Made by a program: the position numbers and the translations under genes
Shown here: positions 1-61,225 of the stretch, one piece after another
Layout: each line of letters starts with the position of its first letter
Position numbering within the stretch: position 1 is the first letter of the stretch
Virus record (IMG/VR): IMGVR_UViG_3300047445_000109
Location: 1 to 61,225 of that record
Source of the DNA: a virus
Direction: 5' to 3' (one strand)
DNA length: 61,225 nt
The notes under the pieces: generated by a model
What the model saw: only the letters and a program-made list of their open reading frames with translations
Databases searched by the model: none
What the model was told of the DNA's origin: nothing

Positions 1-1
1 G

Positions 2-118
2 GCAATGAAGGATAGCGGCCTGTTCCCCGCCATTGATGCGAGCATGGCAACTATCTATTTCCGCGAGCTGGGGATTGACTACGATCACCGCGAAGTGTCC
101 CGCAAACGTGACCTGTAA
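2..118 (+). CDS. Partial small protein, C-terminal part (unknown function)
   Basis: An open frame enters from the left edge and ends at TAA 116-118, giving about 38 visible residues ending SRKRDL. It is followed immediately by the Shine-Dalgarno of the next gene, so it lies in the same unit. I do not recognise it. If the window is circular and one base is shared between the two ends, it continues the frame that starts at 61184 (ATG) and would form a protein of about 52 residues. An internal ATG at position 5 exists but has no visible ribosome binding site. Confidence 0.55.
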   Translation, partial: AMKDSGLFPAIDASMATIYFRELGIDYDHREVSRKRDL

Positions 119-130
119 GGAGGCCCGCAA

Positions 131-382
131 ATGAGCAAGCAAATTGCACTCGAACTGCGCCGCTATCGCACGCTTACCGGCGCGGCGCGCAAGGTCGCTA
201 TCCGTGATTACCTGAAGGCGCAAGGCGTGGATTTTAGCGCACACGTTGACGTGCATACGATGAGCTGGGAACACCGGCAGCTTGTCGCCACGGTCGCTAA
301 AGTGGTGGGGTTCCGCAAGTCCATCGGTTCCCCGTTCAGCCTTGGCACGGCATATTTTGTCTACCTGTCACGGGGGATTTAA
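131..382 (+). CDS. Small hypothetical protein, 83 aa
   Basis: The start is fixed by a perfect AAGGAGG at 117-123, seven bases before the ATG. The protein is mixed charged/hydrophobic with a basic N-terminal helix (LELRRYR) and no signal peptide or membrane segment. It ends in TAATG overlap with the next gene, so the two are translationally coupled. I do not recognise the family. It belongs to the cluster of small plus-strand genes, a typical place for early host-takeover proteins; that role is inference. Confidence 0.7.
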   Translation: MSKQIALELRRYRTLTGAARKVAIRDYLKAQGVDFSAHVDVHTMSWEHRQLVATVAKVVGFRKSIGSPFSLGTAYFVYLSRGI

Positions 383-540
383 TGAAAACGATTTATACAG
401 TTTTCGCCTATGGCGTGTGGTGGCATAACGACAGTGCGCTTAACGATTACATCGTTGACGACTTCGGCGCTTTGGTATTGCGCACCTGGGATCAATTCGC
501 GGTCGCGTTTGATGTCTGTCTGAAGCGGGGCAGCGCATGA
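382..540 (+). CDS. Small hypothetical protein, 52 aa
   Basis: ATG at 382 overlaps the stop of the preceding gene (TAATG) and the frame runs to TGA 538-540, which itself overlaps the next start (ATGA). The protein is short and rich in aromatic residues and aspartate, beginning MKTIYTVFAYG and ending KRGSA. The seamless overlap on both sides is the main support that it is real. No domain is recognised and the function is unknown. Confidence 0.6.
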   Translation: MKTIYTVFAYGVWWHNDSALNDYIVDDFGALVLRTWDQFAVAFDVCLKRGSA

Positions 541-719
541 GGGACGCCGCCGCAATTGTCGCCCAATGCTTTGCAGGCGTGGCCGGTATGGCGCTGGGCG
601 GTTATCTGATGTACCGGCGCGAGACGTTGCCGGAACTGGTCAAGGTGCGCCGTATCTGTGGCGCGTGTGCTGTGGTAGCGGCTGGCGTGTGCGTCGCTAT
701 CCTTCTTTGGGGGATTTAA
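537..719 (+). CDS. Small membrane protein, two predicted TM helices
   Basis: The 60-residue protein has two hydrophobic stretches (about residues 5-25 and 41-58) separated by a charged loop (YRRETLPELVKVRR). This suggests a two-pass inner-membrane protein. The start overlaps the previous stop by four bases (ATGA). Such small membrane proteins in phage early clusters can be superinfection-exclusion or host-inhibiting proteins, but nothing here proves that. It is followed three bases later by another membrane protein. Confidence 0.6.
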   Translation: MRDAAAIVAQCFAGVAGMALGGYLMYRRETLPELVKVRRICGACAVVAAGVCVAILLWGI

Positions 720-721
720 TC

Positions 722-976
722 ATGTGGTACATCACTACGGCCTTGCGCCTTTGGGTTGCGCTGGCTTGCGTCACGTGGGGCGGCGTGCAATCGCTCCTTA
801 ATCTTGGATTCGATAACCGCTTGCCGTGGGGGCCGCTGCTCATCGGCGCATTGCTGTGCTTCGTGGTCATGCCGGACGGCGGCACGCTCGAACAGTTCAA
901 GGCGCACGCACAGCGCAAGCGCCAGCTTGCCGAAGATGCCCAGCGCCGCGCACTGGCCGCCATGGCGCAACGCTGA
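722..976 (+). CDS. Small membrane protein, 84 aa
   Basis: I chose ATG 722, two bases after the preceding stop, rather than an upstream in-frame codon lying inside the previous gene. The N-terminal half is hydrophobic with two likely membrane segments (about 3-22 and 33-49). The C-terminal third is a charged, Arg/Lys/Gln-rich helix (QRKRQLAEDAQRRALAAMAQR) likely to be cytoplasmic. It is the last gene before an intrinsic terminator at 1004. Function unknown. Confidence 0.6.
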   Translation: MWYITTALRLWVALACVTWGGVQSLLNLGFDNRLPWGPLLIGALLCFVVMPDGGTLEQFKAHAQRKRQLAEDAQRRALAAMAQR

Positions 977-1003
977 ACCGCTCGCCCTAGCAGCACATGA
1001 CAG

Positions 1004-1030
1004 GCCCGCCGCGTGCGGGCTTTGTTGTTT
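1004..1030 (+). terminator. Intrinsic terminator after the small membrane-protein genes
   Basis: The stem GCCCGC (1004-1009) pairs with GCGGGC (1015-1020) over a five-base loop and is followed by a T-rich run, TTTGTTGTTT. It separates the left small-gene unit from the next promoter only 16 bases downstream. Confidence 0.7.
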
Positions 1031-1045
1031 CCATGCGTAAATCTG

Positions 1046-1074
1046 TTGACAGGGTTTTTCCCTGTCGTCATAAT
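1046..1074 (+). promoter_or_regulatory. Strong sigma70-type promoter with palindromic operator in the spacer
   Basis: TTGACA at 1046-1051 and CATAAT at 1069-1074 are exactly 17 bases apart. The spacer and the end of the -35 box form the perfect palindrome ACAGGGTTTTTCCCTGT (1049-1065; one more GC pair extends it to 1048-1066). A protein bound there would block RNA polymerase. The same arrangement recurs near 13039, 53290 and 61031. Confidence 0.85.
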
Positions 1075-1118
1075 GAAGGCTCATTCACAAACAAGCCTTA
1101 ATCTGAAAGGGGCGAATC

Positions 1119-2042
1119 ATGGCACTATATACCGCAAGCTACAAGGATGAACAGGGCGTTTTGCGCATTGGCGTATATGACACGAAGCGCAAGACCGGCG
1201 CTATCTGCTCCTTGCCCGCTCGCCTGAACAATCACGCTATCCCGGCACTGCGCGCATTGCGCGGCATCGTGGAAGGCCGCTCTATCGTGGCCGCGTCCAA
1301 GTGGACAGCGGTTGACGGCACGGCATTTGATGCAATCGGCTTTGCCGTGACTTCCGCAAACATCGCGTTTGATGAGGGCGGCGACTTGCTGGCCGAAGTC
1401 AACGCGCACCGGGAAAACGTCATTGACACGCTGCGCGAAAATGACCGCACGCACTTGCAAGCTAAAGCACTGGCCGCCTTTGATGCACGCATTGCCGAAC
1501 TTGCCCCGGCCCTGTACGCGCTTGAAGGCGTGGCCGTAGAACGCGACAGCACGGCGGGCGACAATGGCGCATTGGTTGACGTGGAGCGCGTCATGGTTGA
1601 CGGCGCAGTTATCGGCCACGTGTTCGCAGGCGTCAACCGTGGCCGCGTTGAGTTCAAGGCGCAAGCGCTGGGCGGCGTGCTGGTGGCGTGGAGCGACGAC
1701 TTTATCGGCGCTGTGCGTGCACTGGCGGCACATGCCCGCTATTCGGCAGCAGCGGCCAAGGTAGGCCCGAAGGAGGAAGGCTATAACCTCGCCCATGTTG
1801 ACCCGCTGCGCACCGCCCAGCACGCCATGGATTGCGCCCTTGACCAGACCCCCGGCGACGACGTAGGGGCGTCCCTCACGCTGGACTTGCCCACCGTTGA
1901 GCAGGGCTATACGTTCGTCATGTGGGCGGAAGTAAAGGGCGGCACGATGCGCCACACGCTGCGCGCCGACGTGACGGACTTTAAGCGCCTTTGCCTGCAT
2001 TGGTCAGGCTTTGTTGAGAACGTGCGCGCAGCGCTGAACTAA
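1119..2042 (+). CDS. Hypothetical protein, 307 aa
   Basis: The first gene behind the operator-controlled promoter at 1046, with AAAGGGG before the ATG. The protein is soluble with no signal peptide, rich in Ala/Val/Asp and without a motif I can name. Its size is unusual for this small-gene cluster. The next gene begins 12 bases later with its Shine-Dalgarno overlapping this stop, so the two form a bicistronic unit closed by the terminator at 2442. Position and promoter suggest early expression; function unknown. Confidence 0.75.
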   Translation: MALYTASYKDEQGVLRIGVYDTKRKTGAICSLPARLNNHAIPALRALRGIVEGRSIVAASKWTAVDGTAFDAIGFAVTSANIAFDEGGDLLAEVNAHRENVIDTLRENDRTHLQAKALAAFDARIAELAPALYALEGVAVERDSTAGDNGALVDVERVMVDGAVIGHVFAGVNRGRVEFKAQALGGVLVAWSDDFIGAVRALAAHARYSAAAAKVGPKEEGYNLAHVDPLRTAQHAMDCALDQTPGDDVGASLTLDLPTVEQGYTFVMWAEVKGGTMRHTLRADVTDFKRLCLHWSGFVENVRAALN

Positions 2043-2054
2043 GGAGGCGTTGCC

Positions 2055-2420
2055 ATGCTTGAACCTGTAAAAATCGACACGCACGAAAGCGGCGGCATCA
2101 CGAAGCGTTACCACGTCAAGACCGTGGCGGATGCGCTCGCACTGGTCAAGAAGGCTAACGCCTTCCATGTCCATGCACGGCACGATGCCATGCTAGACGG
2201 CGACACGGGACACTATAGGCCCGGCTACTATAGCGGCTGCGCCGAACTGACTAAGGCGGCCATGATCAAGTACATCAATGACGTATTGAGCACGGACGAT
2301 AGCGACAAGCCCGAATATATGCCCGCTCGCCTCTACTGCTACAGCCTGCCGGGCCGCATGAACTACCAGACCGGAAAACAGGGCAGGCCACGCAAGCGCG
2401 TAACGCTGTACCTCGGTTAG
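2055..2420 (+). CDS. Hypothetical protein, 121 aa
   Basis: The start is set by AAGGAGG (2041-2047) overlapping the previous stop. The protein is soluble and has several His and Tyr residues, with a basic C-terminus (KQGRPRKRVTLYLG). The GRPRK stretch resembles an AT-hook-like basic patch, so nucleic-acid binding is possible but unproven. It is the last gene of the two-gene unit driven from 1046. Confidence 0.7.
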   Translation: MLEPVKIDTHESGGITKRYHVKTVADALALVKKANAFHVHARHDAMLDGDTGHYRPGYYSGCAELTKAAMIKYINDVLSTDDSDKPEYMPARLYCYSLPGRMNYQTGKQGRPRKRVTLYLG

Positions 2421-2441
2421 ACCCCTTTCCCGCCTCACCAC

Positions 2442-2470
2442 AAGCCCGCCTAGCAAGCGGGCTTTTTCTA
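2442..2470 (+). terminator. Intrinsic terminator ending the left plus-strand unit
   Basis: The eight-base-pair stem AAGCCCGC (2442-2449) / GCGGGCTT (2457-2464) closes a seven-base loop and is followed by T residues to 2467. It lies 22 bases after the stop of the upstream gene. Confidence 0.85.
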
Positions 2471-2487
2471 TTCCCCTTCCGCATTCC

Positions 2488-2538
2488 TGGCCGGGCCTTT
2501 CCCATGGCCGGGCCTTCCCCATGGCCGGGCCTTTCGTT
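2488..2538. repeat. Three tandem 17-bp repeats
   Basis: The unit TGGCCGGGCCTTTCCCA begins at 2488, 2505 and 2522 with only small differences at its 3' end. Each unit contains the palindrome GGCCGGGCC. Equal spacing of 17 bp makes this an iteron-like array, not random GC richness. Confidence 0.75.
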
Positions 2539-2909
2539 ACCCCCTCGTGTGCGCGTGCGTGCATGGACGCCTATGCACAGCGCCGCCTGTACGCCTAGCG
2601 CAAGGGCTAGGCCGGGCCGCCTGCCGGGTAGCCCTGTAGCACAGACCCCACACTATACCGATATCCCCCTATAAAGCCTTTACCTAAAGCATCTTCCCCA
2701 TAGGGGTATCTATACGTGCGTATGGGACGATATTAGGGTATATGGCTATGCGGGTATATGTCATGTATAGATCGCGCCTTGTAGATATGATTCTGTGCGT
2801 TCTAGGGGCATAAAAACAGAAGAGGCAAGGCGACAAGGTACTACCCCGGTCTGACCAGTGCCACGGGGGTGCGAAGAGCCCCGGCTCCCGCGCTTTTTCC
2901 GACGCCACT

Positions 2910-2938
2910 ACTACACCAACACGGAAAAACCCTGTCAA
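2910..2938 (-). promoter_or_regulatory. Orphan minus-strand promoter with operator
   Basis: On the minus strand TTGACA (2938-2933) is followed after 17 bases by TGTAGT (2915-2910). The spacer carries the phage operator with one half intact and the other one base off (ACAGGGTTTTTCCGTGT read on the minus strand, 2935-2919). Transcription would run left into DNA with no credible minus-strand gene. Confidence 0.5.
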
Positions 2939-2947
2939 ATGATTTAC

Positions 2948-3062
2948 TGTCCCGAATGTCCGAGAAAAACGGGGGTTTCTAATTGCTGCCAGCTTTTTCT
3001 TTTTTAATTTTTCTCAGCCGCTCGCGTAGTCATTTCTAAGAAAATCTAGGACATTCGGGACA
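2948..3062. repeat. Perfect 14-bp inverted repeat flanking an AT-rich core
   Basis: TGTCCCGAATGTCC (2948-2961) and its exact complement GGACATTCGGGACA (3049-3062) are 87 bp apart. The DNA between them is AT-rich with T runs near 2995-3012. A paired protein-binding site at an origin or recombination site is plausible. Confidence 0.7.
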
Positions 3063-3175
3063 AAAAGGGTGGAAATCGCCAGTTTTGGCCGGGATTGTCC
3101 ACGATAAGGTGGGGTTTTGAAGCGCAGAGCCGATTGGAATTTATTTCGGCATTTTAATGATACCACCAACCGGGC

Positions 3176-3203
3176 AATAAAAAAGGGCGGTTTGTGGCCG
3201 CCC
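3176..3203 (-). terminator. Intrinsic terminator of the minus-strand primase unit
   Basis: Read on the minus strand, GGGCGG and CCGCCC (plus positions 3198-3203 and 3185-3190) pair over a seven-base loop and are followed by TTTTTTATT. It starts 11 bases after the primase-helicase stop codon. Confidence 0.85.
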
Positions 3204-3213
3204 CGGTCGAAAT

Positions 3214-5787
3214 TTACAGTTCTTCGTCGAATTCTCGCGCTCGCTCCTTCACATATTTTCGGATCAATTCCGTGTCAACAACCAGCTCGCCGAGTTCGTT
3301 GTGCCTCACCTCGATCCCGGTCTGGAACCGTTCCGGCAATTTGCTGTAAAGCGCATGGCGCTGGCCGTCGAGCACGCGAATCCGACCCAGCCACTCGAAC
3401 TTTGCACGCGAGAGCATGGACGACATGGCTTTGCCTTTCGGGACTTCCATCGCACGCTCGTGCATGTGATTTTCCAGAATGCCCAGGGACAGCAGTTCTT
3501 CGGAGATCATGAAGTGCACCTTGTCCGCGATCATGTCCTGCAAGTCGATGACGAAGGTGGGCTGTGCTTGCTTGATCATGAACTTGCGAGCTGCGGTTTG
3601 CGGCGCATTGCCCAGCGGGTTGAAGTCTTCTTCCTGCTCGTGGTTCACCAGCCACTTGCGCAGCGCGCCCGCCGACGTTTGGATCGTGCGGTACAACTCG
3701 CTGTAGTAGTTCGGGTTTTCGTCCACGAATGCGGCCAGCTTTTCGCGTGACTGCCACTGCGAGAACAGCACGCAGTAGCGGCGGCCATCATCGTCCAGCG
3801 GCAGCGCGTCCTTGAAGTTCGAGAAGAACAAGTACGACGTGGTGTTCTTCGCCTCGTACACCGGCTTACCCTTCGGGTGCACTTCGATCCTGTCGTTGGT
3901 GATGTAGGGCTTCACGCGGTTGATCACCTCGTACTTGTTGTGGGCCTTGATCAGCCGGACTTCTTCAACGCACGTCAAGCACTGGCCGACTGCCCAATCG
4001 GTGAAGTTGTGTTCCAGGCTGTGCGCGTTCAGGAAGCGAACGTTGGTCTGCCCCATCACCGCTTGCATCAGGAAGCCGAAGAACGACTTACCATCACCCT
4101 CGGTGCCTTGCAACAGGATCGACCAGTTCGCGTGCTTGCCTGGGTTCTGCACGATCCATGAAAGCCAGTCCACGAAGATGCGGCGCTCGCGCTTGTCGGT
4201 AAGCAGGTGCCGCACGTGGTTCTTCACGCGCTCGATGGCCTTCTTGTCACGCGGCGTCAGTTCATCCGGCTCTTCTGGAATAAGGTGAGCCGGGTAGATG
4301 TTTGCATACGTCGCACCATGTTCGCTGAAGATGCCGTCTTCGCCCGGCTCGTAGCGCCGACCCTGGACGGTCTTGATCCTATAGACATTCAGCGCGAGCA
4401 TGGACGCGGTGTTGGACGGCGACGACTTGCCATCCAGGCGGTCTTTCTTCGTCATGGCCTTGCGGTCGTACATCGCGTCGAAGCCCTGCTTGGTCACACT
4501 GATCTTGCGCTCGGTGCAGTAGAAGCGGTCGTCGCTCGTGTCGTACACCCAGGTCGAAACCCAATCCGGCATCCCTTCGTCCGCAGGCGAGTACGCGAGG
4601 CGCTTTTTGATCTCGCCCATCGGAACCTTGGTTCCGTTGATCGAGTTGAAGCGATCACGCGCAAGGTCGCACAAGCTCGAACGCTTCAGCGTGTCGATCT
4701 CCGCTTTGCTCGCTGCGTTGGCCGCCTTGTCCCACGCCGCCACGTCCTTTGCGTTGATGAACATATCCTTCAACTTCAGCAGCAGTGATTGCTCTTCCTC
4801 CTGGGCGGCCTCCTTCGACAACTGCATGATGAGGCGAGCGGTCAGCGGTGCGCGCTTTTTGCCGCCAATACTGAAACCGCCCCAGCGCGAGTCGAGTCCG
4901 TCGCGGTCGTAGTTGTTCGCTTCCTCGGCCCACTCGTGCCACATCTCCAAACCCTTGTCGTCGCCGTGGAACTGGTGGAACAGTGCCATGCCGATCTGAA
5001 TCCAAACATCGTAGTCGTCCGGGTGCGGGATCGACATCAAGCGCTCGCGCAGCTCTTCGTCGCTGATGTCGATGGGTTGTGCGTCTTCGATAAAGGCGTT
5101 GCTGCGGTCGATCTCGCCATCGAATGCGGCGCTCCGCGTCTTGCGGTGCACCTTCCAATCCGATTCCTGGGCGGCGCGTTCCTCGAACCAGTCGATCAGC
5201 TCCGAGCACTGATCCTCGGTCAGCAGCGGCAAGTCTTCCGCGTCGATGGAGCAAGGGCCGCCAACGCTCACCACCTCACCATCGTCATCCAGCTCTTCGG
5301 CGGGCCAGTCATACGGGCGCATCGTGTCAGGGTGAATGTGGTACGCCACGAACTGCTGACCGTCACCGAGAATTTCGATCTGGTGCAGATCGCCCCACTC
5401 GTCGATGTACTTGTTCGTGCGCTTCTTCGTGAACGGCTTATCGGTGCGGAACAGCAGGCCGCGCTTCGGCGCGTTACCGATTCGCAGCGGGCCTTCGCCA
5501 ATCAGCTCGCGCACTTTCTCTTCCGCTTCGAGCGCGATCTGCTCGTTGCGGATGTCCAGGTCGATGAACGGCGTGTTGGTCGTCAGGATGCCCACGCCAT
5601 CGCGGTCATGGCCGTTCTCCAACCACTCCTTCAACTGCTTCTTCGTGGACTTCGCCTTCGACCAATCATCAAACCCTGGTGCCTTTTTGCCGACCGCGAT
5701 TGGAATAATTTCGTAGCCACGCGCAAGCAGCTTGGCACCATAAGCTGCAAGGAAGGCTCCATTCTTTACGTCGATGTCATTGCTCAT
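3214..5787 (-). CDS. Bifunctional primase-polymerase / superfamily 3 helicase
   Basis: The 857-residue replication protein has three recognisable parts. An N-terminal prim-pol domain has the metal-binding D-x-D pair (DLDI near residues 76-79). A PriCT-2-like helical region lies around residues 230-310 (SIPHPDDYDVWIQIGMALF). A C-terminal D5/P4-type SF3 helicase has Walker A GTEGDGKS near residue 560, an acidic Walker B (CVEEV), the polar motif FFSN and the arginine pair DDDGRRY. It probably primes and unwinds at the phage origin, perhaps the adjacent repeat region. The stop overlaps nothing, and its start overlaps the stop of the upstream HTH gene (TAATG). It ends EFDEEL, one of the shared acidic C-termini of this phage. 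Confidence 0.9.
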   Translation of the reverse strand: MSNDIDVKNGAFLAAYGAKLLARGYEIIPIAVGKKAPGFDDWSKAKSTKKQLKEWLENGHDRDGVGILTTNTPFIDLDIRNEQIALEAEEKVRELIGEGPLRIGNAPKRGLLFRTDKPFTKKRTNKYIDEWGDLHQIEILGDGQQFVAYHIHPDTMRPYDWPAEELDDDGEVVSVGGPCSIDAEDLPLLTEDQCSELIDWFEERAAQESDWKVHRKTRSAAFDGEIDRSNAFIEDAQPIDISDEELRERLMSIPHPDDYDVWIQIGMALFHQFHGDDKGLEMWHEWAEEANNYDRDGLDSRWGGFSIGGKKRAPLTARLIMQLSKEAAQEEEQSLLLKLKDMFINAKDVAAWDKAANAASKAEIDTLKRSSLCDLARDRFNSINGTKVPMGEIKKRLAYSPADEGMPDWVSTWVYDTSDDRFYCTERKISVTKQGFDAMYDRKAMTKKDRLDGKSSPSNTASMLALNVYRIKTVQGRRYEPGEDGIFSEHGATYANIYPAHLIPEEPDELTPRDKKAIERVKNHVRHLLTDKRERRIFVDWLSWIVQNPGKHANWSILLQGTEGDGKSFFGFLMQAVMGQTNVRFLNAHSLEHNFTDWAVGQCLTCVEEVRLIKAHNKYEVINRVKPYITNDRIEVHPKGKPVYEAKNTTSYLFFSNFKDALPLDDDGRRYCVLFSQWQSREKLAAFVDENPNYYSELYRTIQTSAGALRKWLVNHEQEEDFNPLGNAPQTAARKFMIKQAQPTFVIDLQDMIADKVHFMISEELLSLGILENHMHERAMEVPKGKAMSSMLSRAKFEWLGRIRVLDGQRHALYSKLPERFQTGIEVRHNELGELVVDTELIRKYVKERAREFDEEL

Positions 5788-6101
5788 TACAGGTCGTCCT
5801 CTTCTTCCTCATACTCCATTGGGTACATCAACTGCTCTTTGCGGATTGCGTCTCGCCCGCACATCGCCTCGATATGTTCGGCGGCACGCTGCGGCACGCG
5901 ACCTTCGCGCACAAAGCGCGAAAGACTGCCGGGGGTGATGCCGACCTTGACCGAGAAGGATTCCAGCGTGCCTTCAGTCGTGTGATCGAGCGCGAGTCGG
6001 CGCAGCATGTAGCTGATGCGCCGCTGCGCGAACAGCGCCTTCTTGTCCGGTCGGTGTCGGTCGTGGTGTTCTTGATGCCTGAAGTGAGGCGGAAATTTCA
6101 T
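5787..6101 (-). CDS. Small helix-turn-helix protein, candidate regulator or origin binder
   Basis: The 104-residue protein contains a Cro/YdaS-like HTH (about residues 46-80: SVKVGITPGSLSRFVREGRVP) after a His-rich basic N-terminus, and ends in an acidic tail EEEEDDL. A good GAAGGAG precedes the ATG. It is co-transcribed with and coupled to the primase-helicase gene, so it may be either an autoregulator of this unit or a replication accessory. A half operator (TTGACAGGG, 6118-6126) lies just upstream. It is one of three candidates for the protein that reads the genome-wide operator. Confidence 0.7.
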   Translation of the reverse strand: MKFPPHFRHQEHHDRHRPDKKALFAQRRISYMLRRLALDHTTEGTLESFSVKVGITPGSLSRFVREGRVPQRAAEHIEAMCGRDAIRKEQLMYPMEYEEEEDDL

Positions 6102-6184
6102 CGGTGGTGCTCCTTCGTTGACAGGGTTTTAGATGGGTTCTGAACGTAGCTCAGAAAAAGTTTGAAGAATTATTGCACAAATGC

Positions 6185-6213
6185 TTGACCAACCGCAACG
6201 TTGTCGGTATAGT
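6185..6213 (+). promoter_or_regulatory. Sigma70-type promoter for the replication module
   Basis: TTGACC (6185-6190) and TATAGT (6208-6213) are separated by 17 bases within the divergent region between the HTH gene and the plus-strand replication genes. GCAACG (6195-6200) and CGTTGC (6220-6225) flank the -10 box as an inverted repeat, which may be an operator. The genome-wide ACAGGG palindrome is absent here apart from the half-site at 6121. Confidence 0.7.
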
Positions 6214-6321
6214 TCGTTCCGTTGCAACACGAAATCACTCGGTTGTGATCTGATAGTGCACCACCTAGTAGGTGGTTCATTCTCTAAAAACCCCTCTAAC
6301 GACTACATGGAGTCCGAAATT

Positions 6322-6741
6322 ATGAGTATCGAAAAAGCCCTGGCCGATATGACCGCCGCCCTGATCGCCAACACCGAAGCTGTGCAGGCGTTGATCAAAG
6401 CACAAGGCGGCAAGGCACCGGCTGGTAAATCCGCTGACAAGGAAGAAGCCGAAGCCAAGCCAGCCGCAAAAACCACCGCAAAAACCACCGCCAAGACCAC
6501 CGCCAAGTCGGACGACGGCGACGACGAAATCAGCGAAGAAGTGATGAAGGCCGCGCTGAACAAGGTCAAGGAAGAGCTGGGCAGCGACGAAGCCAAGAAG
6601 ATCATCAAGACCGTCGCCAAGGTCGATAAGATGGCCGAAATCCCTGAAGGCAAGCGCGCCGCCATCGTCAAGAAGTGCAAGGAAACCCTGGAATCCGCCG
6701 CTGAAGAAGGCGGCGAAGGCGGCGACGACGACGGCCTGTAA
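6322..6741 (+). CDS. Small Lys/Ala-rich and acidic protein, first gene of replication module
   Basis: I chose ATG 6322, which has GGAG nine bases upstream, over in-frame ATGs at 6307 and 6181 without one. The 139-residue protein has a helical N-terminus, a low-complexity basic linker with AKTT repeated three times (encoded by near-identical 12-bp units), a charged helical middle and an acidic Gly/Asp tail ending GGDDDGL. Position at the head of the replication genes suggests an abundant DNA-replication accessory, but I do not recognise the family. Confidence 0.7.
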   Translation: MSIEKALADMTAALIANTEAVQALIKAQGGKAPAGKSADKEEAEAKPAAKTTAKTTAKTTAKSDDGDDEISEEVMKAALNKVKEELGSDEAKKIIKTVAKVDKMAEIPEGKRAAIVKKCKETLESAAEEGGEGGDDDGL

Positions 6742-6747
6742 TTTGCC

Positions 6748-8052
6748 GTGACCGAGCACACATTCACCCTGGCGCAGATGCGTCAGGCGATGCAGGAGCG
6801 AGTAGAGTCTGGACACTCCGTATTCGCCCCTTCAGCATCGAAGATGTGGCTCAATTGTCCGGGGTCGCTGATCCCCAACCTGTTCGCGCCGGATGATGCT
6901 GGCGAGGACGCGGCCTACGGAACCGTGGGCCACATGGTCGGGGAAACGTGGCTCCGCGATGGCAAGAAGCCCTCTCACCTGCTCGGCACGAAACACCGCG
7001 TTGAAGCAGGTGAGGGGGTTTTTGTCATTGAAGTGGACGACGTGATGATGGAGTACGTTCGGCAGTACGTGAAGTATTGCGAGAACCTGCCCGGTCAGCA
7101 CTTCGTCGAAGTCCGCGTGGACTTCTCTCGGCTCACTCCGATCCCGAACCAGGGCGGCACCGCCGACCATGCAGCGTGCAGTCCCGGCCTGCTGGTCATC
7201 ACCGACCTGAAGATGGGCAAGGGCGTGCGCGTGTATGCGGAGAAGAACACGCAAGCGATGCTGTACGCGCTGGGGTTCTTCTATAAGTGGGACTGGCTGT
7301 ATGGGTTCAAGAAGATCACTGTGCGAATCGCCCAGCCCCGAATGGACAATTGGGACACATGGGACATCAGCCGCGAAGAGCTGCTGGCGTTCGCAGAGGA
7401 TGTGAAGATCAAGGCTGCTGCGGCGTGGGTTCAGAACGCACCGCGCCGTGCCAGCCCTGAAGCGTGCCAGTGGTGCCGCGTGCAGGCCACATGCACCGCG
7501 AAAGCGATTGCCGTGGTCAAGCTGACGGAAGGTATCTTCGGTGACACCACCGAGGTGACGGAGCAGGAATCAAACGACTTGAAAATGGGTCTTCGCTGCT
7601 TCAAGGACTACCCGAAGCCGCCCGTGGACGTGCACACGCTGTCCACCTACGACATGGAGGTGCTGTACAACTGGCGAGGATCGGTTGAGCAGTTCTTCAA
7701 GAAGGTGGGCGAAGAGTTGATGCGCCGCGCACGTAACGGCCACCCGCTCGATATGTACAAGCAGGTTGAGGGCGTCTCGCACAGGGCATGGCGGAACCAG
7801 AAGAAGACGTTGGATCATCTGGTGTCGCTGGGCCTGAAGCGTGAAGACTTGCTCTCCGAAGTCATCCCGTCACCAGCGCAAGTAGAAGACCTCTTGCGCA
7901 AGGCCGGGTACAAGACCAAGGAGCTGCCCGGATTACTGGACGGGTTGTTCTTCAAACCGCCTGGGGGTGCAACCCTGGCGCTGAAGACCGACCGCCGACC
8001 AGCTCTCGGAGACAAGTTTGAAGACGTGTTCTCCGACACAAGCGAACTTTGA
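6748..8052 (+). CDS. DUF2800-type PD-(D/E)XK nuclease with Cas4/AddB-like Fe-S cysteines
   Basis: The 434-residue protein fits the DUF2800 family, RecB-like exonucleases common in phage replication modules. Visible nuclease signature: EVRVDF, GGTADH, then D-x-K in ITDLKMGKG, then Q in NTQAMLYAL. Four cysteines placed as in Cas4 and AddB (C37, then C240-x2-C243-x5-C249) suggest an iron-sulphur cluster. The start is GTG 6748, seven bases after the previous stop, without a clear Shine-Dalgarno; an ATG at 6778 is the alternative. It probably works with the SSB, polymerase and helicase that follow, in end processing or recombination. It ends DTSEL. Confidence 0.85.
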   Translation: MTEHTFTLAQMRQAMQERVESGHSVFAPSASKMWLNCPGSLIPNLFAPDDAGEDAAYGTVGHMVGETWLRDGKKPSHLLGTKHRVEAGEGVFVIEVDDVMMEYVRQYVKYCENLPGQHFVEVRVDFSRLTPIPNQGGTADHAACSPGLLVITDLKMGKGVRVYAEKNTQAMLYALGFFYKWDWLYGFKKITVRIAQPRMDNWDTWDISREELLAFAEDVKIKAAAAWVQNAPRRASPEACQWCRVQATCTAKAIAVVKLTEGIFGDTTEVTEQESNDLKMGLRCFKDYPKPPVDVHTLSTYDMEVLYNWRGSVEQFFKKVGEELMRRARNGHPLDMYKQVEGVSHRAWRNQKKTLDHLVSLGLKREDLLSEVIPSPAQVEDLLRKAGYKTKELPGLLDGLFFKPPGGATLALKTDRRPALGDKFEDVFSDTSEL

Positions 8053-8087
8053 CAATGACACTGAAACCCTGAAAAGGAAATCGAATT

Positions 8088-8810
8088 ATGGCACTCAAGC
8101 AAATTGACAGCGGCGAAAACTTCAAGATTTATCAGGACGGCGAGAACAAGTACATCCTGATCGAGAACGTCCGCCTCTCCTTCCCGGCCATCGGCCACAT
8201 GAAAGAGAACAAGGACGACGACACCGGCAAGGTGTCGCGCAAGTACGCCGGTGTGCCAATGCTGTCCAAGAAGTCCCACGTTGACGCGAAGGACGCATTC
8301 GTCGGCCTCATGAACGAGCTGATGAAGAAGAACGAAGTGAAGATTCCACCGGAGTACCGCTGCATCAAAAACGGCGACGACACCGACCGCGAAGAGTACG
8401 CGGGCCACTGGATCATCTCCGCTTCCGAATCGCGCCGTCCTACCGCCCGCGACAGCAAGGGTAAGCTGATCCTCGACCCTGAAAAGGTCACGGACGGCGA
8501 TGAAGTCGAAGCGATGCTGGACAAGATCGACGAGACTTTCTTCGCGGGCTGCTACGTCAACGTCCTGCTGCGTCCGTGGTATTTCAACGGCACCGCAAAG
8601 GGCGCGACGAAGAAGTTCCCCAAGCGTATCTGCTGCGGTCTGTCCGCGATCCAGTTCTTCAAGAAGGGCGATCCGTTCAGCCAAGGCCGCATCAACGACT
8701 CCGAAGTCGATTGGACCAGCGCTGGTTCCGACGAGGACGAAGACGACCTGGGCAGCAGCAAGCCGAATCGTAAGAAGGCCACCACGGTCGATGATGACGA
8801 TGAGCTGTAA
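8088..8810 (+). CDS. Enc34-type single-stranded DNA-binding protein (DUF2815)
   Basis: The 240-residue protein matches the Enc34 SSB family: an OB-fold core with the opening pattern ILIENVRLSFPAI, a middle segment PPEYRCIKNGD and VNVLLRPWYFNG. The C-terminal tail (about residues 205-240) is disordered and highly acidic, ending DDDDEL. Acidic tails are usual in phage SSBs such as T7 gp2.5 and bind polymerase and helicase; here the final DEL is shared with many unrelated proteins of this phage. AAAAGGAAA precedes the ATG. Confidence 0.88.
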   Translation: MALKQIDSGENFKIYQDGENKYILIENVRLSFPAIGHMKENKDDDTGKVSRKYAGVPMLSKKSHVDAKDAFVGLMNELMKKNEVKIPPEYRCIKNGDDTDREEYAGHWIISASESRRPTARDSKGKLILDPEKVTDGDEVEAMLDKIDETFFAGCYVNVLLRPWYFNGTAKGATKKFPKRICCGLSAIQFFKKGDPFSQGRINDSEVDWTSAGSDEDEDDLGSSKPNRKKATTVDDDDEL

Positions 8811-8828
8811 CACCTCCATGTAGTACCG

Positions 8829-8869
8829 CAGGCCCGCGTGCATAACAGCCCGTGGGCCTGTTCTCGTTT
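8829..8869 (+). terminator. Terminator-like hairpin between SSB and polymerase genes
   Basis: CAGGCCCGCG (8829-8838) pairs with CGTGGGCCTG (8851-8860), allowing one G-T pair, and is followed by TTCTCGTTT. It may lower polymerase expression relative to the abundant SSB. It also explains why the GTG at 8852 is a poor start for the polymerase. Confidence 0.6.
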
Positions 8870-8881
8870 AAGGACACACCA

Positions 8882-11077
8882 ATGCCACGTGATTCACTCT
8901 CACAAGCCTATATCGACTCAATCGTCGATGCGGACAAGGAAGAAGCCACCTGCGACACGGAATGCTTCTCCGACTACTGGTGCATCGGCTTCCAGAACAT
9001 CGCCACCAACTCGCAGGTGGTGTATGAGCTGTATGACGGCGTTGCACTGAACATCCCGAAGGTGCGGGCCATCTTGCGCAAGTACCGCATCTACACCTTC
9101 AACGGCGCAGGCTACGACATCCCCATGATCTGCCTCGCCATGTCCGGCGCGGACAACGAAACGCTCAAGCAGTGCAACGACGACATCATCGTTCGCCGTA
9201 TGCCGATCTGGAAGCTGGCCGAGAAGTACCCCATCATCATCCCGGCGTGGCTGGACACCGTTGACCTGTTCGACGTTGCGCCCGGCGTGAAAATCTCGCT
9301 GAAGAAGTACGCGGCCCGCATGGGCATGAAGCGCATGAAGGAAACCCCGGTGCCGTTCGACAAGCCGCTGCGCCCGGTCGAGCGCCCGCAACTGCGCAAG
9401 CGCGTGGTCGAATATATGTTCAACGATCTGGAAGTGACCGCAGAGCTGAAGCGCCGCCTGCCGGACGAACTGCTGCTGCGCTTCGACCTGACGCGCCAGT
9501 ACCGCGTGGACGTTCGCAGCAAGTCCGATGCGCAGATCGCGGAAGCCCTGATCAGTTCCGAGTACGAGCGCAAGACGCGGCAGCGACCGGAGAAGCCGAC
9601 CGTGACCGCGATGACCTTCAGGTACACGCCGCCACAGTTCATTCGCTTCGAGACGAAGCAGCTCCAAGACATGCTGCACGTGGTCACGACCGCCGACTTC
9701 AAAGTGAAGGGCGGCCCGAAGCCCGACGCGCACAGCAGCGATGCGTACAAGAAGGCGTGGGGCGTGGTCAAGCTGCCCGAATCCATCAAGGCGCTCGACA
9801 TCCAGATCAACGGCACCAAGTACAAGATGGGTATCGGCGGCCTGCACTCGAAAGAGAAGAAGCGCTCGTACATCATGGACGAGGACACCGTGATCGAAGA
9901 CCGCGACGTGCGCGGCTATTACCCGGCGCTGATGCTGGCCTGCGGCTTCTCGCCTGCGTCCATCGGCGTGCACTTCACTCCGATTTTCAAACACTTCGTC
10001 AACACGCGAAACCGCTACAAGTCCCTGGCCGCTAAATTCGAGAAGCTGGACGCGGCCAAATCCGTTTCGTACAAGCGCGTCTCCGACGCCTTCAAGATCG
10101 TCAACAACGGCACGTTCGGCAAGACCGGCTCGCCGTACTCCGTGCTGTACGCGCCGAAGATGATGATCAACGTGACGATCACCGGGCAGCTCTGCCTGCT
10201 GATGCTGATCGAGCGCCTGACCCTGGCCGGATTCACCGTCATCAGCGCCAACACTGACGGCATCGTGACAGTGATACCGAAAGACCGCTACAACGAGTTC
10301 GACAACATCGTGTGGGATTGGGAGTTCGACACGCACCTCGCCACCGAGGCCGTGCGCTACTACGGCGTGTACAGCCGCGACGTGAACTCGTACATCGCGC
10401 TCACCTGCGACGCTGACGGCAACCCGGTCAAGGCCAAGCGCAAGGGTCTGTTCGCCAAGGCGGGCCTGCAAGAGAAGCACGACCCGACGTTCGACATCTG
10501 CTCGACCGCCGTGGTCAACCACCTGCTGAAAGGCGACGACATCGAGCGCACGATCCGCGCCTGCGACGACATCCGCGAGTTCGTCGGCGTGAAGCAAGTC
10601 GAGAAGCCGGGCGGCTTCTACAACGGCGAGCACCTGGGCGTGATGGTGCGCTGGTACTACAGCGTGGACACGCCGTATGCGTTCATCAGCAAGGAGTCCG
10701 GTGCTCGCGTGTCCGGCACCACCGGATGCCGACCGATCATGGACTTGCCGGACGATTACTCGGTGCCGGAAGACCTCGACTACGAGTGGTACATCCGCGA
10801 AGCCTACGCACGCCTGGACGACATCGGCCTGAAGATTCAAGACCCGCGCATCGCCAAGCAGCACGGCACCATGCTCGCATCGCTGCCGAAGCAGAAGACC
10901 CTGCACTACGTCCAGCGCGGCACGCGCATCGCCTACTGCGAGCGCGGCGAGAAGACCGTGCGCGATGCGTGGCAAGAGCACGTCTATGTGCCTGAACACA
11001 TGCGCGTCTGTAAAACCTGCCGTGAAGAGCGCGGCTACGTGGATAGCGAGGTGGATCAAGATGCTGCCACTGCCTAA
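8882..11077 (+). CDS. DNA polymerase, family-B-like, with 3'-5' exonuclease
   Basis: The 731-residue replicative polymerase. Exonuclease motifs: DTE (residues 25-27), FNGAGYDIP (about 72-80) and YMFNDLE (about 178). Polymerase motifs resemble family B: DVRGYYPAL (motif A, about 341), KIVNNGTFGKTG (motif B, about 405) and SANTDG (motif C, about 457). I chose ATG 8882, which has AAGGA upstream, instead of the in-frame GTG at 8852 lying in the hairpin. The 3' end overlaps the nuclease gene. Family-A assignment was considered but the order and spacing of motifs fit family B better. Confidence 0.85.
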   Translation: MPRDSLSQAYIDSIVDADKEEATCDTECFSDYWCIGFQNIATNSQVVYELYDGVALNIPKVRAILRKYRIYTFNGAGYDIPMICLAMSGADNETLKQCNDDIIVRRMPIWKLAEKYPIIIPAWLDTVDLFDVAPGVKISLKKYAARMGMKRMKETPVPFDKPLRPVERPQLRKRVVEYMFNDLEVTAELKRRLPDELLLRFDLTRQYRVDVRSKSDAQIAEALISSEYERKTRQRPEKPTVTAMTFRYTPPQFIRFETKQLQDMLHVVTTADFKVKGGPKPDAHSSDAYKKAWGVVKLPESIKALDIQINGTKYKMGIGGLHSKEKKRSYIMDEDTVIEDRDVRGYYPALMLACGFSPASIGVHFTPIFKHFVNTRNRYKSLAAKFEKLDAAKSVSYKRVSDAFKIVNNGTFGKTGSPYSVLYAPKMMINVTITGQLCLLMLIERLTLAGFTVISANTDGIVTVIPKDRYNEFDNIVWDWEFDTHLATEAVRYYGVYSRDVNSYIALTCDADGNPVKAKRKGLFAKAGLQEKHDPTFDICSTAVVNHLLKGDDIERTIRACDDIREFVGVKQVEKPGGFYNGEHLGVMVRWYYSVDTPYAFISKESGARVSGTTGCRPIMDLPDDYSVPEDLDYEWYIREAYARLDDIGLKIQDPRIAKQHGTMLASLPKQKTLHYVQRGTRIAYCERGEKTVRDAWQEHVYVPEHMRVCKTCREERGYVDSEVDQDAATA

Positions 11078-11351
11078 CATGCGCCGCGACCTTGAGGTGA
11101 GCCTTGAGGAAGCGGTGATCGACTATGCGCACAAGCGCGGCTGGTGGGAAGGGAAGTTTGTCTGCCCAGGCCAAGTCGGCGTGCCGGATCGCATCTTCAT
11201 CCGGCGCGGGCGCGTGATCTTTATCGAGCTGAAGAAGCTCGGCGAGAAGCCGAAGCCGAAGCAGCTCTCGAAGCACGCGGAGATGCGCAAGTACGGCGCA
11301 GAGGTGTTCTGGACTGACAATCTTGAGGAAGCAATGAGGATTTTGAAATGA
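11061..11351 (+). CDS. VRR-NUC domain nuclease
   Basis: The 96-residue protein is almost entirely a VRR-NUC (virus-type replication-repair nuclease) domain. Its catalytic set is visible: E in SLEEAVIDYA, GVPDRIFI and the E-x-K in FIELKKLG, with a conserved Q near QLSKHAEMRKYGAEV. ATG 11061 has GAGG nine bases upstream and overlaps the polymerase by 17 bp; ATG 11079 is possible but has no ribosome site. The 3' end overlaps the helicase start (ATGA). Such stand-alone VRR-NUC proteins are commonly paired with SNF2-like helicases in phages and probably process branched DNA. Confidence 0.9.
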   Translation: MLPLPNMRRDLEVSLEEAVIDYAHKRGWWEGKFVCPGQVGVPDRIFIRRGRVIFIELKKLGEKPKPKQLSKHAEMRKYGAEVFWTDNLEEAMRILK

Positions 11352-13030
11352 GCCACCGTGATCCGTTTTTGTACGACATCCTGGCGCGCTTCGACGAGGT
11401 AAAGCTGAAGCGCGAGCAGATGCACGGCTACCAGGGGGAAGCGTACAACTTCCTGCGCGATAACCGCTTCAGCGGCCTCTTCATCGACATGGGCCTGGGG
11501 AAGACCGTCAGCGCTGGCACGCTGATCGCCGACATCGTGCACGGCCTGCTGGACGGCGAAGAACTGGCCGATGGCGAGAAGGTGCTGGTGATCGGCCCGC
11601 TGCGCGTGGCGACCGCGACATGGCCCAACGAGTTCGACAAGTGGGAGCATCTGGCCTCCATGAACTACAAGGTCGTGCACGTGGACGACGACGACCCGCG
11701 CCTGAAGCAAGCGTACAAGGCGGCGTGGGCCGATGGCCTCGAACGCCAGATGTTCACCAGCGAGCGCCAGAAGTACGCCAACACCGCGCAGGCCGCGTGC
11801 AAGGAGCGCCTGCGACAAGAGGCGGCCACCGACAAGGCCACCGTGCACTTCATCAGCCGCGACTGGATCGAGTGGCTGGTGCAGTTCTACCTGAAGCGCG
11901 GCAAAGGCTGGCCGTACCGCTGCGTCATCATCGACGAGTCGAGCGCGTTCAAGGATCACAACACGAACCGCTTCAAGGCGCTGCAAAGCGTGGTCGATTT
12001 TCCAGGCAACGTCACGCGCTGTCACATCCTCACCGCGACGCCCGCCGCCGAGAGCTACATGAACCTGTTCTCGCAGATTTACCTGCTGGACAAGGGCAAG
12101 CGCCTGGGCAAAGAGCTGTCGATGTATCAGCGCCGCTACTTCACCGAGAACAAGTACACGCGCAAGTGGGAGCTGCGCCCGGACGGCGAGAAGGACATCC
12201 TGGCGAAGATCGCCGACATCTGCCTCGTGATGAAGCGCGAGGATTACCTGCCGATGGTGCCGCCGCGCTTCATCGAGCGCCCGGTGTACATGACGCCCGA
12301 CCAGATGGCGCTCTATCGCAAGATGGAGAAGGACATGGTGGTCACGCTCGCGGACGGCACCGAGGTGGCGGCCGAGTCGGCGGCGGCCTTGTCGGCGAAG
12401 CTGCTGCAAATGGCGTCCGGCGTGCTGTACAACACGACCATGGAGCCGGGCCTGGAAGAAGAGGACGACCACGCCAAGGTGCTGAAGATTCACCGCATCC
12501 ACGAGCACAAGATCGAGATGCTGAAGGAGATCGTGGACGAGGCGCAGGGCAAGCCGATCCTGCTGGGCTATCACCATCGCTCGTCGAAGGAGCGCCTGAA
12601 GAAAGCCTTCCCGAACCTCGTCTTCATGGACAAGACCGGCAAGTGCATCAAGAAGTGGAACAAGGGTCAGATACCGATCCTGGCGATGCACCCGGCGTCG
12701 GGCGGCCACGGCTTGAACCTGCAAGACGGCGGCCACATCGTCGTCTTCTTCGACATCCCGTGGTCGTTGGAGCTGTACCAGCAGTTCATTGGCCGCCTGG
12801 ATCGCCAGGGCCAGCTCGAACGTGTGACGGTCTTCCACATCGTCTGTAAAGGCACCCTGGACGAAGCCGTGATCGAAGCGCTGACGGCCAAGGACGACGC
12901 GCAGATGATGCTGTTTAACATCCTGCGGCGAATGCGGAAGAAGCTGGTGAAGCTGATGAAGGACGCGAAAGGTAAGGCCATGGACTTCGATACTCGCGTG
13001 GAGGCGCTGCTGGCCGACGAAGTTCTGTAA
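11348..13030 (+). CDS. SNF2/SF2-type DNA helicase
   Basis: The 560-residue protein has the superfamily 2 motifs in order: Walker A DMGLGKT (about residue 49), DES box IIDESSAFKD (about 195), TATPA (motif III, about 233), and in the C-terminal lobe SGGHGLNLQ and motif VI QFIGRLDRQGQ. The SNF2-type domain of this length acts as a DNA translocase remodelling replication forks. It overlaps the VRR-NUC gene by four bases, suggesting they act together. It is the last gene of the replication unit, ending ADEVL. Confidence 0.9.
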   Translation: MSHRDPFLYDILARFDEVKLKREQMHGYQGEAYNFLRDNRFSGLFIDMGLGKTVSAGTLIADIVHGLLDGEELADGEKVLVIGPLRVATATWPNEFDKWEHLASMNYKVVHVDDDDPRLKQAYKAAWADGLERQMFTSERQKYANTAQAACKERLRQEAATDKATVHFISRDWIEWLVQFYLKRGKGWPYRCVIIDESSAFKDHNTNRFKALQSVVDFPGNVTRCHILTATPAAESYMNLFSQIYLLDKGKRLGKELSMYQRRYFTENKYTRKWELRPDGEKDILAKIADICLVMKREDYLPMVPPRFIERPVYMTPDQMALYRKMEKDMVVTLADGTEVAAESAAALSAKLLQMASGVLYNTTMEPGLEEEDDHAKVLKIHRIHEHKIEMLKEIVDEAQGKPILLGYHHRSSKERLKKAFPNLVFMDKTGKCIKKWNKGQIPILAMHPASGGHGLNLQDGGHIVVFFDIPWSLELYQQFIGRLDRQGQLERVTVFHIVCKGTLDEAVIEALTAKDDAQMMLFNILRRMRKKLVKLMKDAKGKAMDFDTRVEALLADEVL

Positions 13031-13035
13031 AGACC

Positions 13036-13063
13036 CCCACAGGGTTTTTCCCTGCTGTATGAT
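13036..13063 (+). promoter_or_regulatory. Operator-containing promoter before the packaging genes
   Basis: The operator ACAGGGTTTTTCCCTGC (13039-13055) precedes a good -10, TATGAT (13058-13063). The -35 position (CCCACA) matches poorly, so this promoter may need an activator or be weak. The -10 box overlaps the 5' arm of the terminator hairpin at 13062. Confidence 0.65.
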
Positions 13064-13099
13064 CCCCACTTATTCAATGAATAGCTGGGGATTTTTTTT
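13062..13099 (+). terminator. Terminator whose stem hides the ribosome site of the next gene
   Basis: ATCCCCA (13062-13068) pairs with TGGGGAT (13086-13092), with an inner palindrome TATTCAATGAATA (13070-13082), followed by eight T residues directly abutting the ATG at 13100. The only Shine-Dalgarno-like sequence, GGGGA (13087-13091), lies in the 3' arm. Upstream transcripts should terminate or be untranslatable, whereas transcripts starting at about 13070 lack the 5' arm. Confidence 0.7.
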
Positions 13100-13312
13100 A
13101 TGGCGAACAAGATAATAGAAAGGTTTGAAGTGCACGTCGGGCATCGTGCACAAGAAGCCTGCCTACTAATCGGCATGGCCTATCCCACCTACGCCGCGTA
13201 CCGCAATGGTTCACGCGCCCTGCCGATCTACCACCACAACCACATCAAAGACATCATGCGCCTGCCCAGCCGGGAGCTGCGCGCATTGATCGCTGAAAGG
13301 ATTGGCGAATGA
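13100..13312 (+). CDS. Small HTH-like regulatory protein, 70 aa
   Basis: The basic 70-residue protein has a Cro-like helix-turn-helix appearance (about residues 17-45: AQEACLLIGMAYPTYAAYRNGSR). It stands first behind the operator promoter and terminator at 13036-13099, the usual place for a regulator or for a small terminase accessory. It overlaps the next gene by four bases (ATGA). It is a candidate reader of the ACAGGG operator. Translation from read-through mRNA should be suppressed because its ribosome site is in the hairpin. Confidence 0.6.
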   Translation: MANKIIERFEVHVGHRAQEACLLIGMAYPTYAAYRNGSRALPIYHHNHIKDIMRLPSRELRALIAERIGE

Positions 13313-13947
13313 AGCCACGTGAACACATCACTCGTCGGAAGAACGCCCACGCCGACGAAACCAGCAACGTGATCATGTATGAGGGCGCGAACCTGTCGCA
13401 GCTCTCCGTGCTGTTCCGCATGGATCACCGCGTCCTCGTCGAGAAGTTGCACCAATGTCCGCCGACCGGCGTGCGTAACGGCACCTCGATCTGGCGCATC
13501 GACGTGGCCGCCCCGTACCTCGTGCGCCCGATGTTCGACATCGAAGAGTATGTGCGCAAGATGAACCCCACCGACCTGCCGAAGATGCTGTCGAAGGAGT
13601 TCTGGTCGGCGCAGAAGATCAAGCAGGAGGTGCAGGAACGCGAAGGCAACCTGTGGCAGACCGAGCGCGTCGTGCGCGCCATCGGCGGCGTGATGAAGAT
13701 CGTGAAGAACTCCGTGCGACTGTTCGTGGACGCCGTGGATCGCCAGTCCGAACTGAACGAAGCCCAGCGCCGCATCCTGAAGAACCTGGGCGATGGCCTG
13801 CTGAACGAGGCGTACCGCAACGTGGTCAAGGAATTCAGCGAGAAGCCGACCAACCCGGAGCAGCAGGAAGCCGTGGCCGAAATGATCTACGAGGTGAAGC
13901 AAGGCCCAGCGCCCGTAGTTGAAGAGGGAGACGACGATGAGCTTTGA
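13309..13947 (+). CDS. Terminase small subunit (Nu1/DUF1441-like)
   Basis: The 212-residue protein directly upstream of the large terminase has an N-terminal winged-HTH-like DNA-reading segment (NLSQLSVLFRMDHRVLVEKL, then GTSIWRID) like DUF1441/Nu1 small subunits, and a helical C-terminal half for oligomerisation and contact with the large subunit. It would recognise the packaging site. The C-terminus is acidic, ending GDDDEL; part of this tail overlaps the start of the large-subunit gene by 11 bp. Confidence 0.8.
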   Translation: MKPREHITRRKNAHADETSNVIMYEGANLSQLSVLFRMDHRVLVEKLHQCPPTGVRNGTSIWRIDVAAPYLVRPMFDIEEYVRKMNPTDLPKMLSKEFWSAQKIKQEVQEREGNLWQTERVVRAIGGVMKIVKNSVRLFVDAVDRQSELNEAQRRILKNLGDGLLNEAYRNVVKEFSEKPTNPEQQEAVAEMIYEVKQGPAPVVEEGDDDEL

Positions 13948-16003
13948 TACCCTGGATGACATCGTGATCGCGTGCGCGGATCAACTGCGCCCGCCTGAAC
14001 GACTTAGCGTGTCGGATGCAGCCGCGAAGTACCGCAAGGTGAACTCACCCGGCGCGTATGTCGGCGACTGGCTCAATTCGACGACCCCGTACATGCGCGA
14101 GCCGATGGACGTGTTCGCATCGACCGAGTTCAACGGCATCGCCTTCGTCGGCCCGGCGCAGTGCGCGAAGACGGACGGCCTGATCATCAACACCACGCTC
14201 TACTCGGTCAAGATCGACCCGATGGACATGATGATCGTCTGCCCGACCAACACGGCGGCCCGCGACTTCTCCATGCGCCGTATCGACCGCCTGAACCGCG
14301 ACACCGAAGCCGTGGGCGACATGATGATCCCCGGCTCCGCGAACGACAACAAGTTCGATAAGCACTACAAGAACGGCATGATGCTGTCGATCTCCTGGCC
14401 GACGCCGACCGAGCTGGCAGGTAAGCCGATTCCGCGTGTGGTCTTGACCGACCGTGACCGTATGCCGGACGACGTGGAAGGTGACGGCGAGCCGTTCGAC
14501 TTGGCGATGAAGCGAACCACCACGTTCGGCTCCAACGCCATGTGCCTCGTCGAGTCCTCGCCGTCCCGCGAGATCACCGACATCAAGTACATTCTGCGCA
14601 CGCCTCACGAAGCGCCACCGGCACCGGGCATCATCGGCCTGTACAACCGTGGCGACCGCCGCCGCTGGTACTGGCCCTGCCCTAACTGCGACCGCTACTT
14701 CGAGGGCAAGTTCGAGCACCTGAAGTGGACACGCGAAGAGGGCGAATCGAACACCGAGTCGGCAGAGAGCACGCGGATGCACTGCCCGCACTGCGATCAC
14801 CCGATCCACGGCAACCACCGCTTCGAGATGAACGAGTGGGGCATGTGGGTTAAGGACGGCGAGTACATCAACAAGTTCGGTAAGCGCTGCGGCCAAGGTA
14901 TGCGGTCGATGATCGCGTCGTTCTGGCTGCGCGGCGTGGCCGCCGCATTCGTCACGTGGAAGAAGCTGGTCAATATGTACCTCGACGCCATGGACGAATT
15001 CGAGCGCACCGGCTCCGAAGAGGCGCTGAAGAAGTTCTACAACAACGACCTGGGCGAGCCATACATCAGTAAGGCCCAACAAGAGCTGCGCGTACCGGAG
15101 ACGCTGAAGGCCCGCGCAACGAAGCTGCCCGACCATCTGGCCCGCACGGTGCCGGAACACGTGCGCTTCCTCGCCGCCACGGTGGACGTGCAGAAGGGCG
15201 CGTTCGTCGTGCAGGTGAACGGCATCAAGCCCGGCGCACCGTTCGATATCGAAGTGATCGACCGATTCGAGATCAAGAAGTCCGCGCGCCTGGACGAAGA
15301 CGGCCATCCTCTGCCGGTGCGCCCCGCGACCTACACGCAGGATTGGGACTTGCTGATCGAGCACGTGATGGACTTGGAGTACGAGCTGTGCGATGGCAGT
15401 GGCCGCAAGATGTCGATCAAGATCACCGGCTGCGACTCCGGTGGTAAAGCGGGCGTGACCGGCAAAGCCTACGAATTCTGGCGTCGGCTGCGCAACGAAG
15501 GCATGGCTAATCGCTTCGTGTTGCTGAAGGGTGACGGTAAGCCCGGCCAGCCGCGCACCCGCGTGTCCTACCCGGACTCGGAGCGCAAAGATAGTAAGAC
15601 CTCTGCGCGGGGTGATGTCCCTGTCCTGATGCTCAACTCGAACGTCCTGAAGGACGACCTGAATGGTCGCCTGGACAGCCTGGAACCGGGCAAGGGCATG
15701 ATCAACTTCCCGTCCTGGCTCTCCGACGCATGGTTCGCCGAATTGTGCGCGGAAGTGCGGGAAATGAAGGGCTGGATCAAAGTGAACTCCCGCAACGAGG
15801 CATGGGACTTGCTGTACTACTGCATCGGCCTGTGCGTATCCACCTACGTCCGTGTCGAATCGTTGGACTGGTCGAACCCGCCAAGCTGGGCCGCAGAGTG
15901 GGATCACAACGACTTTGTGCGTAAGGCGGATGAAGAGAACCCCTATGCAAACCGTGTAAAATCCGAGCCTGACTTCGCCGCAATGGCTCAAGCTCTCGCC
16001 TGA
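13937..16003 (+). CDS. Terminase large subunit, GpA family
   Basis: The 688-residue packaging motor and nuclease of the lambda GpA family. Walker A is GPAQCAKT (about residue 72). The Walker B region reads VVLTDRDRMPDD, with Arg where many ATPases have the catalytic Glu. A CPNC...CPHC zinc-finger-like pair follows (about residues 252-290), then the nuclease region with GCDSGGKAG. I chose ATG 13937, preceded by GAGGGAG, not the in-frame codon at 13919 inside the small subunit. It is followed by gpW and portal genes as in lambda. Confidence 0.93.
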   Translation: MSFDTLDDIVIACADQLRPPERLSVSDAAAKYRKVNSPGAYVGDWLNSTTPYMREPMDVFASTEFNGIAFVGPAQCAKTDGLIINTTLYSVKIDPMDMMIVCPTNTAARDFSMRRIDRLNRDTEAVGDMMIPGSANDNKFDKHYKNGMMLSISWPTPTELAGKPIPRVVLTDRDRMPDDVEGDGEPFDLAMKRTTTFGSNAMCLVESSPSREITDIKYILRTPHEAPPAPGIIGLYNRGDRRRWYWPCPNCDRYFEGKFEHLKWTREEGESNTESAESTRMHCPHCDHPIHGNHRFEMNEWGMWVKDGEYINKFGKRCGQGMRSMIASFWLRGVAAAFVTWKKLVNMYLDAMDEFERTGSEEALKKFYNNDLGEPYISKAQQELRVPETLKARATKLPDHLARTVPEHVRFLAATVDVQKGAFVVQVNGIKPGAPFDIEVIDRFEIKKSARLDEDGHPLPVRPATYTQDWDLLIEHVMDLEYELCDGSGRKMSIKITGCDSGGKAGVTGKAYEFWRRLRNEGMANRFVLLKGDGKPGQPRTRVSYPDSERKDSKTSARGDVPVLMLNSNVLKDDLNGRLDSLEPGKGMINFPSWLSDAWFAELCAEVREMKGWIKVNSRNEAWDLLYYCIGLCVSTYVRVESLDWSNPPSWAAEWDHNDFVRKADEENPYANRVKSEPDFAAMAQALA

Positions 16004-16016
16004 AAGGAAAACCGAA

Positions 16017-16280
16017 ATGACTTGTACTCCCGACCCTGTAACCGCAGCAGCACTTCAGACCCAGCTTGACGAGGCGGTGAAGGCATACCACGAACTGATG
16101 ACCAATCAAGCCGCCCGCGTGGTGGTAGACATGAACGGTCAGCGCGTGGAGTTCGCAGTGGGCAATGCGTCCCGCCTGAACTCCTACATCCTTCAACTGA
16201 AGCAGCAGCTCGGTTTGAATGTCACCGACCCGTGCGTGGGCGGTTTCATCCCTTCCGCTCCCGCAGGCTTCTACTTCTAA
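16017..16280 (+). CDS. Head-tail joining protein, gpW-like
   Basis: The 87-residue protein between terminase and portal matches the size, position and pattern of lambda gpW (helical N-terminus AVKAYHELMTNQAARVVVDMNGQ, then RVEFAVGNASRLNSYILQLKQQL). gpW seals the portal after packaging and forms the first ring of the neck. GAAAGGAAAA precedes the ATG. The C-terminus PSAPAGFYF is longer than the minimal fold and likely flexible. Confidence 0.82.
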   Translation: MTCTPDPVTAAALQTQLDEAVKAYHELMTNQAARVVVDMNGQRVEFAVGNASRLNSYILQLKQQLGLNVTDPCVGGFIPSAPAGFYF

Positions 16281-16289
16281 GGCACGACC

Positions 16290-17948
16290 ATGGCAACCCG
16301 CAAACAGAAATCGCTCGCGGTGACTACCGCATCTGGCGGCGGCGTGGTGGAGCAGGCATACGGCGGTGGTATCGAAGGCGCAAGCCGGACAAGCCGCGAG
16401 ATGCTGAAGTGGGTTCCACCTATCGTATCGCCCGACCAGCAGATCAACCACAACAAGGAGCTGATGGACGCACGTGGCCGCGACAGCGTGCAAAACGACG
16501 GCCTCATTACCGGCGCTGTTCACGTGCACCGCGACTCCATCGTCGGCGCGCAGTTCCGTCTCGTCTCCAATCCGAACTACAAAGCTCTCGGCGCAAGCGA
16601 AGCCTGGGCCAAGGCGTTCAAGGAAGTCGTGGAGTCGCGCTTCAACCTGATGGCCGAATCCGTGGACTCATGGTTCGACGCTGGCCGCTGCATGACCTTC
16701 ACCGACATGATCCGCCTGGGCGTCGGCGGCTTCGTCTTTACCGGCGAGGTGCTGGCTACCTGCGAGTGGCAGCGCGATCAGGCCCGCCCGTTCAACACCT
16801 GCTTCCAGATGGTGTCGCCGACGCGCCTGTCGAACCCGAACGGCACCATGGACGACGCCAACATCCGTGCGGGCATCGAGCGCGACATCTATGGTCGCCC
16901 GCAAGCCTACTGGATTCGTCAGGGCTTCCCCGGCGACTTCATGCAGGGTGACGATCAGTGGAAGTGGCGACGTGTCCCGGCGTACTTCCCGTGGGGCCGC
17001 CGTCAGGTCATCCACATCAAGGAGTCGCTGCAAGCCGAGCAGACCCGTGGCGTGGCCGACATGGTGAGCGCGCTGAAGGACATGAAGATGACCCGCAGGT
17101 TCAGCGAGATCACGCTGCAAAACGCCATCGTCAATGCGACCTACGCCGCCGCCGTGGAATCGGAGCTGCCGAGCGAGGTGGTGTTCGCGTCGATGGGCGC
17201 TGGCGGCCCTGGCTTGAAGAACGCACTGAGCGAGTACATGGCCGCCATGACCTCGTATGTGAACGGCTCGAACAACATCAGCATCGACGGCGTGAAGATG
17301 CCGCACCTCTTCCCCGGCACGAAGCTGAACCTGAAGACCGCAGGCACGCCGGGAGGCATCGGCCAGTCGTATGAAGAGAGCCTGCTGCGCCGCATCGCCG
17401 CGCCGCTGGGCATCAGCGCCGAGCAGTTCACGAAGGACTTCAGCAAGTCCAACTATGCGGGTGCACGCGCCTCCATGTCGGAAACCGAGAAGTTCATGCG
17501 TGGCCGTAAGAAGACCGTGGCCGATAAGCAGGCGACCATGATGTACGTCTGCTGGCTGGAAGAAGAGATCAACCGCAAGGACTCGGTGATCCCGCTGCCG
17601 AAGAACTTCAACTTCTACGACCCGTACATGCGCGAGGCGCTGGTGGCCTGCACATGGATCGGCGCTGGTCAGTCACAGATCGACGAGACGAAGGAAACCC
17701 AGGCGGCGCTCATGCGCATCAAGGGTGGCCTGTCCACCTATCAGGACGAGATCGCCAACCTGGGCAAAGACTACCGCGCCGTGTTCCAGCAGCGCGCAAG
17801 CGAAGAGAAGCTGATCGAAGAGCTGGGCCTTTCGTTCAGCCTGGACGCGACCAAGCCTGGAACCAACGACCGCCAGCAAACCATGCAGGACGCGAACGGT
17901 AACGAGGACGATCAACCGCCTGCACGCAAACAAAAGGAGAAGAAGTAA
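16290..17948 (+). CDS. Portal protein, lambda gpB family
   Basis: The 552-residue dodecameric portal through which DNA enters and leaves the capsid. Family features seen include the N-terminal NDGLITGAVHVHRDSIVGAQFRL segment, the internal WIRQGFPGDFM... region, and the conserved SKSNYAGARAS stretch (about residues 386-397). The C-terminus is disordered and charged (QPPARKQKEKK). The stop overlaps the protease start (TAATG), so portal and protease are coupled as in lambda B-C. Confidence 0.93.
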   Translation: MATRKQKSLAVTTASGGGVVEQAYGGGIEGASRTSREMLKWVPPIVSPDQQINHNKELMDARGRDSVQNDGLITGAVHVHRDSIVGAQFRLVSNPNYKALGASEAWAKAFKEVVESRFNLMAESVDSWFDAGRCMTFTDMIRLGVGGFVFTGEVLATCEWQRDQARPFNTCFQMVSPTRLSNPNGTMDDANIRAGIERDIYGRPQAYWIRQGFPGDFMQGDDQWKWRRVPAYFPWGRRQVIHIKESLQAEQTRGVADMVSALKDMKMTRRFSEITLQNAIVNATYAAAVESELPSEVVFASMGAGGPGLKNALSEYMAAMTSYVNGSNNISIDGVKMPHLFPGTKLNLKTAGTPGGIGQSYEESLLRRIAAPLGISAEQFTKDFSKSNYAGARASMSETEKFMRGRKKTVADKQATMMYVCWLEEEINRKDSVIPLPKNFNFYDPYMREALVACTWIGAGQSQIDETKETQAALMRIKGGLSTYQDEIANLGKDYRAVFQQRASEEKLIEELGLSFSLDATKPGTNDRQQTMQDANGNEDDQPPARKQKEKK

Positions 17949-19336
17949 TGAGTGACCATCTGGCCCACAGCGCCGCGCAGCGCATGAACCTGCGCGAGCA
18001 ATTCATCCACCCTTCCTACCAGGGCTTCAGCAACGACCTCATGATGATGTCGGCGCAGAACCCGGACGCGGCGAAGGAGAAGTTCATGTCGCATGTGCGC
18101 GGCGAGCTGTGCGAGGCGTATGGCTTCAGCAGCCGCGTGCAGAACAAGGCGTTTGCCTTCGCTGACGGCATAGCTATCATTCCGATGCACGGCTCGCTGA
18201 TCAACCGCTTCGGCGGCTACTACGGCTACGTCACCGGCTACAACTTCCTGCGCTCGCAGTTCAACCTCGCCATCAACGACCCGGACGTGACCGCAATCGT
18301 GTTCGACGTGAACAGCTACGGCGGCGAAGCTGCTGGCTGCTTCGAGCTGGCCGCCGAGATCGCCGCCGCACGCGGCACGAAGCCGATCATCGCCATGGTC
18401 GATTCCAACTGCTACAGCGCCGCCTACGCGCTGGCGTCCGCCGCCGACAAGATCATCGCCATCCCGTCCGCAGGGCTGGGCAGTGTCGGCGTGGTTGCAA
18501 TGCACATGGATATGAGCCAATGGCTTGACAAGATCGGCCTGAAGATCACCTTCATCTACAGCGGCGATCACAAGGTCGATGGCAACCCGTACCAAGCGCT
18601 TCCTGCGTCGGTGAAGGCCGATATTCAGAAAGGCGTTGACAAGTCCCGCGCCACGTTCGTGACCGTCGTAGCGCAAAATCGGAAGATGGACGAGAAAGTC
18701 GTCTATGATACCGAGGCCAAAACCTACCGTGCCGACGATGCAAAGGCGTTGGGACTGGTGGACGTGATTGCCGTGCCGCGTGCGGCGCTGCAAGCCCTGA
18801 TCGACGGCGACGACATCGACGATGAAGTATCGGACGGTGAAGAAGCTAAAACGAAAACTGTAGCAACCACTGAACCTGTAAAGGAGAACACCATGGCTGA
18901 CCAAGAAAAGACCCCCGACACCGCAGCACTGTCGGCAACCGCAGCAGCGAACGAGCGCGCCCGCGTGCAAGGCATCCTGAACTGCGAAGAAGCGAAAGGC
19001 AATCCTGCCCTGGCTAACCACTTCGCCTTCGCGTCCAGCATGTCCGTGGTCGAAGCCCAGGCCGCCCTGAAAGCTGCTGCGCCCGCCGCGCCGTCCGCTG
19101 AAGAAAAAGCCAAGGCCGAAGCCGACGCCAAAGCGAAAGCCGAAGCCGACGCCAAAGCGAAAGAAGAAGCCGACGCCAAGGCCAGCAAAGGCACCGGCTT
19201 TGAAGAAGCCATGAACAACGCTGATCACCCGAATGTCGGCGCTGATAAAGGCGGCAACGGTTCCGGTAGCGCGGTGGACACGATCATGTCGTCGTTCACC
19301 ATGGCTACCGGCTACAAAGAGCCATCGAAGAAGTAA
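17948..19336 (+). CDS. Prohead protease (S49/ClpP-like, lambda gpC-type) fused to scaffold
   Basis: The 462-residue protein has an N-terminal S49 serine-protease domain (about residues 50-285), with catalytic Ser in NCYSAAYALASAAD and the partner Lys in SGDHKVDGNPYQ. A C-terminal coiled, Ala/Lys/Glu-rich scaffold region follows (about 315-462, with several AKAEADAKA repeats). This is the lambda C/Nu3 arrangement: the same frame contains a second start at 18893 for scaffold alone. It cleaves capsid-assembly proteins during head maturation. Confidence 0.92.
   Translation: MSDHLAHSAAQRMNLREQFIHPSYQGFSNDLMMMSAQNPDAAKEKFMSHVRGELCEAYGFSSRVQNKAFAFADGIAIIPMHGSLINRFGGYYGYVTGYNFLRSQFNLAINDPDVTAIVFDVNSYGGEAAGCFELAAEIAAARGTKPIIAMVDSNCYSAAYALASAADKIIAIPSAGLGSVGVVAMHMDMSQWLDKIGLKITFIYSGDHKVDGNPYQALPASVKADIQKGVDKSRATFVTVVAQNRKMDEKVVYDTEAKTYRADDAKALGLVDVIAVPRAALQALIDGDDIDDEVSDGEEAKTKTVATTEPVKENTMADQEKTPDTAALSATAAANERARVQGILNCEEAKGNPALANHFAFASSMSVVEAQAALKAAAPAAPSAEEKAKAEADAKAKAEADAKAKEEADAKASKGTGFEEAMNNADHPNVGADKGGNGSGSAVDTIMSSFTMATGYKEPSKK
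18893..19336 (+). CDS. Nested scaffolding protein (Nu3-like internal start)
   Basis: Within the protease gene and in the same frame, ATG 18893 is preceded by a perfect AAAGGAGAACACC. It would yield a 147-residue protein identical to the C-terminal part of the protease: MADQEKTP followed by an Ala/Lys/Glu-rich helical rod with AKAEAD repeats. The lambda Nu3 scaffold is made the same way. Being nested, it is easily missed by annotation. Confidence 0.82.
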   Translation: MADQEKTPDTAALSATAAANERARVQGILNCEEAKGNPALANHFAFASSMSVVEAQAALKAAAPAAPSAEEKAKAEADAKAKAEADAKAKEEADAKASKGTGFEEAMNNADHPNVGADKGGNGSGSAVDTIMSSFTMATGYKEPSKK

Positions 19337-19383
19337 AATTCGGCCCGGCAGTAAATCTCTAAACCCTTTATAGGAGCATCATC

Positions 19384-19770
19384 ATGGCAGACCAAAAGCC
19401 ACTGAATCCTCGCCAAGACCTCGCAATGTCGGAAGTCTTCGCAACCCGCAACGGCCCGCTGCAACTGTTCATCGGCGGCGTGGACGTGGCAACCGATTCC
19501 GGCCTCGCCGACGCGGCCATCGAGAAGTACGCACTGATCGCCATCCTGGCGACCGGCCACGTGACTCCGTTCGTTCCTGGCACCCATACCGGCGTCCAGG
19601 CAGCGGTGGCCGCCCAGCCTGTCGCCATCGGTCAGGAATGCCCGTACTTCCTGTCCGGTCGCTTCAACCACGAAGCAATCGTGTGGCCTGCTGGCGCAGC
19701 GCTGGATACCTACGTCGAACGCAAAGCACTGCTGGTCGGCTGCAAGGTGCAAGTGGGCCATCTGAACTAA
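19384..19770 (+). CDS. Head decoration protein, gpD-like
   Basis: The 128-residue protein between scaffold and capsid genes matches lambda gpD in size and order. gpD trimers bind the expanded capsid at threefold sites and stabilise it against internal DNA pressure. The pattern AIEKYALIAILATGHVTPF is like that family, with a long poorly ordered N-terminus (LNPRQDLAMSEVFATRNG). A strong TAGGAG ribosome site fits high expression. Confidence 0.88.
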   Translation: MADQKPLNPRQDLAMSEVFATRNGPLQLFIGGVDVATDSGLADAAIEKYALIAILATGHVTPFVPGTHTGVQAAVAAQPVAIGQECPYFLSGRFNHEAIVWPAGAALDTYVERKALLVGCKVQVGHLN

Positions 19771-19814
19771 TCGGCCATTCGTATAAACAGTTTTAATCAA
19801 TAAGGAGCAATACC

Positions 19815-20882
19815 ATGGCTGATACGGCTAACCTGTACGACCTGATGACCCTGCAAGGCGTATCCCGCCGCGTCAAGGTCGCCCCGGCCTTCTGGCTGAC
19901 CGAGTTCTACAAACAGCAGATCAACTTCGATCAGGAGTACATCTCGTTCGACCGCGTGTTCGAGGACAAGCGCTATCTGGCACCGTTCGTTGTCCCGAAC
20001 GTGTCGGGCCGTCCGAACCGCCTGCAAGGCTACACCTCGGAACGCTTTAAGCCTGCTTACACCAAGCAGAAGGACATCGTTGATCCGACGATGCACATGG
20101 AGCGCATGGCCGGTGAAGCCTACGGCGGCACCTTGTCCCTGCAACAGCGCCGCGATGCAGTGATCGCGTACCTGATCCAGACGCAGAAAGAGAAGACCCA
20201 AAACACCTGGAACTATCTGGCTGCACGCGCAACCATCGACGGTCAAGTGATCATCAAAGGCGAAGACTACCCGGAAACTCTGGTGGACTTCCGCCGCGAT
20301 GCGTCGCTGACCTTCAACCTGACTGGTGGCGCGACCTGGGATCAAGGCACCGCGAATCCGCTGGAAGACATCAAGGACGCCCGCAAGCAGGCGAACGAGC
20401 TGTCGGGCGCACGCATCTCGCGTCTGGTCTTCGGCGGCAACGCCTGGGAGCTGTTCACCCAGCGCGTCGATCTGAAAGACCTGATGGACAAGACCGTGGG
20501 CGGCGTGCAGGCGACCGTGACCCGCATCAACTCCCTGACCGATGGCTACGAAGACAGCATCGAGTACATGGGCACCATCGCTGGCGTGTCGGGCCAAGGC
20601 CGGATCGAATGCTGGGTTGACACCACTCGCTACATCGACCCGGACACCCTGGCCGAAACCTACTACCTCGACACCGACACGGTGGTGGGCGTGAGCGATA
20701 TGATGTCCGGCGTGCGCTGCTTCGGCGCGATCCGCGACAAGCGTGCGGGCTTCCGCTCCCTCGATATGTTCTTCAAGAATTGGGACGAGGAAGACCCAAG
20801 CCAGGAATACCTGCTGACCCAATCCGCGCCGCTGATGGTTCCGCGTGAACCGAATGCGACCTTCAAGATCAAGGTCAAGTAA
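19815..20882 (+). CDS. Major capsid protein, gpE family
   Basis: The 355-residue protein follows the decoration protein as in lambda D-E and shows the gpE-family pattern: a long N-terminal arm, the FYKQQINFDQEYISFDRV region and the C-terminal EYLLTQSAPLMVPREPNATFKIKV. It builds the HK97-fold capsid shell. AAGGAG precedes the ATG. A GC-rich hairpin lies 14 bp after the stop, which may trim transcription so capsid is made in excess of neck genes. Confidence 0.92.
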   Translation: MADTANLYDLMTLQGVSRRVKVAPAFWLTEFYKQQINFDQEYISFDRVFEDKRYLAPFVVPNVSGRPNRLQGYTSERFKPAYTKQKDIVDPTMHMERMAGEAYGGTLSLQQRRDAVIAYLIQTQKEKTQNTWNYLAARATIDGQVIIKGEDYPETLVDFRRDASLTFNLTGGATWDQGTANPLEDIKDARKQANELSGARISRLVFGGNAWELFTQRVDLKDLMDKTVGGVQATVTRINSLTDGYEDSIEYMGTIAGVSGQGRIECWVDTTRYIDPDTLAETYYLDTDTVVGVSDMMSGVRCFGAIRDKRAGFRSLDMFFKNWDEEDPSQEYLLTQSAPLMVPREPNATFKIKVK

Positions 20883-20895
20883 GCAGTGACAGCAG

Positions 20896-20920
20896 GCCGG
20901 GGAGCGATCCCCGGCTTCAA
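20896..20920 (+). terminator. Hairpin after capsid gene, possible attenuator
   Basis: GCCGGGG (20896-20902) pairs with CCCCGGC (20909-20915) over a six-base loop, followed by TTCAACATCT, a poor T tract. A partial terminator that lets some transcription proceed to the neck and tail genes is the simplest reading. Confidence 0.5.
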
Positions 20921-20948
20921 CATCTCATAGACTCCCAAGGAGAGCACC

Positions 20949-21275
20949 ATGCCTAAACGTATCGCAGTCAATACCATCATCCTCCACCGTGCAGGCGTAG
21001 GCCGCGTCCGCGTCCCTGCCGGTAAGCTGTTCGACTTCACCGCCGCCGAGCTGGAAACCCTGAAGGAAACCGCGCCGGATTCGATCCGCACCCCGCGCAA
21101 CGAAGTCGAGTCCGTGCAGGAAGTCGAAGTCCCGAAAAGCCAAGCCAACCAGGGCGGCAAGGGCGGCAAGGGCGGCAAGCAACAGCAGTCGGCCAAGGTC
21201 GAATCGAAACCTGAAGGCGACGGCGAAGGCGCTGATGCCGGTGCCGGTGCTGGCGGCGCAGAAGACGAGCTGTAA
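20949..21275 (+). CDS. Small neck-region protein with acidic DEL tail
   Basis: The 108-residue protein has a short folded N-terminal part (about residues 1-50) and a long low-complexity tail of Gly/Lys then Ala/Gly/Glu (KGGKGGKQQQ, then GADAGAGAGG), ending AEDEL. Position after the capsid gene suggests head completion or a virion accessory. It is the only head-region protein carrying the shared C-terminal tail. CAAGGAGAG precedes the ATG. Confidence 0.65.
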   Translation: MPKRIAVNTIILHRAGVGRVRVPAGKLFDFTAAELETLKETAPDSIRTPRNEVESVQEVEVPKSQANQGGKGGKGGKQQQSAKVESKPEGDGEGADAGAGAGGAEDEL

Positions 21276-21277
21276 TC

Positions 21278-21649
21278 ATGGTGGACTTCGCAGCCCTCAT
21301 CGCACGCAGCCGTCGTGTCGTGCACCGCACCTTCGCATTCGCTTGCGAATACGCGGACGACGTGGTTGTTGTGCCGACCCCGCTGCGAGTCCGCTGGCAC
21401 TACAGGCAAGCCCCAATCGGCGACATCGAGAACACTGGCTATGCCATGGTCATCGACGAGATCGAGAAGGCCATCTTCGATAAGGACGAGCTGCTGGCCC
21501 TGGGCATCACCATCAAGGCCGGTGGCCGTCTCACCGTTAAAGCGCCGGGCTTCGAGGCCGTTCTGGCAATCGACTCACAAGACGATCAGCCGGGGCCGGT
21601 CAACGAAGTTTGGCGCGTGGGGAAACTCCATGCCGGACTCGCTCCTTGA
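21278..21649 (+). CDS. Head-tail connector/stopper-like protein
   Basis: The 123-residue protein starts two bases after the previous stop. Its size, beta-rich pattern and place after capsid match the small neck proteins (FII-like stoppers) that join filled heads to tails. The assignment rests on position more than on sequence. It overlaps the next gene by 20 bp. Confidence 0.55.
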   Translation: MVDFAALIARSRRVVHRTFAFACEYADDVVVVPTPLRVRWHYRQAPIGDIENTGYAMVIDEIEKAIFDKDELLALGITIKAGGRLTVKAPGFEAVLAIDSQDDQPGPVNEVWRVGKLHAGLAP

Positions 21650-22217
21650 CACTGCCGCCTTCATCAACCATCTGCCGGATGTAGTTGAGAAGGCCGCGCA
21701 GCTCTCCATCAATCAGGTCGCCACACGTGGCGGCCTTTCTCTTATCAAGAACGACATTCTGGAACACATCCGGTTCCCGAAGGACTACCTGACTTCCGAC
21801 AGGCTGGCCGTCACGCAGAAGGCCAAGCCCGGCCAGCTCGAAGCCGTGATCGGTGCACGCGAGCGTCCGACCTCGCTGGCCCGCTTCGCGTCGCCCGGCA
21901 CGCCTATCGGTTCGCGCCTGAAGTCCGGCGTGCACGTGCAGGTGGCCGCACGCGGCGGCAGCACCACGTTCAACAAGGCGTGGCTCGTGCGCCTGAAGAA
22001 CGGTAACGTGGGCCTCGCAATGCGGCTCACTGACGGCAAGCCGTTCGATAACAAGAACAAAGCTGTGACCTCGTGGCTCATACCGGACAAGGTGGCGCTG
22101 CTGTACGGCCCGTCCGTGGATCAGGTTTTCCGCACCACCAGTGAGAAGGTGGCCGCCCCCATCGCCACGATGGTCACGACCGAATTTTTCCGACAATTTG
22201 AAAGGCTCTCGAAATGA
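21630..22217 (+). CDS. Minor tail/tail-completion protein, gpZ-like
   Basis: I chose ATG 21630 (195 residues), preceded by GTGGGGAA, because the longer open frame upstream lies wholly inside the previous gene. The helical N-terminal segment (INHLPDVVEKAAQLSINQVATRGG) and basic middle resemble gpZ-type tail-completion proteins that lie between neck and tail terminator. It overlaps the next gene by four bases (ATGA). Medium confidence in the family, high in being a structural or assembly gene. Confidence 0.65.
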   Translation: MPDSLLDTAAFINHLPDVVEKAAQLSINQVATRGGLSLIKNDILEHIRFPKDYLTSDRLAVTQKAKPGQLEAVIGARERPTSLARFASPGTPIGSRLKSGVHVQVAARGGSTTFNKAWLVRLKNGNVGLAMRLTDGKPFDNKNKAVTSWLIPDKVALLYGPSVDQVFRTTSEKVAAPIATMVTTEFFRQFERLSK

Positions 22218-22738
22218 TTGATCCATCCCGCCCACTGCCGAAGCGACTGGCCGTGATCAAGGCGATTCAAGAACTGCTCGCCACCATCACCAGCGCCGAG
22301 GGCGACGCCTTCGACATGGACATGAGCAAGGTGATGCGCAGCGTGGTCTTGATCGGCTCCGAACACCGCCCCGCCCCTGCCATCCTGTCGGTACTGGAAG
22401 CGCCGCGCCCCGACATCGCGTTCTTCGCCGACGACGGCCAAGGCCGCGCCGACAACTGGACGCTGCTGATTCAAGGGCTGACCCTGGACGACAAAACTGC
22501 AAACACCAAAGACGACGCCTACTTCTTGCTGCAAGACGTGGAGCGGCGTTTGGCCCGTATTACCGCTCTGAAGTCCGGGGGCAGGATTGCATACCCTGAT
22601 GTCTATAAGCTCGATGGTAAGATATCGGGCGTCGAGATTGGCGCTCCTGTGGTACGCCCGCCAGAAGCCCAAGTATCGAGCTTTGCATTCTTCTACTTGC
22701 CTATCCGCGTTGGCATGGCAGTAGAGATTGGCGAGTAG
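22214..22738 (+). CDS. Tail terminator protein, gpU-like
   Basis: The 174-residue protein lies immediately before the tail tube gene, the position of lambda gpU. It has an alpha/beta pattern compatible with tail terminators (N-terminal helix LAVIKAIQELLATI, strands around VVLIGS and FAFFYLPIRVGM). gpU caps the growing tail at the head end. Direct sequence evidence is weak, so order is the main argument. Confidence 0.6.
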   Translation: MIDPSRPLPKRLAVIKAIQELLATITSAEGDAFDMDMSKVMRSVVLIGSEHRPAPAILSVLEAPRPDIAFFADDGQGRADNWTLLIQGLTLDDKTANTKDDAYFLLQDVERRLARITALKSGGRIAYPDVYKLDGKISGVEIGAPVVRPPEAQVSSFAFFYLPIRVGMAVEIGE

Positions 22739-22790
22739 AAGAACCGCTCGCATTCCCTGTAATTGAAACGACCTTTAAAGGAGAACTACC

Positions 22791-23606
22791 ATGGCAGGCC
22801 CAGGTAAAAACTACGTGCTCGGTAAGGGCAAACTGTACTTCGATATGATCGAGCCGGGCAAGACGGTCGGCATCGGCGAGCGCTACTTCGGCAACACCCC
22901 GGAGCTGTCGTCCGCCCAATCGCAAGACACGCTCGATCACATCGACGCCGACCAAGGCATGAACGTGAAGGACGAACAGGTCACGATCTCCAACGACATG
23001 ACCTTGACCTTCGCGTCCGACAACATCGAGCCGGACAACTTCGCCCTGTGGTACGGCGGCGACGTTGACAAGATGACCGTGGCCGCCGCGCCCGGCATCA
23101 CCGATCCTAACCAGATCACCCTGAAGCGCGGCCTGTGGTATCAGGTCGGCGTGGACGCGGACACTCCATCCGGCACCCGCAACATCAGCAACGTGGTCAT
23201 CTCCAAGGTCGTGCCGCCAGTCCCACCGGCAACCGATCCGACCCTGGCCCCGATCACGAACGCGAACAACGTGGACGTTGATCTGGTACGTGGCCGCATC
23301 TACATCGAGCCGGATGCTCCCGATCTGGTCGATGGCGATGTGCTGTCCGTGACCTACGACCAGGGCGGCATCACCCGCACCGTGATCGTCTCGAAGGGCA
23401 AGGAAATCCGTGGTGCGCTGCGCTACATCGCGGACAATCCTGTCGGCCCGAACAGCGACCACTTCTGGCCGTATGTGAAGCTGACCCCGAACGGCGACTT
23501 CGCGCTGAAGGGTGACACTTGGCAGCAGATGTCGTTCACCGCCGAAGTGCTGAAGAAGGACGGCACCACCGAGCGTCTGTACATCGACGGCGTTGCTGCA
23601 CCTTAA
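22791..23606 (+). CDS. Major tail tube protein
   Basis: The 271-residue protein opens GPGKNYVLGKGKLYFD and is beta-rich, with tail-tube-like core segments (DEQVTISNDMTLTFASDNIEP) and a C-terminal strand region with a possible surface insertion around residues 130-190. It sits between the terminator and the frameshifted chaperone genes, where the main tube subunit is encoded. A perfect AAAGGAGAA fits strong expression. Confidence 0.82.
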   Translation: MAGPGKNYVLGKGKLYFDMIEPGKTVGIGERYFGNTPELSSAQSQDTLDHIDADQGMNVKDEQVTISNDMTLTFASDNIEPDNFALWYGGDVDKMTVAAAPGITDPNQITLKRGLWYQVGVDADTPSGTRNISNVVISKVVPPVPPATDPTLAPITNANNVDVDLVRGRIYIEPDAPDLVDGDVLSVTYDQGGITRTVIVSKGKEIRGALRYIADNPVGPNSDHFWPYVKLTPNGDFALKGDTWQQMSFTAEVLKKDGTTERLYIDGVAAP

Positions 23607-23627
23607 ACCATAACAAGGAGAACCCGA

Positions 23628-24062
23628 ATGTCACTCATGGACTTTGTAGTACCGAAGACCACGGTGACGTTCGGGGCCGCAACCGTAGATGTACGCGGTG
23701 TGGCCCTGGACGACATCACCTTCCTGCTGCGCGATCACCTCGTCGAAGTCAACCGCCTGATGGCGATGTACGAAGACGAAGAGAAGCGCAAAACTGCAAT
23801 CGCACAAGCGGCCACGTTCGCGGTGACGCTGATCTCCGAAGCACCGGAGCTGTGCCACCTGCTGATCGCACGCTGCGCCGACGAAGCCGTCACGCCAGAA
23901 GTGATCGCCCATGTCGCCACCTTCCCGCTCGGCCTGCAAGTCGAACTGGTGCAAGCGATCTGGACGCTCACCGTTGAAGAAGCGGGCGGCGCAAAAAAGT
24001 TGATCGACAAGTTTATGGGTCTGGTGACTCAGGTTCGTCCGGCGACGCTGACCGGGGGCTAG
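23628..24062 (+). CDS. Tail assembly chaperone, gpG-like
   Basis: The 144-residue helical protein follows the tube gene and precedes the tape measure, where lambda gpG lies. Near its 3' end is an in-frame slippery heptamer A AAA AAG (23993-23999), so some ribosomes shift to -1 and make the longer gpG-T fusion. The chaperone coats the tape measure and recruits tube subunits. ACAAGGAGAA precedes the start. Confidence 0.85.
   Translation: MSLMDFVVPKTTVTFGAATVDVRGVALDDITFLLRDHLVEVNRLMAMYEDEEKRKTAIAQAATFAVTLISEAPELCHLLIARCADEAVTPEVIAHVATFPLGLQVELVQAIWTLTVEEAGGAKKLIDKFMGLVTQVRPATLTGG
23993..23999 (+). other. Programmed -1 ribosomal frameshift site (A AAA AAG)
   Basis: The heptamer is in the correct phase (GCA AAA AAG in the zero frame), is the same as the E. 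coli dnaX slippery sequence, and the -1 frame is open from here to TAA 24317-24319 with no intervening stop. That is the arrangement found in lambda-like G/T genes. Confidence 0.88.
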
Positions 24063-24319
24063 AACACCTTTCACGCGCAGAGCGATTCCACAGGTCGCTC
24101 CGCGTGACTGCAAGCCTGCTTCTCTCTGAGGGGCATCGCTTCGCAAGCCGATATCCCTTGTCGAAACTGTGGTACGAAGCTGATCTAGTTCGTGAACGCA
24201 TCAACCGCAACTACGTCACCGAAGTAACCATCCTCTCTACTGTCATGTCCACGCGATACGGTGGCCGGGCAGCAGGCAAAACAATCTCCGACCTCATCCG
24301 AAAGCTCCAAAATGGCTAA
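23999..24319 (+). CDS. gpT-like extension made by -1 frameshift
   Basis: This frame is read only as the C-terminal part of a fusion: 124 residues of the upstream chaperone followed by 106 residues in the -1 frame. The extension begins with a Gly/Ser/Asp-rich linker and ends with a folded basic region (SKLWYEADLVRERINRNYVTEV ... KTISDLIRKL). An ATG-free start and the absence of a ribosome site argue against independent translation; a GTG at 24104 within it is unlikely to be the true start. It overlaps the tape measure start by eight bases. Confidence 0.82.
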   Translation, partial: VDRQVYGSGDSGSSGDADRGLEHLSRAERFHRSLRVTASLLLSEGHRFASRYPLSKLWYEADLVRERINRNYVTEVTILSTVMSTRYGGRAAGKTISDLIRKLQNG

Positions 24320-27300
24320 TCAAACTCAAGACGTTGAACTGCGGATTCGGGCGACAAACTACTCCAAGAAGACGACCAGTGAAGTAGCGGACTCCCTGAA
24401 AGAACTCGCCAAGGCACAGGAAGCGCAACGGGCCGCCGCCGAAAAAGGCGAGGCGACCGTGGCCGACCTTGAGAAGAGTTACACCCGAATGGAGAGCGCT
24501 GTGAAGGCGCTCTTGTCGCAACAGGCTCTCATCAAATTCTTCGAGGCGCAGTCGCAAGCCCTGGCCGACACCGAGGCCCGGCTTGAAGCAGCGCGCAAGG
24601 CGCAGAAGGACTACGCCGACGCGCTCGACCCAGCGGCCAAGCGCACGAAGGAGCAGACCGCAGAACTGAAGCGACTGGCGAAGGAAGTCTCCAATTCGGA
24701 GAAGGCGTTGGATCGCATCTCGGCCAGCGTGAACACCACGACTGGCCGGATGGACGCCTTCGGCATCAAAGCTGCGACCGTGGCCGACAGCCAGCGCACC
24801 ATCGCCGAAGCCGTCGATCTGGCGAACAAGTCGCTCGCCAAACAGGAGGCCGCGATTGACGGCACCGACGCCGCAGCGAAGAGCCGCCGTGACGCGCAGG
24901 CCCGCCTGGAAGAGCGTCAGGCCCAGGTGAAGGCCGAAGTCATCTTCAACAACGCCGTGCGCGCCGCAGCCGCAGCGCAAGAGGCAGAGGCCCGCGCAGC
25001 GCGTGAGAGCGCCGACGCGGCCCGTATGCGCGACGTGCAGCACGAAGCAGACATGGAGGCGCTGTTCACCCGCGAAGCGAACAAGCGCACCGCCGCAGTC
25101 GAGAAGCAGGCCAAGGCCATGCGCGACGCCGCCGACGCCGCCGAGCGCCAGATGCGTGCATCCGGCAGCACCGCCGCAGCAGGCACCGGCCCGGTGTCCA
25201 CGCCGTCCGTGCGCCAACAGGTGCAGGACATCGCCGAACCGAACGCCGCAGCGCTGCGCACCGTCAACGGACTGGCCGACGCCATGGGTCGCCTGGAAGC
25301 CCGCGTGTCCGCCGTGCGCGGCCCGGTGCGCGACTATCGCGGCGCGGTGCAAGAGGCCGCAGCGGCGCAACGCTCGCTCGCCCAGGTCGCAGGCCAGATC
25401 GACACCTTCAACGCGCAGATCGCGGCGATCCGCCAAGCCCGCGCCGAATACGCGACCGCACGCGCAGCGGTGGCCGCCCTGGTCAGGGAAATGCGATCCG
25501 GCGCTGCTGGCGACGATGTGACCACGCGCCTCGCCCGCGCACAGAACACGCTCGACCGATCCGCCGCATCGTTCAACGCGCTGTCGGGCCGCGCCCGTGA
25601 GACGCAGGCCGCGCTGCGCGCCGCAGGCGTGGACACCCGCAACCTGGGCGACGCGCAAGAGCGACTGGTGGCCGAGGCGGGCCGTGGCGCGAACGCGATG
25701 AACCAGCTCGCCGAGCAGGTGCGCCGGTACGGCCAAGCGAACAACGACGCGAACGAAGGTGGCCGCACCACCTTGTCCTTCTTCCAGCGTATGCGCGGCG
25801 AGCTGCTGTCGCTGGTCGCAACCTACGTCGGCCTGCAAGCGACGATTGGCCTGGGCGGCAAGGTGATCGACACCTTCAACGAGAACCAGGGGATCATGTC
25901 CCGGCTGCTGGTCGAGAACCAGGGCAACGCGAAACTGGCGGGCGACGAATTCAAATACCTGCAAGAGCAGGCCGACCGCATCGGCGTCAACTTCGCCAAG
26001 ACCGCACCGGCATTCGCCAAGTTCGCCATCTCGGCGAAGCAGGCGGGCATGAACACGCAAGAGACGCGCTTCATCTTCGAGAACTTCGCCAAGACCGCCG
26101 CGACGCTGAACCTGACCGGCGCTGACACCGAGCGCGTGTTCAAGGCCATCGAGCAGATGTTCAACAAGGGCAAAGTGCAGGCCGAGGAACTGACGCAACA
26201 GCTCGGCGACGTGCTGCCGGGCGCGGTGCAGATTTTCGCCAAGGCGCAAGGCGTGAGCGTCGAAGAGTTCCAGAAGATGATGGAGAAGGGTCAGGTCGGC
26301 GCGAACATCCTTGTGGCCGTGGCCCGCCAGCTCGGCGATGCGTATGCGGGCGTGAACGACGGCACCGTGAAACTGGCCGCCGCCCAGGCGCGCTTCGAGA
26401 ACGCGATCAACCGCTTCCTGACCGACATCGGCAACAGCGGCTTTATCGACGCCTACCAGGGCTTGCTGGATCGCCTGACGACCTTCCTGAACGACGGCAG
26501 CGCGGGCAAGCTGGGCAAGGCCATCGCTGACGGCCTCACGCTCGCCATCAACGCGATTCAGATTTTCGTGGACAACCTCGACACGATCAAGACCGTGATG
26601 ATCGCCATCCTGGGCCTGAAGTTCCTGTCGTTCCTGACCACGCTGCCGACGCTGTTCAGCGCCGCCATCGCACCGATGGTCGCCTGGAATGCGCAGATGA
26701 TCGCAATGAACGCACAGCTCGGCGCGTTCACGGCGGCCAGCGCGATTGCAGGCACGGGCGCTACCGGCTTCGCGGCGCTGTTGGCCCGCCTCGCGCCCGC
26801 CATCATGAGCGTCGGCACGGCGCTGCTGTTCGTCGCACGCGCACTGCCGGTGATCGGTGCGGCCATCGCCGCGTATCAGGTCACGACCGCGATCCTCGAC
26901 AAGCTGGACGACAACGTGCGCCAGCGCGTAGTGAAGTCGATCAGCGCGACCGACAAGGCCGTGGCCGATGCACAGAAGGCCGCTGACGCCCGCGATAAGG
27001 CCCGTGGCACCGCGAAGGAGGCCGAGACGCAGAAAGAGTACGACCGCCTGCGCACCATCGCTGTGAACTCGATTAACGCGCAGAGCAAGGCCGTGCAAGA
27101 GGCGAAAGACAAAGGCGTCGATCTGACCTCGATCATCAAACCGAAGCAAGCGCCCGCCGAAGCGACCGCCGACCCTGGCGATCTGCACAGCGAGCAGAAC
27201 GCGCTGCGTGCGCTGAAGGGCGAGCTGGCGAAGGAGGACGCGAAGCTGGACGCCTCGATCAAGAACCAACGCCTGAAGTCGGCGAAGGAGGAACTGAACG

Positions 27301-28976
27301 AGCGCCTGAAGATCGTGGACGAAGAGTACGCGCAGCGCCGTGACGCGGCCAAAGCCTTCTACAAGGATCAGGCCAACCTGACCGCCGCGCTGACCGAGAT
27401 CGACCAGCGTGCGAGCAAGGCGCGACTGGCCGAGACGATGAAGTTCAACAACGAGCAGGCCAAGCTGGGCAAGGCCGACGCCGACCGCCGCGAGAAGCTG
27501 GCCGCCGACCTGACCGCGCAGATTTTCGACTTGCAGGCAAAGCTGGCGAAGGACTTGGCGCAGCAGAAGGGCTTGCAGATTCCGATTGAGGATCAACTGA
27601 AAGCCGCCGAAGACGCGGTGCAGAAGACCTTCACCGAGATCGAAAAGAAAATCCGCGAGCTGGGCAAGACCGGCCCGCAAGGTGCGGCCATGGCGAAGAC
27701 AATGCTGGCGCAGCTCGACCCGCTGAAGGATCAGGCCAAGCAGATCGCGGCCACGAACGTGTACCGCGAGCGCGCCAACGAGTTGAACGACGCCTTCACG
27801 AAGAAGCAGGAAATCCAGAAGATTCAACTGGACGAGATCAACGCCAAGTACGAGCAGGGTCAGATCACGCTGACCCAGCGCACCGACGAGATGAACCGCG
27901 TGGTGCAGGAAACCGGCCCGGCGCTGGAAGCCGCTGGTCAGACTGCCCTGGACTTCCTCGAAAAGTCCCGCGCCATGCTCGACCCGGTGATGTACGAGCG
28001 CATGACTGCCGCGATCAAGAACGGCGTGACGAAGGCCAACGTGGACGCCACCGTGGCCGCGAACAACTACGCGCTCACGCAGACCAACCTGAACACCGTG
28101 TTGCAGCAGCAGGCCCGCGACATCGAGCGGATCGACACCATGCGCAAGCTGGGCATGATCTCGTCGGAAGAGCAGGCCGCCATGCTGAACCAGTCGCAGG
28201 ACGAGTATCAGCAGAAGATTCTGTCGATCACGCAATCGCTGCAAGACCAATTGCAGGTGCAGTACGACCTGGGCGTGATCAGCCAAGAATCGTATCAGCG
28301 GCAGAAGGACGGCATCGACCAACTGATCTTGTCCACGTCGAACGCGCAGCAGGTGACAACGCAGCTCGAAGACACCATCGTCAACTCGCTGGCGCAGAAC
28401 GGCCTCACCGCGTTCGAGAAACTTGGCGAGGCGATTGGCCGTGTCGCAACCGGCGCGGACAGCATCGGCAAAGGCTTCCGCAATGCGCTGACTGCCGTGG
28501 GCCAGTTCTTCGCTTCCCTGCTGCGCGACATTGCGTTGGCAATCGCCAAGCAGCTCATCCTGAACGCCATCGCGTCCTGGGGCGGCGGCATCGGCGCGGG
28601 CGCTGTGAAGCTGGGCGGCGTGGCCGCAGGCACGAACCACAACGGCGGTATCGCGGGCATCAACACCACCACGACCCGTCGCGTCGATCCTGCGATCTTC
28701 TCGACCGCAGCGCGCTATCACACGGGCGGCGTGGCCGGTTTGCAGCCGGACGAGGTGCCAGCGATCTTGCAGAAGGGTGAAGAGGTGCTGACCCGCGACG
28801 ACCCGCGCAACCGTGCGAACGGCGGCTTGGCTGGCGACAGCGGTGCAGGCATCCGCATGGTGCTGGTCGATGACCGCAGCTCTGTGCCGGAAGCGATGTC
28901 CGGCAGTGACGGCGACCGCGTGATCGTCCAGGCCATCCGCCGCAACGCCGCGTCCATCAAACAAATGATCAAGTAA
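24312..28976 (+). CDS. Tape measure protein
   Basis: The 1554-residue protein is the longest in the window, as expected for a tape measure that sets tail length. ATG 24312 overlaps the end of the gpT frame, implying coupling. Order of regions: coiled-coil, Ala/Glu/Lys-rich N-terminus (1-480); the conserved tape-measure domain (about 500-720, containing QADRIGVNFAKTAPAFAKFA); a hydrophobic membrane-active stretch (about 760-870); a second long coiled coil (about 900-1380); and a Gly-rich C-terminus. Length suggests a tail over 200 nm by the usual 1.5 angstrom per residue rule. Confidence 0.95.
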   Translation: MANQTQDVELRIRATNYSKKTTSEVADSLKELAKAQEAQRAAAEKGEATVADLEKSYTRMESAVKALLSQQALIKFFEAQSQALADTEARLEAARKAQKDYADALDPAAKRTKEQTAELKRLAKEVSNSEKALDRISASVNTTTGRMDAFGIKAATVADSQRTIAEAVDLANKSLAKQEAAIDGTDAAAKSRRDAQARLEERQAQVKAEVIFNNAVRAAAAAQEAEARAARESADAARMRDVQHEADMEALFTREANKRTAAVEKQAKAMRDAADAAERQMRASGSTAAAGTGPVSTPSVRQQVQDIAEPNAAALRTVNGLADAMGRLEARVSAVRGPVRDYRGAVQEAAAAQRSLAQVAGQIDTFNAQIAAIRQARAEYATARAAVAALVREMRSGAAGDDVTTRLARAQNTLDRSAASFNALSGRARETQAALRAAGVDTRNLGDAQERLVAEAGRGANAMNQLAEQVRRYGQANNDANEGGRTTLSFFQRMRGELLSLVATYVGLQATIGLGGKVIDTFNENQGIMSRLLVENQGNAKLAGDEFKYLQEQADRIGVNFAKTAPAFAKFAISAKQAGMNTQETRFIFENFAKTAATLNLTGADTERVFKAIEQMFNKGKVQAEELTQQLGDVLPGAVQIFAKAQGVSVEEFQKMMEKGQVGANILVAVARQLGDAYAGVNDGTVKLAAAQARFENAINRFLTDIGNSGFIDAYQGLLDRLTTFLNDGSAGKLGKAIADGLTLAINAIQIFVDNLDTIKTVMIAILGLKFLSFLTTLPTLFSAAIAPMVAWNAQMIAMNAQLGAFTAASAIAGTGATGFAALLARLAPAIMSVGTALLFVARALPVIGAAIAAYQVTTAILDKLDDNVRQRVVKSISATDKAVADAQKAADARDKARGTAKEAETQKEYDRLRTIAVNSINAQSKAVQEAKDKGVDLTSIIKPKQAPAEATADPGDLHSEQNALRALKGELAKEDAKLDASIKNQRLKSAKEELNERLKIVDEEYAQRRDAAKAFYKDQANLTAALTEIDQRASKARLAETMKFNNEQAKLGKADADRREKLAADLTAQIFDLQAKLAKDLAQQKGLQIPIEDQLKAAEDAVQKTFTEIEKKIRELGKTGPQGAAMAKTMLAQLDPLKDQAKQIAATNVYRERANELNDAFTKKQEIQKIQLDEINAKYEQGQITLTQRTDEMNRVVQETGPALEAAGQTALDFLEKSRAMLDPVMYERMTAAIKNGVTKANVDATVAANNYALTQTNLNTVLQQQARDIERIDTMRKLGMISSEEQAAMLNQSQDEYQQKILSITQSLQDQLQVQYDLGVISQESYQRQKDGIDQLILSTSNAQQVTTQLEDTIVNSLAQNGLTAFEKLGEAIGRVATGADSIGKGFRNALTAVGQFFASLLRDIALAIAKQLILNAIASWGGGIGAGAVKLGGVAAGTNHNGGIAGINTTTTRRVDPAIFSTAARYHTGGVAGLQPDEVPAILQKGEEVLTRDDPRNRANGGLAGDSGAGIRMVLVDDRSSVPEAMSGSDGDRVIVQAIRRNAASIKQMIK

Positions 28977-28985
28977 GAGGAAGAC

Positions 28986-30692
28986 ATGACCCTTCGTACA
29001 CCATTCGACTTTGCGATTGACCCGCCACCTGCCGATGGCGAGAAGCGGGTCGCGCCGACCGATCCAATCGACGCGGCGCTGGGCGATCACACCTACTATA
29101 TGTCGCGCCGGTTCTACTTCGAGGACGGCAACTACACGCTCACGATTGACGCCGACGACGCCGCGACGCTGTGGATCGGCACCGTGCAGCTCAACTCGCG
29201 CATCGTGGCCTCCACGCAGCTCGGCTCGCCAACGACGGCGTTCCTGAATATCCCGCAGGGCGACTACCGCCTGGACGTGATCCTTCAGAACATCCCGGCG
29301 AGCACGCCGTCGTACTTCACGCTCGTCATCAAGCGCGGCGACGAGATCATCTATTCGTCGGCACGCGAGGGCTGGCTGCTGGACGACTCGGCGATCAGCG
29401 ATGACGATCTGCCGCCGCCAGCGGACTACAGGTTTTCGCTTCCGATGTTCACGACGCTCCCGAACTGGCAGAACGGAGTGACCGAGCGCCTGTCGTGGAT
29501 GACCGACGTGCTGGAAAGCGAGAACGGTTCGGAGCAGCGCCGCAGCGTGCGCCGCAATGCGCGTCGCCAGTTCGAGGCGGGCTTCATGCGTCAGCTCTCG
29601 CACCGCAACCGCCTGGACGACTTCTTCGTGGGCCTGGGCAGCGCGGAGTTCATGCTGCCGCTGTGGCACGAGGCGGTGCACATGAACGAGGGCATCGACA
29701 TGGAGGCGAGCGGCGTGGCCTTCCCTGACGGCGAGCTGGAATACCGCGAGTTCTACAAGGACGATCTGGTGTTCGTCAACAACGGCAACCCGGACGACTA
29801 CGACATCCTGCAAGTCGGCGACGTGGACTACGCGAACAGCCGCTTCTCGTGGAAGTTCCCGCCGCCGCGTCCGTGGCCGATTGGCACGCGCATCTATCCA
29901 ATGCGCACTGCGCGCCTGCTGACGCCACCACGCATGTCGAACATCACGGACACCGTGAGCACCGCCCAGGTGCAGTTCGATCTGTCGGAGCCATACAAGA
30001 TCGCGGCCAACTTCGGCGCGACTGCTGGCGGCGAACCGTTCTTCGCGTTCTCGCCGGATCGCGCCACCACGCTCGACGTGAGCTACGGGCGCAAGAGCTT
30101 CACGCTGGACAACACGAGCGGCGTGCCGATCACGACCGACCATGGCCGCTTCACAAACGTCATCGTGCAATCGAAGTACCGCCTGTTCGGTCGCATCAAC
30201 GCGACCAAGCTGCGCCAGTTCTTCCAGGCCGCCCGTGGCCGCGCCGTGCACTTCTTCGCGCCGACCTTCATGCAGGACGTGTACGTGGTCGATGACGAGC
30301 TTCCGCTGAACGCGCAAGAGATCATCATCGAGCCGCAGGGATTCTATGACTACATGCTGCGCCCACAGCCGATCCGCATCCAGCTCGCCTTCCAGTTCTA
30401 CGACGGCAGGCCGAGCGTGTACACGACGATTACCGGCGTGGAGCCGATCTACAAGAAGGACGCGGACGGCTCGAACTCGACGCCGTTGCAGACCGTGGCC
30501 GAGAAGCTGTCCATCGACCCGGCGCTGCCCGCGATTGCGATGAAGGATGTGAAGCGTGTTAGCTTTGTGGCCGAGTCGCGGTTCGATCAGGACACCTTCG
30601 AGATTCAGCACCACTCCAATCAACAGAGCGTCATCGACGTATCCATCGTCATGAAGCAAGCATTCAATCCACGCATCGGGACACCAGCATGA
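28986..30692 (+). CDS. Distal tail/tip protein with PA14-like N-terminus
   Basis: The 568-residue protein follows the tape measure, where distal tail (gpM-like) proteins lie. Residues about 30-130 look like a PA14-type beta-sandwich (FYFEDGNYTLTIDADDAATLWIG, then GDYRLDVILQN), a fold often binding carbohydrate. The rest is beta-rich with a conserved-looking region around LPNWQNGVTERLSWMTDVL. It overlaps the next gene by four bases. The distal-tail role is inferred from order. Confidence 0.6.
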   Translation: MTLRTPFDFAIDPPPADGEKRVAPTDPIDAALGDHTYYMSRRFYFEDGNYTLTIDADDAATLWIGTVQLNSRIVASTQLGSPTTAFLNIPQGDYRLDVILQNIPASTPSYFTLVIKRGDEIIYSSAREGWLLDDSAISDDDLPPPADYRFSLPMFTTLPNWQNGVTERLSWMTDVLESENGSEQRRSVRRNARRQFEAGFMRQLSHRNRLDDFFVGLGSAEFMLPLWHEAVHMNEGIDMEASGVAFPDGELEYREFYKDDLVFVNNGNPDDYDILQVGDVDYANSRFSWKFPPPRPWPIGTRIYPMRTARLLTPPRMSNITDTVSTAQVQFDLSEPYKIAANFGATAGGEPFFAFSPDRATTLDVSYGRKSFTLDNTSGVPITTDHGRFTNVIVQSKYRLFGRINATKLRQFFQAARGRAVHFFAPTFMQDVYVVDDELPLNAQEIIIEPQGFYDYMLRPQPIRIQLAFQFYDGRPSVYTTITGVEPIYKKDADGSNSTPLQTVAEKLSIDPALPAIAMKDVKRVSFVAESRFDQDTFEIQHHSNQQSVIDVSIVMKQAFNPRIGTPA

Positions 30693-31507
30693 CCTTCAAT
30701 ACTATCGAGAGCAGCAACGACCAGGGGCGGCCGATTTTCCTCTACGCTTTCAGCCTGGGGTCGGCCACGTGGCGCTACACGTCTTCCGACGAGGACGTGG
30801 AAGTGAACGGCTACAAGTGGACGGCCCTGCCCATCAGCGACGACGGCGTGAAGCTGACCGGCGAGGCGCAAACCGACGTGATGAACATCACCGCGCCCGC
30901 CCGCATCGCGCCAGTGCAGATGTTCATCAGCACGCCGCCGTCGCAACCGATCATGGTCAACATCTTCCACTACCACGAAGGCGACGCCGAGGCCGTCCTG
31001 GGCTACATGGGCGAGCTGATCCAAGTCGGCCAGCCTGACCCCGGCAAGGCCACGCTGACGTGCGATGCGATTGGCGCGTCCATGCAGCGCGACGGCCTGC
31101 GCCTGGGCTGGCAGCGCACTTGCCCCTACGCGCTGTACGACGCGCTCACCTGCCGGGCGGACAAGACTGCAAACGGGATCGCCTGCAAGGTGTACGACGT
31201 GACAGGGAATAACGTCACCTTCCAAGGCATCGACGATCTCGAAGACGACGTGCTGGCAGGCGGGTTTATCGAGTGGACGCATCCGGTGCGTGGACTGGAA
31301 TACAGGGGTATCGAAACGCAAAAGGGTAGCGTGGTCGGAATGTTCGGTTTGGCCGATGATCTATACTACGGCCTCGAAGTCACTGCATACCCTGGCTGCG
31401 ACCGACGCTGGGGAACGTGTCAGACAAAATTCAACAACCTTCCAAACTACGGCGGCGTACCGGATATGCCCGGCAAGTCGCCGTTCGATGGCAATCCAGT
31501 CTTCTAG
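30689..31507 (+). CDS. Minor tail protein, DUF2163/BR0599 (gpL-like) with four Cys
   Basis: The 272-residue protein has an N-terminal beta-rich DUF2163-like part and a C-terminal BR0599-type end with clustered cysteines: C in WQRTCPYALYDALTCRA and in YPGCDRRWGTCQTKFNNLPNYGG. The same arrangement in lambda gpL-type tip proteins holds a metal or Fe-S cluster; I infer it here. It joins the distal tail to the hub. ATGA overlap with the preceding gene. Confidence 0.8.
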   Translation: MTFNTIESSNDQGRPIFLYAFSLGSATWRYTSSDEDVEVNGYKWTALPISDDGVKLTGEAQTDVMNITAPARIAPVQMFISTPPSQPIMVNIFHYHEGDAEAVLGYMGELIQVGQPDPGKATLTCDAIGASMQRDGLRLGWQRTCPYALYDALTCRADKTANGIACKVYDVTGNNVTFQGIDDLEDDVLAGGFIEWTHPVRGLEYRGIETQKGSVVGMFGLADDLYYGLEVTAYPGCDRRWGTCQTKFNNLPNYGGVPDMPGKSPFDGNPVF

Positions 31508-31517
31508 GAGAACAACC

Positions 31518-31826
31518 ATGATCGGCTTTCTGACTCGCCAGCTTATCGGCTTCGGTCGCATGATGCTGATGTATAGCCTGATGGGCGTGATGGGCTGGGA
31601 CGATGCGCTGTACCTGATCATCGCCTCGATCATCATCAACCTCGCGCTTGCACCGAAACAGCAGCAGCCGCAGCCCACCGCATTCAAAGACATCGACTTC
31701 CCGCAGGCCGACGAAGGCACGCCGCAGTGCGTGGTGTTCGGCGACTGCTGGATCAGCGATTGGACGGTGCTCGCGGTCGGCAACTACCGCGTGACCGAGA
31801 TTCACGCTGGCGGGGGCAAGAAGTGA
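31518..31826 (+). CDS. Small tail-tip assembly protein with hydrophobic N-terminus
   Basis: I chose ATG 31518 with TAGGAG upstream. The 102-residue protein has a hydrophobic N-terminal half (about residues 5-48, two possible membrane-like segments) and a hydrophilic C-terminus with VVFGDCWISDWTVLAVGNYRVTE. Small proteins of this kind stand before the hub gene in many siphoviruses (gpI/K position). The hydrophobic part may reside inside the hub and act at DNA entry; that is inference. Confidence 0.6.
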   Translation: MIGFLTRQLIGFGRMMLMYSLMGVMGWDDALYLIIASIIINLALAPKQQQPQPTAFKDIDFPQADEGTPQCVVFGDCWISDWTVLAVGNYRVTEIHAGGGKK

Positions 31827-32035
31827 TCGTGACCATCCAAGACATCCGCGAGGCGGGCTTCTGTGCTCGCGGTGCGCGGGCCTGGGCCAACCAGCACGGC
31901 TACGACTTCCGCGACTTCCTGCAAAACGGAATGCCGGTCGAGAAAATGGAATCGTATGGCGACCACTTCTGCATGACCGTGGCCGCATACGTCCGCAACA
32001 AAAACAAAGAGGTGAGCAATGGGCAAAAAGGGTAG
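31823..32035 (+). CDS. Small tail-tip accessory protein, 70 aa
   Basis: The start is GTG 31823, overlapping the previous stop (GTGA), which gives 70 residues; the longer frame upstream lies inside the preceding gene. The pattern TIQDIREAGFCARGARAWANQHGYDFRDFLQNGMPVEKME is a compact helical protein of a kind I recall as commonly preceding hub proteins in similar phages, without a proven role. It overlaps the hub gene by 17 bp. Confidence 0.7.
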   Translation: MIVTIQDIREAGFCARGARAWANQHGYDFRDFLQNGMPVEKMESYGDHFCMTVAAYVRNKNKEVSNGQKG

Positions 32036-33497
32036 TGATGCCGTCACAGGCTACAAGTACCACTTCGGTATTCACATGGGCCTGTCGCGTGGCCCGCTCG
32101 ATGCGGTCACGGAAATTCGCGTAGGCGACAAGACCGCATGGACGGGCTTCACGACCGACACCGGCCCACTGGACGTGCGTGCGCCTGACCTGTTCGGCGG
32201 CGACAAGCAGGAAGGCGGCATCGACGGCACTGGCGTGATCATGATGGGCAAGTCGGATCAGGTGGCCGACCCCGGACTCGTCTCGATGCTCGGCCACGCG
32301 CTTCCCGGCTTCCGCCGCATGGCGACCTACTTCTTCAACGGTGCCATCGCATCGAACTCGCCATACCCGAAGCCGTGGAAGTTCCGCGTGGTGCGCGCAC
32401 TGAAGGGCTGGGACGGCGACGTGTGGTATCCAGAGAAGTGCGTGATCGACCTTCAGGGTGATCCGATCATCAACGAACTCGGCTTCCCGCAGATCGGCAG
32501 CGGCGCAATCAAGGCCATGAACCCGGCGCACATCATCTACGAGCTGCTGACCAACCGCGAGTGGGGCCGTGGCCTGCCAGCGAGCGCGCTGAACCTCGCG
32601 TCGTTCGCCGCCGCTGCCGACACGCTGTTCGACGAGGGCTTCGGTCTGTGCCTGCGCTGGAACCGCCGCGACTCGCTCGAATCGTTCCTGCAATCGGTGG
32701 CCGACCACATCGGTGCCGTGCTGTACTCTGACCGTTCAACCGCGCAGCTCACACTGAAGCTGATCCGCCTGGACTACGACCCGAAGACGCTGCCGATCTA
32801 CGACGTGAGTTCGGGCATGTTGGACATCCGCGAGTCGAACGTGTCCGCTCTCGGCCCGGCAGTGAACGAGATCGTGGTCGAATACTTCGATCCGGTCAGC
32901 GCGAAGGTGCGCACTGTCGCCAACCAGAACATCGCATCGTTGCAGGCCACGAAGGGCGTGTTCAACTCGCTGAAGAAGACCTACAACGGCGTCTCGACAT
33001 CTGCCTTGGCCCTGCGCCTCGCCCAGCGCGATCTCCGCACGCACGCAATGGCGCTGCGCAAGTTCACCATGACCTTCGACCGCCGCGCCTGGAAGGTTGC
33101 GCCGGGCAGCGTCATGCGCATCAGCGATCCGGTGCGCGGCATCAACGACGTGATCGTGCGCGTGGGCCGCATTGAGGACGGCACGCTGACCGATGGCACG
33201 ATCACCATCACCGCCGTGCAGGACGTGTTCGCGCTGCCGAACGCATCGTTCATCGCCAACGAGCCGCCGAATTGGGTCAAGCCGAACAACAAGCCGACGC
33301 TGAAGGAGCACCGCGCATTCGAGGTGCCGTACTTCCTGCTGAACCAGACGATGCGCCCTGCGGACTTTGCGATCCTGCCGGAAGACGCGGGCTTCCTCGG
33401 CACCGTGGTCGCCAAGCCTTCCGACCTCTCCCTGGCCTACAACATCTTCGTGAAGAACGGCCCGGCCACTCCTGACGAACAACCGCCTACACCATGA
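32019..33497 (+). CDS. Central tail hub protein, gpJ N-terminal-like
   Basis: The 492-residue protein is comparable to the N-terminal hub part of lambda gpJ: it begins GKKGSDAVTGYKYHFGIHMG and contains the region NPAHIIYELLTNREWGRGLPASALN and DTLFDEGFGLCLRWNRRDSLESFLQSVADHIGA typical of such hubs. In lambda, hub and receptor-binding parts form one chain; here the chain ends early and separate genes follow. GAGGTGAG precedes the start inside the previous gene. Confidence 0.82.
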   Translation: MGKKGSDAVTGYKYHFGIHMGLSRGPLDAVTEIRVGDKTAWTGFTTDTGPLDVRAPDLFGGDKQEGGIDGTGVIMMGKSDQVADPGLVSMLGHALPGFRRMATYFFNGAIASNSPYPKPWKFRVVRALKGWDGDVWYPEKCVIDLQGDPIINELGFPQIGSGAIKAMNPAHIIYELLTNREWGRGLPASALNLASFAAAADTLFDEGFGLCLRWNRRDSLESFLQSVADHIGAVLYSDRSTAQLTLKLIRLDYDPKTLPIYDVSSGMLDIRESNVSALGPAVNEIVVEYFDPVSAKVRTVANQNIASLQATKGVFNSLKKTYNGVSTSALALRLAQRDLRTHAMALRKFTMTFDRRAWKVAPGSVMRISDPVRGINDVIVRVGRIEDGTLTDGTITITAVQDVFALPNASFIANEPPNWVKPNNKPTLKEHRAFEVPYFLLNQTMRPADFAILPEDAGFLGTVVAKPSDLSLAYNIFVKNGPATPDEQPPTP

Positions 33498-35398
33498 GCA
33501 ACGCAGACTACGAAAACAAAGGCTACGGCTCCTTCGCTTCGTTCGTGAAGACGGACGCGACGTACAGCTTCCTCGACTCCACCATCGAGTACACCGACTT
33601 CAACTTCGCCGTCACCGACGCGATCCAGCCGGGCATGGCCGCGCTGTGGGACGACGAGATTATCCGCATCGAGACGGTCGGCATTCGCACCTTCACGTGC
33701 AAGCGTGGCTGCGCCGATACCGTGCCGACCGCGCACGACGCTGGCTCGCTGATCTGGATCATGAGCGGCGCTGTCGGCAGCGACAAGGTGGAACGCAGTG
33801 CAGGTGAAACCGTGGCCGTGAAGGACTCGCCCTACACCATCGGCGGCGGCTCCATGCCGATCTCCGTGGCCGCGCCGGACGAGGTGACGTTCAACTGGCG
33901 CTTCTTCCGCCCGTATCCGCCAGCGCAGATGAAGGCCAACACCGCAGCGTGGTATAGCGGCGCGGCCATCAACGACAGCACCGGCAGCATGAACCTGACC
34001 TGGGTTGACCGCAATCGCGTCACGCAGGCCGACCAGCTTCTCGGCCACAACGACGGGCAGATGGAGCCGGAAGCCGGGACGACTTACGTGCTGCGCATCT
34101 ACAAGCCGGACGGCACGCTGCTGCGCACGGAGCCGGGCATTCGCGGCAACTCGTTCATGTACCAGCACGCCAAGGCGCTGAAGGACTTCGGCTATCCGTC
34201 GAGCGCGGTGGACGGCTTCGCCACCTTCGTCGCCGAACGCGACACGTTCCAGTCGTACACCGGCTACGTGATCCCCATGCACGTCGAGCCGAGCGCGTCG
34301 GCGATCACGCCCGTGTGGAATGACTTCTGGCAGCTCGTGATCGAGACGCCTTACGTGTACAACGCACGCCACGGCTACGGTCTGAACGAAGGGCGCGGAC
34401 TCGCCATGGCCGCCCGGCCTTCCGACCGCATGAGCGACGGCTACAACCTGTGCTGGCACTGGTGGACTACCGAGAACCAAGGCACGGAAGAAGACCCGGT
34501 GTGGGTTCAGGTTGAGCACAACGCGGTGCTCGCTACCGGCGACTACTCGCCATGGTTCACCCTGGAATTCGGCATCACGGAATTGGAGACGACGGTGAAC
34601 GTGGCCGCGACCTCACTGTGGGACGGCGTGCGCATTCCCGACATCGGCTCCCTGGTCGGCAAGATCGCGCTGATCAACGAAGAGCTGGTGATCTTCAAAG
34701 AGCTGCACGGCGACGTGTACACGATTGGTCGCGGTGTTGGCGACACGATCCCCGCACGGCACATCGCGGGAACCGGCGTGGTCATGTTCGACTCCGTTAG
34801 CGTGGTCGATCCTTCGGCGCACGTGGTCGGCGAGCAGGTGGACTTCCGCTTCCAGCCGCTCACGTATGGCTCGCTGCCCGACATCAACACGCTCCCGGCG
34901 CGCAACGTCCTGCACTACAACAGCCGCGCACTGCGGCCCTACAACGTCGGCCAGCTCGTCGTCGGCGGTCGCCCATGGTACGAAGAGCATCAGGTCACGT
35001 CCGGCCAAGCGCTGCCGATCTCCTGGGCGTGGCGCAACCGCGTGACGCAAGGCGCGAACACCTACGACCACGCCTACCCGACGATCCCGCCAGAGGCCGG
35101 TGCTGAAGTCGTCGTCGAGTTCTACTACGAGACGCCATCGCCGACGCCGGGCAACCCGCCCATCGAGCATCCGCTGCGCGCCACCTACGTGACGCCGCAG
35201 ACTGTTGGCGGTGTCGTGCAGGACGGCTTCTACAGCTACCCGTATGCGTTCGCCCAGGCTGACGGCGATGTCGCTGGCCGCGCCCTCGGCATCTGTGGCA
35301 CGGTCGTGATCTACTGCCGCATCATGGCGATCCGCGAGGGCTACAGCTCGTGGCAGAACTACCGCATTCCGATCCGCGTCCCATCTTATCCTTGCTGA
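33494..35398 (+). CDS. Tail tip protein with two copies of a repeat module
   Basis: The 634-residue protein has two related modules of roughly 250 residues. Each begins with a segment like DDEIIRIETVGIRTFTCKRG-C-ADTVPTAH and continues to RPYPPAQMKAN...W and a W-x2-R-x-R motif. The second copy (about residues 355-634) is more divergent. The following gene has two more copies. Probably a multi-domain collar or fibre at the tip. It overlaps the hub by four bases. Confidence 0.7.
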   Translation: MSNADYENKGYGSFASFVKTDATYSFLDSTIEYTDFNFAVTDAIQPGMAALWDDEIIRIETVGIRTFTCKRGCADTVPTAHDAGSLIWIMSGAVGSDKVERSAGETVAVKDSPYTIGGGSMPISVAAPDEVTFNWRFFRPYPPAQMKANTAAWYSGAAINDSTGSMNLTWVDRNRVTQADQLLGHNDGQMEPEAGTTYVLRIYKPDGTLLRTEPGIRGNSFMYQHAKALKDFGYPSSAVDGFATFVAERDTFQSYTGYVIPMHVEPSASAITPVWNDFWQLVIETPYVYNARHGYGLNEGRGLAMAARPSDRMSDGYNLCWHWWTTENQGTEEDPVWVQVEHNAVLATGDYSPWFTLEFGITELETTVNVAATSLWDGVRIPDIGSLVGKIALINEELVIFKELHGDVYTIGRGVGDTIPARHIAGTGVVMFDSVSVVDPSAHVVGEQVDFRFQPLTYGSLPDINTLPARNVLHYNSRALRPYNVGQLVVGGRPWYEEHQVTSGQALPISWAWRNRVTQGANTYDHAYPTIPPEAGAEVVVEFYYETPSPTPGNPPIEHPLRATYVTPQTVGGVVQDGFYSYPYAFAQADGDVAGRALGICGTVVIYCRIMAIREGYSSWQNYRIPIRVPSYPC

Positions 35399-35402
35399 CC
35401 CC

Positions 35403-37832
35403 ATGGCGAACACAGACTACAAAGCATCCGGCACCGTCCCGGCCTCGCACTTCACGCCGCTGGCCGAGCTGAACGCGGGCGTCGATTACCTCGACCACGA
35501 CATCCCGCTTGGCCGCACGAACTTCCCGTCCATCGACTCGCTGAAGATTGGCATGGCGTGCTTGTGCGACGACGAGTTCATGCAGCTCACCGGCATCACG
35601 TCAACCGGCGTCACCGTCAAGCGCGGTTGCGCGGACACCGTGCCTGCGCAGCACGGCCCTGGCGCGCTGATCTGGTTCTTCGATAACACGATGGTCGGCA
35701 CCGATGCCGTCGAGCGCAGCGCTGGCGAGACGAACGCGGTCAAGTACAGCCCGTACACCATCGGCGGCGGCAACTATCCAATCGCCCTGTCGGAGATCGA
35801 CAGCGTGACCTACAACTACCGCTTCTACCGGCCTTACCCGCCCGGCCAGATGAAGGCCAACAGTCAGCGCTGGTGGATCGAACAGACGCTCACCGCGAAC
35901 GCGCCTAACCTGCTGCTCACATGGACGCACCGCTCGCGCATCATTGAGGCCGACCAGCTCGTCGATCACGACGTAACGAACATCGGGCCTGAATCCGGCA
36001 CGACCTACACGGCGCGCATCTATGACGGCAAAGGCACGCTGCGTCGCACCGTCACCGGCATCATGAGCACGATCTACGACAAGTACGGCGACTTGATCCC
36101 GCCGTCGTGGAACTACACGTGGCAGCAGGCCATGGACGACTTCGGCTTCGAGAACCCGACCGAGGCGGAAATACTTGTGCCGGGCTACATCGACTTCTGC
36201 TCGACCCGCGATGGCTTCGACTCGTGGCAGAACTACCGTATCAATCTGAAGGTGGACAGCCAAGGCTTCTTCCTGAAGGTCGCGCAGCTCGCGGAGCTGG
36301 CCGCGCAGACGACCGCCGACGATCCGAACACGCCGTCGTTGAACCCCAGCCTGTTTGAAGGTCAGCTCGGCCAGATCGTCGCCCAGGCTCCCGGCCCGGA
36401 CTTGGACGACGGCTCGATTGGCGCGGACGGTATGTTCGTGAACCAGCTCGCGCAAGGTGCAGGCCAAGAGACGAACTTCTACACGCCGCTGAACCGCAAC
36501 CTGTTTGAAGCGCCGTATGCGTTCATGGCCCTGCACGCCGACTCGCCAGAGCAGCACATGCTGATCACCGTGGCCGCACGCCCGTCCGACCGCCTGACCG
36601 ACACGCACGACATCTGGACGCGCTACGACTGGCCTACCGGCACCGGCAACGCGCTGTCGTACTCGAAGGTGGCCGACCCGCTGTTCACGCCATGGGCCAC
36701 GGTGAAGACGGCCATCAAGCAGCTCGACACGCGCATCGACTTCGACAAGACCTCGCTGGTCGATGGTGTGACGTTCGACGATCTGCGTGTCGGCCAAGTC
36801 GCCCTGGTGGGAGCCGAGATGATCCGCATCGACGGGATCGACGAAACCGGCATCACGATTGCACGCGGCTGCTACGACACGATCCCCGCGCTGCACGGCG
36901 TCGGCGCTCGCGTGTGGTTCTACGGCGCGCAATACGGTCACGACCGCACCGCATACCCGGAGCGCATCGTCAGCGGCGTGCTGGGCGGCGCGGTGCAGGT
37001 GAAGATGCGGCCAAGCGTGTACGGCCCGCCGCTCGATCTGAAGGACGTGCCAACCGACCGGCTGCAAACCCGCACGCGCTCGATGCGTCCTTATCCGCCT
37101 GGACAAGTGAAGGCGAACGGCCAACCGTGGTTCAAGGGTGCGCAAGTGACCGCAGGCTCGCCGCTGGAACTGACCTGGGTTCACCGCCACCGCACCGCAC
37201 AGTCGTGGAACTGCGTTGACCACAATGCCGCCGACCAGGGCGCGGAAGAAGCGCAAAAATACCGGCTCAAAATCAGCGTGTGGGTCAAGCCGAAAGTCGG
37301 CGCTGCATACGAGGTGCTGATCCGCGAACAGATCGTGGACGGAACCAGCTTCACCTACACCTACGACATGGCGAAGATCGACGGCTACCGTGCGGGCGCG
37401 GCGCTCGGCGTATGCGGCACTGTAACGGTCGGCATCCAGCTCTCGACGGTGCGCTACGACCTCGACTCGTGGCAGTTCTACGTGATCCCTGTCGGCCTGC
37501 CGTCGTACAAATGCCCGCCCGGACAACACCCTGGCGGCGGCCAGCTCCCGCCCGGCACCGGCTGGGGGAATGGCGACACCACTGACGACACTCCGGGCGG
37601 TCAGACGCCGGGCGGGTACAATCCTGGCGACGGCCAAGACCCGTCCGACAATGCAGGAGGCGACAACGGCACCGGCCCGCCAGCACCACCGATTGTGCCG
37701 CCTGAATGGCCCGATCCGGTTGATCCTCCACCGATTGACCCGAACGATCCTAACCCGTCACTGGCCGCCCATTGGGACTTGAATTGGGATAGGCATTGGG
37801 ACGCATACACCAAAGACAACACAGGGAATTGA
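35403..37832 (+). CDS. Tail tip protein, paralogue with two more repeat modules and Pro/Gly tail
   Basis: The 809-residue paralogue of the preceding protein. It carries modules at about residues 30-300 and 430-700, each with RGC-x-DT-[IV]-PA-x-H and RPYPPGQ-[MV]-KAN. Between them is a linker, and the C-terminus (about 700-809) is a Pro/Gly/Asp-rich disordered stretch ending in an aromatic WDLNWDRHWD motif. The C-terminal tail could anchor the fibres encoded downstream. The start lies five bases after the preceding stop. Confidence 0.7.
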   Translation: MANTDYKASGTVPASHFTPLAELNAGVDYLDHDIPLGRTNFPSIDSLKIGMACLCDDEFMQLTGITSTGVTVKRGCADTVPAQHGPGALIWFFDNTMVGTDAVERSAGETNAVKYSPYTIGGGNYPIALSEIDSVTYNYRFYRPYPPGQMKANSQRWWIEQTLTANAPNLLLTWTHRSRIIEADQLVDHDVTNIGPESGTTYTARIYDGKGTLRRTVTGIMSTIYDKYGDLIPPSWNYTWQQAMDDFGFENPTEAEILVPGYIDFCSTRDGFDSWQNYRINLKVDSQGFFLKVAQLAELAAQTTADDPNTPSLNPSLFEGQLGQIVAQAPGPDLDDGSIGADGMFVNQLAQGAGQETNFYTPLNRNLFEAPYAFMALHADSPEQHMLITVAARPSDRLTDTHDIWTRYDWPTGTGNALSYSKVADPLFTPWATVKTAIKQLDTRIDFDKTSLVDGVTFDDLRVGQVALVGAEMIRIDGIDETGITIARGCYDTIPALHGVGARVWFYGAQYGHDRTAYPERIVSGVLGGAVQVKMRPSVYGPPLDLKDVPTDRLQTRTRSMRPYPPGQVKANGQPWFKGAQVTAGSPLELTWVHRHRTAQSWNCVDHNAADQGAEEAQKYRLKISVWVKPKVGAAYEVLIREQIVDGTSFTYTYDMAKIDGYRAGAALGVCGTVTVGIQLSTVRYDLDSWQFYVIPVGLPSYKCPPGQHPGGGQLPPGTGWGNGDTTDDTPGGQTPGGYNPGDGQDPSDNAGGDNGTGPPAPPIVPPEWPDPVDPPPIDPNDPNPSLAAHWDLNWDRHWDAYTKDNTGN

Positions 37833-37833
37833 C

Positions 37834-38568
37834 ATGGCACGACACGAATCATCACGTTGGAAATTGAGCTACGGCTGGCTGCGCGGCGAGGACTGGTGGG
37901 GTGATCCAGTCTCGAACAACTTCTCGCTGATCGACTTGCTGCTGCATCCGTTCGTCGAGACGATGTTCGACACCGCGCCGCCGATCATCCCCACGGTCGG
38001 CCTGTGCTACATCATCGGCGCGAACGCGACCGGCGACTGGACGGGCAAGGAAGACAACCTCGCCGTGTACACCGAATTCGGCTGGCTGTTCTGCAAGCCG
38101 CTGGTGCGCGGCATCCGCGTCGGCTCCGCTGCGCCTGCTGGCTGGTTCTTCTGGAACGGCACCGAATGGACGGACGAAAAGAATGTCGTGCCTGACCCGC
38201 CACCGCTGCAAGGCCAGCGCTACGACGTGCTCTTCTCGGTCGGCTACGACGCGGAGCCGCTTGAGACGCTTGGCGGCGTGGCGCTGCCGCAGGACATGCT
38301 GCTGCGCGCCGATGGCGTGGACTGCGTTGGTCGCTGCAAGGACGCGCCAGCATTCGCCGTGGACATCGGCATCATGCGCAACTACACCGACCAAGTGGGC
38401 ATCATCCACTTCATCCCAGGCTCCATTGAAGCGACGTTCACGGTGGACGGCGACAAGGCGTTCGCACGCGGTCAGGTTATCAGCTTCGACATGCCTGCGC
38501 TCTTGCCGGACTTCTGGCGCAACTACGGCGCGACGCTGCGCCTGATCCTGATGGGGGCGACGACATGA
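37834..38568 (+). CDS. Tail fibre/receptor-binding protein, DUF2793-like
   Basis: The 244-residue protein resembles DUF2793 tail proteins (segments VGLCYIIGANATGDWTGKEDNLAVY and GWLFCKPLVRGIRVG...AAPAGWFFWNG). These often bind cell-surface sugars. It begins the receptor-binding cassette and overlaps the next gene by four bases. GGGAA lies before the ATG. Confidence 0.72.
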   Translation: MARHESSRWKLSYGWLRGEDWWGDPVSNNFSLIDLLLHPFVETMFDTAPPIIPTVGLCYIIGANATGDWTGKEDNLAVYTEFGWLFCKPLVRGIRVGSAAPAGWFFWNGTEWTDEKNVVPDPPPLQGQRYDVLFSVGYDAEPLETLGGVALPQDMLLRADGVDCVGRCKDAPAFAVDIGIMRNYTDQVGIIHFIPGSIEATFTVDGDKAFARGQVISFDMPALLPDFWRNYGATLRLILMGATT

Positions 38569-39569
38569 CCGCGACATTCATTGACGGCTTTGAAGAGTTC
38601 AGCGGCAGCGGTTCGCCTACGCCGCTCTTGCAGCGCGCCGAGTGGACGGCCAGTGGCACGCTCACCATCGTCCAGGGTCGGTCTTCCGTGGCAGGCTCCG
38701 CAGCGCTGGGCGGCGGCAACGGCTCCGTGGAGCGGGCCTTCCCGTGGACGGGCGACAGGTTCAGCACCGGCTGCGCATTCCAGTTCAGCGCACGTGGCTC
38801 GATCATGCGCCTGCAACTCGGCGCTGCCGTGATCCAGCTTTGGGCCAATGAGTTGACAGGGACGCCGATGCTTAACGCGGCACCGGGCGGCGCGCTGCCG
38901 ACCATCAACCGCTGGTACTACTACGAGCTGCGTGTAAGTCGTTCTACAGGGACGTGCGAGCTTTGGATCAACAACAAGTTCGACTCGTCCATCGTGTTGC
39001 CGGACGGCGCGACATCGGCCACGGCGGCAGTCGTGCGCCTGGGCTGGCAAGACCCGACGACCTACCGCCCTGCCGCTGGAATGCTGCCGCGTGCGGACAC
39101 CGGCACGAAGTTCATTGACGACTTCTACGCCCGCGACGGCGACGCCATCGGCCCGATTGTCGTCACCACGCGCTTCCCCGACATCGACCAGCACGTCGAA
39201 TGGTTCAAGGCCAGCGCAGAGCTGTCGCACGCGGCCTCGCTGTCCCAGCATCCGCCTGATCCGCTGGACTCCTACGTGGCGAGCGACACCATAGGCAAGG
39301 AGGATCGCTTCTTGTCGAACCTCGCGCTGCCGAACACGAACGGCGTGCTCGCCACCGGCATCGTGGTCATGGCGCGCAAGGCTCCAACGCTCAACGCGAA
39401 GCTGGGCGTCTTCATGGGCGGCAATGCTGGCGCGGTGGCAGCGCGCAGCGACGTGCGCACCGTGGAATCGGATTGGCGCACGCAGTATGTGATGTTCGAG
39501 CCAGTCGGCGGCGACACGAAGGCGGGCATCGAAGCATCGGAATTCGGCATCAACGTAACAGCACCTTAA
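38565..39569 (+). CDS. Receptor-binding cassette paralogue 1 (LamG-like scaffold)
   Basis: The 334-residue protein has a concanavalin/LamG-like first half (WYYYELRVSRSTGTCELWINNKFDSS is the diagnostic pattern) and a second beta-rich module beginning after IGPIVVTTRFPD and ending ASEFGINVTAP. The same two-part scaffold recurs in the next three genes; here there is no propeller insertion. Likely a trimeric or layered fibre component; the ligand is unknown. Confidence 0.7.
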   Translation: MTATFIDGFEEFSGSGSPTPLLQRAEWTASGTLTIVQGRSSVAGSAALGGGNGSVERAFPWTGDRFSTGCAFQFSARGSIMRLQLGAAVIQLWANELTGTPMLNAAPGGALPTINRWYYYELRVSRSTGTCELWINNKFDSSIVLPDGATSATAAVVRLGWQDPTTYRPAAGMLPRADTGTKFIDDFYARDGDAIGPIVVTTRFPDIDQHVEWFKASAELSHAASLSQHPPDPLDSYVASDTIGKEDRFLSNLALPNTNGVLATGIVVMARKAPTLNAKLGVFMGGNAGAVAARSDVRTVESDWRTQYVMFEPVGGDTKAGIEASEFGINVTAP

Positions 39570-39581
39570 AAGGAAAACGAT

Positions 39582-41486
39582 ATGAGCATCAAACACATTG
39601 ACGGCTTCGACCAGTACCAGGGCCAAAGCGATCAAGACCTTTTGGCCTCGCTGGCTGGCGCGGGCTACGTCTGCACCACCGGCCTCGACATCGTGCCGGG
39701 CCGCAAGGAGGGCGGCTTCGCGTTGGAGCTGCAAGTGATCGCGGGCGCTGCCGGTGATTCGTGGTCGCCGCGCACGAACAACGCGAAGAACAAGCTGAAC
39801 GGCGCGGTCGTGTCGGCCACTGGCCGCTTCGTGGCTGTCGGCGACAGCGGCACCGCGATCTACAGCGATGACCTGAATACCTTCCTGCCGCTGATCATGG
39901 GCGTGGCCGACAACCTGCGCGATGTCCAGTGGGGCAACGGCGTGTTCATTGCGGTAGGTGCGAGCAGCACGATCCTGCGCTCGACGGACGGCAAGAACTT
40001 CGCGCCGATCACCGCACCGACTGCGGCCATCAACCTGCTGTCCGTGGAGACTGACGGCACCGGCAAGTGGATGGCGGTCGGTGCAACAAGCAGCGCGGCG
40101 GGCGCGATCTTCACTTCGACCGACGACGGCCTCACGTGGACGGCAGTGGCCGGTGCGGACGCGGGCGACAAGGTTCTCAACGACGTGGCGTATGGCGGCG
40201 GCACCTGGGTCATTGTCGGCGTCACTGGCCGCGTGATCACCACGCAGAACTTGACCGCCTTCACGCAGCGCGCATCCGGCACCACCGACAACATCACTGC
40301 CGTGGAAGTCAGCGACGCGGGCCACTGGTTCTTGGCCGCGACGAACGATCTGCGCCGCTCGATCAACGACGGTGTGACCTGGGCGTCGGCGGCTGTGAAC
40401 ATCGTGTCGGGGAACCTCAACGCGCTGGCCTTCTCCGATGGCCGCTGGATCGCAGTGAGCGGCAGCGGCGAGATCAGCATGTCGGACGACGAGGATACTT
40501 GGACGGCGGCCAGCGTGATCGGCGGCGGCATCGGTCTGAATGACGTGTTCGCGCTGCACAGCGGGCAAACTGGCTGGGTCGCAGTCGGCGACGTGCCGAC
40601 AGCGCCGGGCAGCACCGCCGCGATCTACGTGTCGCTGGCACCGCCGACCACCATCAAGCGCACCTACACCGTGACCGGCAACAAGTTCACTGTGGGCTGG
40701 TGCCATCGCGCTACCGCACGCGGGCGTGTGCTGTCGGTGAAGGACGTACTGGACATGGACTGGCCCGCACAGATCGACCTGACGCCGACTGGCGGCGCTG
40801 TGGTGCACGGCGTTGCGATCCCGGCGCGCAACATCGACTACTACTACGAGCTGGTGATCGACAAAACCGCCATGACCGCAGACCTGTGGATCAACAACAC
40901 GCTCGACGTGTCGTGCACGCTGCCTGCCGGGACTGACACGAAGACCTCGTTCGAGGTGACGTGGATGTCGGAGAACGGCGCTGTGACCCGCCTGGACGAC
41001 TTCTACATGGTGGACGACTCCACCGCTGGCGGCGCGGAGATCGTTGACCGCATCGGGCCGATCCAGATTCCGCTGCGCCTGCCGACTGCCGACACGGCCA
41101 CCGCCGAGTGGGTCACTGCATCCGGCTCCGCGCACTGGCCGATGATCGGCCTGCTGCCGCCAAGCGACGCATCGTATGTTCGCAGCGGCACGTCCGGCAA
41201 GAAGGACTTGTACACGTCCGACACGCCGCTGCCGGATGGCGCTGGCACGACGCTGCCGATCATCGCCGTGGGCGTCGTCGCGCTCGCGCTGAAAGGCGAC
41301 ATCGACAACCGCCAGCTCGGCCTGCTGGTCGGCCCGAATGGCGCGACGCAGAAGGAGGTTGTCGATACCGCCCTCTCGACCGTGCCAGAATACAGCTTTG
41401 CAGTGTTCGAGAAAGCGCCGGGCGACGTGGCCTGGGACGCGACGAATACCGTATCAACCCCGTTCGGCATTGCCGTTCGCCCGTAA
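39582..41486 (+). CDS. Receptor-binding cassette paralogue 2: LamG scaffold with beta-propeller insertion near the N-terminus
   Basis: The 634-residue protein opens with the cassette signature HIDGFDQYQ, is then interrupted at about residues 60-350 by a propeller of Asp-box/BNR-type blades (FTSTDDGLTW, RRSINDGVTW, SMSDDEDTW), then resumes the LamG half (YYYELVIDKTAMTADLWINN) and the second module ending TPFGIAVRP. Propellers of this kind bind or cleave glycans. No sialidase catalytic set (RIP motif, arginine triad) is evident, so binding is more likely. Confidence 0.72.
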   Translation: MSIKHIDGFDQYQGQSDQDLLASLAGAGYVCTTGLDIVPGRKEGGFALELQVIAGAAGDSWSPRTNNAKNKLNGAVVSATGRFVAVGDSGTAIYSDDLNTFLPLIMGVADNLRDVQWGNGVFIAVGASSTILRSTDGKNFAPITAPTAAINLLSVETDGTGKWMAVGATSSAAGAIFTSTDDGLTWTAVAGADAGDKVLNDVAYGGGTWVIVGVTGRVITTQNLTAFTQRASGTTDNITAVEVSDAGHWFLAATNDLRRSINDGVTWASAAVNIVSGNLNALAFSDGRWIAVSGSGEISMSDDEDTWTAASVIGGGIGLNDVFALHSGQTGWVAVGDVPTAPGSTAAIYVSLAPPTTIKRTYTVTGNKFTVGWCHRATARGRVLSVKDVLDMDWPAQIDLTPTGGAVVHGVAIPARNIDYYYELVIDKTAMTADLWINNTLDVSCTLPAGTDTKTSFEVTWMSENGAVTRLDDFYMVDDSTAGGAEIVDRIGPIQIPLRLPTADTATAEWVTASGSAHWPMIGLLPPSDASYVRSGTSGKKDLYTSDTPLPDGAGTTLPIIAVGVVALALKGDIDNRQLGLLVGPNGATQKEVVDTALSTVPEYSFAVFEKAPGDVAWDATNTVSTPFGIAVRP

Positions 41487-41502
41487 TTGAAAGGAAAATA
41501 GA

Positions 41503-42516
41503 ATGGCTCTCAAAACCATGGACGGCTTCGACCAGTACGCCGCCAAGACTGAAACCGCTGCAAACATCACGTCCTACCTGCAAGCCGCTGGCTACGTGGT
41601 GAACAACGCGACCAACACCACCTTCAACATCGTTGACGGCCAGGACGCGAACTCGCTGGCACTGAAGATGACGATCACCGCAGGCTCGTCCACGCCGCCG
41701 TCGCTGTCCAAGACCATCAGCAGCGCTGGCAACATCGTGATCTTCGGCTACTCGTTCCGTGGTCAGACTTCGCGTATGCGCTTCGCTCGTATCGCGGGCG
41801 TGATCGACTTGGATTGGGACACCTCGACCGGCAAGATGAAGGTCGGCACGACGCTCGGCCAGGACGTGATCATCCTGAACGCCTACTGGTACATCGAGAT
41901 CGTCATCAACAAGACCACCGGCAAGGTGGACGTGTACGCAAACGACACGCTGCAACTCGAAGTCGATCTGCCGGGCGGCGTCGGCACCGACTACACGATC
42001 ACCTGGGGCATCACCGCCACGTCCTCGACCGCAGCGACCATCGAGATCGACGACTTCTACTGCGTGGACGATACGGGCGGCCAGAACAATGCGCGCCTCG
42101 GCCCGGTGCAGATCGTGACCCGTGCGCCGACCGCCGACGTGACGACGCAGTGGACGCCGGTAGGCGCGAGCGGTTCGCACTACTCGATCCTTGCGCAGCT
42201 CTCGCCGGGCGCATCGAACGCGCCGTACCTGCAAGCGAACGTGGACGGCAAGACCGACAAGTTCACCTCCAACGTGGTGCTGCCGAACGCGAACCAGATT
42301 TTCGCCGTGGCCCTGACCTCGTATGCGCGCAAGGGTGACTTGGACAACCGCCAGCTCGGCATGACCATCGGCACCACTGGCGGCGACGTGGAAGTGCAGG
42401 TCGCGCTCGACACCGCGTTCGGCTACAAGCAGGTGATCTTCGAGCAGGCACCGGGCGGCGCAACGTGGACGCAGAATCTCGTCGAGTCCTCGAACTTCGG
42501 CATCATCGCTCGATAA
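41503..42516 (+). CDS. Receptor-binding cassette paralogue 3 (uninterrupted scaffold)
   Basis: The 337-residue protein is the shortest clear version of the scaffold: TMDGFDQYA at the start, LamG-like WYIEIVINKTTGKVDVYANDT in the middle, then RLGPVQIVTRAPTADV and the end SSNFGIIAR. It is a useful reference for placing the propeller insertions in its neighbours. GAAAGGAAAA precedes the ATG. Confidence 0.7.
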   Translation: MALKTMDGFDQYAAKTETAANITSYLQAAGYVVNNATNTTFNIVDGQDANSLALKMTITAGSSTPPSLSKTISSAGNIVIFGYSFRGQTSRMRFARIAGVIDLDWDTSTGKMKVGTTLGQDVIILNAYWYIEIVINKTTGKVDVYANDTLQLEVDLPGGVGTDYTITWGITATSSTAATIEIDDFYCVDDTGGQNNARLGPVQIVTRAPTADVTTQWTPVGASGSHYSILAQLSPGASNAPYLQANVDGKTDKFTSNVVLPNANQIFAVALTSYARKGDLDNRQLGMTIGTTGGDVEVQVALDTAFGYKQVIFEQAPGGATWTQNLVESSNFGIIAR

Positions 42517-42529
42517 GAAAGGGAAGCAC

Positions 42530-44695
42530 ATGAGCACTCTTCACACCGAATCGTTCATCGCCTACCAGCCGGTGAACAGCAGTGACGACACCTTCACGAC
42601 TGGCAACACGACTGCGCGCAACGCCGTGGCCGCGAACCTGCGCCGTGGCGGTCACGCTGTCACCATCGGCACGCAGGCCGCCGCGACCAGCGCGCAAGGC
42701 TGGGCCGTTCGCCCTGACCCGGTGAACCCGGATCGCAATGCGCTGTTCTTCTCGTCGGGCGGCTTCTCGGCGAACACGATGGCCGCTGCGATTCGCAAGA
42801 CGCTGCCGCTGGTGGGCGCTGAAGCCATCGTGGGCGGCTTCTCGTTGTACATCCCGAACGAATACGTCAAGGCCACTTCGTCCAGTACGAACCCGTGCCT
42901 GCGCGTGATTGCGTGCAGCAGCGCCGACGCCTCCTGGGACGTGTCCAGTTCCGGCAACACGCACACTGGCCGCGAGGCATTCAGGATCACGCAGGACTTT
43001 CAAGTGCGCTGGGGTACGGACGCGGCGCAAAGCCAAAAGACGGTCGGCACCGGGCGCACCTACTTCATCGAATACCGCATCTCGACCAACGACGTGCGCG
43101 TGTGGATCGACGACACGCTGGTGATGCAGAAGACCGGCCTGGGCCTGAACGTCGAATGTATCGCCATCGCCTTCGAGCAGTGGTCGGCCACTGCGCCGAA
43201 CGTTCAGCTCACCGGAGCCGCTGGCCGCTGGTCTGTCGGCAACTGGTACAACGTGGTCGAAGATGCCAACGCACCGAACGCTCGACTCGGCCCGTCCACT
43301 CGCGTGATCGGCGTGCGTCCGAACACTGATGTGGATGTGCACTTCACTCGTCCAGGCGGCTATGCGTCGAACGCCGCAGTGGCCGCGCTCGATCTGGTGG
43401 ACTCGCCACCGGCATCGCTGCAAAGCTCGACTGTCGGCGATCAGGATATCTACAGCAGCACGACCGACACGACCACGGCCAGCGGCACGCTCATCCACTC
43501 GGTCGGCGTGAAGGTGCTGGCGTCGAACTTGGAAGCGAACCCGCACTCCATCCGCGCCGTGCTGCGCGCATCGACCGGCGCTGAAGTCACGCCGCAGAAG
43601 GCCCGCGAGCATCGCCTGCTCACTCCGATCTCGACCAAGCAGCTCAACGCGATTGCGAAGCGCCCGACTGACGGCAAGCTGTTCGCCTGCGGTAACTCCA
43701 TCGCATTGCTCTCGAACGCGAACAACGGACAAGGTGCGTGGACGACCATCAGTGACGACGGTGGCACGATTCACTACACCAGCATCGGCTTCCGTTCGGA
43801 CGGCTGGGGCATCATCGGTCGTAGCGACGGCAAGATTCAAACCATCGCGCCCGGCACCGACACGCCCGGCACCGCAATCGCTCCAGGGTCGAACGCCAAC
43901 CAAGTCAACAACGTATTTGTTCTGCCGAACGGCGCTGCGATCCTTGGCTGCAATAGCGCCACGATGATGCGCGGCCCGACCGTGGCCGCAGGCACGCCGG
44001 ACAACGTTGCGAACTGGACTCGCATCACCAGCTTGAGCGGCAATCTGGTGTACGCCGCATACGCACCTTCTTCGTCGGGCCTCGGCAGCGGCAACGGTCG
44101 CCTCATTCTCGTCAACAATGCCTCTCCGAGTTCCGTGCACCGCAGCGACGACCTTGGCGTAACGTGGTCTGCCGGTGCCGCCACTGGCGTGAATTCGGCG
44201 ACCGCCGTTGCGTGGGACACGGCGGGCTTCACGCTGTTCGTCAACATCGGCGCGACCAACGCAGGCTCGTACCAGCGGCGCTCCACCGACGCCATCACAT
44301 GGACGACTCCAAGCCCAGGCACGACGAGCAACGGAACCGCTGCCGGTGCGGCGAACTTCGCGGCCACTGATCCAGACAACACCGCGAACACCGTTTGGGC
44401 CGGTAATGGCGGCAACATCCAGTATTCGAGCAACGGCATCGACTTCCGCAACATCACGCGCTTCCAGAGCGGGAACATCTACGGCGGCTGCAAGGCGGCC
44501 AACGGCGACTGGCTGTTCGTCGGCGCTGCGGGTCTGCTGATCGCCTACAGTGCGGGCCTCGTCGATGGCTCAATGCCTGCGCTGGCAGGTTACACGCCGT
44601 ATGCGAACTACACTTCCGTGAATCCGGCCACCTCGACGGCATGGACTGCCGCTGAAGCATCCGCGTCGCAGTTCGGTATGCGCCTCACTTCGTAA
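42530..44695 (+). CDS. Receptor-binding cassette paralogue 4: scaffold with late beta-propeller insertion
   Basis: The 721-residue protein has a LamG-like N-terminal part (YFIEYRISTNDVRVWIDDT) and the RLGPSTRVIGVRPNTDV junction. A propeller-like insertion (about residues 365-690; HRSDDLGVTW, RRSTDAITW, QYSSNGIDF) comes within the second module, which closes only in the last residues (ASQFGMRLTS). The insertion point differs from paralogue 2, so the propellers were acquired or moved independently. Confidence 0.7.
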   Translation: MSTLHTESFIAYQPVNSSDDTFTTGNTTARNAVAANLRRGGHAVTIGTQAAATSAQGWAVRPDPVNPDRNALFFSSGGFSANTMAAAIRKTLPLVGAEAIVGGFSLYIPNEYVKATSSSTNPCLRVIACSSADASWDVSSSGNTHTGREAFRITQDFQVRWGTDAAQSQKTVGTGRTYFIEYRISTNDVRVWIDDTLVMQKTGLGLNVECIAIAFEQWSATAPNVQLTGAAGRWSVGNWYNVVEDANAPNARLGPSTRVIGVRPNTDVDVHFTRPGGYASNAAVAALDLVDSPPASLQSSTVGDQDIYSSTTDTTTASGTLIHSVGVKVLASNLEANPHSIRAVLRASTGAEVTPQKAREHRLLTPISTKQLNAIAKRPTDGKLFACGNSIALLSNANNGQGAWTTISDDGGTIHYTSIGFRSDGWGIIGRSDGKIQTIAPGTDTPGTAIAPGSNANQVNNVFVLPNGAAILGCNSATMMRGPTVAAGTPDNVANWTRITSLSGNLVYAAYAPSSSGLGSGNGRLILVNNASPSSVHRSDDLGVTWSAGAATGVNSATAVAWDTAGFTLFVNIGATNAGSYQRRSTDAITWTTPSPGTTSNGTAAGAANFAATDPDNTANTVWAGNGGNIQYSSNGIDFRNITRFQSGNIYGGCKAANGDWLFVGAAGLLIAYSAGLVDGSMPALAGYTPYANYTSVNPATSTAWTAAEASASQFGMRLTS

Positions 44696-44704
44696 GGATC
44701 GCCC

Positions 44705-46471
44705 GTGGCCGACAAGACCTCACAAAGTACAAGCGTTCGTGAGAGCCTGGGCGGGAATAACGTCGGACGTAATATCGCGTCCGACGTTATCAACGTCGAG
44801 CGCGAACTGATCACAGGGAACGGCTTCGGCATCGACATCCAGGCTGACGTGCTGCCCGCCGTGGTGCGCGACTTCATTACCGGCAACGGCTACGGCAAGG
44901 ACGTGTGGGGTGACGTGCTGCCCGCCGTGGCGCGTGACGTGCTGACCGGCGACGGCTACGGCATGACGTGGTACGGCGGGCTTGCACTGGCCGTGCGCGA
45001 GGTGCTGATGTGGCAACCGCCGTTCGGCATGAGCAGCAGTGTGCGCGAGGTGCTGTTGCAACTGCCAAGTGATCCACTCACGCCACACCAGCAGGTTGCC
45101 AACTACCGGCAGGCCGCGATCATGCTGCACCCTGCATACCCGGTGCCGAACACGGTCAAGTCTCCGCAGATCGTGCCGACGCTGCGCCAGCAGATCGCAC
45201 TGCACGCCAATCGCGCCTGGGCCGTCAGCGACAAGTTCGCCAAGACACTGCGCCACCAGACTGTGCAGCGCCGCTTCTTCAGCGTGGCCTCGCAGACGTG
45301 GGGCAACGAGATCGTGGCGAAGTACGTGGAGCAGGTGGCCCTCTCGCGCAACAAGACTTACGTGGCCGTCTCGATGGACTACGTGAGGACGCTGCGCATG
45401 AAGGTCGTCCAGCACCGCGTCACCACACCGGCCAGTGCCGTGAAGAGCATGATCACGGCGTCCACGTTGCGTATGCAGATCGCACTGTCGCGCACCGCTG
45501 GCACCGGCCCGGTCATCACGACCACGGCTGATGTCGCAAGCCACGTCGAGCAGGTGATCCAGCAGCGCGCCGCGCCGACCGAGACGGTGATCGGCCCTGA
45601 TCATGTCGCGCAAGAGGTGCAGCAGGTGATCCAGCGGCGTGCCGCGCCGACCGAGACGGTGATCGGCGTCGAGCGCACATCGAGCTACGTGCAGCAGCTC
45701 GCGCTGCGCAAGCAGTACGCGCCGCCGAACGCGACCGCCGACCGCTACGCCAAGTCGTTCTACCAGACGACGGCCTTGCGCAAGGAGACGGGCGGCGTGA
45801 ACGGCAGCTTCGCCGACGTGCCGCAGATGCGTGTGCAGTATTGCCTGGGCAAAGACTATCCGTTGCCGCCCGATGTGATGAGTCCTGATTACGGGGTCAT
45901 GGTTCCGCAGTTCATGATGCAGGCCGCGCAGCACAAGGAGACGGAATCGCCGCACGAGCTGCTGAACGCCATCTACGTGTACGACGTTGCGACGCAGCCG
46001 GTGGTGGCCGACACGTTCCCCGACAAGGACACGATCTGGTCGGAAGTGACCGTGACCACGTTGCAGCAGAAGGTCGTGGTGGCCGACGATAGCACCGTGT
46101 TCGATCCGACCGTACCGCAAAGCACCGTGGACGTGTTCTACCTGTCGAGCGCGCCCCTGGTGGCCGACGACAGCGTGCGGTTCGACCCGACCGTGCCGGT
46201 GAGCGAGGTGACGGCATTCACCGTGGGCCAATTTGCGGCCCTTGGAGACGTTTCGCTGCCCGACCCCTACTTGCCGACCTCCACGCTCGATGTGCAGCTT
46301 GTAGGGGCCATGCCGGTGCTTGGCGAGCCATTCGCCGATCCGTTGGCACCGACAAGCCCTGTAGATGCGTTCACCGTAGCGCAAATGCTGGTACTGGTCG
46401 ATCCCCTGTTGCAGCGCATACCAGCCAGGGTGAACCGCCGCAGGCCGGTCTTCTCTGTTTCCATAACGTAA
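44705..46471 (+). CDS. Repetitive tail/structural protein at end of fibre cassette
   Basis: The start is GTG 44705 with AAGGATC upstream. The 588-residue protein has several repeat types: an N-terminal set of about 22 residues (GNGYG...DVLPAV-x-RD), a middle set of about 24-residue helical repeats with two nearly identical copies (EQVIQQRAAPTETVIG), and a C-terminal set spaced by DPTVP/S-x-VDVF-type turns. A perfect 13-bp hairpin lies within its first codons. I do not recognise the family; position suggests a structural or fibre-assembly protein. Confidence 0.6.
   Translation: MADKTSQSTSVRESLGGNNVGRNIASDVINVERELITGNGFGIDIQADVLPAVVRDFITGNGYGKDVWGDVLPAVARDVLTGDGYGMTWYGGLALAVREVLMWQPPFGMSSSVREVLLQLPSDPLTPHQQVANYRQAAIMLHPAYPVPNTVKSPQIVPTLRQQIALHANRAWAVSDKFAKTLRHQTVQRRFFSVASQTWGNEIVAKYVEQVALSRNKTYVAVSMDYVRTLRMKVVQHRVTTPASAVKSMITASTLRMQIALSRTAGTGPVITTTADVASHVEQVIQQRAAPTETVIGPDHVAQEVQQVIQRRAAPTETVIGVERTSSYVQQLALRKQYAPPNATADRYAKSFYQTTALRKETGGVNGSFADVPQMRVQYCLGKDYPLPPDVMSPDYGVMVPQFMMQAAQHKETESPHELLNAIYVYDVATQPVVADTFPDKDTIWSEVTVTTLQQKVVVADDSTVFDPTVPQSTVDVFYLSSAPLVADDSVRFDPTVPVSEVTAFTVGQFAALGDVSLPDPYLPTSTLDVQLVGAMPVLGEPFADPLAPTSPVDAFTVAQMLVLVDPLLQRIPARVNRRRPVFSVSIT
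44757..44790. repeat. Perfect 13-bp inverted repeat inside a coding region
   Basis: ATAACGTCGGACG (44757-44769) and CGTCCGACGTTAT (44778-44790) flank an eight-base loop, TAATATCG. It lies in codons 18-29 of the surrounding gene. There is no T tract, so it is not an ordinary terminator. Confidence 0.85.
45545..45667 (+). repeat. Two near-identical 51-bp direct repeats (period 72 bp)
   Basis: Positions 45545-45595 and 45617-45667 agree at 47 of 51 bases and encode consecutive copies of a 24-residue helical repeat. The similarity at DNA level implies recent duplication or gene conversion. Confidence 0.85.
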
Positions 46472-46480
46472 GAAGGTTTT

Positions 46481-46508
46481 CAGCCGGGGGTATAATCGCT
46501 CCCGGCTG
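46481..46508 (+). other. Hairpin with -10-like hexamer in its loop, before lysis genes
   Basis: CAGCCGGG (46481-46488) pairs with CCCGGCTG (46501-46508). The loop contains TATAAT (46491-46496). No T run follows and no good -35 is seen. It could be a weak or regulated promoter for the lysis genes or a transcript-processing hairpin. Confidence 0.4.
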
Positions 46509-46553
46509 TACAACCCTTCAACCAAAGTACCCTTACCACAGGGGGAATTCACA

Positions 46554-46982
46554 ATGGATCAAGCTAATGAACGACCAGCACAAAGCAGCGAGCGGCGAGG
46601 TGCAGGTGGTGATGGCTGGGTCGTTGGCATGGATAGGAGGCGACCGCTGATGCGCCTCGACTTCACGCTCAACATCCCGACCATCCTGTCACTGCTCGCA
46701 ACGGTAGTGGCCCTCGTCTCTTCCGGTATCACCCTTTACAACGGCCTGGACAAACGCCAGATGACCGCCGAATTCAAGATCGACAAGCTGGATCAGCGCG
46801 TCGAGAAGAACGAGGTGGCCGTGACCAATCTGCGCGAAGAACAGAGCAGGAAAGAAGCAGCCCTGCGCGCCGAAATGAAGGGCGATGTGGCCGAGATCAA
46901 AGACTTGCTGAACCGTCTCTACTACGGCCCGGCAGTCAGCCAGCGCGCACCGCAACGCGCACTCAACGAATGGAGGAAGTAA
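46554..46982 (+). CDS. Membrane protein with coiled coil, candidate holin or lysis regulator
   Basis: The 142-residue protein has a charged N-terminus, one membrane helix (about residues 41-62, IPTILSLLATVVALVSSGITLY) and a C-terminal coiled coil (about 70-115). The gene opens the lysis cassette, which is the usual holin position, with GGGGGAA before the ATG. One membrane helix and a long coiled coil are unlike most holins, so an accessory role such as antiholin is also possible. The next gene starts one base after the stop. Confidence 0.55.
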   Translation: MDQANERPAQSSERRGAGGDGWVVGMDRRRPLMRLDFTLNIPTILSLLATVVALVSSGITLYNGLDKRQMTAEFKIDKLDQRVEKNEVAVTNLREEQSRKEAALRAEMKGDVAEIKDLLNRLYYGPAVSQRAPQRALNEWRK

Positions 46983-47672
46983 ATGTCTTCGACACCACGC
47001 GGCATCCGCAACCACAATCCGGGTAATCTGGATAAAGGGTCTGCGAAGTGGCAGGGTCTAGCCCCGCCAGATCAGCAGACCGACTCGCGCTTCGCAGTCT
47101 TCATCGACCCCACCTGGGGCATCCGCGCCATCGCACGCACCTTGATCTCCTATCAGGACAAGTACGACATCCGCACGATCCGCGCCATCATCGCCCGTTG
47201 GGCACCACCTTCCGAAAACAACACGCAGGCATACATCGACATCGTGTGCGCGATGTCCGGCCTGGGCGCTGACCAGCAGCTCGACATGCACACCTACGCC
47301 CACCTGAAGCCTATCGTGGAGTGCATCATCCGCCACGAGAACGGCAACGGCCCGAAGTCGAACACGAACTCGTGGTATGACAGTGCGACCGTTGACGCTG
47401 CGTTGTCGCGTGCCGGTGTCGTGAAGGCCGCGCCCGTGGTGGCCGCCGTACCCGTAACCAAGGAAACCGTGGCCGCCACCGGCACCGCTGGCCTGGGCGT
47501 GGGACAACTGGCCGACGTAGCGCCGCAAGTGATGAACGCCATCGACAGCCAGCAGGATCACATCAACAGCGGTTCCTGGGTGCGCATCATCCTGGGCGTG
47601 GCGACCATCGGCCTCGCGGTCTACATCGCCTACTCGCAGGTGAAGAAGCACCAGCAGGGCGTGGTGGCGTAA
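46983..47672 (+). CDS. Endolysin-like peptidoglycan hydrolase with C-terminal membrane helix
   Basis: The 229-residue protein starts with the pattern GIRNHNPGNLDKG...WQG, followed by FIDPTWGIRAIARTLISYQ, typical of a lysozyme-like family in phages of Gram-negative bacteria (residues 5-135). A low-complexity Ala/Val linker is followed by a membrane helix (about 200-220, WVRIILGVATIGLAVYIAYS). A C-terminal anchor is unusual and may hold it at the inner membrane until lysis. GGAGGAA precedes the start and the stop overlaps the Rz gene. Confidence 0.75.
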   Translation: MSSTPRGIRNHNPGNLDKGSAKWQGLAPPDQQTDSRFAVFIDPTWGIRAIARTLISYQDKYDIRTIRAIIARWAPPSENNTQAYIDIVCAMSGLGADQQLDMHTYAHLKPIVECIIRHENGNGPKSNTNSWYDSATVDAALSRAGVVKAAPVVAAVPVTKETVAATGTAGLGVGQLADVAPQVMNAIDSQQDHINSGSWVRIILGVATIGLAVYIAYSQVKKHQQGVVA

Positions 47673-47950
47673 TGGGCATCCTGCCCAGGCTTCAGAGCTG
47701 GGCCTTGACCGCTTTGGCGGTCTTGGCTGTCCTGCTCGGTGCATACGCCATGGGCGGTCGGGCGGCTCGCCGTTCGACCGAACAAAAGTACAAGTACGAG
47801 AAAGCACGCCGCGAAGCTGCGGCAGCAGAAGGAGCACATAATGCGCAAGTTCAAGTTGGCGGCCTACGCCATGGGGGCGCTGCTGACGAGCTGCGCCGTG
47901 ACTGGATGCGGAATGACCAGGGAGAGGGAGATCAGGGAAGCGACGACTGA
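47672..47950 (+). CDS. Inner-membrane spanin subunit (Rz-like)
   Basis: The 92-residue protein has an N-terminal membrane helix (about residues 10-29) followed by a charged helical periplasmic part (RRSTEQKYKYEKARREAAAAE), the layout of an i-spanin. A lipoprotein gene in another frame starts within it, which is the hallmark of Rz/Rz1 pairs. The C-terminal 30 residues are Gly/Asp-rich and constrained by that overlap. The start is TAATG-coupled to the endolysin gene. Confidence 0.75.
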   Translation: MGILPRLQSWALTALAVLAVLLGAYAMGGRAARRSTEQKYKYEKARREAAAAEGAHNAQVQVGGLRHGGAADELRRDWMRNDQGEGDQGSDD

Positions 47951-48080
47951 CTCAACCTACTGCAACACTGCGAAGCCGATCTACATTGCAAAGTCGGACG
48001 CGATCAGCGATGAAACGGCCCGGCAGATTTTGGAACACAACCTGACGGGTAAAGCGCTGTGCGGGTGGGGGAAGAAGTAG
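47841..48080 (+). CDS. Outer-membrane spanin lipoprotein (Rz1-like)
   Basis: ATG 47841 has a perfect AAGGAG upstream and lies in a different frame inside the Rz-like gene, overlapping it by 110 bp and running on past it. The 79-residue product has a lipoprotein signal: MRKFKLAAYAMGALLTSC followed by AVTGC, with either cysteine a candidate for lipidation. After processing it would sit in the outer membrane and complete the spanin bridge that fuses the membranes at lysis. The size is larger than minimal Rz1. Confidence 0.75.
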   Translation: MRKFKLAAYAMGALLTSCAVTGCGMTREREIREATTDSTYCNTAKPIYIAKSDAISDETARQILEHNLTGKALCGWGKK

Positions 48081-48130
48081 CGATGTATAATCGTGGTGCG
48101 CAACGTAGTAGCGCGGGAGTCCATGCTTTA

Positions 48131-48163
48131 AGGCCCGGTTCATCGCCGGGCCTCTTTTTTTTT
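48131..48163 (+). terminator. Strong intrinsic terminator ending the late plus-strand region
   Basis: AGGCCCGG (48131-48138) pairs with CCGGGCCT (48146-48153) over a seven-base loop, then CTTTTTTTTT. The T tract runs into the stop codon of the convergent minus-strand gene (48162-48164). Confidence 0.92.
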
Positions 48164-48470
48164 ACAGCTCGTCGTCCAGGGTGATCGACGTTGCGGCCAT
48201 GATCCCGGCCTTGTGGACTAGACCGCATCGGAAGTCAGCGAAGTTCGTGATCTTCTGGTGGGCGACCATCAACTCACTGCCGGTGCGCGCCATCAGGATC
48301 ACCTGCACACCGGCCACCTCAATCGCGGTCACGACCCCTTTGTAGCAGGCCGCCCCCTTGTCCACCTTCAGCACGTACTCGCGTGGCATCTTTAGCTTCC
48401 TTCCCATCTTCTGTTGGCGGCGGCGCTCTTCTTCCGGCTGCTGGTCGAGCAGCTCATCCTTCCAGTCCAT
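48162..48470 (-). CDS. Hypothetical protein, last gene of minus-strand early operon
   Basis: The 102-residue protein has a charged N-terminus (EEERRRQQKMGRKLKMPR) followed by a beta-rich SH3/KOW-like segment (REYVLKVDKGAACYKGVVTAIEVAGVQVILMAR). It ends TLDDEL, although it has no downstream gene whose ribosome site that sequence could serve. It overlaps the upstream gene by 17 bp. Function unknown. Confidence 0.68.
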   Translation of the reverse strand: MDWKDELLDQQPEEERRRQQKMGRKLKMPREYVLKVDKGAACYKGVVTAIEVAGVQVILMARTGSELMVAHQKITNFADFRCGLVHKAGIMAATSITLDDEL

Positions 48471-48870
48471 GATCGCTCTCCCGACGCCGCTGCGCCCCGT
48501 TGATCATGAGGTGCAGGCTCGCCATGATGACGGCCAGCTCCATGCGCTTGCGGGCGTTGTAGTACGGGTCGTTGTCCCGCAGCACCTCGAACATGGAGCC
48601 GGTCTTGTCCTTGTGCGACATCTGCAAAATCGTGCCGCCGCCGTTCGCCATGTACTGCACCGAGAGCTGCAACGTCGTCTCGATGTGGTAGGCGTCGGCG
48701 AAGTCGTTCAGCGGTGCGAACGTGTTCTTGCTGTACGGCGTGGTCGGCGCAAGTTGCAGGCCGCCCAGCAGCGCGTCCCAGCGTGCACCTTCCGGCACGA
48801 TCACGCCGATGGCCTCGGCAGCTTCGCGGGTCAGTCGCTCGGCGTGCGAGCGGTCGCCGATGCGGCTCAT
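48454..48870 (-). CDS. Hypothetical protein, 138 aa
   Basis: I chose ATG 48870, which overlaps the stop of the upstream gene (ATGA), because the longer open frame lies inside that gene. The protein is soluble and mostly helical (ARKRMELAVIMASLHLMING near the C-terminus). It sits near the end of the coupled early operon. No family recognised. Confidence 0.65.
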   Translation of the reverse strand: MSRIGDRSHAERLTREAAEAIGVIVPEGARWDALLGGLQLAPTTPYSKNTFAPLNDFADAYHIETTLQLSVQYMANGGGTILQMSHKDKTGSMFEVLRDNDPYYNARKRMELAVIMASLHLMINGAQRRRESDHGLEG

Positions 48871-50006
48871 TTGCCCACCGCCGCGTGGTGCTTCTTCAGT
48901 GCGGTGCTGGCCTGGGCCACCATGCGCTTCAGCGTGTTCTTCTGGTGCTCCCAATAGGCGTGATCGTCGCTGGTGCTGGTCGCTTCGCACACGGCCTGCA
49001 TGGCGCTGATGGCGCGCATGAAGTCGCCCTGGTGCGACACGACATCACGCAGGCAGTTCAGCGCGTCGTCGTTCAGGCCGTCAGGCTTCACCTCGAACTT
49101 GCGTTCGCCCATCGCCTTGCGCACCGCGTCGATCATGGCCTGCGGCGCTTCGCCAGCGTCGATGCGGATCACGTTCACTTCGCCCACCGGCACGCCCAGC
49201 TTCGACGCGAAGAACTTGGCCGCGTCCAGGGCTTGCGCGTCTTCGTCCGGCAGCTTGATATCGTCGGCGGTCAAGTGCTCTTTCAGGTTGCCGCACTCTT
49301 CGACGGCCACGGCGCGGGCCACGGTGCCGATGGTAAGCATCAACGACTTGGTGAAGTCCTTGCGGAATTCGGCGCTGCCGATCAGCTTCTCGCCGTGGGC
49401 CATGTCGAGCATCTGGCCGAACTCGCGCTCCACGGTTTCGTACACCTGCTTCATGAACGGCGTGATGATTTTAGGCTCCGCGACCTCCACGCGGCGCGTC
49501 GGCGCTGCGCTCATGCTGCTGGCGACCCACTTGCTTTCGCTGTCGGTGTGCACGGCGTCGAGGATGGCGTGGTGCGCGTTCAGCCAGTCCTGCACCAGAT
49601 GGCCGACCGCGCTGCCCAGCATCCAGCCGCGAGTGCGACCGTTCTGGAAGATGACGTTCAGCTTCACGCTGCTTTCGTCGTCGCCGGGGTGCATGTCCAC
49701 GCGCATCACGTCCTGGGCGTACAGGCGCACGTCGTTGCCGTTGCTGGCGGTGAAGTCGATAAAGTCGGAGAGCTTGTTCATGGTCTTGTCCTTGAAGTGT
49801 TTGTTGAAGTGTTCGATGAGGGCGTGCGCGTTCGCGGCGTCGGTGTTGAAGTGCAGCGGTTCGATGTGGTCGCCGCCATTCAACCTGATGATCAGGGTGA
49901 CACCGCCGCCCGATGGCGGACGCTTGCTGCGACGGATCGACTTTGCAAGGCGCAGATCGAGCAAGACGCTGCCCGCATAGGTCGGCAGGGGATAGATGTG
50001 CTTCAC
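48867..50006 (-). CDS. Hypothetical protein, 379 aa, possible internal second start
   Basis: The GTG at 50006 overlaps the upstream stop (GTGA) and opens a 379-residue frame. Residues 1-75 are a small basic beta-rich part. At residue 76 an ATG (49781) has AAGGA upstream and could start a separate 304-residue protein, MNKLSDFIDF onwards. There is no stop between the parts, so they may be made both as a fusion and as a shorter form. The large part is helical and soluble with no motif I can name. Confidence 0.6.
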   Translation of the reverse strand: MKHIYPLPTYAGSVLLDLRLAKSIRRSKRPPSGGGVTLIIRLNGGDHIEPLHFNTDAANAHALIEHFNKHFKDKTMNKLSDFIDFTASNGNDVRLYAQDVMRVDMHPGDDESSVKLNVIFQNGRTRGWMLGSAVGHLVQDWLNAHHAILDAVHTDSESKWVASSMSAAPTRRVEVAEPKIITPFMKQVYETVEREFGQMLDMAHGEKLIGSAEFRKDFTKSLMLTIGTVARAVAVEECGNLKEHLTADDIKLPDEDAQALDAAKFFASKLGVPVGEVNVIRIDAGEAPQAMIDAVRKAMGERKFEVKPDGLNDDALNCLRDVVSHQGDFMRAISAMQAVCEATSTSDDHAYWEHQKNTLKRMVAQASTALKKHHAAVGK

Positions 50007-50509
50007 AGTTCGTCCTCGTCTGCGATGAGTTGTTTGAGCGGCTTGTCCATGGACAGCTTCTCCATGCAGTTCGCCACGCGGTTGCGCTTCGGCCAGCCGC
50101 TCGGCAGCTTCTCGCCGACCCAGGTGATCTCCCACTCGTCGCCGTCCAGGCCGTCTTCGTGCTTGATGGTCATGGTTCCCCATTCCACGGCCAGGATGCC
50201 GAATGCGCCGATGACCGGGACACCGGCTTCGAGCAGGCGTGCGGTGAGGTAGTTGCCGCTGTTGACCGGGCTGTACTCGGCCAGTTTGCCGGTGCGCGGC
50301 ATGACGCCGACCAGCTCGTCGCGGGTGAAGGTCTTCTTGATGGTGACTTCCTTTGCCATGCTCTGTTCCTTTTTGAATTGTCGCTCGAACTGTGCAACGC
50401 CAGTGACGACATCGCACAGTCCAAACAGCACGGCCTGATCCGCCTCGGCGTCGTCGAACGTCTCGAAGAGACAGTCGCTCTCCGGGTGAAAGATCAGGTG
50501 CCGGGCCAT
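50003..50509 (-). CDS. Hypothetical protein, 168 aa (118 aa from internal start)
   Basis: ATG 50509 follows the upstream stop by one base but has little ribosome site. A second in-frame ATG at 50359 has AAAAGGAAC and would give a 118-residue protein beginning MAKEVTIKKTFTRDEL. Either is possible. The protein is mixed alpha/beta, possibly a small metabolic or DNA-binding protein, and ends ADEDEL. It is coupled to the next gene by GTGA. Confidence 0.62.
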   Translation of the reverse strand: MARHLIFHPESDCLFETFDDAEADQAVLFGLCDVVTGVAQFERQFKKEQSMAKEVTIKKTFTRDELVGVMPRTGKLAEYSPVNSGNYLTARLLEAGVPVIGAFGILAVEWGTMTIKHEDGLDGDEWEITWVGEKLPSGWPKRNRVANCMEKLSMDKPLKQLIADEDEL

Positions 50510-50510
50510 G

Positions 50511-51080
50511 TTACTTGCTCGCGCCGTGCTTGATCTCGGTGCGCAAGTCGGCGATGTGGACGCCGTGCTTGTTGAAGATCATCAGCGTGTCCTTCGTGGA
50601 TGCGCCCAGGTCGGTCAGCCACGTGAAGCCTTTCGGCAGCTTGGCGAACACCTTGGCCGTGTCAGCGCCGTTCTTCACGCTGATGGTCGGCACGCTGTCG
50701 AACGAGTCCGACTTCTTGCGGGCCGGGCGTTCGATCACGACCTTGCCGATCTTGATCTGCGGGATCAGGCGGCGGGCGTCCACCTTGGCGGCGACCTTGC
50801 GGGCCGCTGGCTTGTACGACGCACCGGCTGCGCGATCTTTGTCCAGCTCGGCCTGTACCTTGCGCGCCGTGGTCTTGACGCCGACCACCTTGCGCTCGTT
50901 GGCGATGTCCTTGGCGAGCTGGCCGACCTTCACAGCAGGCTTGGCTGCGGTCTTGATGGCCTTCGCTGCGGGCTTGCGGGTCACTGGCTTGTCGATCATG
51001 CGCTTCGCGCCAGCGGCGGCCACGGTGCTGATTGCGGTTGCCAGGGTTTGCTTTGCTGCGGTTTTGCGGGTGGTAGCCAT
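50511..51080 (-). CDS. Histone-H1-like Lys/Ala-rich DNA-binding protein
   Basis: In the 189-residue protein, the first 100 residues or so are extremely rich in Lys, Arg and Ala, with repeats such as RKPAAKAIKTAAKPAVK and YKPAARKVAAKV. These resemble the C-terminal tail of histone H1 and bacterial H1-like proteins. A folded C-terminal domain follows (about 120-189). It may compact or mark DNA, or act on the host nucleoid. A degenerate operator (51108-51124) and a strong AAAGGAG lie upstream, so it has its own control. Confidence 0.72.
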   Translation of the reverse strand: MATTRKTAAKQTLATAISTVAAAGAKRMIDKPVTRKPAAKAIKTAAKPAVKVGQLAKDIANERKVVGVKTTARKVQAELDKDRAAGASYKPAARKVAAKVDARRLIPQIKIGKVVIERPARKKSDSFDSVPTISVKNGADTAKVFAKLPKGFTWLTDLGASTKDTLMIFNKHGVHIADLRTEIKHGASK

Positions 51081-51107
51081 GTGTATCTCCTTTAGGTAAA
51101 TGGCGTT

Positions 51108-51127
51108 ACAGGGTAAAACAGTGTCAA
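51108..51127 (-). promoter_or_regulatory. Degenerate operator with minus-strand -35 box
   Basis: On the minus strand TTGACA (51127-51122) is followed by a variant of the operator (plus strand ACAGGGTAAAACAGTGT, 51108-51124) with one intact half. No good -10 is present at 16-18 bp spacing, so it is either a weak internal promoter or an operator only. Confidence 0.5.
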
Positions 51128-51132
51128 ATGAT

Positions 51133-51348
51133 TTACAACTCGTCGTCGATGCCCAGGCGGGCTTCCAGTTCGGCGATCTTTGCTCGTTGGCGCTTGAGCA
51201 GATTGCCGCGCTGGATCGCCTTTCGTTCTGCGGCCCACATGCTGTCTTGCAGGTGGTGGAAGTGGGCCTTGTAGCTATCAGCGTGATCCAGGGCGACCTT
51301 CAGCAAACGGCGTAGGCGTGCGACTTCGGTTTCTTCAGAGTTCGTCAT
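51133..51348 (-). CDS. Small coiled-coil protein, 71 aa, acidic DEL end
   Basis: I chose ATG 51348 (GAGGAAGG upstream) inside the end of the previous gene. The helical protein has heptad-like runs (VARLRRLLKVALDHADSYKAHFHHL and LLKRQRAKIAELEARL) and ends GIDDEL. Function unknown. A spacer with the degenerate operator separates it from the next gene. Confidence 0.62.
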   Translation of the reverse strand: MTNSEETEVARLRRLLKVALDHADSYKAHFHHLQDSMWAAERKAIQRGNLLKRQRAKIAELEARLGIDDEL

Positions 51349-51565
51349 ACGGGCCTTCCTCGCGCCAGATGCGGACACCGTGGCACAGGTAGATTTCGTC
51401 ATACTCAGTCTCGACGAACTTTGCGCCCACGCCGAGCTTCTTCAGTGGGCGGCGCAGGAACTCGACATCCTCACGGGTGACACCTTCGACGAAGAATGAC
51501 GCACCGATGCGCATAGCGCGGATTTTGGCGACGAGTGATTGGGTCGCTTGTGAAGTACGCGGCAT
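51335..51565 (-). CDS. Small hypothetical protein, 76 aa, acidic DEL end
   Basis: A perfect AAGGAGG precedes ATG 51565. It is a compact alpha/beta protein (SFFVEGVTREDVEFLRRPLKKLG) ending GPYDEL; the nucleotides of this ending also hold the start of the next gene. Such small proteins of similar pattern are frequent in phage early operons and have no known function. Confidence 0.65.
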   Translation of the reverse strand: MPRTSQATQSLVAKIRAMRIGASFFVEGVTREDVEFLRRPLKKLGVGAKFVETEYDEIYLCHGVRIWREEGPYDEL

Positions 51566-51577
51566 GGCCGTTCCTCC

Positions 51578-52543
51578 TTACAGTTCGTCGTCGGCGGATT
51601 CCCCGCCCTCGGACATGGCTTCTCGCAGCAGATCGACGATCACGCCGATGTACTTTGCGTAGAGCCAGTAGGTAGCGTGCGCGTCTTCGTGCGTGCGCAG
51701 CTCGTCTTTGTCGGCCAGCTTCAGACCCTTCACGACCCACTTCTCGGTGAGCGTGAACTGCGCTGCGTCCTTGCCTTCCACCGTGTCGAACATGGTCATG
51801 CCGATCTCGGTGGCGTGGTAGCTGTTGTCGAAGAGCTTCTGCACGTCGGCGTGCGACAGGTCACGATCCTTGATGCGGGCCGTGGCCTTGTCGTCGCGCT
51901 TGAACACGCCGGACGTGCCAGCGTCGAAGCGGTAGGCATAGTCTTCGTCGTCAAAGTGGAACACGCCATCCTTCGCAAGCTGGGTCATGTGGAAGTTGAT
52001 GTGCTCGAAGTCGAAGTAGTGCGGCTCGAAGTCCACCTTGCGCGCCTGGGCGAGCTGGTTGAAGATCGAGTGGGCCTGCTCCATCTTCTTCGCGCTGGTC
52101 GTGCAGAAGACGATCTTGTCCTTGTACACGAGGATCGGCATGATCGTGTCGCGCACAAACGCCTTCGGCAGCAGGTACGCTTCCGCCTCGTCGCGGGTCT
52201 GCGCGTATTCCTGCTTGGTCGGTGCGCGCCCGGTCTGGTCGAACAGCTTCTTCAGCCGCTTCGCCAGCTCCTTGTCACGCACTGCGCCCGGCAGAATCTT
52301 CTCGCTGAACTTCACGAACATCAGGTGGGCGGTGCCGTCCAGGCTGTGCACGAAGCTGCCCTCTTCAAACGGTTCGACAAGGCCGTAGCTGATCCATGCG
52401 TCAGCGCCCGGCTCGATGTGCTTGAAGCCCGCGATGATCTCGGAAGTCTTCTCCGGGTTCTTCACGGCCTTCCCGCACCACGTATGCAGCGCCGCGCCAA
52501 TGGCAAACGGCATTGCTGCTTTGATTCCCTTCAACTTAGCCAT
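51578..52543 (-). CDS. RdgC-like DNA-binding protein
   Basis: The 321-residue protein shows the RdgC pattern: VKFSEKILPGAVRDKELAKRLKKL, then GRAPTKQEYAQTRDEAEAYLLPKAFVR, IVFCTTSAKKMEQAHSIFNQL. RdgC forms a ring on duplex DNA and modulates RecA; a phage copy may protect phage DNA or inhibit host recombination. The length is close to the bacterial family. The start overlaps the upstream stop (TAATG) and the protein ends SADDEL. Confidence 0.8.
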   Translation of the reverse strand: MAKLKGIKAAMPFAIGAALHTWCGKAVKNPEKTSEIIAGFKHIEPGADAWISYGLVEPFEEGSFVHSLDGTAHLMFVKFSEKILPGAVRDKELAKRLKKLFDQTGRAPTKQEYAQTRDEAEAYLLPKAFVRDTIMPILVYKDKIVFCTTSAKKMEQAHSIFNQLAQARKVDFEPHYFDFEHINFHMTQLAKDGVFHFDDEDYAYRFDAGTSGVFKRDDKATARIKDRDLSHADVQKLFDNSYHATEIGMTMFDTVEGKDAAQFTLTEKWVVKGLKLADKDELRTHEDAHATYWLYAKYIGVIVDLLREAMSEGGESADDEL

Positions 52544-52722
52544 TACAGTTCCTCTTCTTCGCTGGCCTGCGGTGGATGATGGATGTCCGGGTTGCGGCTC
52601 GTGTACGGGGTCACGATGTCGCCAGCGCGGGTGCGCTTCTCGGCCACCTCTTTCTTGAACGTCAGATAGATCGCCCCGCCGTTCTTCGGCTCGATGATGT
52701 AGCCCAGGATCGCGCCGGTCAT
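52543..52722 (-). CDS. Small hypothetical protein, 59 aa, acidic end
   Basis: I chose ATG 52722, preceded by GAAGGAGAAG, in place of a GTG at 52782 without a ribosome site. The small beta-rich protein (GAILGYIIEPKNGGAIYLTFKKEVA) ends SEEEEL; that codon run also supplies GAGGA as ribosome site for the RdgC-like gene. A microprotein gene lies in the upstream gap and overlaps this start. Confidence 0.6.
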   Translation of the reverse strand: MTGAILGYIIEPKNGGAIYLTFKKEVAEKRTRAGDIVTPYTSRNPDIHHPPQASEEEEL

Positions 52723-52790
52723 GGCCGCTTCTCCTTCGGGCAGTTCCCCATCTTGCGGCAGTGTTCGCACTTCTTCGAGCACTTAACCAC
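52719..52790 (-). CDS. 23-residue cysteine-rich microprotein (zinc-finger-like)
   Basis: GTG 52790 has GGAG six bases upstream and overlaps the end of the upstream gene. The frame ends at TGA 52721-52719, which overlaps the next ATG (ATGA). The product contains C-x3-C-x2-C-x5-C in the setting KCSKKCEHCRKMGNCPKEK, a Zn-binding layout in a very short basic peptide. The exact coupling on both sides and four-Cys spacing argue it is real, although it is shorter than most gene-finder limits. Confidence 0.55.
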   Translation of the reverse strand: MVKCSKKCEHCRKMGNCPKEKRP

Positions 52791-53253
52791 GGTCGTCTCC
52801 TTTCACGCGCAGATCGAAGCGCATGTAGTTACCATCGGGGATCATCTCCACGCGGCAGCGGTCGTTGACGGTCGCCACGGCGTCCAGATCGAGCAGCAGG
52901 GACGACATGCCCGACTGCTCCATGATCGCCATGGCGGCCACCGGCAGCGTCAGCTCCGTGCGGGTCTTGTACTGCTGCTTCAGCAGCTCTTCGACCATGT
53001 GGTTCTGATCCAGGGCGTTCGCGTGACCGGCGTTGAACGCTTCACGCACTGCGGCGGTCACGATCCGCTGCACAGCGTCCACCGTGCGCGGGCTGGTCGG
53101 GTCGAGGTGATTGGGCATCGCGCCGACCGTCTTCTTGATGATGGCCGCTTTCACGTCGGCCTCCTTCGGCTTCGGTGGGGCAGCGCGGAGCGCGGCACCG
53201 GCCACCAGCAGGCCGATGTTCGACAACCCGTTGATGCTTTTCTCTTTTGCCAT
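52783..53253 (-). CDS. Hypothetical protein, 156 aa, first gene behind operator promoter
   Basis: The gene lies directly behind the near-consensus promoter at 53281-53309, with AAGGAAGGAA before the ATG. The soluble protein has a hydrophobic patch near the N-terminus (NIGLLVAGAAL), a helical middle and a beta-rich end. Function unknown, but its promoter makes it the head of a separately controlled part of the early operon. Confidence 0.68.
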   Translation of the reverse strand: MAKEKSINGLSNIGLLVAGAALRAAPPKPKEADVKAAIIKKTVGAMPNHLDPTSPRTVDAVQRIVTAAVREAFNAGHANALDQNHMVEELLKQQYKTRTELTLPVAAMAIMEQSGMSSLLLDLDAVATVNDRCRVEMIPDGNYMRFDLRVKGDDRG

Positions 53254-53280
53254 GATTTCCTTCCTTAGTTGAGTTATGTC

Positions 53281-53309
53281 AGTATAGCTACAGGGTTTTT
53301 CCCTGTCAA
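53281..53309 (-). promoter_or_regulatory. Near-consensus minus-strand promoter with perfect operator
   Basis: On the minus strand TTGACA (53309-53304) and TATACT (53286-53281) are 17 bp apart. The palindrome ACAGGGTTTTTCCCTGT occupies 53290-53306. This is the strongest promoter seen on the minus strand and serves the genes from 53253 to 48162. Confidence 0.88.
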
Positions 53310-53319
53310 CACATTTACA

Positions 53320-53613
53320 TTACAGCTCTTCCTGATCCGTGGTGTAGCCGCGCCAGTCGAAGCGCTCGCGGAACAGCACCTCTTCCCCGGTGCCGCCGAA
53401 GAACTGATCGTTCGGCGGACGCTTGATCTCGTCGTCCAGGTCGGGGTCGTATTCCAGCGGGTGCGACCAGCCCAGGTGCTTGTCGAACCAGCGGAAGTGC
53501 GACGCCGGTTCGTCCTCGGTCTTACCGTAGGGCCACGCGATGCGGCACTGATAAGGCCCGGCATGGGCGGGAGTTCCGCCAGTACCGGGAAGCCATGCGG
53601 TGAATTGCTTCAT
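53320..53613 (-). CDS. Hypothetical protein, 97 aa, acidic EEL end
   Basis: The protein is rich in aromatic residues, Pro and Asp (WPYGKTEDEPASHFRWFDKHLGWSHPLEYDP). GGAGTG lies before the ATG, which overlaps the upstream stop (ATGA). It ends TDQEEL. No family is recognised. Confidence 0.62.
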   Translation of the reverse strand: MKQFTAWLPGTGGTPAHAGPYQCRIAWPYGKTEDEPASHFRWFDKHLGWSHPLEYDPDLDDEIKRPPNDQFFGGTGEEVLFRERFDWRGYTTDQEEL

Positions 53614-53945
53614 TTAGTTTTCACTCCAAAGAAGGCCAGGGGGATATCCTTGTACTCGCGCCGTGGCCGCACAGGCGGCGGTGGCGGGGCATTCGGATCA
53701 GGCCCGTGTTTATAGGTAGCGCCGCTGACGACGCCGTTCTTCCACTTCGCGCTGCCGTGGTAGTGGACGCGCCTGTCGGCCAACATCACCTTCAGGTAGC
53801 GGCTCACTGTGCCTACCGAGCACCCCAGCTCGTCGGCGATTTCTTTTTGGGTGCAGCCAACCACGCGGAACCTGCGAGACTTCATCAGGTCGATGATGTC
53901 CTGCGTGACCTTGCCTGCACCCCGGTCGGTCTTCCGTTCCACCAT
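53610..53945 (-). CDS. Winged-helix/HTH DNA-binding protein
   Basis: The 111-residue protein contains a clear HTH (about residues 31-53, CTQKEIADELGCSVGTVSRYL) followed by a wing-like segment (RRVHYHGSAKWKNG) and a Pro-rich basic C-terminus. It may regulate phage or host genes and is one of three candidate readers of the ACAGGG operator. It lies just upstream of the promoter at 53281. Coupled to its neighbours by short overlaps. Confidence 0.72.
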   Translation of the reverse strand: MVERKTDRGAGKVTQDIIDLMKSRRFRVVGCTQKEIADELGCSVGTVSRYLKVMLADRRVHYHGSAKWKNGVVSGATYKHGPDPNAPPPPPVRPRREYKDIPLAFFGVKTK

Positions 53946-54593
53946 TTACATCCCCGCATCGCCGTGCAGCGCGTTGTCGGCCTTTGCGGGCGCGAACGGC
54001 TGCTGTTTGAACTTGGCGATGTACTCGCGGTGCAGCATCTTCACGCCGTCCACGAGGAAGCCCCACGGGCCGACATAATCGCCGAACGCGAAGCACGTCC
54101 AGGCACCGTTCACCGGGTCGTACAGGCGCGTGATCTTGTGGAACTGCTGGTGGGCCAGTGTGGTCGTGCTGCCGGGCGGACGAGCATACAGCACGCCGAT
54201 GTACTGCTCGTTGTCGTAGTGGTCGCGGATGTCCATCTCGCCGACCACGTTGGCCTCGTCGAAGAAGGAGCGGTAGCCGTCTACTTCCTCGGCGCGCAGC
54301 TCTTCATAGCCGCCGCGCATGATCCACGTGCGTGCGTTGAACGGGTGGTCGTGCAGGTGGCGGTCGGCGTCCGGCAGCAGGATATTGTGGACGCGGATCG
54401 AGAACGGCAGCAGTGGATACTTGCGTACCCATTCACCGTTATCCTTCTTGGTCAGCGGGTTGAACAGCCAGTAGCGCGCCATGTACACACGACCGCTGTT
54501 GTCGCCCGCGTAGATCGGGTCGTCGGGCGTGCGCATAGCGCGGTTGATGATCCAGTCGCGGATGCGTGGGCGGGACAGCAGGTATCCAATCAT
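53946..54593 (-). CDS. Cupin-like protein, possible metal-dependent enzyme
   Basis: The 215-residue protein has a cupin-type metal site pattern: HLHDHPFNARTWIMRGGYEE (about residues 79-98) and a second part WTCFAFGDYVGPWGF near residue 165. A conserved helical lead (RPRIRDWIINRAM) precedes it. Such phage cupins are widespread with unknown substrate. ATGA overlap with the upstream gene, GGAGAAG upstream. Confidence 0.68.
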   Translation of the reverse strand: MIGYLLSRPRIRDWIINRAMRTPDDPIYAGDNSGRVYMARYWLFNPLTKKDNGEWVRKYPLLPFSIRVHNILLPDADRHLHDHPFNARTWIMRGGYEELRAEEVDGYRSFFDEANVVGEMDIRDHYDNEQYIGVLYARPPGSTTTLAHQQFHKITRLYDPVNGAWTCFAFGDYVGPWGFLVDGVKMLHREYIAKFKQQPFAPAKADNALHGDAGM

Positions 54594-54934
54594 TTGTTCT
54601 TCTCCTTTTCGATAATGATGCGTGAGCCGATGCTGATGGTGTTCGGCTTCGGGCTAGGGTAGTACCAGCACAGCCACCAGAAGTCTTCACCTTCGCGCTT
54701 CCAGCACTTGCCGTCGTAGCAGCCGGACGGATAGCTGCTCGAATATTCCGGCAGTGCGTCGATCTGCGATTTCGTGAGCAGCACATGCTCGCCATCCATC
54801 GGGGCATGGCGAATGTCTGCCGGTTGCCGCCAGTGCTTACCCAGCGGGTCGGTCATCGGCGGAATCTCGTTCCACTCTTCGAGGCCGTGAACGATCATAA
54901 AGGGCAGCGCGACGCCTGGATGTTGAGCGATCAT
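54590..54934 (-). CDS. Hypothetical protein, 114 aa
   Basis: Trp/Tyr/Pro-rich small protein (EDFWWLCWYYPSPKPN) with three cysteines and a Lys/Glu-rich C-terminus. GGAGATCG precedes the ATG, which overlaps the upstream stop. No family recognised. Its immediate coupling to the cupin-like gene suggests the two are needed together. Confidence 0.6.
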   Translation of the reverse strand: MIAQHPGVALPFMIVHGLEEWNEIPPMTDPLGKHWRQPADIRHAPMDGEHVLLTKSQIDALPEYSSSYPSGCYDGKCWKREGEDFWWLCWYYPSPKPNTISIGSRIIIEKEKNK

Positions 54935-55425
54935 TCTCGATCTCCATAGTTTTCAATTACCTGCTCGGCCAGGATGACCGGGCAACCTTGTTCGTGCTCG
55001 TACTGGCCGACCACGTTGTCGTCCTGCTTCGGCGCGAGGCAGAAGGTGCACACGCTCATCGTCTTGCCGAACATCGGCATGTTCATCACCGACGCCTTCA
55101 GCAGATTGCGGGCCAGCGTGAGCGCGTGACGTTCGGCTTGGCCGAGCGGTTGTGGCTCGTTCTCGGCGCGGAAGTGTGCAGCGAGGCGGCGGTCTTCGCC
55201 ACGCTTCGTCCCTTCAGCGCTGCGACGCTGGCGTTCGCGCTTCAACTCCTTCTGGCAATCGCCGCAGCTCACGCTGTAACCCTTGGCCGATTCAGCGTCA
55301 AGCGCCTGGACGTGACCGCACATGCTCTTGTCCTCACCCTGCCACAGCGCGTGCATACGGGTCGAGCCGATGATGCGCACGACCCGGTAGCAGTCAACCA
55401 GCGGCTTGTTCGTCACTCGGTTCAT
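54931..55425 (-). CDS. Cys/His-rich protein with two putative zinc-binding pairs
   Basis: The 164-residue protein has cysteine pairs at MCGHV...SCGDC (about residues 35-57) and VCTFC...H...GC (about 125-148), compatible with zinc ribbons, joined by a basic helical region (KELKRERQRRSAEGTKRGEDRR). Nucleic-acid binding is likely from composition. It overlaps the upstream gene by 32 bp and has GGAGGTCG upstream. Confidence 0.62.
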   Translation of the reverse strand: MNRVTNKPLVDCYRVVRIIGSTRMHALWQGEDKSMCGHVQALDAESAKGYSVSCGDCQKELKRERQRRSAEGTKRGEDRRLAAHFRAENEPQPLGQAERHALTLARNLLKASVMNMPMFGKTMSVCTFCLAPKQDDNVVGQYEHEQGCPVILAEQVIENYGDRE

Positions 55426-55921
55426 CTTCGACCTCCTTCAACAGTCCACGGGCAAAGAGCTGGTCGGCCACGCGACGGATCAGCGCCAGATCAGGCACGT
55501 CATCGTCGGCGATGATCTCTTCGACAGCCTTGTCGATCTTGGCGATCAGCTCGTCCGTCTCCGCGTGGTTTTCGTCGTGCTTGGCGGCCAGCATCAAGCC
55601 GCAGGCCAGGATGCGGAAGCGGCGACCATCGGCCAGGAGCGCGGCCCACATCTCGCGGCCACGCTTCAGTGCCGGGTTTTCCGTGCGCTTCTGCGCCAGC
55701 TCGATCACGTCGTCGAACAGATCGCCGCCTTCGTTCAGATCGTCGTGGAGCATGATCGTCACGCGGTCGCGCTGTTGCTGTACGAACGCTTCGATGATGT
55801 ACTGCGCGAGACCCACCGCGTTGTCTTCGCTGGGGCTATCTTTGAAGGCGTGCAGAGCATCCTCGACATTTTTCTCTTCGGTGATCTTCAGCGCGTCTTC
55901 CCATTTCACTGCATCAGTCAT
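55394..55921 (-). CDS. Hypothetical helical protein, 175 aa
   Basis: I chose ATG 55921 with GAAGGAGAAAGG upstream. The protein is acidic and nearly all helical (EDALKITEEKNVEDALHAFKDS, DELIAKIDKAVEEIIADDD). No catalytic motif is seen. It may be a protein-protein interaction or host-inhibition factor; function unknown. Confidence 0.62.
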   Translation of the reverse strand: MTDAVKWEDALKITEEKNVEDALHAFKDSPSEDNAVGLAQYIIEAFVQQQRDRVTIMLHDDLNEGGDLFDDVIELAQKRTENPALKRGREMWAALLADGRRFRILACGLMLAAKHDENHAETDELIAKIDKAVEEIIADDDVPDLALIRRVADQLFARGLLKEVEDEPSDEQAAG

Positions 55922-56429
55922 TGCCTTTCTCCTTCTTTCCAAGTGCCGCTTCTGCCTGCTGGCGCAAGCCCTGGGCGGCGGTTGTCAAAATGTGTGCGAA
56001 GGTGCCTTGCCCTTCAGCCTTCTTGCGTGCTGCCGCTTCTTCCATGCGCTCGGCCAGCGCCATGTCCTCGAACGCCACCTTGACCCGCTTCATGGTCGCC
56101 AGCAGCGCTTGCGGGTCGTCGGTGAAGCGCCTCGCGGATTCGGTCGAGATGTTCGCCAACGTGGCCGCGTTCATCCGGCGCAGCATCATGTTGTCGGCCA
56201 GCGTCGGGTCGTAGATGCCGCCGAACGGGAAGGCCGATTCGTTCAGCAGGCGCGGAATGTCCACGGGCTGCGGGCGCTGTTCACGCTTCGGCAGATCACG
56301 CGGTTGCGGCGCTGGCGGAATGTCGCGCTTGACCGGCGCAGGCATTGGCGCGCTGCCGGTGAAACGCAGCTTCAGGTCGCCCGGAAAGGTGAAGCCGTGG
56401 CGCTCGGCGATCTCTTTTTCGGTCGGCAT
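55914..56429 (-). CDS. Hypothetical protein, 171 aa
   Basis: ATG 56429 has GGGG upstream; a GTG at 56435 overlapping the previous stop is the alternative. The protein has an N-terminal segment TEKEIAERHGFTFPGDLKLRFTG, a Pro/Arg-rich linker and a helical C-terminal half with an Ala/Glu-rich coiled coil. Unknown function. Confidence 0.6.
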   Translation of the reverse strand: MPTEKEIAERHGFTFPGDLKLRFTGSAPMPAPVKRDIPPAPQPRDLPKREQRPQPVDIPRLLNESAFPFGGIYDPTLADNMMLRRMNAATLANISTESARRFTDDPQALLATMKRVKVAFEDMALAERMEEAAARKKAEGQGTFAHILTTAAQGLRQQAEAALGKKEKGND

Positions 56430-56431
56430 GA

Positions 56432-56671
56432 TCACAGCCCCAATCGCGCAATGGTTTCGTGGATGGTCGCAACGTTCCCGCCCAGGTGGTGCGGGTTCTC
56501 CGCGATCTGCATCTTGCCGCCGATCTTCTGCGGCAGTACCGTGTTCGTGTACAACAGCTTGGCCGTGGTGCTGACGGCGACCGCGCTGGTGTCACGCTTG
56601 TCGGCGGCGAGGCCGTCATGCACCGCCTTGATAAAGTCCGGCTTATACTTCCGGCGCACTTGGATTTCCAT
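56432..56671 (-). CDS. Hypothetical protein, 79 aa
   Basis: Small basic protein (MEIQVRRKYKPDFIKAVHDGL) with GGAGCA before its ATG. It overlaps both neighbours by a few bases. The N-terminus resembles a nucleic-acid-binding helix but no family is recognised. Confidence 0.6.
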   Translation of the reverse strand: MEIQVRRKYKPDFIKAVHDGLAADKRDTSAVAVSTTAKLLYTNTVLPQKIGGKMQIAENPHHLGGNVATIHETIARLGL

Positions 56672-57260
56672 CGTTTGCTCCTTCTTGTTGTTGATCGGGT
56701 TGTGGGGATTCTTGGGATTCTACGCCAGCGCCCGGCACCGGCAATTTGCTGAAGTCCGTGTTCTCGTCGATCACGATCATCTGCAAGCCGGTGGCCGCCA
56801 GCTCGTCGAGCAGTGAGCCTTGCTGCAACGCGGCCATGTTCTGCGATGGCGTCAAGCGCGGATCGTATGCGCCGCTGCAACCGCTATCCAGCACATACGG
56901 CTTGTCGAGCTGCGTCACGATGCCGCCCGTATGCAGCTTGGCGCTCTCGTGGTGCTTCGTGAGCCACACGCACTTCGGGTAGCACGAGTTCTGCGGCCAC
57001 ACGCCATACTCGACGGCCTGGGCGCACGCCATTGCGCACTCCTTATGCTTCGGCATCTTGTCGCGCTCCATCAGTCCAGCGACATGCTCGGCCTCGATCT
57101 TCGTCATGACCTTGTTCGCCATGCTGCTGACCATTGCGCGTGCGTCCTTCAGCTTCTCGGCGCTGTTGTTCAGGCCCAGGCTCTCGGCCATGCGCTCCGT
57201 CTCACTGATCTGCACCGCGAGGGCCGCGAGCTGTTTGAAGAACGGTTCGAGCTTATTCAT
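56643..57260 (-). CDS. Hypothetical protein with clustered cysteines, 205 aa
   Basis: I chose ATG 57260, overlapping the upstream gene by eight bases with GGAGA nine bases before it. The N-terminal half is helical. The middle has five cysteines in MPKHKECAMACAQ...NSCYPKCVW...SGC, possibly a metal site. The C-terminal third is acidic and Gln/Pro-rich. Unknown function. Confidence 0.6.
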   Translation of the reverse strand: MNKLEPFFKQLAALAVQISETERMAESLGLNNSAEKLKDARAMVSSMANKVMTKIEAEHVAGLMERDKMPKHKECAMACAQAVEYGVWPQNSCYPKCVWLTKHHESAKLHTGGIVTQLDKPYVLDSGCSGAYDPRLTPSQNMAALQQGSLLDELAATGLQMIVIDENTDFSKLPVPGAGVESQESPQPDQQQEGANDGNPSAPEV

Positions 57261-58179
57261 CTTCCACAGTCTCCGGTTTAGGGAACACGATCTGGTCGCG
57301 CAGGCGGTTGAACTCGGACTTGCCGTACTCGATCTGCTGCTTGCGCTCTTCCCAGCGCTCGCCGTCAATCGAGAGTTCGATGTGGTTCTCCACGAGGTTG
57401 TTCAGGTATTGCGGGCGCAGCGCATCCAGCTCCCACGACTTCGTGCCGAACTTCTTGGCGTAGTCCTTGAAGCGCGAGTCGGTGGACTTGGCCGGGTTCG
57501 GCGGCGGCTTCTGTGCGTTGATCTGATCCATGTTCAACGCGATGCGGTCGAACTGCACGTAGTCGCCACGCTCGTCGCTGCGGCAGAACATATTCACGCC
57601 TTCTTCCAGATCGCGGCTCATGTCGATGCCGGACGGGTCATGGTCGCCCAGGTGCAGGATCGTGACCGACTGGCCCGCGTCCATGGCCGGGATCACCATG
57701 CGTTCGCAGAACTCGCGGACAACCGTGCGCGAAGGATAGCCGCGTGCGGCCAGCAGCGGCACGTCGTAGCTGTGGCAGGTGCGTTGCAGCACGCCGACCA
57801 GGGCTTCCTTCTCGACGATGACGAACACGCGCTCTGGCTGGTTCTCCCACAAGTCCATGTGGAAGGTGCGGGCGCAGATGTGCATCAGCTCTTGCGGGTT
57901 CTCCCACGACGAGCGCGTGATGAACTCGCGGGTGCGATCTTCAATCGCGTCCCAATCCATCAGGCCAGCGAGGCGGGCGTCGTTGCACACGCTGGTGATG
58001 CGCTTGTACGACTGCTCGGTGTTTTCGATCTTGGCCGCCGCGACGAGCTGGTAGTAGAGCTGGCGCACGGTCAGCACAAAGCCCTGCTGCTGGTAGTCGC
58101 GGATGATGCGGTTCATCTCTTCGATCAGCACCAGCGTGTCGGCGCGGAAGTTGAAGTCCTTGTAGTGTTCGCGGGCCAT
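57253..58179 (-). CDS. Toprim-domain protein related to Spo11/topoisomerase VI A
   Basis: The 308-residue protein has an N-terminal winged-helix-like part (TVRQLYYQLVAAAKIEN, about residues 37-53) and a Toprim domain with the catalytic Glu (FVIVEKEALVGVL, about 118-130) and the D-x-D motif (LHLGDHDPSGIDM, about 175-187). This is the arrangement of Topo VI A/Spo11, but the Tyr-bearing 5Y-CAP domain seems shortened; the Tyr residues in the LYYQL segment are candidates. It could nick or relax DNA or be a stand-alone nuclease. AAGGAGCG upstream lies within the preceding gene's end. Confidence 0.75.
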   Translation of the reverse strand: MAREHYKDFNFRADTLVLIEEMNRIIRDYQQQGFVLTVRQLYYQLVAAAKIENTEQSYKRITSVCNDARLAGLMDWDAIEDRTREFITRSSWENPQELMHICARTFHMDLWENQPERVFVIVEKEALVGVLQRTCHSYDVPLLAARGYPSRTVVREFCERMVIPAMDAGQSVTILHLGDHDPSGIDMSRDLEEGVNMFCRSDERGDYVQFDRIALNMDQINAQKPPPNPAKSTDSRFKDYAKKFGTKSWELDALRPQYLNNLVENHIELSIDGERWEERKQQIEYGKSEFNRLRDQIVFPKPETVEDE

Positions 58180-58181
58180 GC

Positions 58182-58391
58182 TTAACGCTCCTTATTCCAC
58201 AATGCGTTGATCTTGTTCATCGCGGCGTCCAGGGCCACGATGGCGTCTTTCTGTGCTTCGGTTCCGACCATGTACTCCGGGCAGGAGTCGATAGCGGTGA
58301 TGAGTTCACCCTTCACGCGCACGGCGAAGCGGTCGTAGTTTGCGACGCGCATCTCCGTGGCCGGGCGGTTGATGAGGGAAGTCCGTGCCAT
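58182..58391 (-). CDS. Small hypothetical protein, 69 aa
   Basis: The start is preceded by AAAAGGCG. Soluble, with a beta-rich N-terminal half (NYDRFAVRVKGELITAID) and a helical end (DAAMNKINALWNKER). Its last codons contain the ribosome site of the Toprim gene. Function unknown. Confidence 0.6.
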   Translation of the reverse strand: MARTSLINRPATEMRVANYDRFAVRVKGELITAIDSCPEYMVGTEAQKDAIVALDAAMNKINALWNKER

Positions 58392-58400
58392 GATCGCCTT

Positions 58401-58685
58401 TTAGAGTTGTTCAAATTTGGCGAGCTTGCGCTTGAACTCGTCGCGCTGCACTTCGGCGAGGTTCGCACGCTGGTTCAAACTGTCGATGCGGCTGCGGGCT
58501 TCGGCCAGCTCTTTGCGCAGCTTGTCGGACTCGCTGCTGTCGAGCCATTCGACGAACTTGCCCAGCACGTCCTTCGCCTGATCCTTCTCGGTGTCGAAGC
58601 GCTCGTCGCTGTGCGTGTCGTCACGGCTTTCCACGAAGCGCTCGATGTCGGCCTTCAGGTGGCCCATGGTGTATTCGCCGCTCAT
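58401..58685 (-). CDS. Small coiled-coil protein, 94 aa
   Basis: I chose ATG 58685, with AAGGGG upstream; an ATG three bases earlier is equally possible. The C-terminal half is a long coiled coil (KLRKELAEARSRIDSLNQRANLAEVQRDEFKRKL). The end, KFEQL, resembles the shared acidic tail only loosely. Function unknown. Confidence 0.6.
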   Translation of the reverse strand: MSGEYTMGHLKADIERFVESRDDTHSDERFDTEKDQAKDVLGKFVEWLDSSESDKLRKELAEARSRIDSLNQRANLAEVQRDEFKRKLAKFEQL

Positions 58686-58927
58686 CATTCTGCCCCTTCC
58701 CTGATCTTGTTCATGCGGTTGCGGATGCTGTTCTGTTCCAGCGCCAGGACTTCTTCGTCGATCTTGACTTGGCGGCGCTGCTGCAAGGCGATGAATGCGT
58801 CGTTGTGCGCCGAGCGCTCGGACAGTTCGATGTTCTCGGCGCGCTTCTCCAGAATGCGCTTGTAGCATTCGGTGCGTTCCAGGCGCAGCTCGCACAGGCG
58901 CAGGCGGTCGTTGTTATCGCGGCTCAT
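58685..58927 (-). CDS. Small helical charged protein, 80 aa
   Basis: ATG 58927 overlaps the upstream stop (TGATG). The protein is one long charged helix by appearance (LRLCELRLERTECYKRILEKRAENIELSE), likely a coiled coil. With its neighbours it forms a run of three helical small proteins that may interact. Confidence 0.6.
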   Translation of the reverse strand: MSRDNNDRLRLCELRLERTECYKRILEKRAENIELSERSAHNDAFIALQQRRQVKIDEEVLALEQNSIRNRMNKIREGAE

Positions 58928-59361
58928 CACAGCATCCCCATCTGCGACAGTGCGCGCCACACGTTCAGGGTGATCAGCTTCGGCGTCGGCATCTCGTCAC
59001 GGGTCGGAATGCGCACGACCGGCTTGGCCTGCTTCTTCGCCTTGCCGTTCGAGATCACGCGGTAGCGGCGGTCGCCGTTGTCGGCCATGGAGAACGCCAG
59101 GGCGCGTGCTGCCGCCAGCTTGGCCTTCTCGGTGTCCACCGTGTACGCGCCGTCTTCGAGGCGCACGAATTCCGGCGAGATGATGCGACCTTGCGGGTCA
59201 AGGAAGCACGCGCCGTACATGCGCTCTTCTTCGCGGATTTCCGCCTCGCTGGCTGGATTGACTCCCCTGAGCAAAATCACAGGCAGCTCGCCCGTGACGG
59301 GAATCTGGTGGACGTTGACCTTCAGGGTGTCGATGCCTTCGACGGTTTGCTTCAGTTCCAT
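58927..59361 (-). CDS. Hypothetical protein, 144 aa
   Basis: ATG 59361 follows directly on the upstream stop; the preceding codons AAGGAGGAACTG provide its ribosome site. The protein is alpha/beta (VNVHQIPVTGELPVILLRGVN, then a basic segment NGKAKKQAKPVVRIP). No family recognised. Confidence 0.62.
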   Translation of the reverse strand: MELKQTVEGIDTLKVNVHQIPVTGELPVILLRGVNPASEAEIREEERMYGACFLDPQGRIISPEFVRLEDGAYTVDTEKAKLAAARALAFSMADNGDRRYRVISNGKAKKQAKPVVRIPTRDEMPTPKLITLNVWRALSQMGML

Positions 59362-59547
59362 TTACAGTTCCTCCTTCGCCATTTTGGTGATCTTGCTGGT
59401 CAGCTCGCGCTCCTGGGCTTTCAGCTTGCCGATGGTGCCGCGAACAGCGCGCATCTCTTTGTCCATGCCCTTCACGGTTTCTTCCTTGTTCTTGATGTCG
59501 GCCAGCAGGTTCGTGCGTTGCTGGCGCAGTGCTGCGATAGTGGTCAT
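59362..59547 (-). CDS. Small coiled-coil protein, 61 aa, EEL end
   Basis: I chose ATG 59547 with AAGGAGAA upstream. An all-helical protein (LRQQRTNLLADIKNKEETVKGMDKEMRAV) ending AKEEL. The terminal codons double as the Shine-Dalgarno of the next gene. Function unknown. Confidence 0.6.
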   Translation of the reverse strand: MTTIAALRQQRTNLLADIKNKEETVKGMDKEMRAVRGTIGKLKAQERELTSKITKMAKEEL

Positions 59548-59563
59548 GCCTGGGTTCTCCTTC

Positions 59564-59917
59564 TTATTCGGTGCGGGTGACGAGGGCTGCAACGTAGATG
59601 CCGCTGTTGCAGATGAAGTGCGTGCATTCGATGCTGTACTGCGAGTTCTCGATGCGGCGCTTGGCCGCCGAGATGGACGACGTGACGTTGTTGCGCAGGC
59701 GCTCCTTTTCTGCGGCCAGCACGTCGCTCATTTCGTCGGCCTTCACTTCACCGTCGATCCGAACGACTTTCGCCGCTGGGTCTTGGCCGACTTTCAGATC
59801 GACCAGGGTGGACGTGAACGAGCTGGCGCGTGCACGACTTGGCAGGGGCACGTCAGTTTCTACACCACCGGCTGCTGCGATCAGCTTGGCCTGTACTGAC
59901 TTGCGAGGTTCTTTCAT
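59564..59917 (-). CDS. First gene of the minus-strand early operon, 117 aa
   Basis: I chose ATG 59917 with AGGAG nine bases upstream rather than an in-frame ATG at 59935 that lies in the leader palindrome. The protein has a basic N-terminus (MKEPRKSVQAKLIAAAG), a helical middle (EKERLRNNVTSSISAAKRRIE) and a hydrophobic C-terminal stretch (ICNSGIYVAALV). It is the first product expressed from the operator promoter at 59954; function unknown. Confidence 0.65.
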   Translation of the reverse strand: MKEPRKSVQAKLIAAAGGVETDVPLPSRARASSFTSTLVDLKVGQDPAAKVVRIDGEVKADEMSDVLAAEKERLRNNVTSSISAAKRRIENSQYSIECTHFICNSGIYVAALVTRTE

Positions 59918-60342
59918 TCTAGTTCTCCTATTCAATGAATACTACGAAACGAACAATATCACCACCACGAAAACCCTGTCAACAAGTTTTCGTAAATACG
60001 GTTTCGCCACATGGAACTCGCTGGGGTTCTCAAGTAAGCCGGAACTCGAAACTCACAGCCTGGGATTTAAATTTTAGAACAGGCCAGGGTTTTGAAGTAA
60101 GGGGAAACCATAGTCTCGCGCCCACGTATATGTACCGGCGACGATCGCCACGGTGTTGCCCTGGTTGAAACCCTGTTGGCAAAAACATAGCGAAAAAGGC
60201 GAAAAGCCCGTAGGTAAAGGCGGTATGCGAAATTTGCATGGAATCGGCGACAGGGGATTGACGGGGCGGCGCTAGGCGTGGTGCAATCTGACTTGCCCGC
60301 CAATTTCGGCAGGCGTCAAACAACCTTGAAAGGGCTTACACC
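59918..60342. other. Divergent control region between early minus operon and right-end plus genes
   Basis: No gene seen in these 425 bases. It holds a 13-bp palindrome TATTCAATGAATA (59929-59941), the minus-strand promoter at 59954-59982 and two further partial operator-like words (CCAGGGTTTT near 60083, AAACCCTGTT near 60168). A possible plus-strand promoter has TTGACG (60258-60263) and TGCAAT (60282-60287), 18 bp apart. Confidence 0.5.
59954..59982 (-). promoter_or_regulatory. Minus-strand promoter of the long early operon
   Basis: TTGACA (59982-59977 on the minus strand) is followed after 17 bases by ATATTG (59959-59954). The spacer starts with the intact operator half ACAGGG and a T run, but the second half is absent, so this site may be less tightly controlled than the others. 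The leader contains the TATTCAATGAATA palindrome. Confidence 0.65.
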
Positions 60343-60876
60343 ATGAACCAAAACGCTACCGTTACCCGTGACTACATGGCCGCCGTTGCCGTGTCCGCCG
60401 TCGCAATCTTTGCAGGGTTCAAAGATGCGGGCATCCGCCACATGGGCGGCATCACGATTAGGGATTCGTCTGTAACGTGGCATCCGCTGGACTTGTACAA
60501 GCAAGCAATCGGGCAGGACGGTTACGGATGCGATTACATCTATGAAATGCTTTCGAGCTGGGCAGCTATGGTGCATGAACTTTGGACGGCCTGCCTTGCC
60601 GCCGACGACTTCGATAGCGTGCCGGGCGTGTTCGATTACGAAGTGTCCGAAGAGTTCGGCGCGTGGTTTTGGGCTAAGTCTTTCGAGCTGCGCAAAGAGC
60701 TGGGCGAAGATGGCGGCCCAGCGGAACCGCCGCACGAAGCCTGCGCGCCAGAGCTGGGCCGCCTCGTGTGGGAATTCTTCGGCCAGCGCGGCACGGACGC
60801 GGGCGCACTGTCCCGCGATGGCGGCATCGCGGACGCAATCCACGCTATTACCGGCTACCGTGCCGCCGTTGAGTGA
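60343..60876 (+). CDS. Hypothetical protein, 177 aa
   Basis: GAAAGGGC precedes the ATG. The soluble protein is rich in aromatic residues and acidic in its second half (SEEFGAWFWAKSFELRKELGEDGG). It heads the right-end plus-strand genes. No family is recognised, and no membrane segment is clear apart from a hydrophobic N-terminal patch (YMAAVAVSAVAIFAGF). Confidence 0.65.
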   Translation: MNQNATVTRDYMAAVAVSAVAIFAGFKDAGIRHMGGITIRDSSVTWHPLDLYKQAIGQDGYGCDYIYEMLSSWAAMVHELWTACLAADDFDSVPGVFDYEVSEEFGAWFWAKSFELRKELGEDGGPAEPPHEACAPELGRLVWEFFGQRGTDAGALSRDGGIADAIHAITGYRAAVE

Positions 60877-60880
60877 CGCC

Positions 60881-61012
60881 ATGTTAGCGGCCCTTGTCTA
60901 TTCGTCGCTCATTGCGGCGGCCTTCTTCCTTGTCGCGGTCTTGTGGAAACACGAGGGGCCGCTGTGGGGTTTAGCCTTTGGCGCGCTAGTGTGCTTTGCC
61001 GCCTTCTGCTAA
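60881..61012 (+). CDS. Small membrane protein, 43 aa
   Basis: ATG 60881 lies four bases after the preceding stop. Almost the whole 43-residue protein is hydrophobic, with two likely membrane segments (about 3-21 and 29-43) around a short charged loop WKHEGP. It resembles the other small membrane proteins of this cluster near 537-976. The ribosome site is weak, so translation is probably coupled. Confidence 0.55.
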   Translation: MLAALVYSSLIAAAFFLVAVLWKHEGPLWGLAFGALVCFAAFC

Positions 61013-61027
61013 TTTGCAACAAACCTG

Positions 61028-61056
61028 TTGACAGGGTTTTTCCCTGCCGTCATAAT
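61028..61056 (+). promoter_or_regulatory. Operator-containing promoter near the right end
   Basis: TTGACA (61028-61033) and CATAAT (61051-61056) are 17 bp apart, with operator ACAGGGTTTTTCCCTGC at 61031-61047. The 31 bases from 61026 match those from 1044 with one difference in the spacer. It drives the last genes of the window and, if the ends join, those at position 1. Confidence 0.85.
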
Positions 61057-61076
61057 TGCCACAAGTCAACGCAATT

Positions 61077-61093
61077 ACAGGGTTTTTCCCTGT
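61077..61093. promoter_or_regulatory. Second, perfect operator downstream of the promoter
   Basis: ACAGGGTTTTTCCCTGT occurs again 46 bp after the first copy, beyond the expected transcription start. A pair of sites at this spacing suits cooperative binding or a roadblock. A minus-strand TTGACA is embedded, but no -10 follows it. Confidence 0.8.
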
Positions 61094-61124
61094 CAACCGA
61101 TTAGCAGATAGAAAGGGCTTTAAC

Positions 61125-61187
61125 ATGGACATCCAAGAAATTGACTTTTACGAATTCCTTTTAGCTACGGTGAAAGTCTCGAAATGA
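61125..61187 (+). CDS. 20-residue leader-size peptide
   Basis: ATG 61125 has GAAAGGGC upstream and the frame ends at TGA 61185-61187, overlapping the next start (ATGA). The 20-residue acidic peptide starts MDIQEIDFYEFLL. It could be a real microprotein or a leader whose translation opens the next start. Very small, so modest confidence. Confidence 0.4.
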   Translation: MDIQEIDFYEFLLATVKVSK

Positions 61188-61225
61188 TCAAGTCCGATAA
61201 CATGGCCGAAGGCTGGATTTTCCGG
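61184..61225 (+). CDS. Partial small protein, N-terminal part
   Basis: ATG 61184 overlaps the preceding TGA and the frame runs off the right edge after 14 codons (MIKSDNMAEGWIFR). It would continue into the frame at position 2 of this window if one base is shared between the ends. Function unknown. Confidence 0.45.
   Translation, partial: MIKSDNMAEGWIFR

Follow-up and report, generated by a model that had tools for sequence, protein, structure and literature searches.

A shared acidic C-terminal tail with a genome-dependent last residue in a Casjensviridae-like phage and its relatives

Proteins carrying the tail

The window, meaning the whole stretch of 61,225 nucleotides from IMG/VR record IMGVR_UViG_3300047445_000109, belongs to a Casjensviridae-like phage, a virus of bacteria. 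The proteins listed below end in a short, mostly acidic run closed by leucine; for most of them the number of tailed members of the family is given.

3214-5787, minus strand: primase-polymerase (Prim-Pol, PriCT-2, DUF5906), FDEEL; 35 of 56 family members tailed
5787-6101, minus strand: small protein upstream of the primase, Cro/HTH annotation in relatives, EEDDL; 3 of 48 family members tailed; weak member
6322-6741, plus strand: F24 (phrog_7721), DDDGL; 39 of 56 family members tailed
6790-8052, plus strand: DUF2800 PD-(D/E)XK-type exonuclease, SDTSEL; strict tails in 24 of 57 family members
8088-8810, plus strand: T7 gp2.5/Enc34-type SSB (DUF2815/Enc34_ssDNA-bd), DDDDEL; 45 of 56 tailed
11348-13030, plus strand: SNF2-type helicase, variant tail ADEVL; 22 of 57 family members tailed
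13309-13947, plus strand: terminase small subunit (TerS), GDDDEL; 35 of 42 family members tailed
20949-21275, plus strand: DUF7443 protein, directly after the major capsid gene, GAEDEL; 39 of 44 tailed
48162-48470, minus strand: small protein, LDDEL; 8 of 8 family members tailed
50003-50359, minus strand: small protein, DEDEL; 15 of 19 tailed, with DDEF in contig G004 and GL in Nazgul
51133-51348, minus strand: small protein, IDDEL; 7 of 7 family members tailed
51335-51565, minus strand: small protein (phrog_7200), PYDEL; 16 of 26 family members tailed
51578-52543, minus strand: RdgC-like protein, ADDEL; 31 of 33 family members tailed
52543-52722, minus strand: small protein, EEEEL; 7 of 7 family members tailed
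53320-53613, minus strand: small protein, DQEEL; relatives end in DQDEL or D[QP]xPL
59362-59547, minus strand: small coiled-coil-like protein, KEEL, overlapping the ribosome site of the next gene; weak member

All twelve [DE]EL endings listed in the first-pass annotation are present at the stop codons it gave, as are its variant endings EDDL (5787), TSEL (6748) and DDGL (6322-6741). Some of its start codons differ, for instance those of 50003-50359 and 51133-51348, which leaves the ends unaffected. Carriers 59362, 5787 and 53320 are individually weak; the family of 59362 has two members only (one orthologue is known), and four relatives of 53320 end in D/E-P-L. The remaining claimed carriers, together with 6322-6741 and 6790-8052, belong to families in which tails recur in relatives.

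The SSB of the window matches PF10991 (E 8.6e-16), and Foldseek places it with the Enc34 ORF6 SSB (5odj, E 7.8e-16) and T7 gp2.5 (1je5, E 1.9e-5). F24 is predicted by AlphaFold2 to consist of an N-terminal helix followed by a disordered linker, a three-helix domain and the tail; a fold search with it gave no significant match. A search by sequence found no solved structure for the DUF2800 exonuclease.

Frequency of the tail in the window and in relatives

Using separate gene calling, [DE][DE]L-stop was found on 13 of the 68 called proteins of the window. Three nulls together give an expectation of 0.06-0.34 (P 1e-16 or less), in line with the earlier estimate of well under one such ending by chance. 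Amino-acid composition predicts 0.08 ends (binomial P 3e-25), the same motif counted at 35 internal offsets of the window proteins occurs 0.06 times on average and once at most (binomial P 3e-27), and shuffling of the last 12 residues in 500 runs gives 0.34 with a maximum of three (binomial P 3e-17).

Relatives run through identical processing served as real-proteome controls. At least six such tails are found in 33 of 43 near-complete genomes of the group, with up to 18 tailed proteins in one genome. AhaSv, Suzuki, G021 and G022 have none, and G023, G028 and G031 have one each. The first-pass annotation had proposed to compare the count with shuffled and related proteomes, and to follow the tail through orthologues. 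The frequency is far above that of matched genomes, and free loss of the tail in relatives was not seen. The enrichment is confirmed, and it is stronger than first described.

The tail codons vary synonymously. A start codon lies within -10 to +12 of the stop in 37% of the tail genes as against 50% of other genes, and no excess of tails at ribosome sites relative to other gene ends was seen. Together with the retention of the tail by orthologues, this supports the earlier view that selection acts on the peptide.

Most carriers whose function is known take part in DNA transactions, the exception being one virion-region family, DUF7443. Further carriers are a 3'-5' exonuclease, a ParB-like protein, Dam and N6/N4 methylases and a RusA resolvase. 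That DNA-processing and early-region proteins predominate agrees with what had been claimed from the window, as does the distribution over the virion region, where no protein except 20949 had been thought to bear the tail. Tails are found on 35 of 752 virion-region genes, 32 of them from the DUF7443 family, and on 373 of 2538 other genes; the other virion-region families have it in 3 of about 720 genes. The position of DUF7443 within the virion gene block counts against reading the tail as a docking tag.

The last residue of the tail

The final residue of the tail is mostly uniform inside one genome and different between genomes. It is L in the window, V in Chi-like, Klebsiella and Providencia phages, I in Aeromonas phage A18P4 and F in contig G004, while BcepNazgul uses -GL. 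A classification of BcepNazgul as tail-less was rejected, -GL being found at 9 of 64 ends as against 0.5 at internal offsets. Unrelated families switch this residue together, among them SSB, primase, F24, exonuclease, helicase, DUF7443, TerS and RdgC. The concordance (kappa 0.54) was compared with a phylogenetic simulation of independent evolution, in which the maximum over 1000 runs was 0.11. Eight genomes have at least four identical non-L tails, where the simulation gave at most four genomes. The code in the last residue is set per genome and shifts in concert, a property beyond what the first-pass annotation could see. In the literature searched, no earlier description was found of such a tail shared by proteins of these phages.

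The annotated TerS, helicase, SSB, exonuclease, gp70 and primase of A18P4 all end in an acidic residue and I, and their counterparts in AVP3, which is also an Aeromonas phage, end in L. The A18P4-type primase bears the code of its own genome despite sharing only 26% identity with the primase of an L-coded relative, most neighbouring proteins being 49-61% identical. In G004 and G017 the tails of SSB, F24 and DUF7443 end in I or L and those of primase, TerS and RdgC in F. Such split tails may point to two readers or to one tolerant reader.

A probable docking tag and its putative reader

The tail is probably a C-terminal docking tag, read by a common pocket which gathers the DNA-transaction proteins of the phage. 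The tag would be formed by a flexible C-terminus with two to four acidic residues and a hydrophobic one in last place. The pocket would bring SSB, primase, exonuclease, helicase, RdgC and small terminase together at the phage DNA, and in relatives also methyltransferases, resolvase and the ParB-like protein; the purpose would be recruitment and hand-off of these proteins. There would be one main receptor pocket, and the putative receptor would be phage-encoded, since phages that share a host genus differ in their code. A docking tag for one phage or host partner had been proposed from the window, and the indirect evidence supports the docking but argues against the host partner.

A docking peptide with an acidic run and a terminal hydrophobic residue is known in DNA metabolism from the tip of bacterial SSB (DDDIPF). 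There one carrier has many readers, while here the carriers are many; the D-D-D-[IL]-P-F motif was not found, and no carrier in the window ends in P-F. Eukaryotic KDEL is likewise a short acidic-Leu C-terminal tag on unrelated proteins, but no machinery is in common and the resemblance is one of principle only.

The closest comparison is with T7, where SSB (gp2.5) and primase-helicase (gp4) both end in DF, and where the gp4 tails are reported to be bound by the T7 polymerase (gp5) at basic patches (PMC12593628). The likeness is that the SSB and the primase-helicase of one phage both bear a disordered acidic tail closed by a hydrophobic residue; the SSB of the window also has the gp2.5/Enc34 fold. 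By analogy, the present tails may be a tag of the T7 kind extended to most DNA-processing proteins of the phage. However, DF is found on 2 of 52 T7 proteins, as against up to 18 carriers per genome here, RdgC, TerS, nucleases and methylases included. The last residue in this group is usually L, V or I; Phe is absent from the tails of the window, which have L, and is found only in some relatives (e.g. G004 and locus L287). A polymerase as receptor is not supported in this group. The Enc34 ORF6 SSB (PDB 5ODJ), of the same family and fold as the window SSB, has the acidic tail WDEDEV according to the cloning primer, and in the crystal the tail is inserted in a groove of the neighbouring molecule (PMC5686142). 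Only the SSB tail was studied there, and no sharing with other phage proteins is described in the parts consulted.

The concerted change of the code argues against both a host partner and plain protease protection. That the tag docks to a host protein, for instance a replication or repair factor, is unlikely. Many carriers belong to the early region and would meet host factors, and the tails of bacterial SSBs have many binding partners in the host, but A18P4 (I) and AVP3 (L) share a host genus, and a conserved host pocket hardly explains switches of the whole set to F, V, I or GL. The chances are equally low for a stability signal, whereby the tail would either guard the protein against a protease or make it a target (C-degron control). 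C-terminal residues determine whether ClpXP and Tsp-type proteases recognise a protein, and the many early-region carriers are possibly removed later. On the other hand, host proteases should not require L in one phage but I in a second phage that infects the same genus, a concerted residue change requires a specific reader, and no protease was seen among the annotated universal families.

Still less probable is that the tails are acidic DNA mimics, each damping non-specific DNA binding within its own protein with no shared receptor. Charge by itself accounts neither for the constant hydrophobic residue at the end nor for its concerted change throughout a genome, although most carriers with a known function bind DNA and the Enc34 SSB without its tail binds dsDNA (PMC5686142). 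A virion cargo signal, by which early proteins would enter the head and be injected, might account for the tailed small terminase and the capsid-adjacent DUF7443 protein, but is very improbable given the rarity of tails in other virion-region families, and SSB and primase are not known as virion cargo. The reading with almost no chance, that the tails simply follow from ribosome-binding sites or from some other nucleic-acid signal at the ends of genes, fits the overlap of window genes 52543, 59362 and 5787 with the next ribosome site but is already contradicted by the rarer close downstream starts, the synonymous codons and a code that changes by residue.

The docking tag has about an even chance of being a private address code as well. 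One phage-encoded hub would then gather most of the DNA-processing proteome, tag and hub would co-evolve, the whole set including newly acquired proteins would switch together, and neighbouring phages would be mutually insulated. The tail as such suggests how one short peptide may assemble the whole DNA-processing machinery of a phage, and mismatched tags may restrict gene exchange between phages. The code could predict which uncharacterised proteins act at phage DNA, and several uncharacterised small proteins get a first functional hint. A linear motif switching in concert across ten or more proteins is also a clear case for testing how a motif and its receptor co-evolve.

Among the universal candidates the SSB core is the likeliest reader, a tentative choice based on its being a near-constant carrier, tailed even in tail-poor genomes, and on the Enc34 tail entering its neighbour's groove (PMC5686142). 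Docking of the SSB tail in cis was not seen by AlphaFold2, where the tail has low confidence (pLDDT 51). Helicase, exonuclease, primase, F24 and DUF7609 are likewise universal. The tail-poor AhaSv/Suzuki clade also has the universal early families SSB, primase, exonuclease, helicase and DUF7609, and in AhaSv an F24-like protein without a tail occupies the F24 position.

Neither a convergence scan of G004 and G017 nor a phylogeny-aware mutual-information scan of 79 genomes pointed to any single protein; many of the top columns lie in the helicase, largely via one V-coded clade. Column E327 of the exonuclease is A in all six F-tailed genomes and was the best of 2843 columns, with a score matched by 9% of random clade sets. 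The exonuclease was rejected as receptor when this column failed on new genomes, being R with F tails in L284, D with F in L287 and A with I in L295. DNA polymerase is disfavoured because polA and polB interchange without a change of code, as in the closely similar phages L113 and L115, which have different polymerase families and unchanged tails. The replacement polymerase in closely similar Pseudomonas phages is itself tailed, ending in IEGEDL.

Acidic tails and the proteins that carry them

The window is 61,225 bases long (IMG/VR virus record), and its primase, DUF2800 exonuclease, and Enc34-type SSB place it near the Casjensviridae phages SS2019XI, phiAxp-2, AH2, BcepNazgul, and Chi. All the acidic C-terminal endings named in the first-pass annotation were confirmed in the sequence; synonymous codons vary in these tails, as it had claimed, and the tails are not tied to ribosome sites. 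Genes were called with a purpose-written simple caller (ORF coding score, ribosome site, and dynamic programming), which is robust for C-termini, but not for starts. [DE][DE]L endings are found on 13 of the 68 called genes, while 0.08 would be expected by composition, 0.06 at internal offsets, and 0.34 with the last twelve residues shuffled (binomial P ≤ 3e-17 for all three nulls). The identical procedure gives zero or one tail in several relatives (AhaSv, Suzuki, and the genomes G021-G023, G028, and G031), so the count is not a gene-caller artefact.

The first-pass annotation also held that no evident virion protein carries the tail, the gene at 20949 excepted. This agrees with the near-complete genomes, where 35 of 752 virion-region genes are tailed, including 32 of the DUF7443 family adjoining the capsid gene; among genes elsewhere the count is 373 of 2538. 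Outside the window, the tail also occurs on a 3'-5' exonuclease, a ParB-like protein, Dam and N6/N4 DNA methylases, and RusA resolvase. Given these counts and further carriers, the carriers of known function are close to a DNA-transaction proteome. The PAPS-reductase-like protein of Chi is also tailed.

Acidic docking tails as such are known already. The nearest precedent is T7: its SSB gp2.5 and primase-helicase gp4 share a DF ending, and the polymerase binds the tails of gp4 through basic patches (PMC12593628). For the Enc34 SSB, the tail lies inside the groove of a neighbouring molecule in the crystal, and its removal relaxes the specificity for ssDNA (PMC5686142). For an extension of the tail to most DNA-processing proteins of a phage, with a lineage-specific code that changes jointly, no earlier report was found in the open-licence papers searched.

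The last residue as a genome code

The comparison set comprised 17 named phages, about 40 IMG/VR genomes or large fragments, and about 150 shorter loci, many of them metagenomic. Listing of the C-termini showed that many relatives have tails at equal frequency, but with a different last residue. L is the usual residue, shared by the window and most relatives; Chi FSL SP-030, Klebsiella N137, and Redjac have V instead, with DDDEV or similar on SSB, exonuclease, terminase small subunit (TerS), RdgC, DUF7443, and others. R16L has mainly I, A18P4 and locus L296 have I in all six sampled families, and genome G004 has F on primase, exonuclease, helicase, TerS, RdgC, and others. In SNUABM08 and genome G024 several proteins end in DDxL, the penultimate residue being non-acidic. 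BcepNazgul and G021 have -GL endings on 9 of 64 and 10 of 81 proteins, compared to 0.5 and 0.3 at internal offsets. The families sharing a code are unrelated: SSB, primase-polymerase, exonuclease, SNF2 helicase, RdgC, TerS, F24 (the phrog_7721 protein), DUF7443, and several small proteins.

The BcepNazgul F24 gene (NC_005091.2, around 53305-53829, minus strand) runs into another frame near its 3' end, apparently by a sequencing error or a real frameshift; the alternative frame ends GSDGL, which is BcepNazgul's own code. A tryptophan variant (xVWDD, WDDEE, EEW) is frequent at the ends of exonuclease, helicase, and primase in loci L283-L291, genomes G025 and G034, and Chi-like genomes, and may be a second tail form.

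Concerted change and a putative reader

Ten virion and packaging proteins, mostly without tails, served to build a tree of 50 genomes; last-residue substitution rates were fitted for each of 12 families, and independent evolution was simulated 1000 times. The observed within-genome agreement (kappa 0.54) exceeds the simulated maximum of 0.11, as does the agreement in pairs with a non-L residue (0.40, maximum 0.11). Four or more identical non-L tails occur in eight genomes, compared to no more than four genomes in any simulation. At least three tails were found in 74 of 97 non-redundant genomes or loci, and the last residue is common to 86% of a genome's tails on average. The agreement is imperfect: G004 and G017 hold two tail subclasses, with F as the last residue of primase, TerS, and RdgC, and I or L as that of SSB, F24, and DUF7443.

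A joint change on a dozen unrelated proteins is most simply explained by one shared reader with an altered pocket. As codes differ among phages of one host genus, this reader is more probably phage-encoded: the Aeromonas phages A18P4 (annotated genes of NC_052984) and AVP3 use I and L, respectively. Such a hub would sit at the phage DNA. SSB, helicase, exonuclease, primase, F24, and DUF7609 are each missing from at most one of the 33 tail-rich genomes (the SSB of G014, missed by the gene caller, was recovered by search). Searches for a co-evolving pocket either came to nothing or could not be reproduced on further genomes; the set offers few independent code switches for mapping a receptor. 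The DUF7609 protein (59564-59917 in the window), found in 33 of 33, is a candidate partner; it usually ends VTRxx, and is itself tailed in the Chi, Klebsiella, Redjac, and R16L phages.

Tails on divergent and exchanged proteins

In A18P4-type phages the primase ends with the I tail, although its identity to the primase of an L-coded relative is only 26%; F24 reaches 36%, and most neighbouring proteins 49-61%. The closely similar Pseudomonas phage loci L115 (SS2019XI) and L113/L114 have non-homologous DNA polymerases in the same place, one of family A and one of a family-B-like type. The latter ends IEGEDL, which is the tail of its genome, and the other tails are nearly unchanged across the exchange. 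Family-A polymerase was never seen with a tail, while the family-B type often carries that of its genome.
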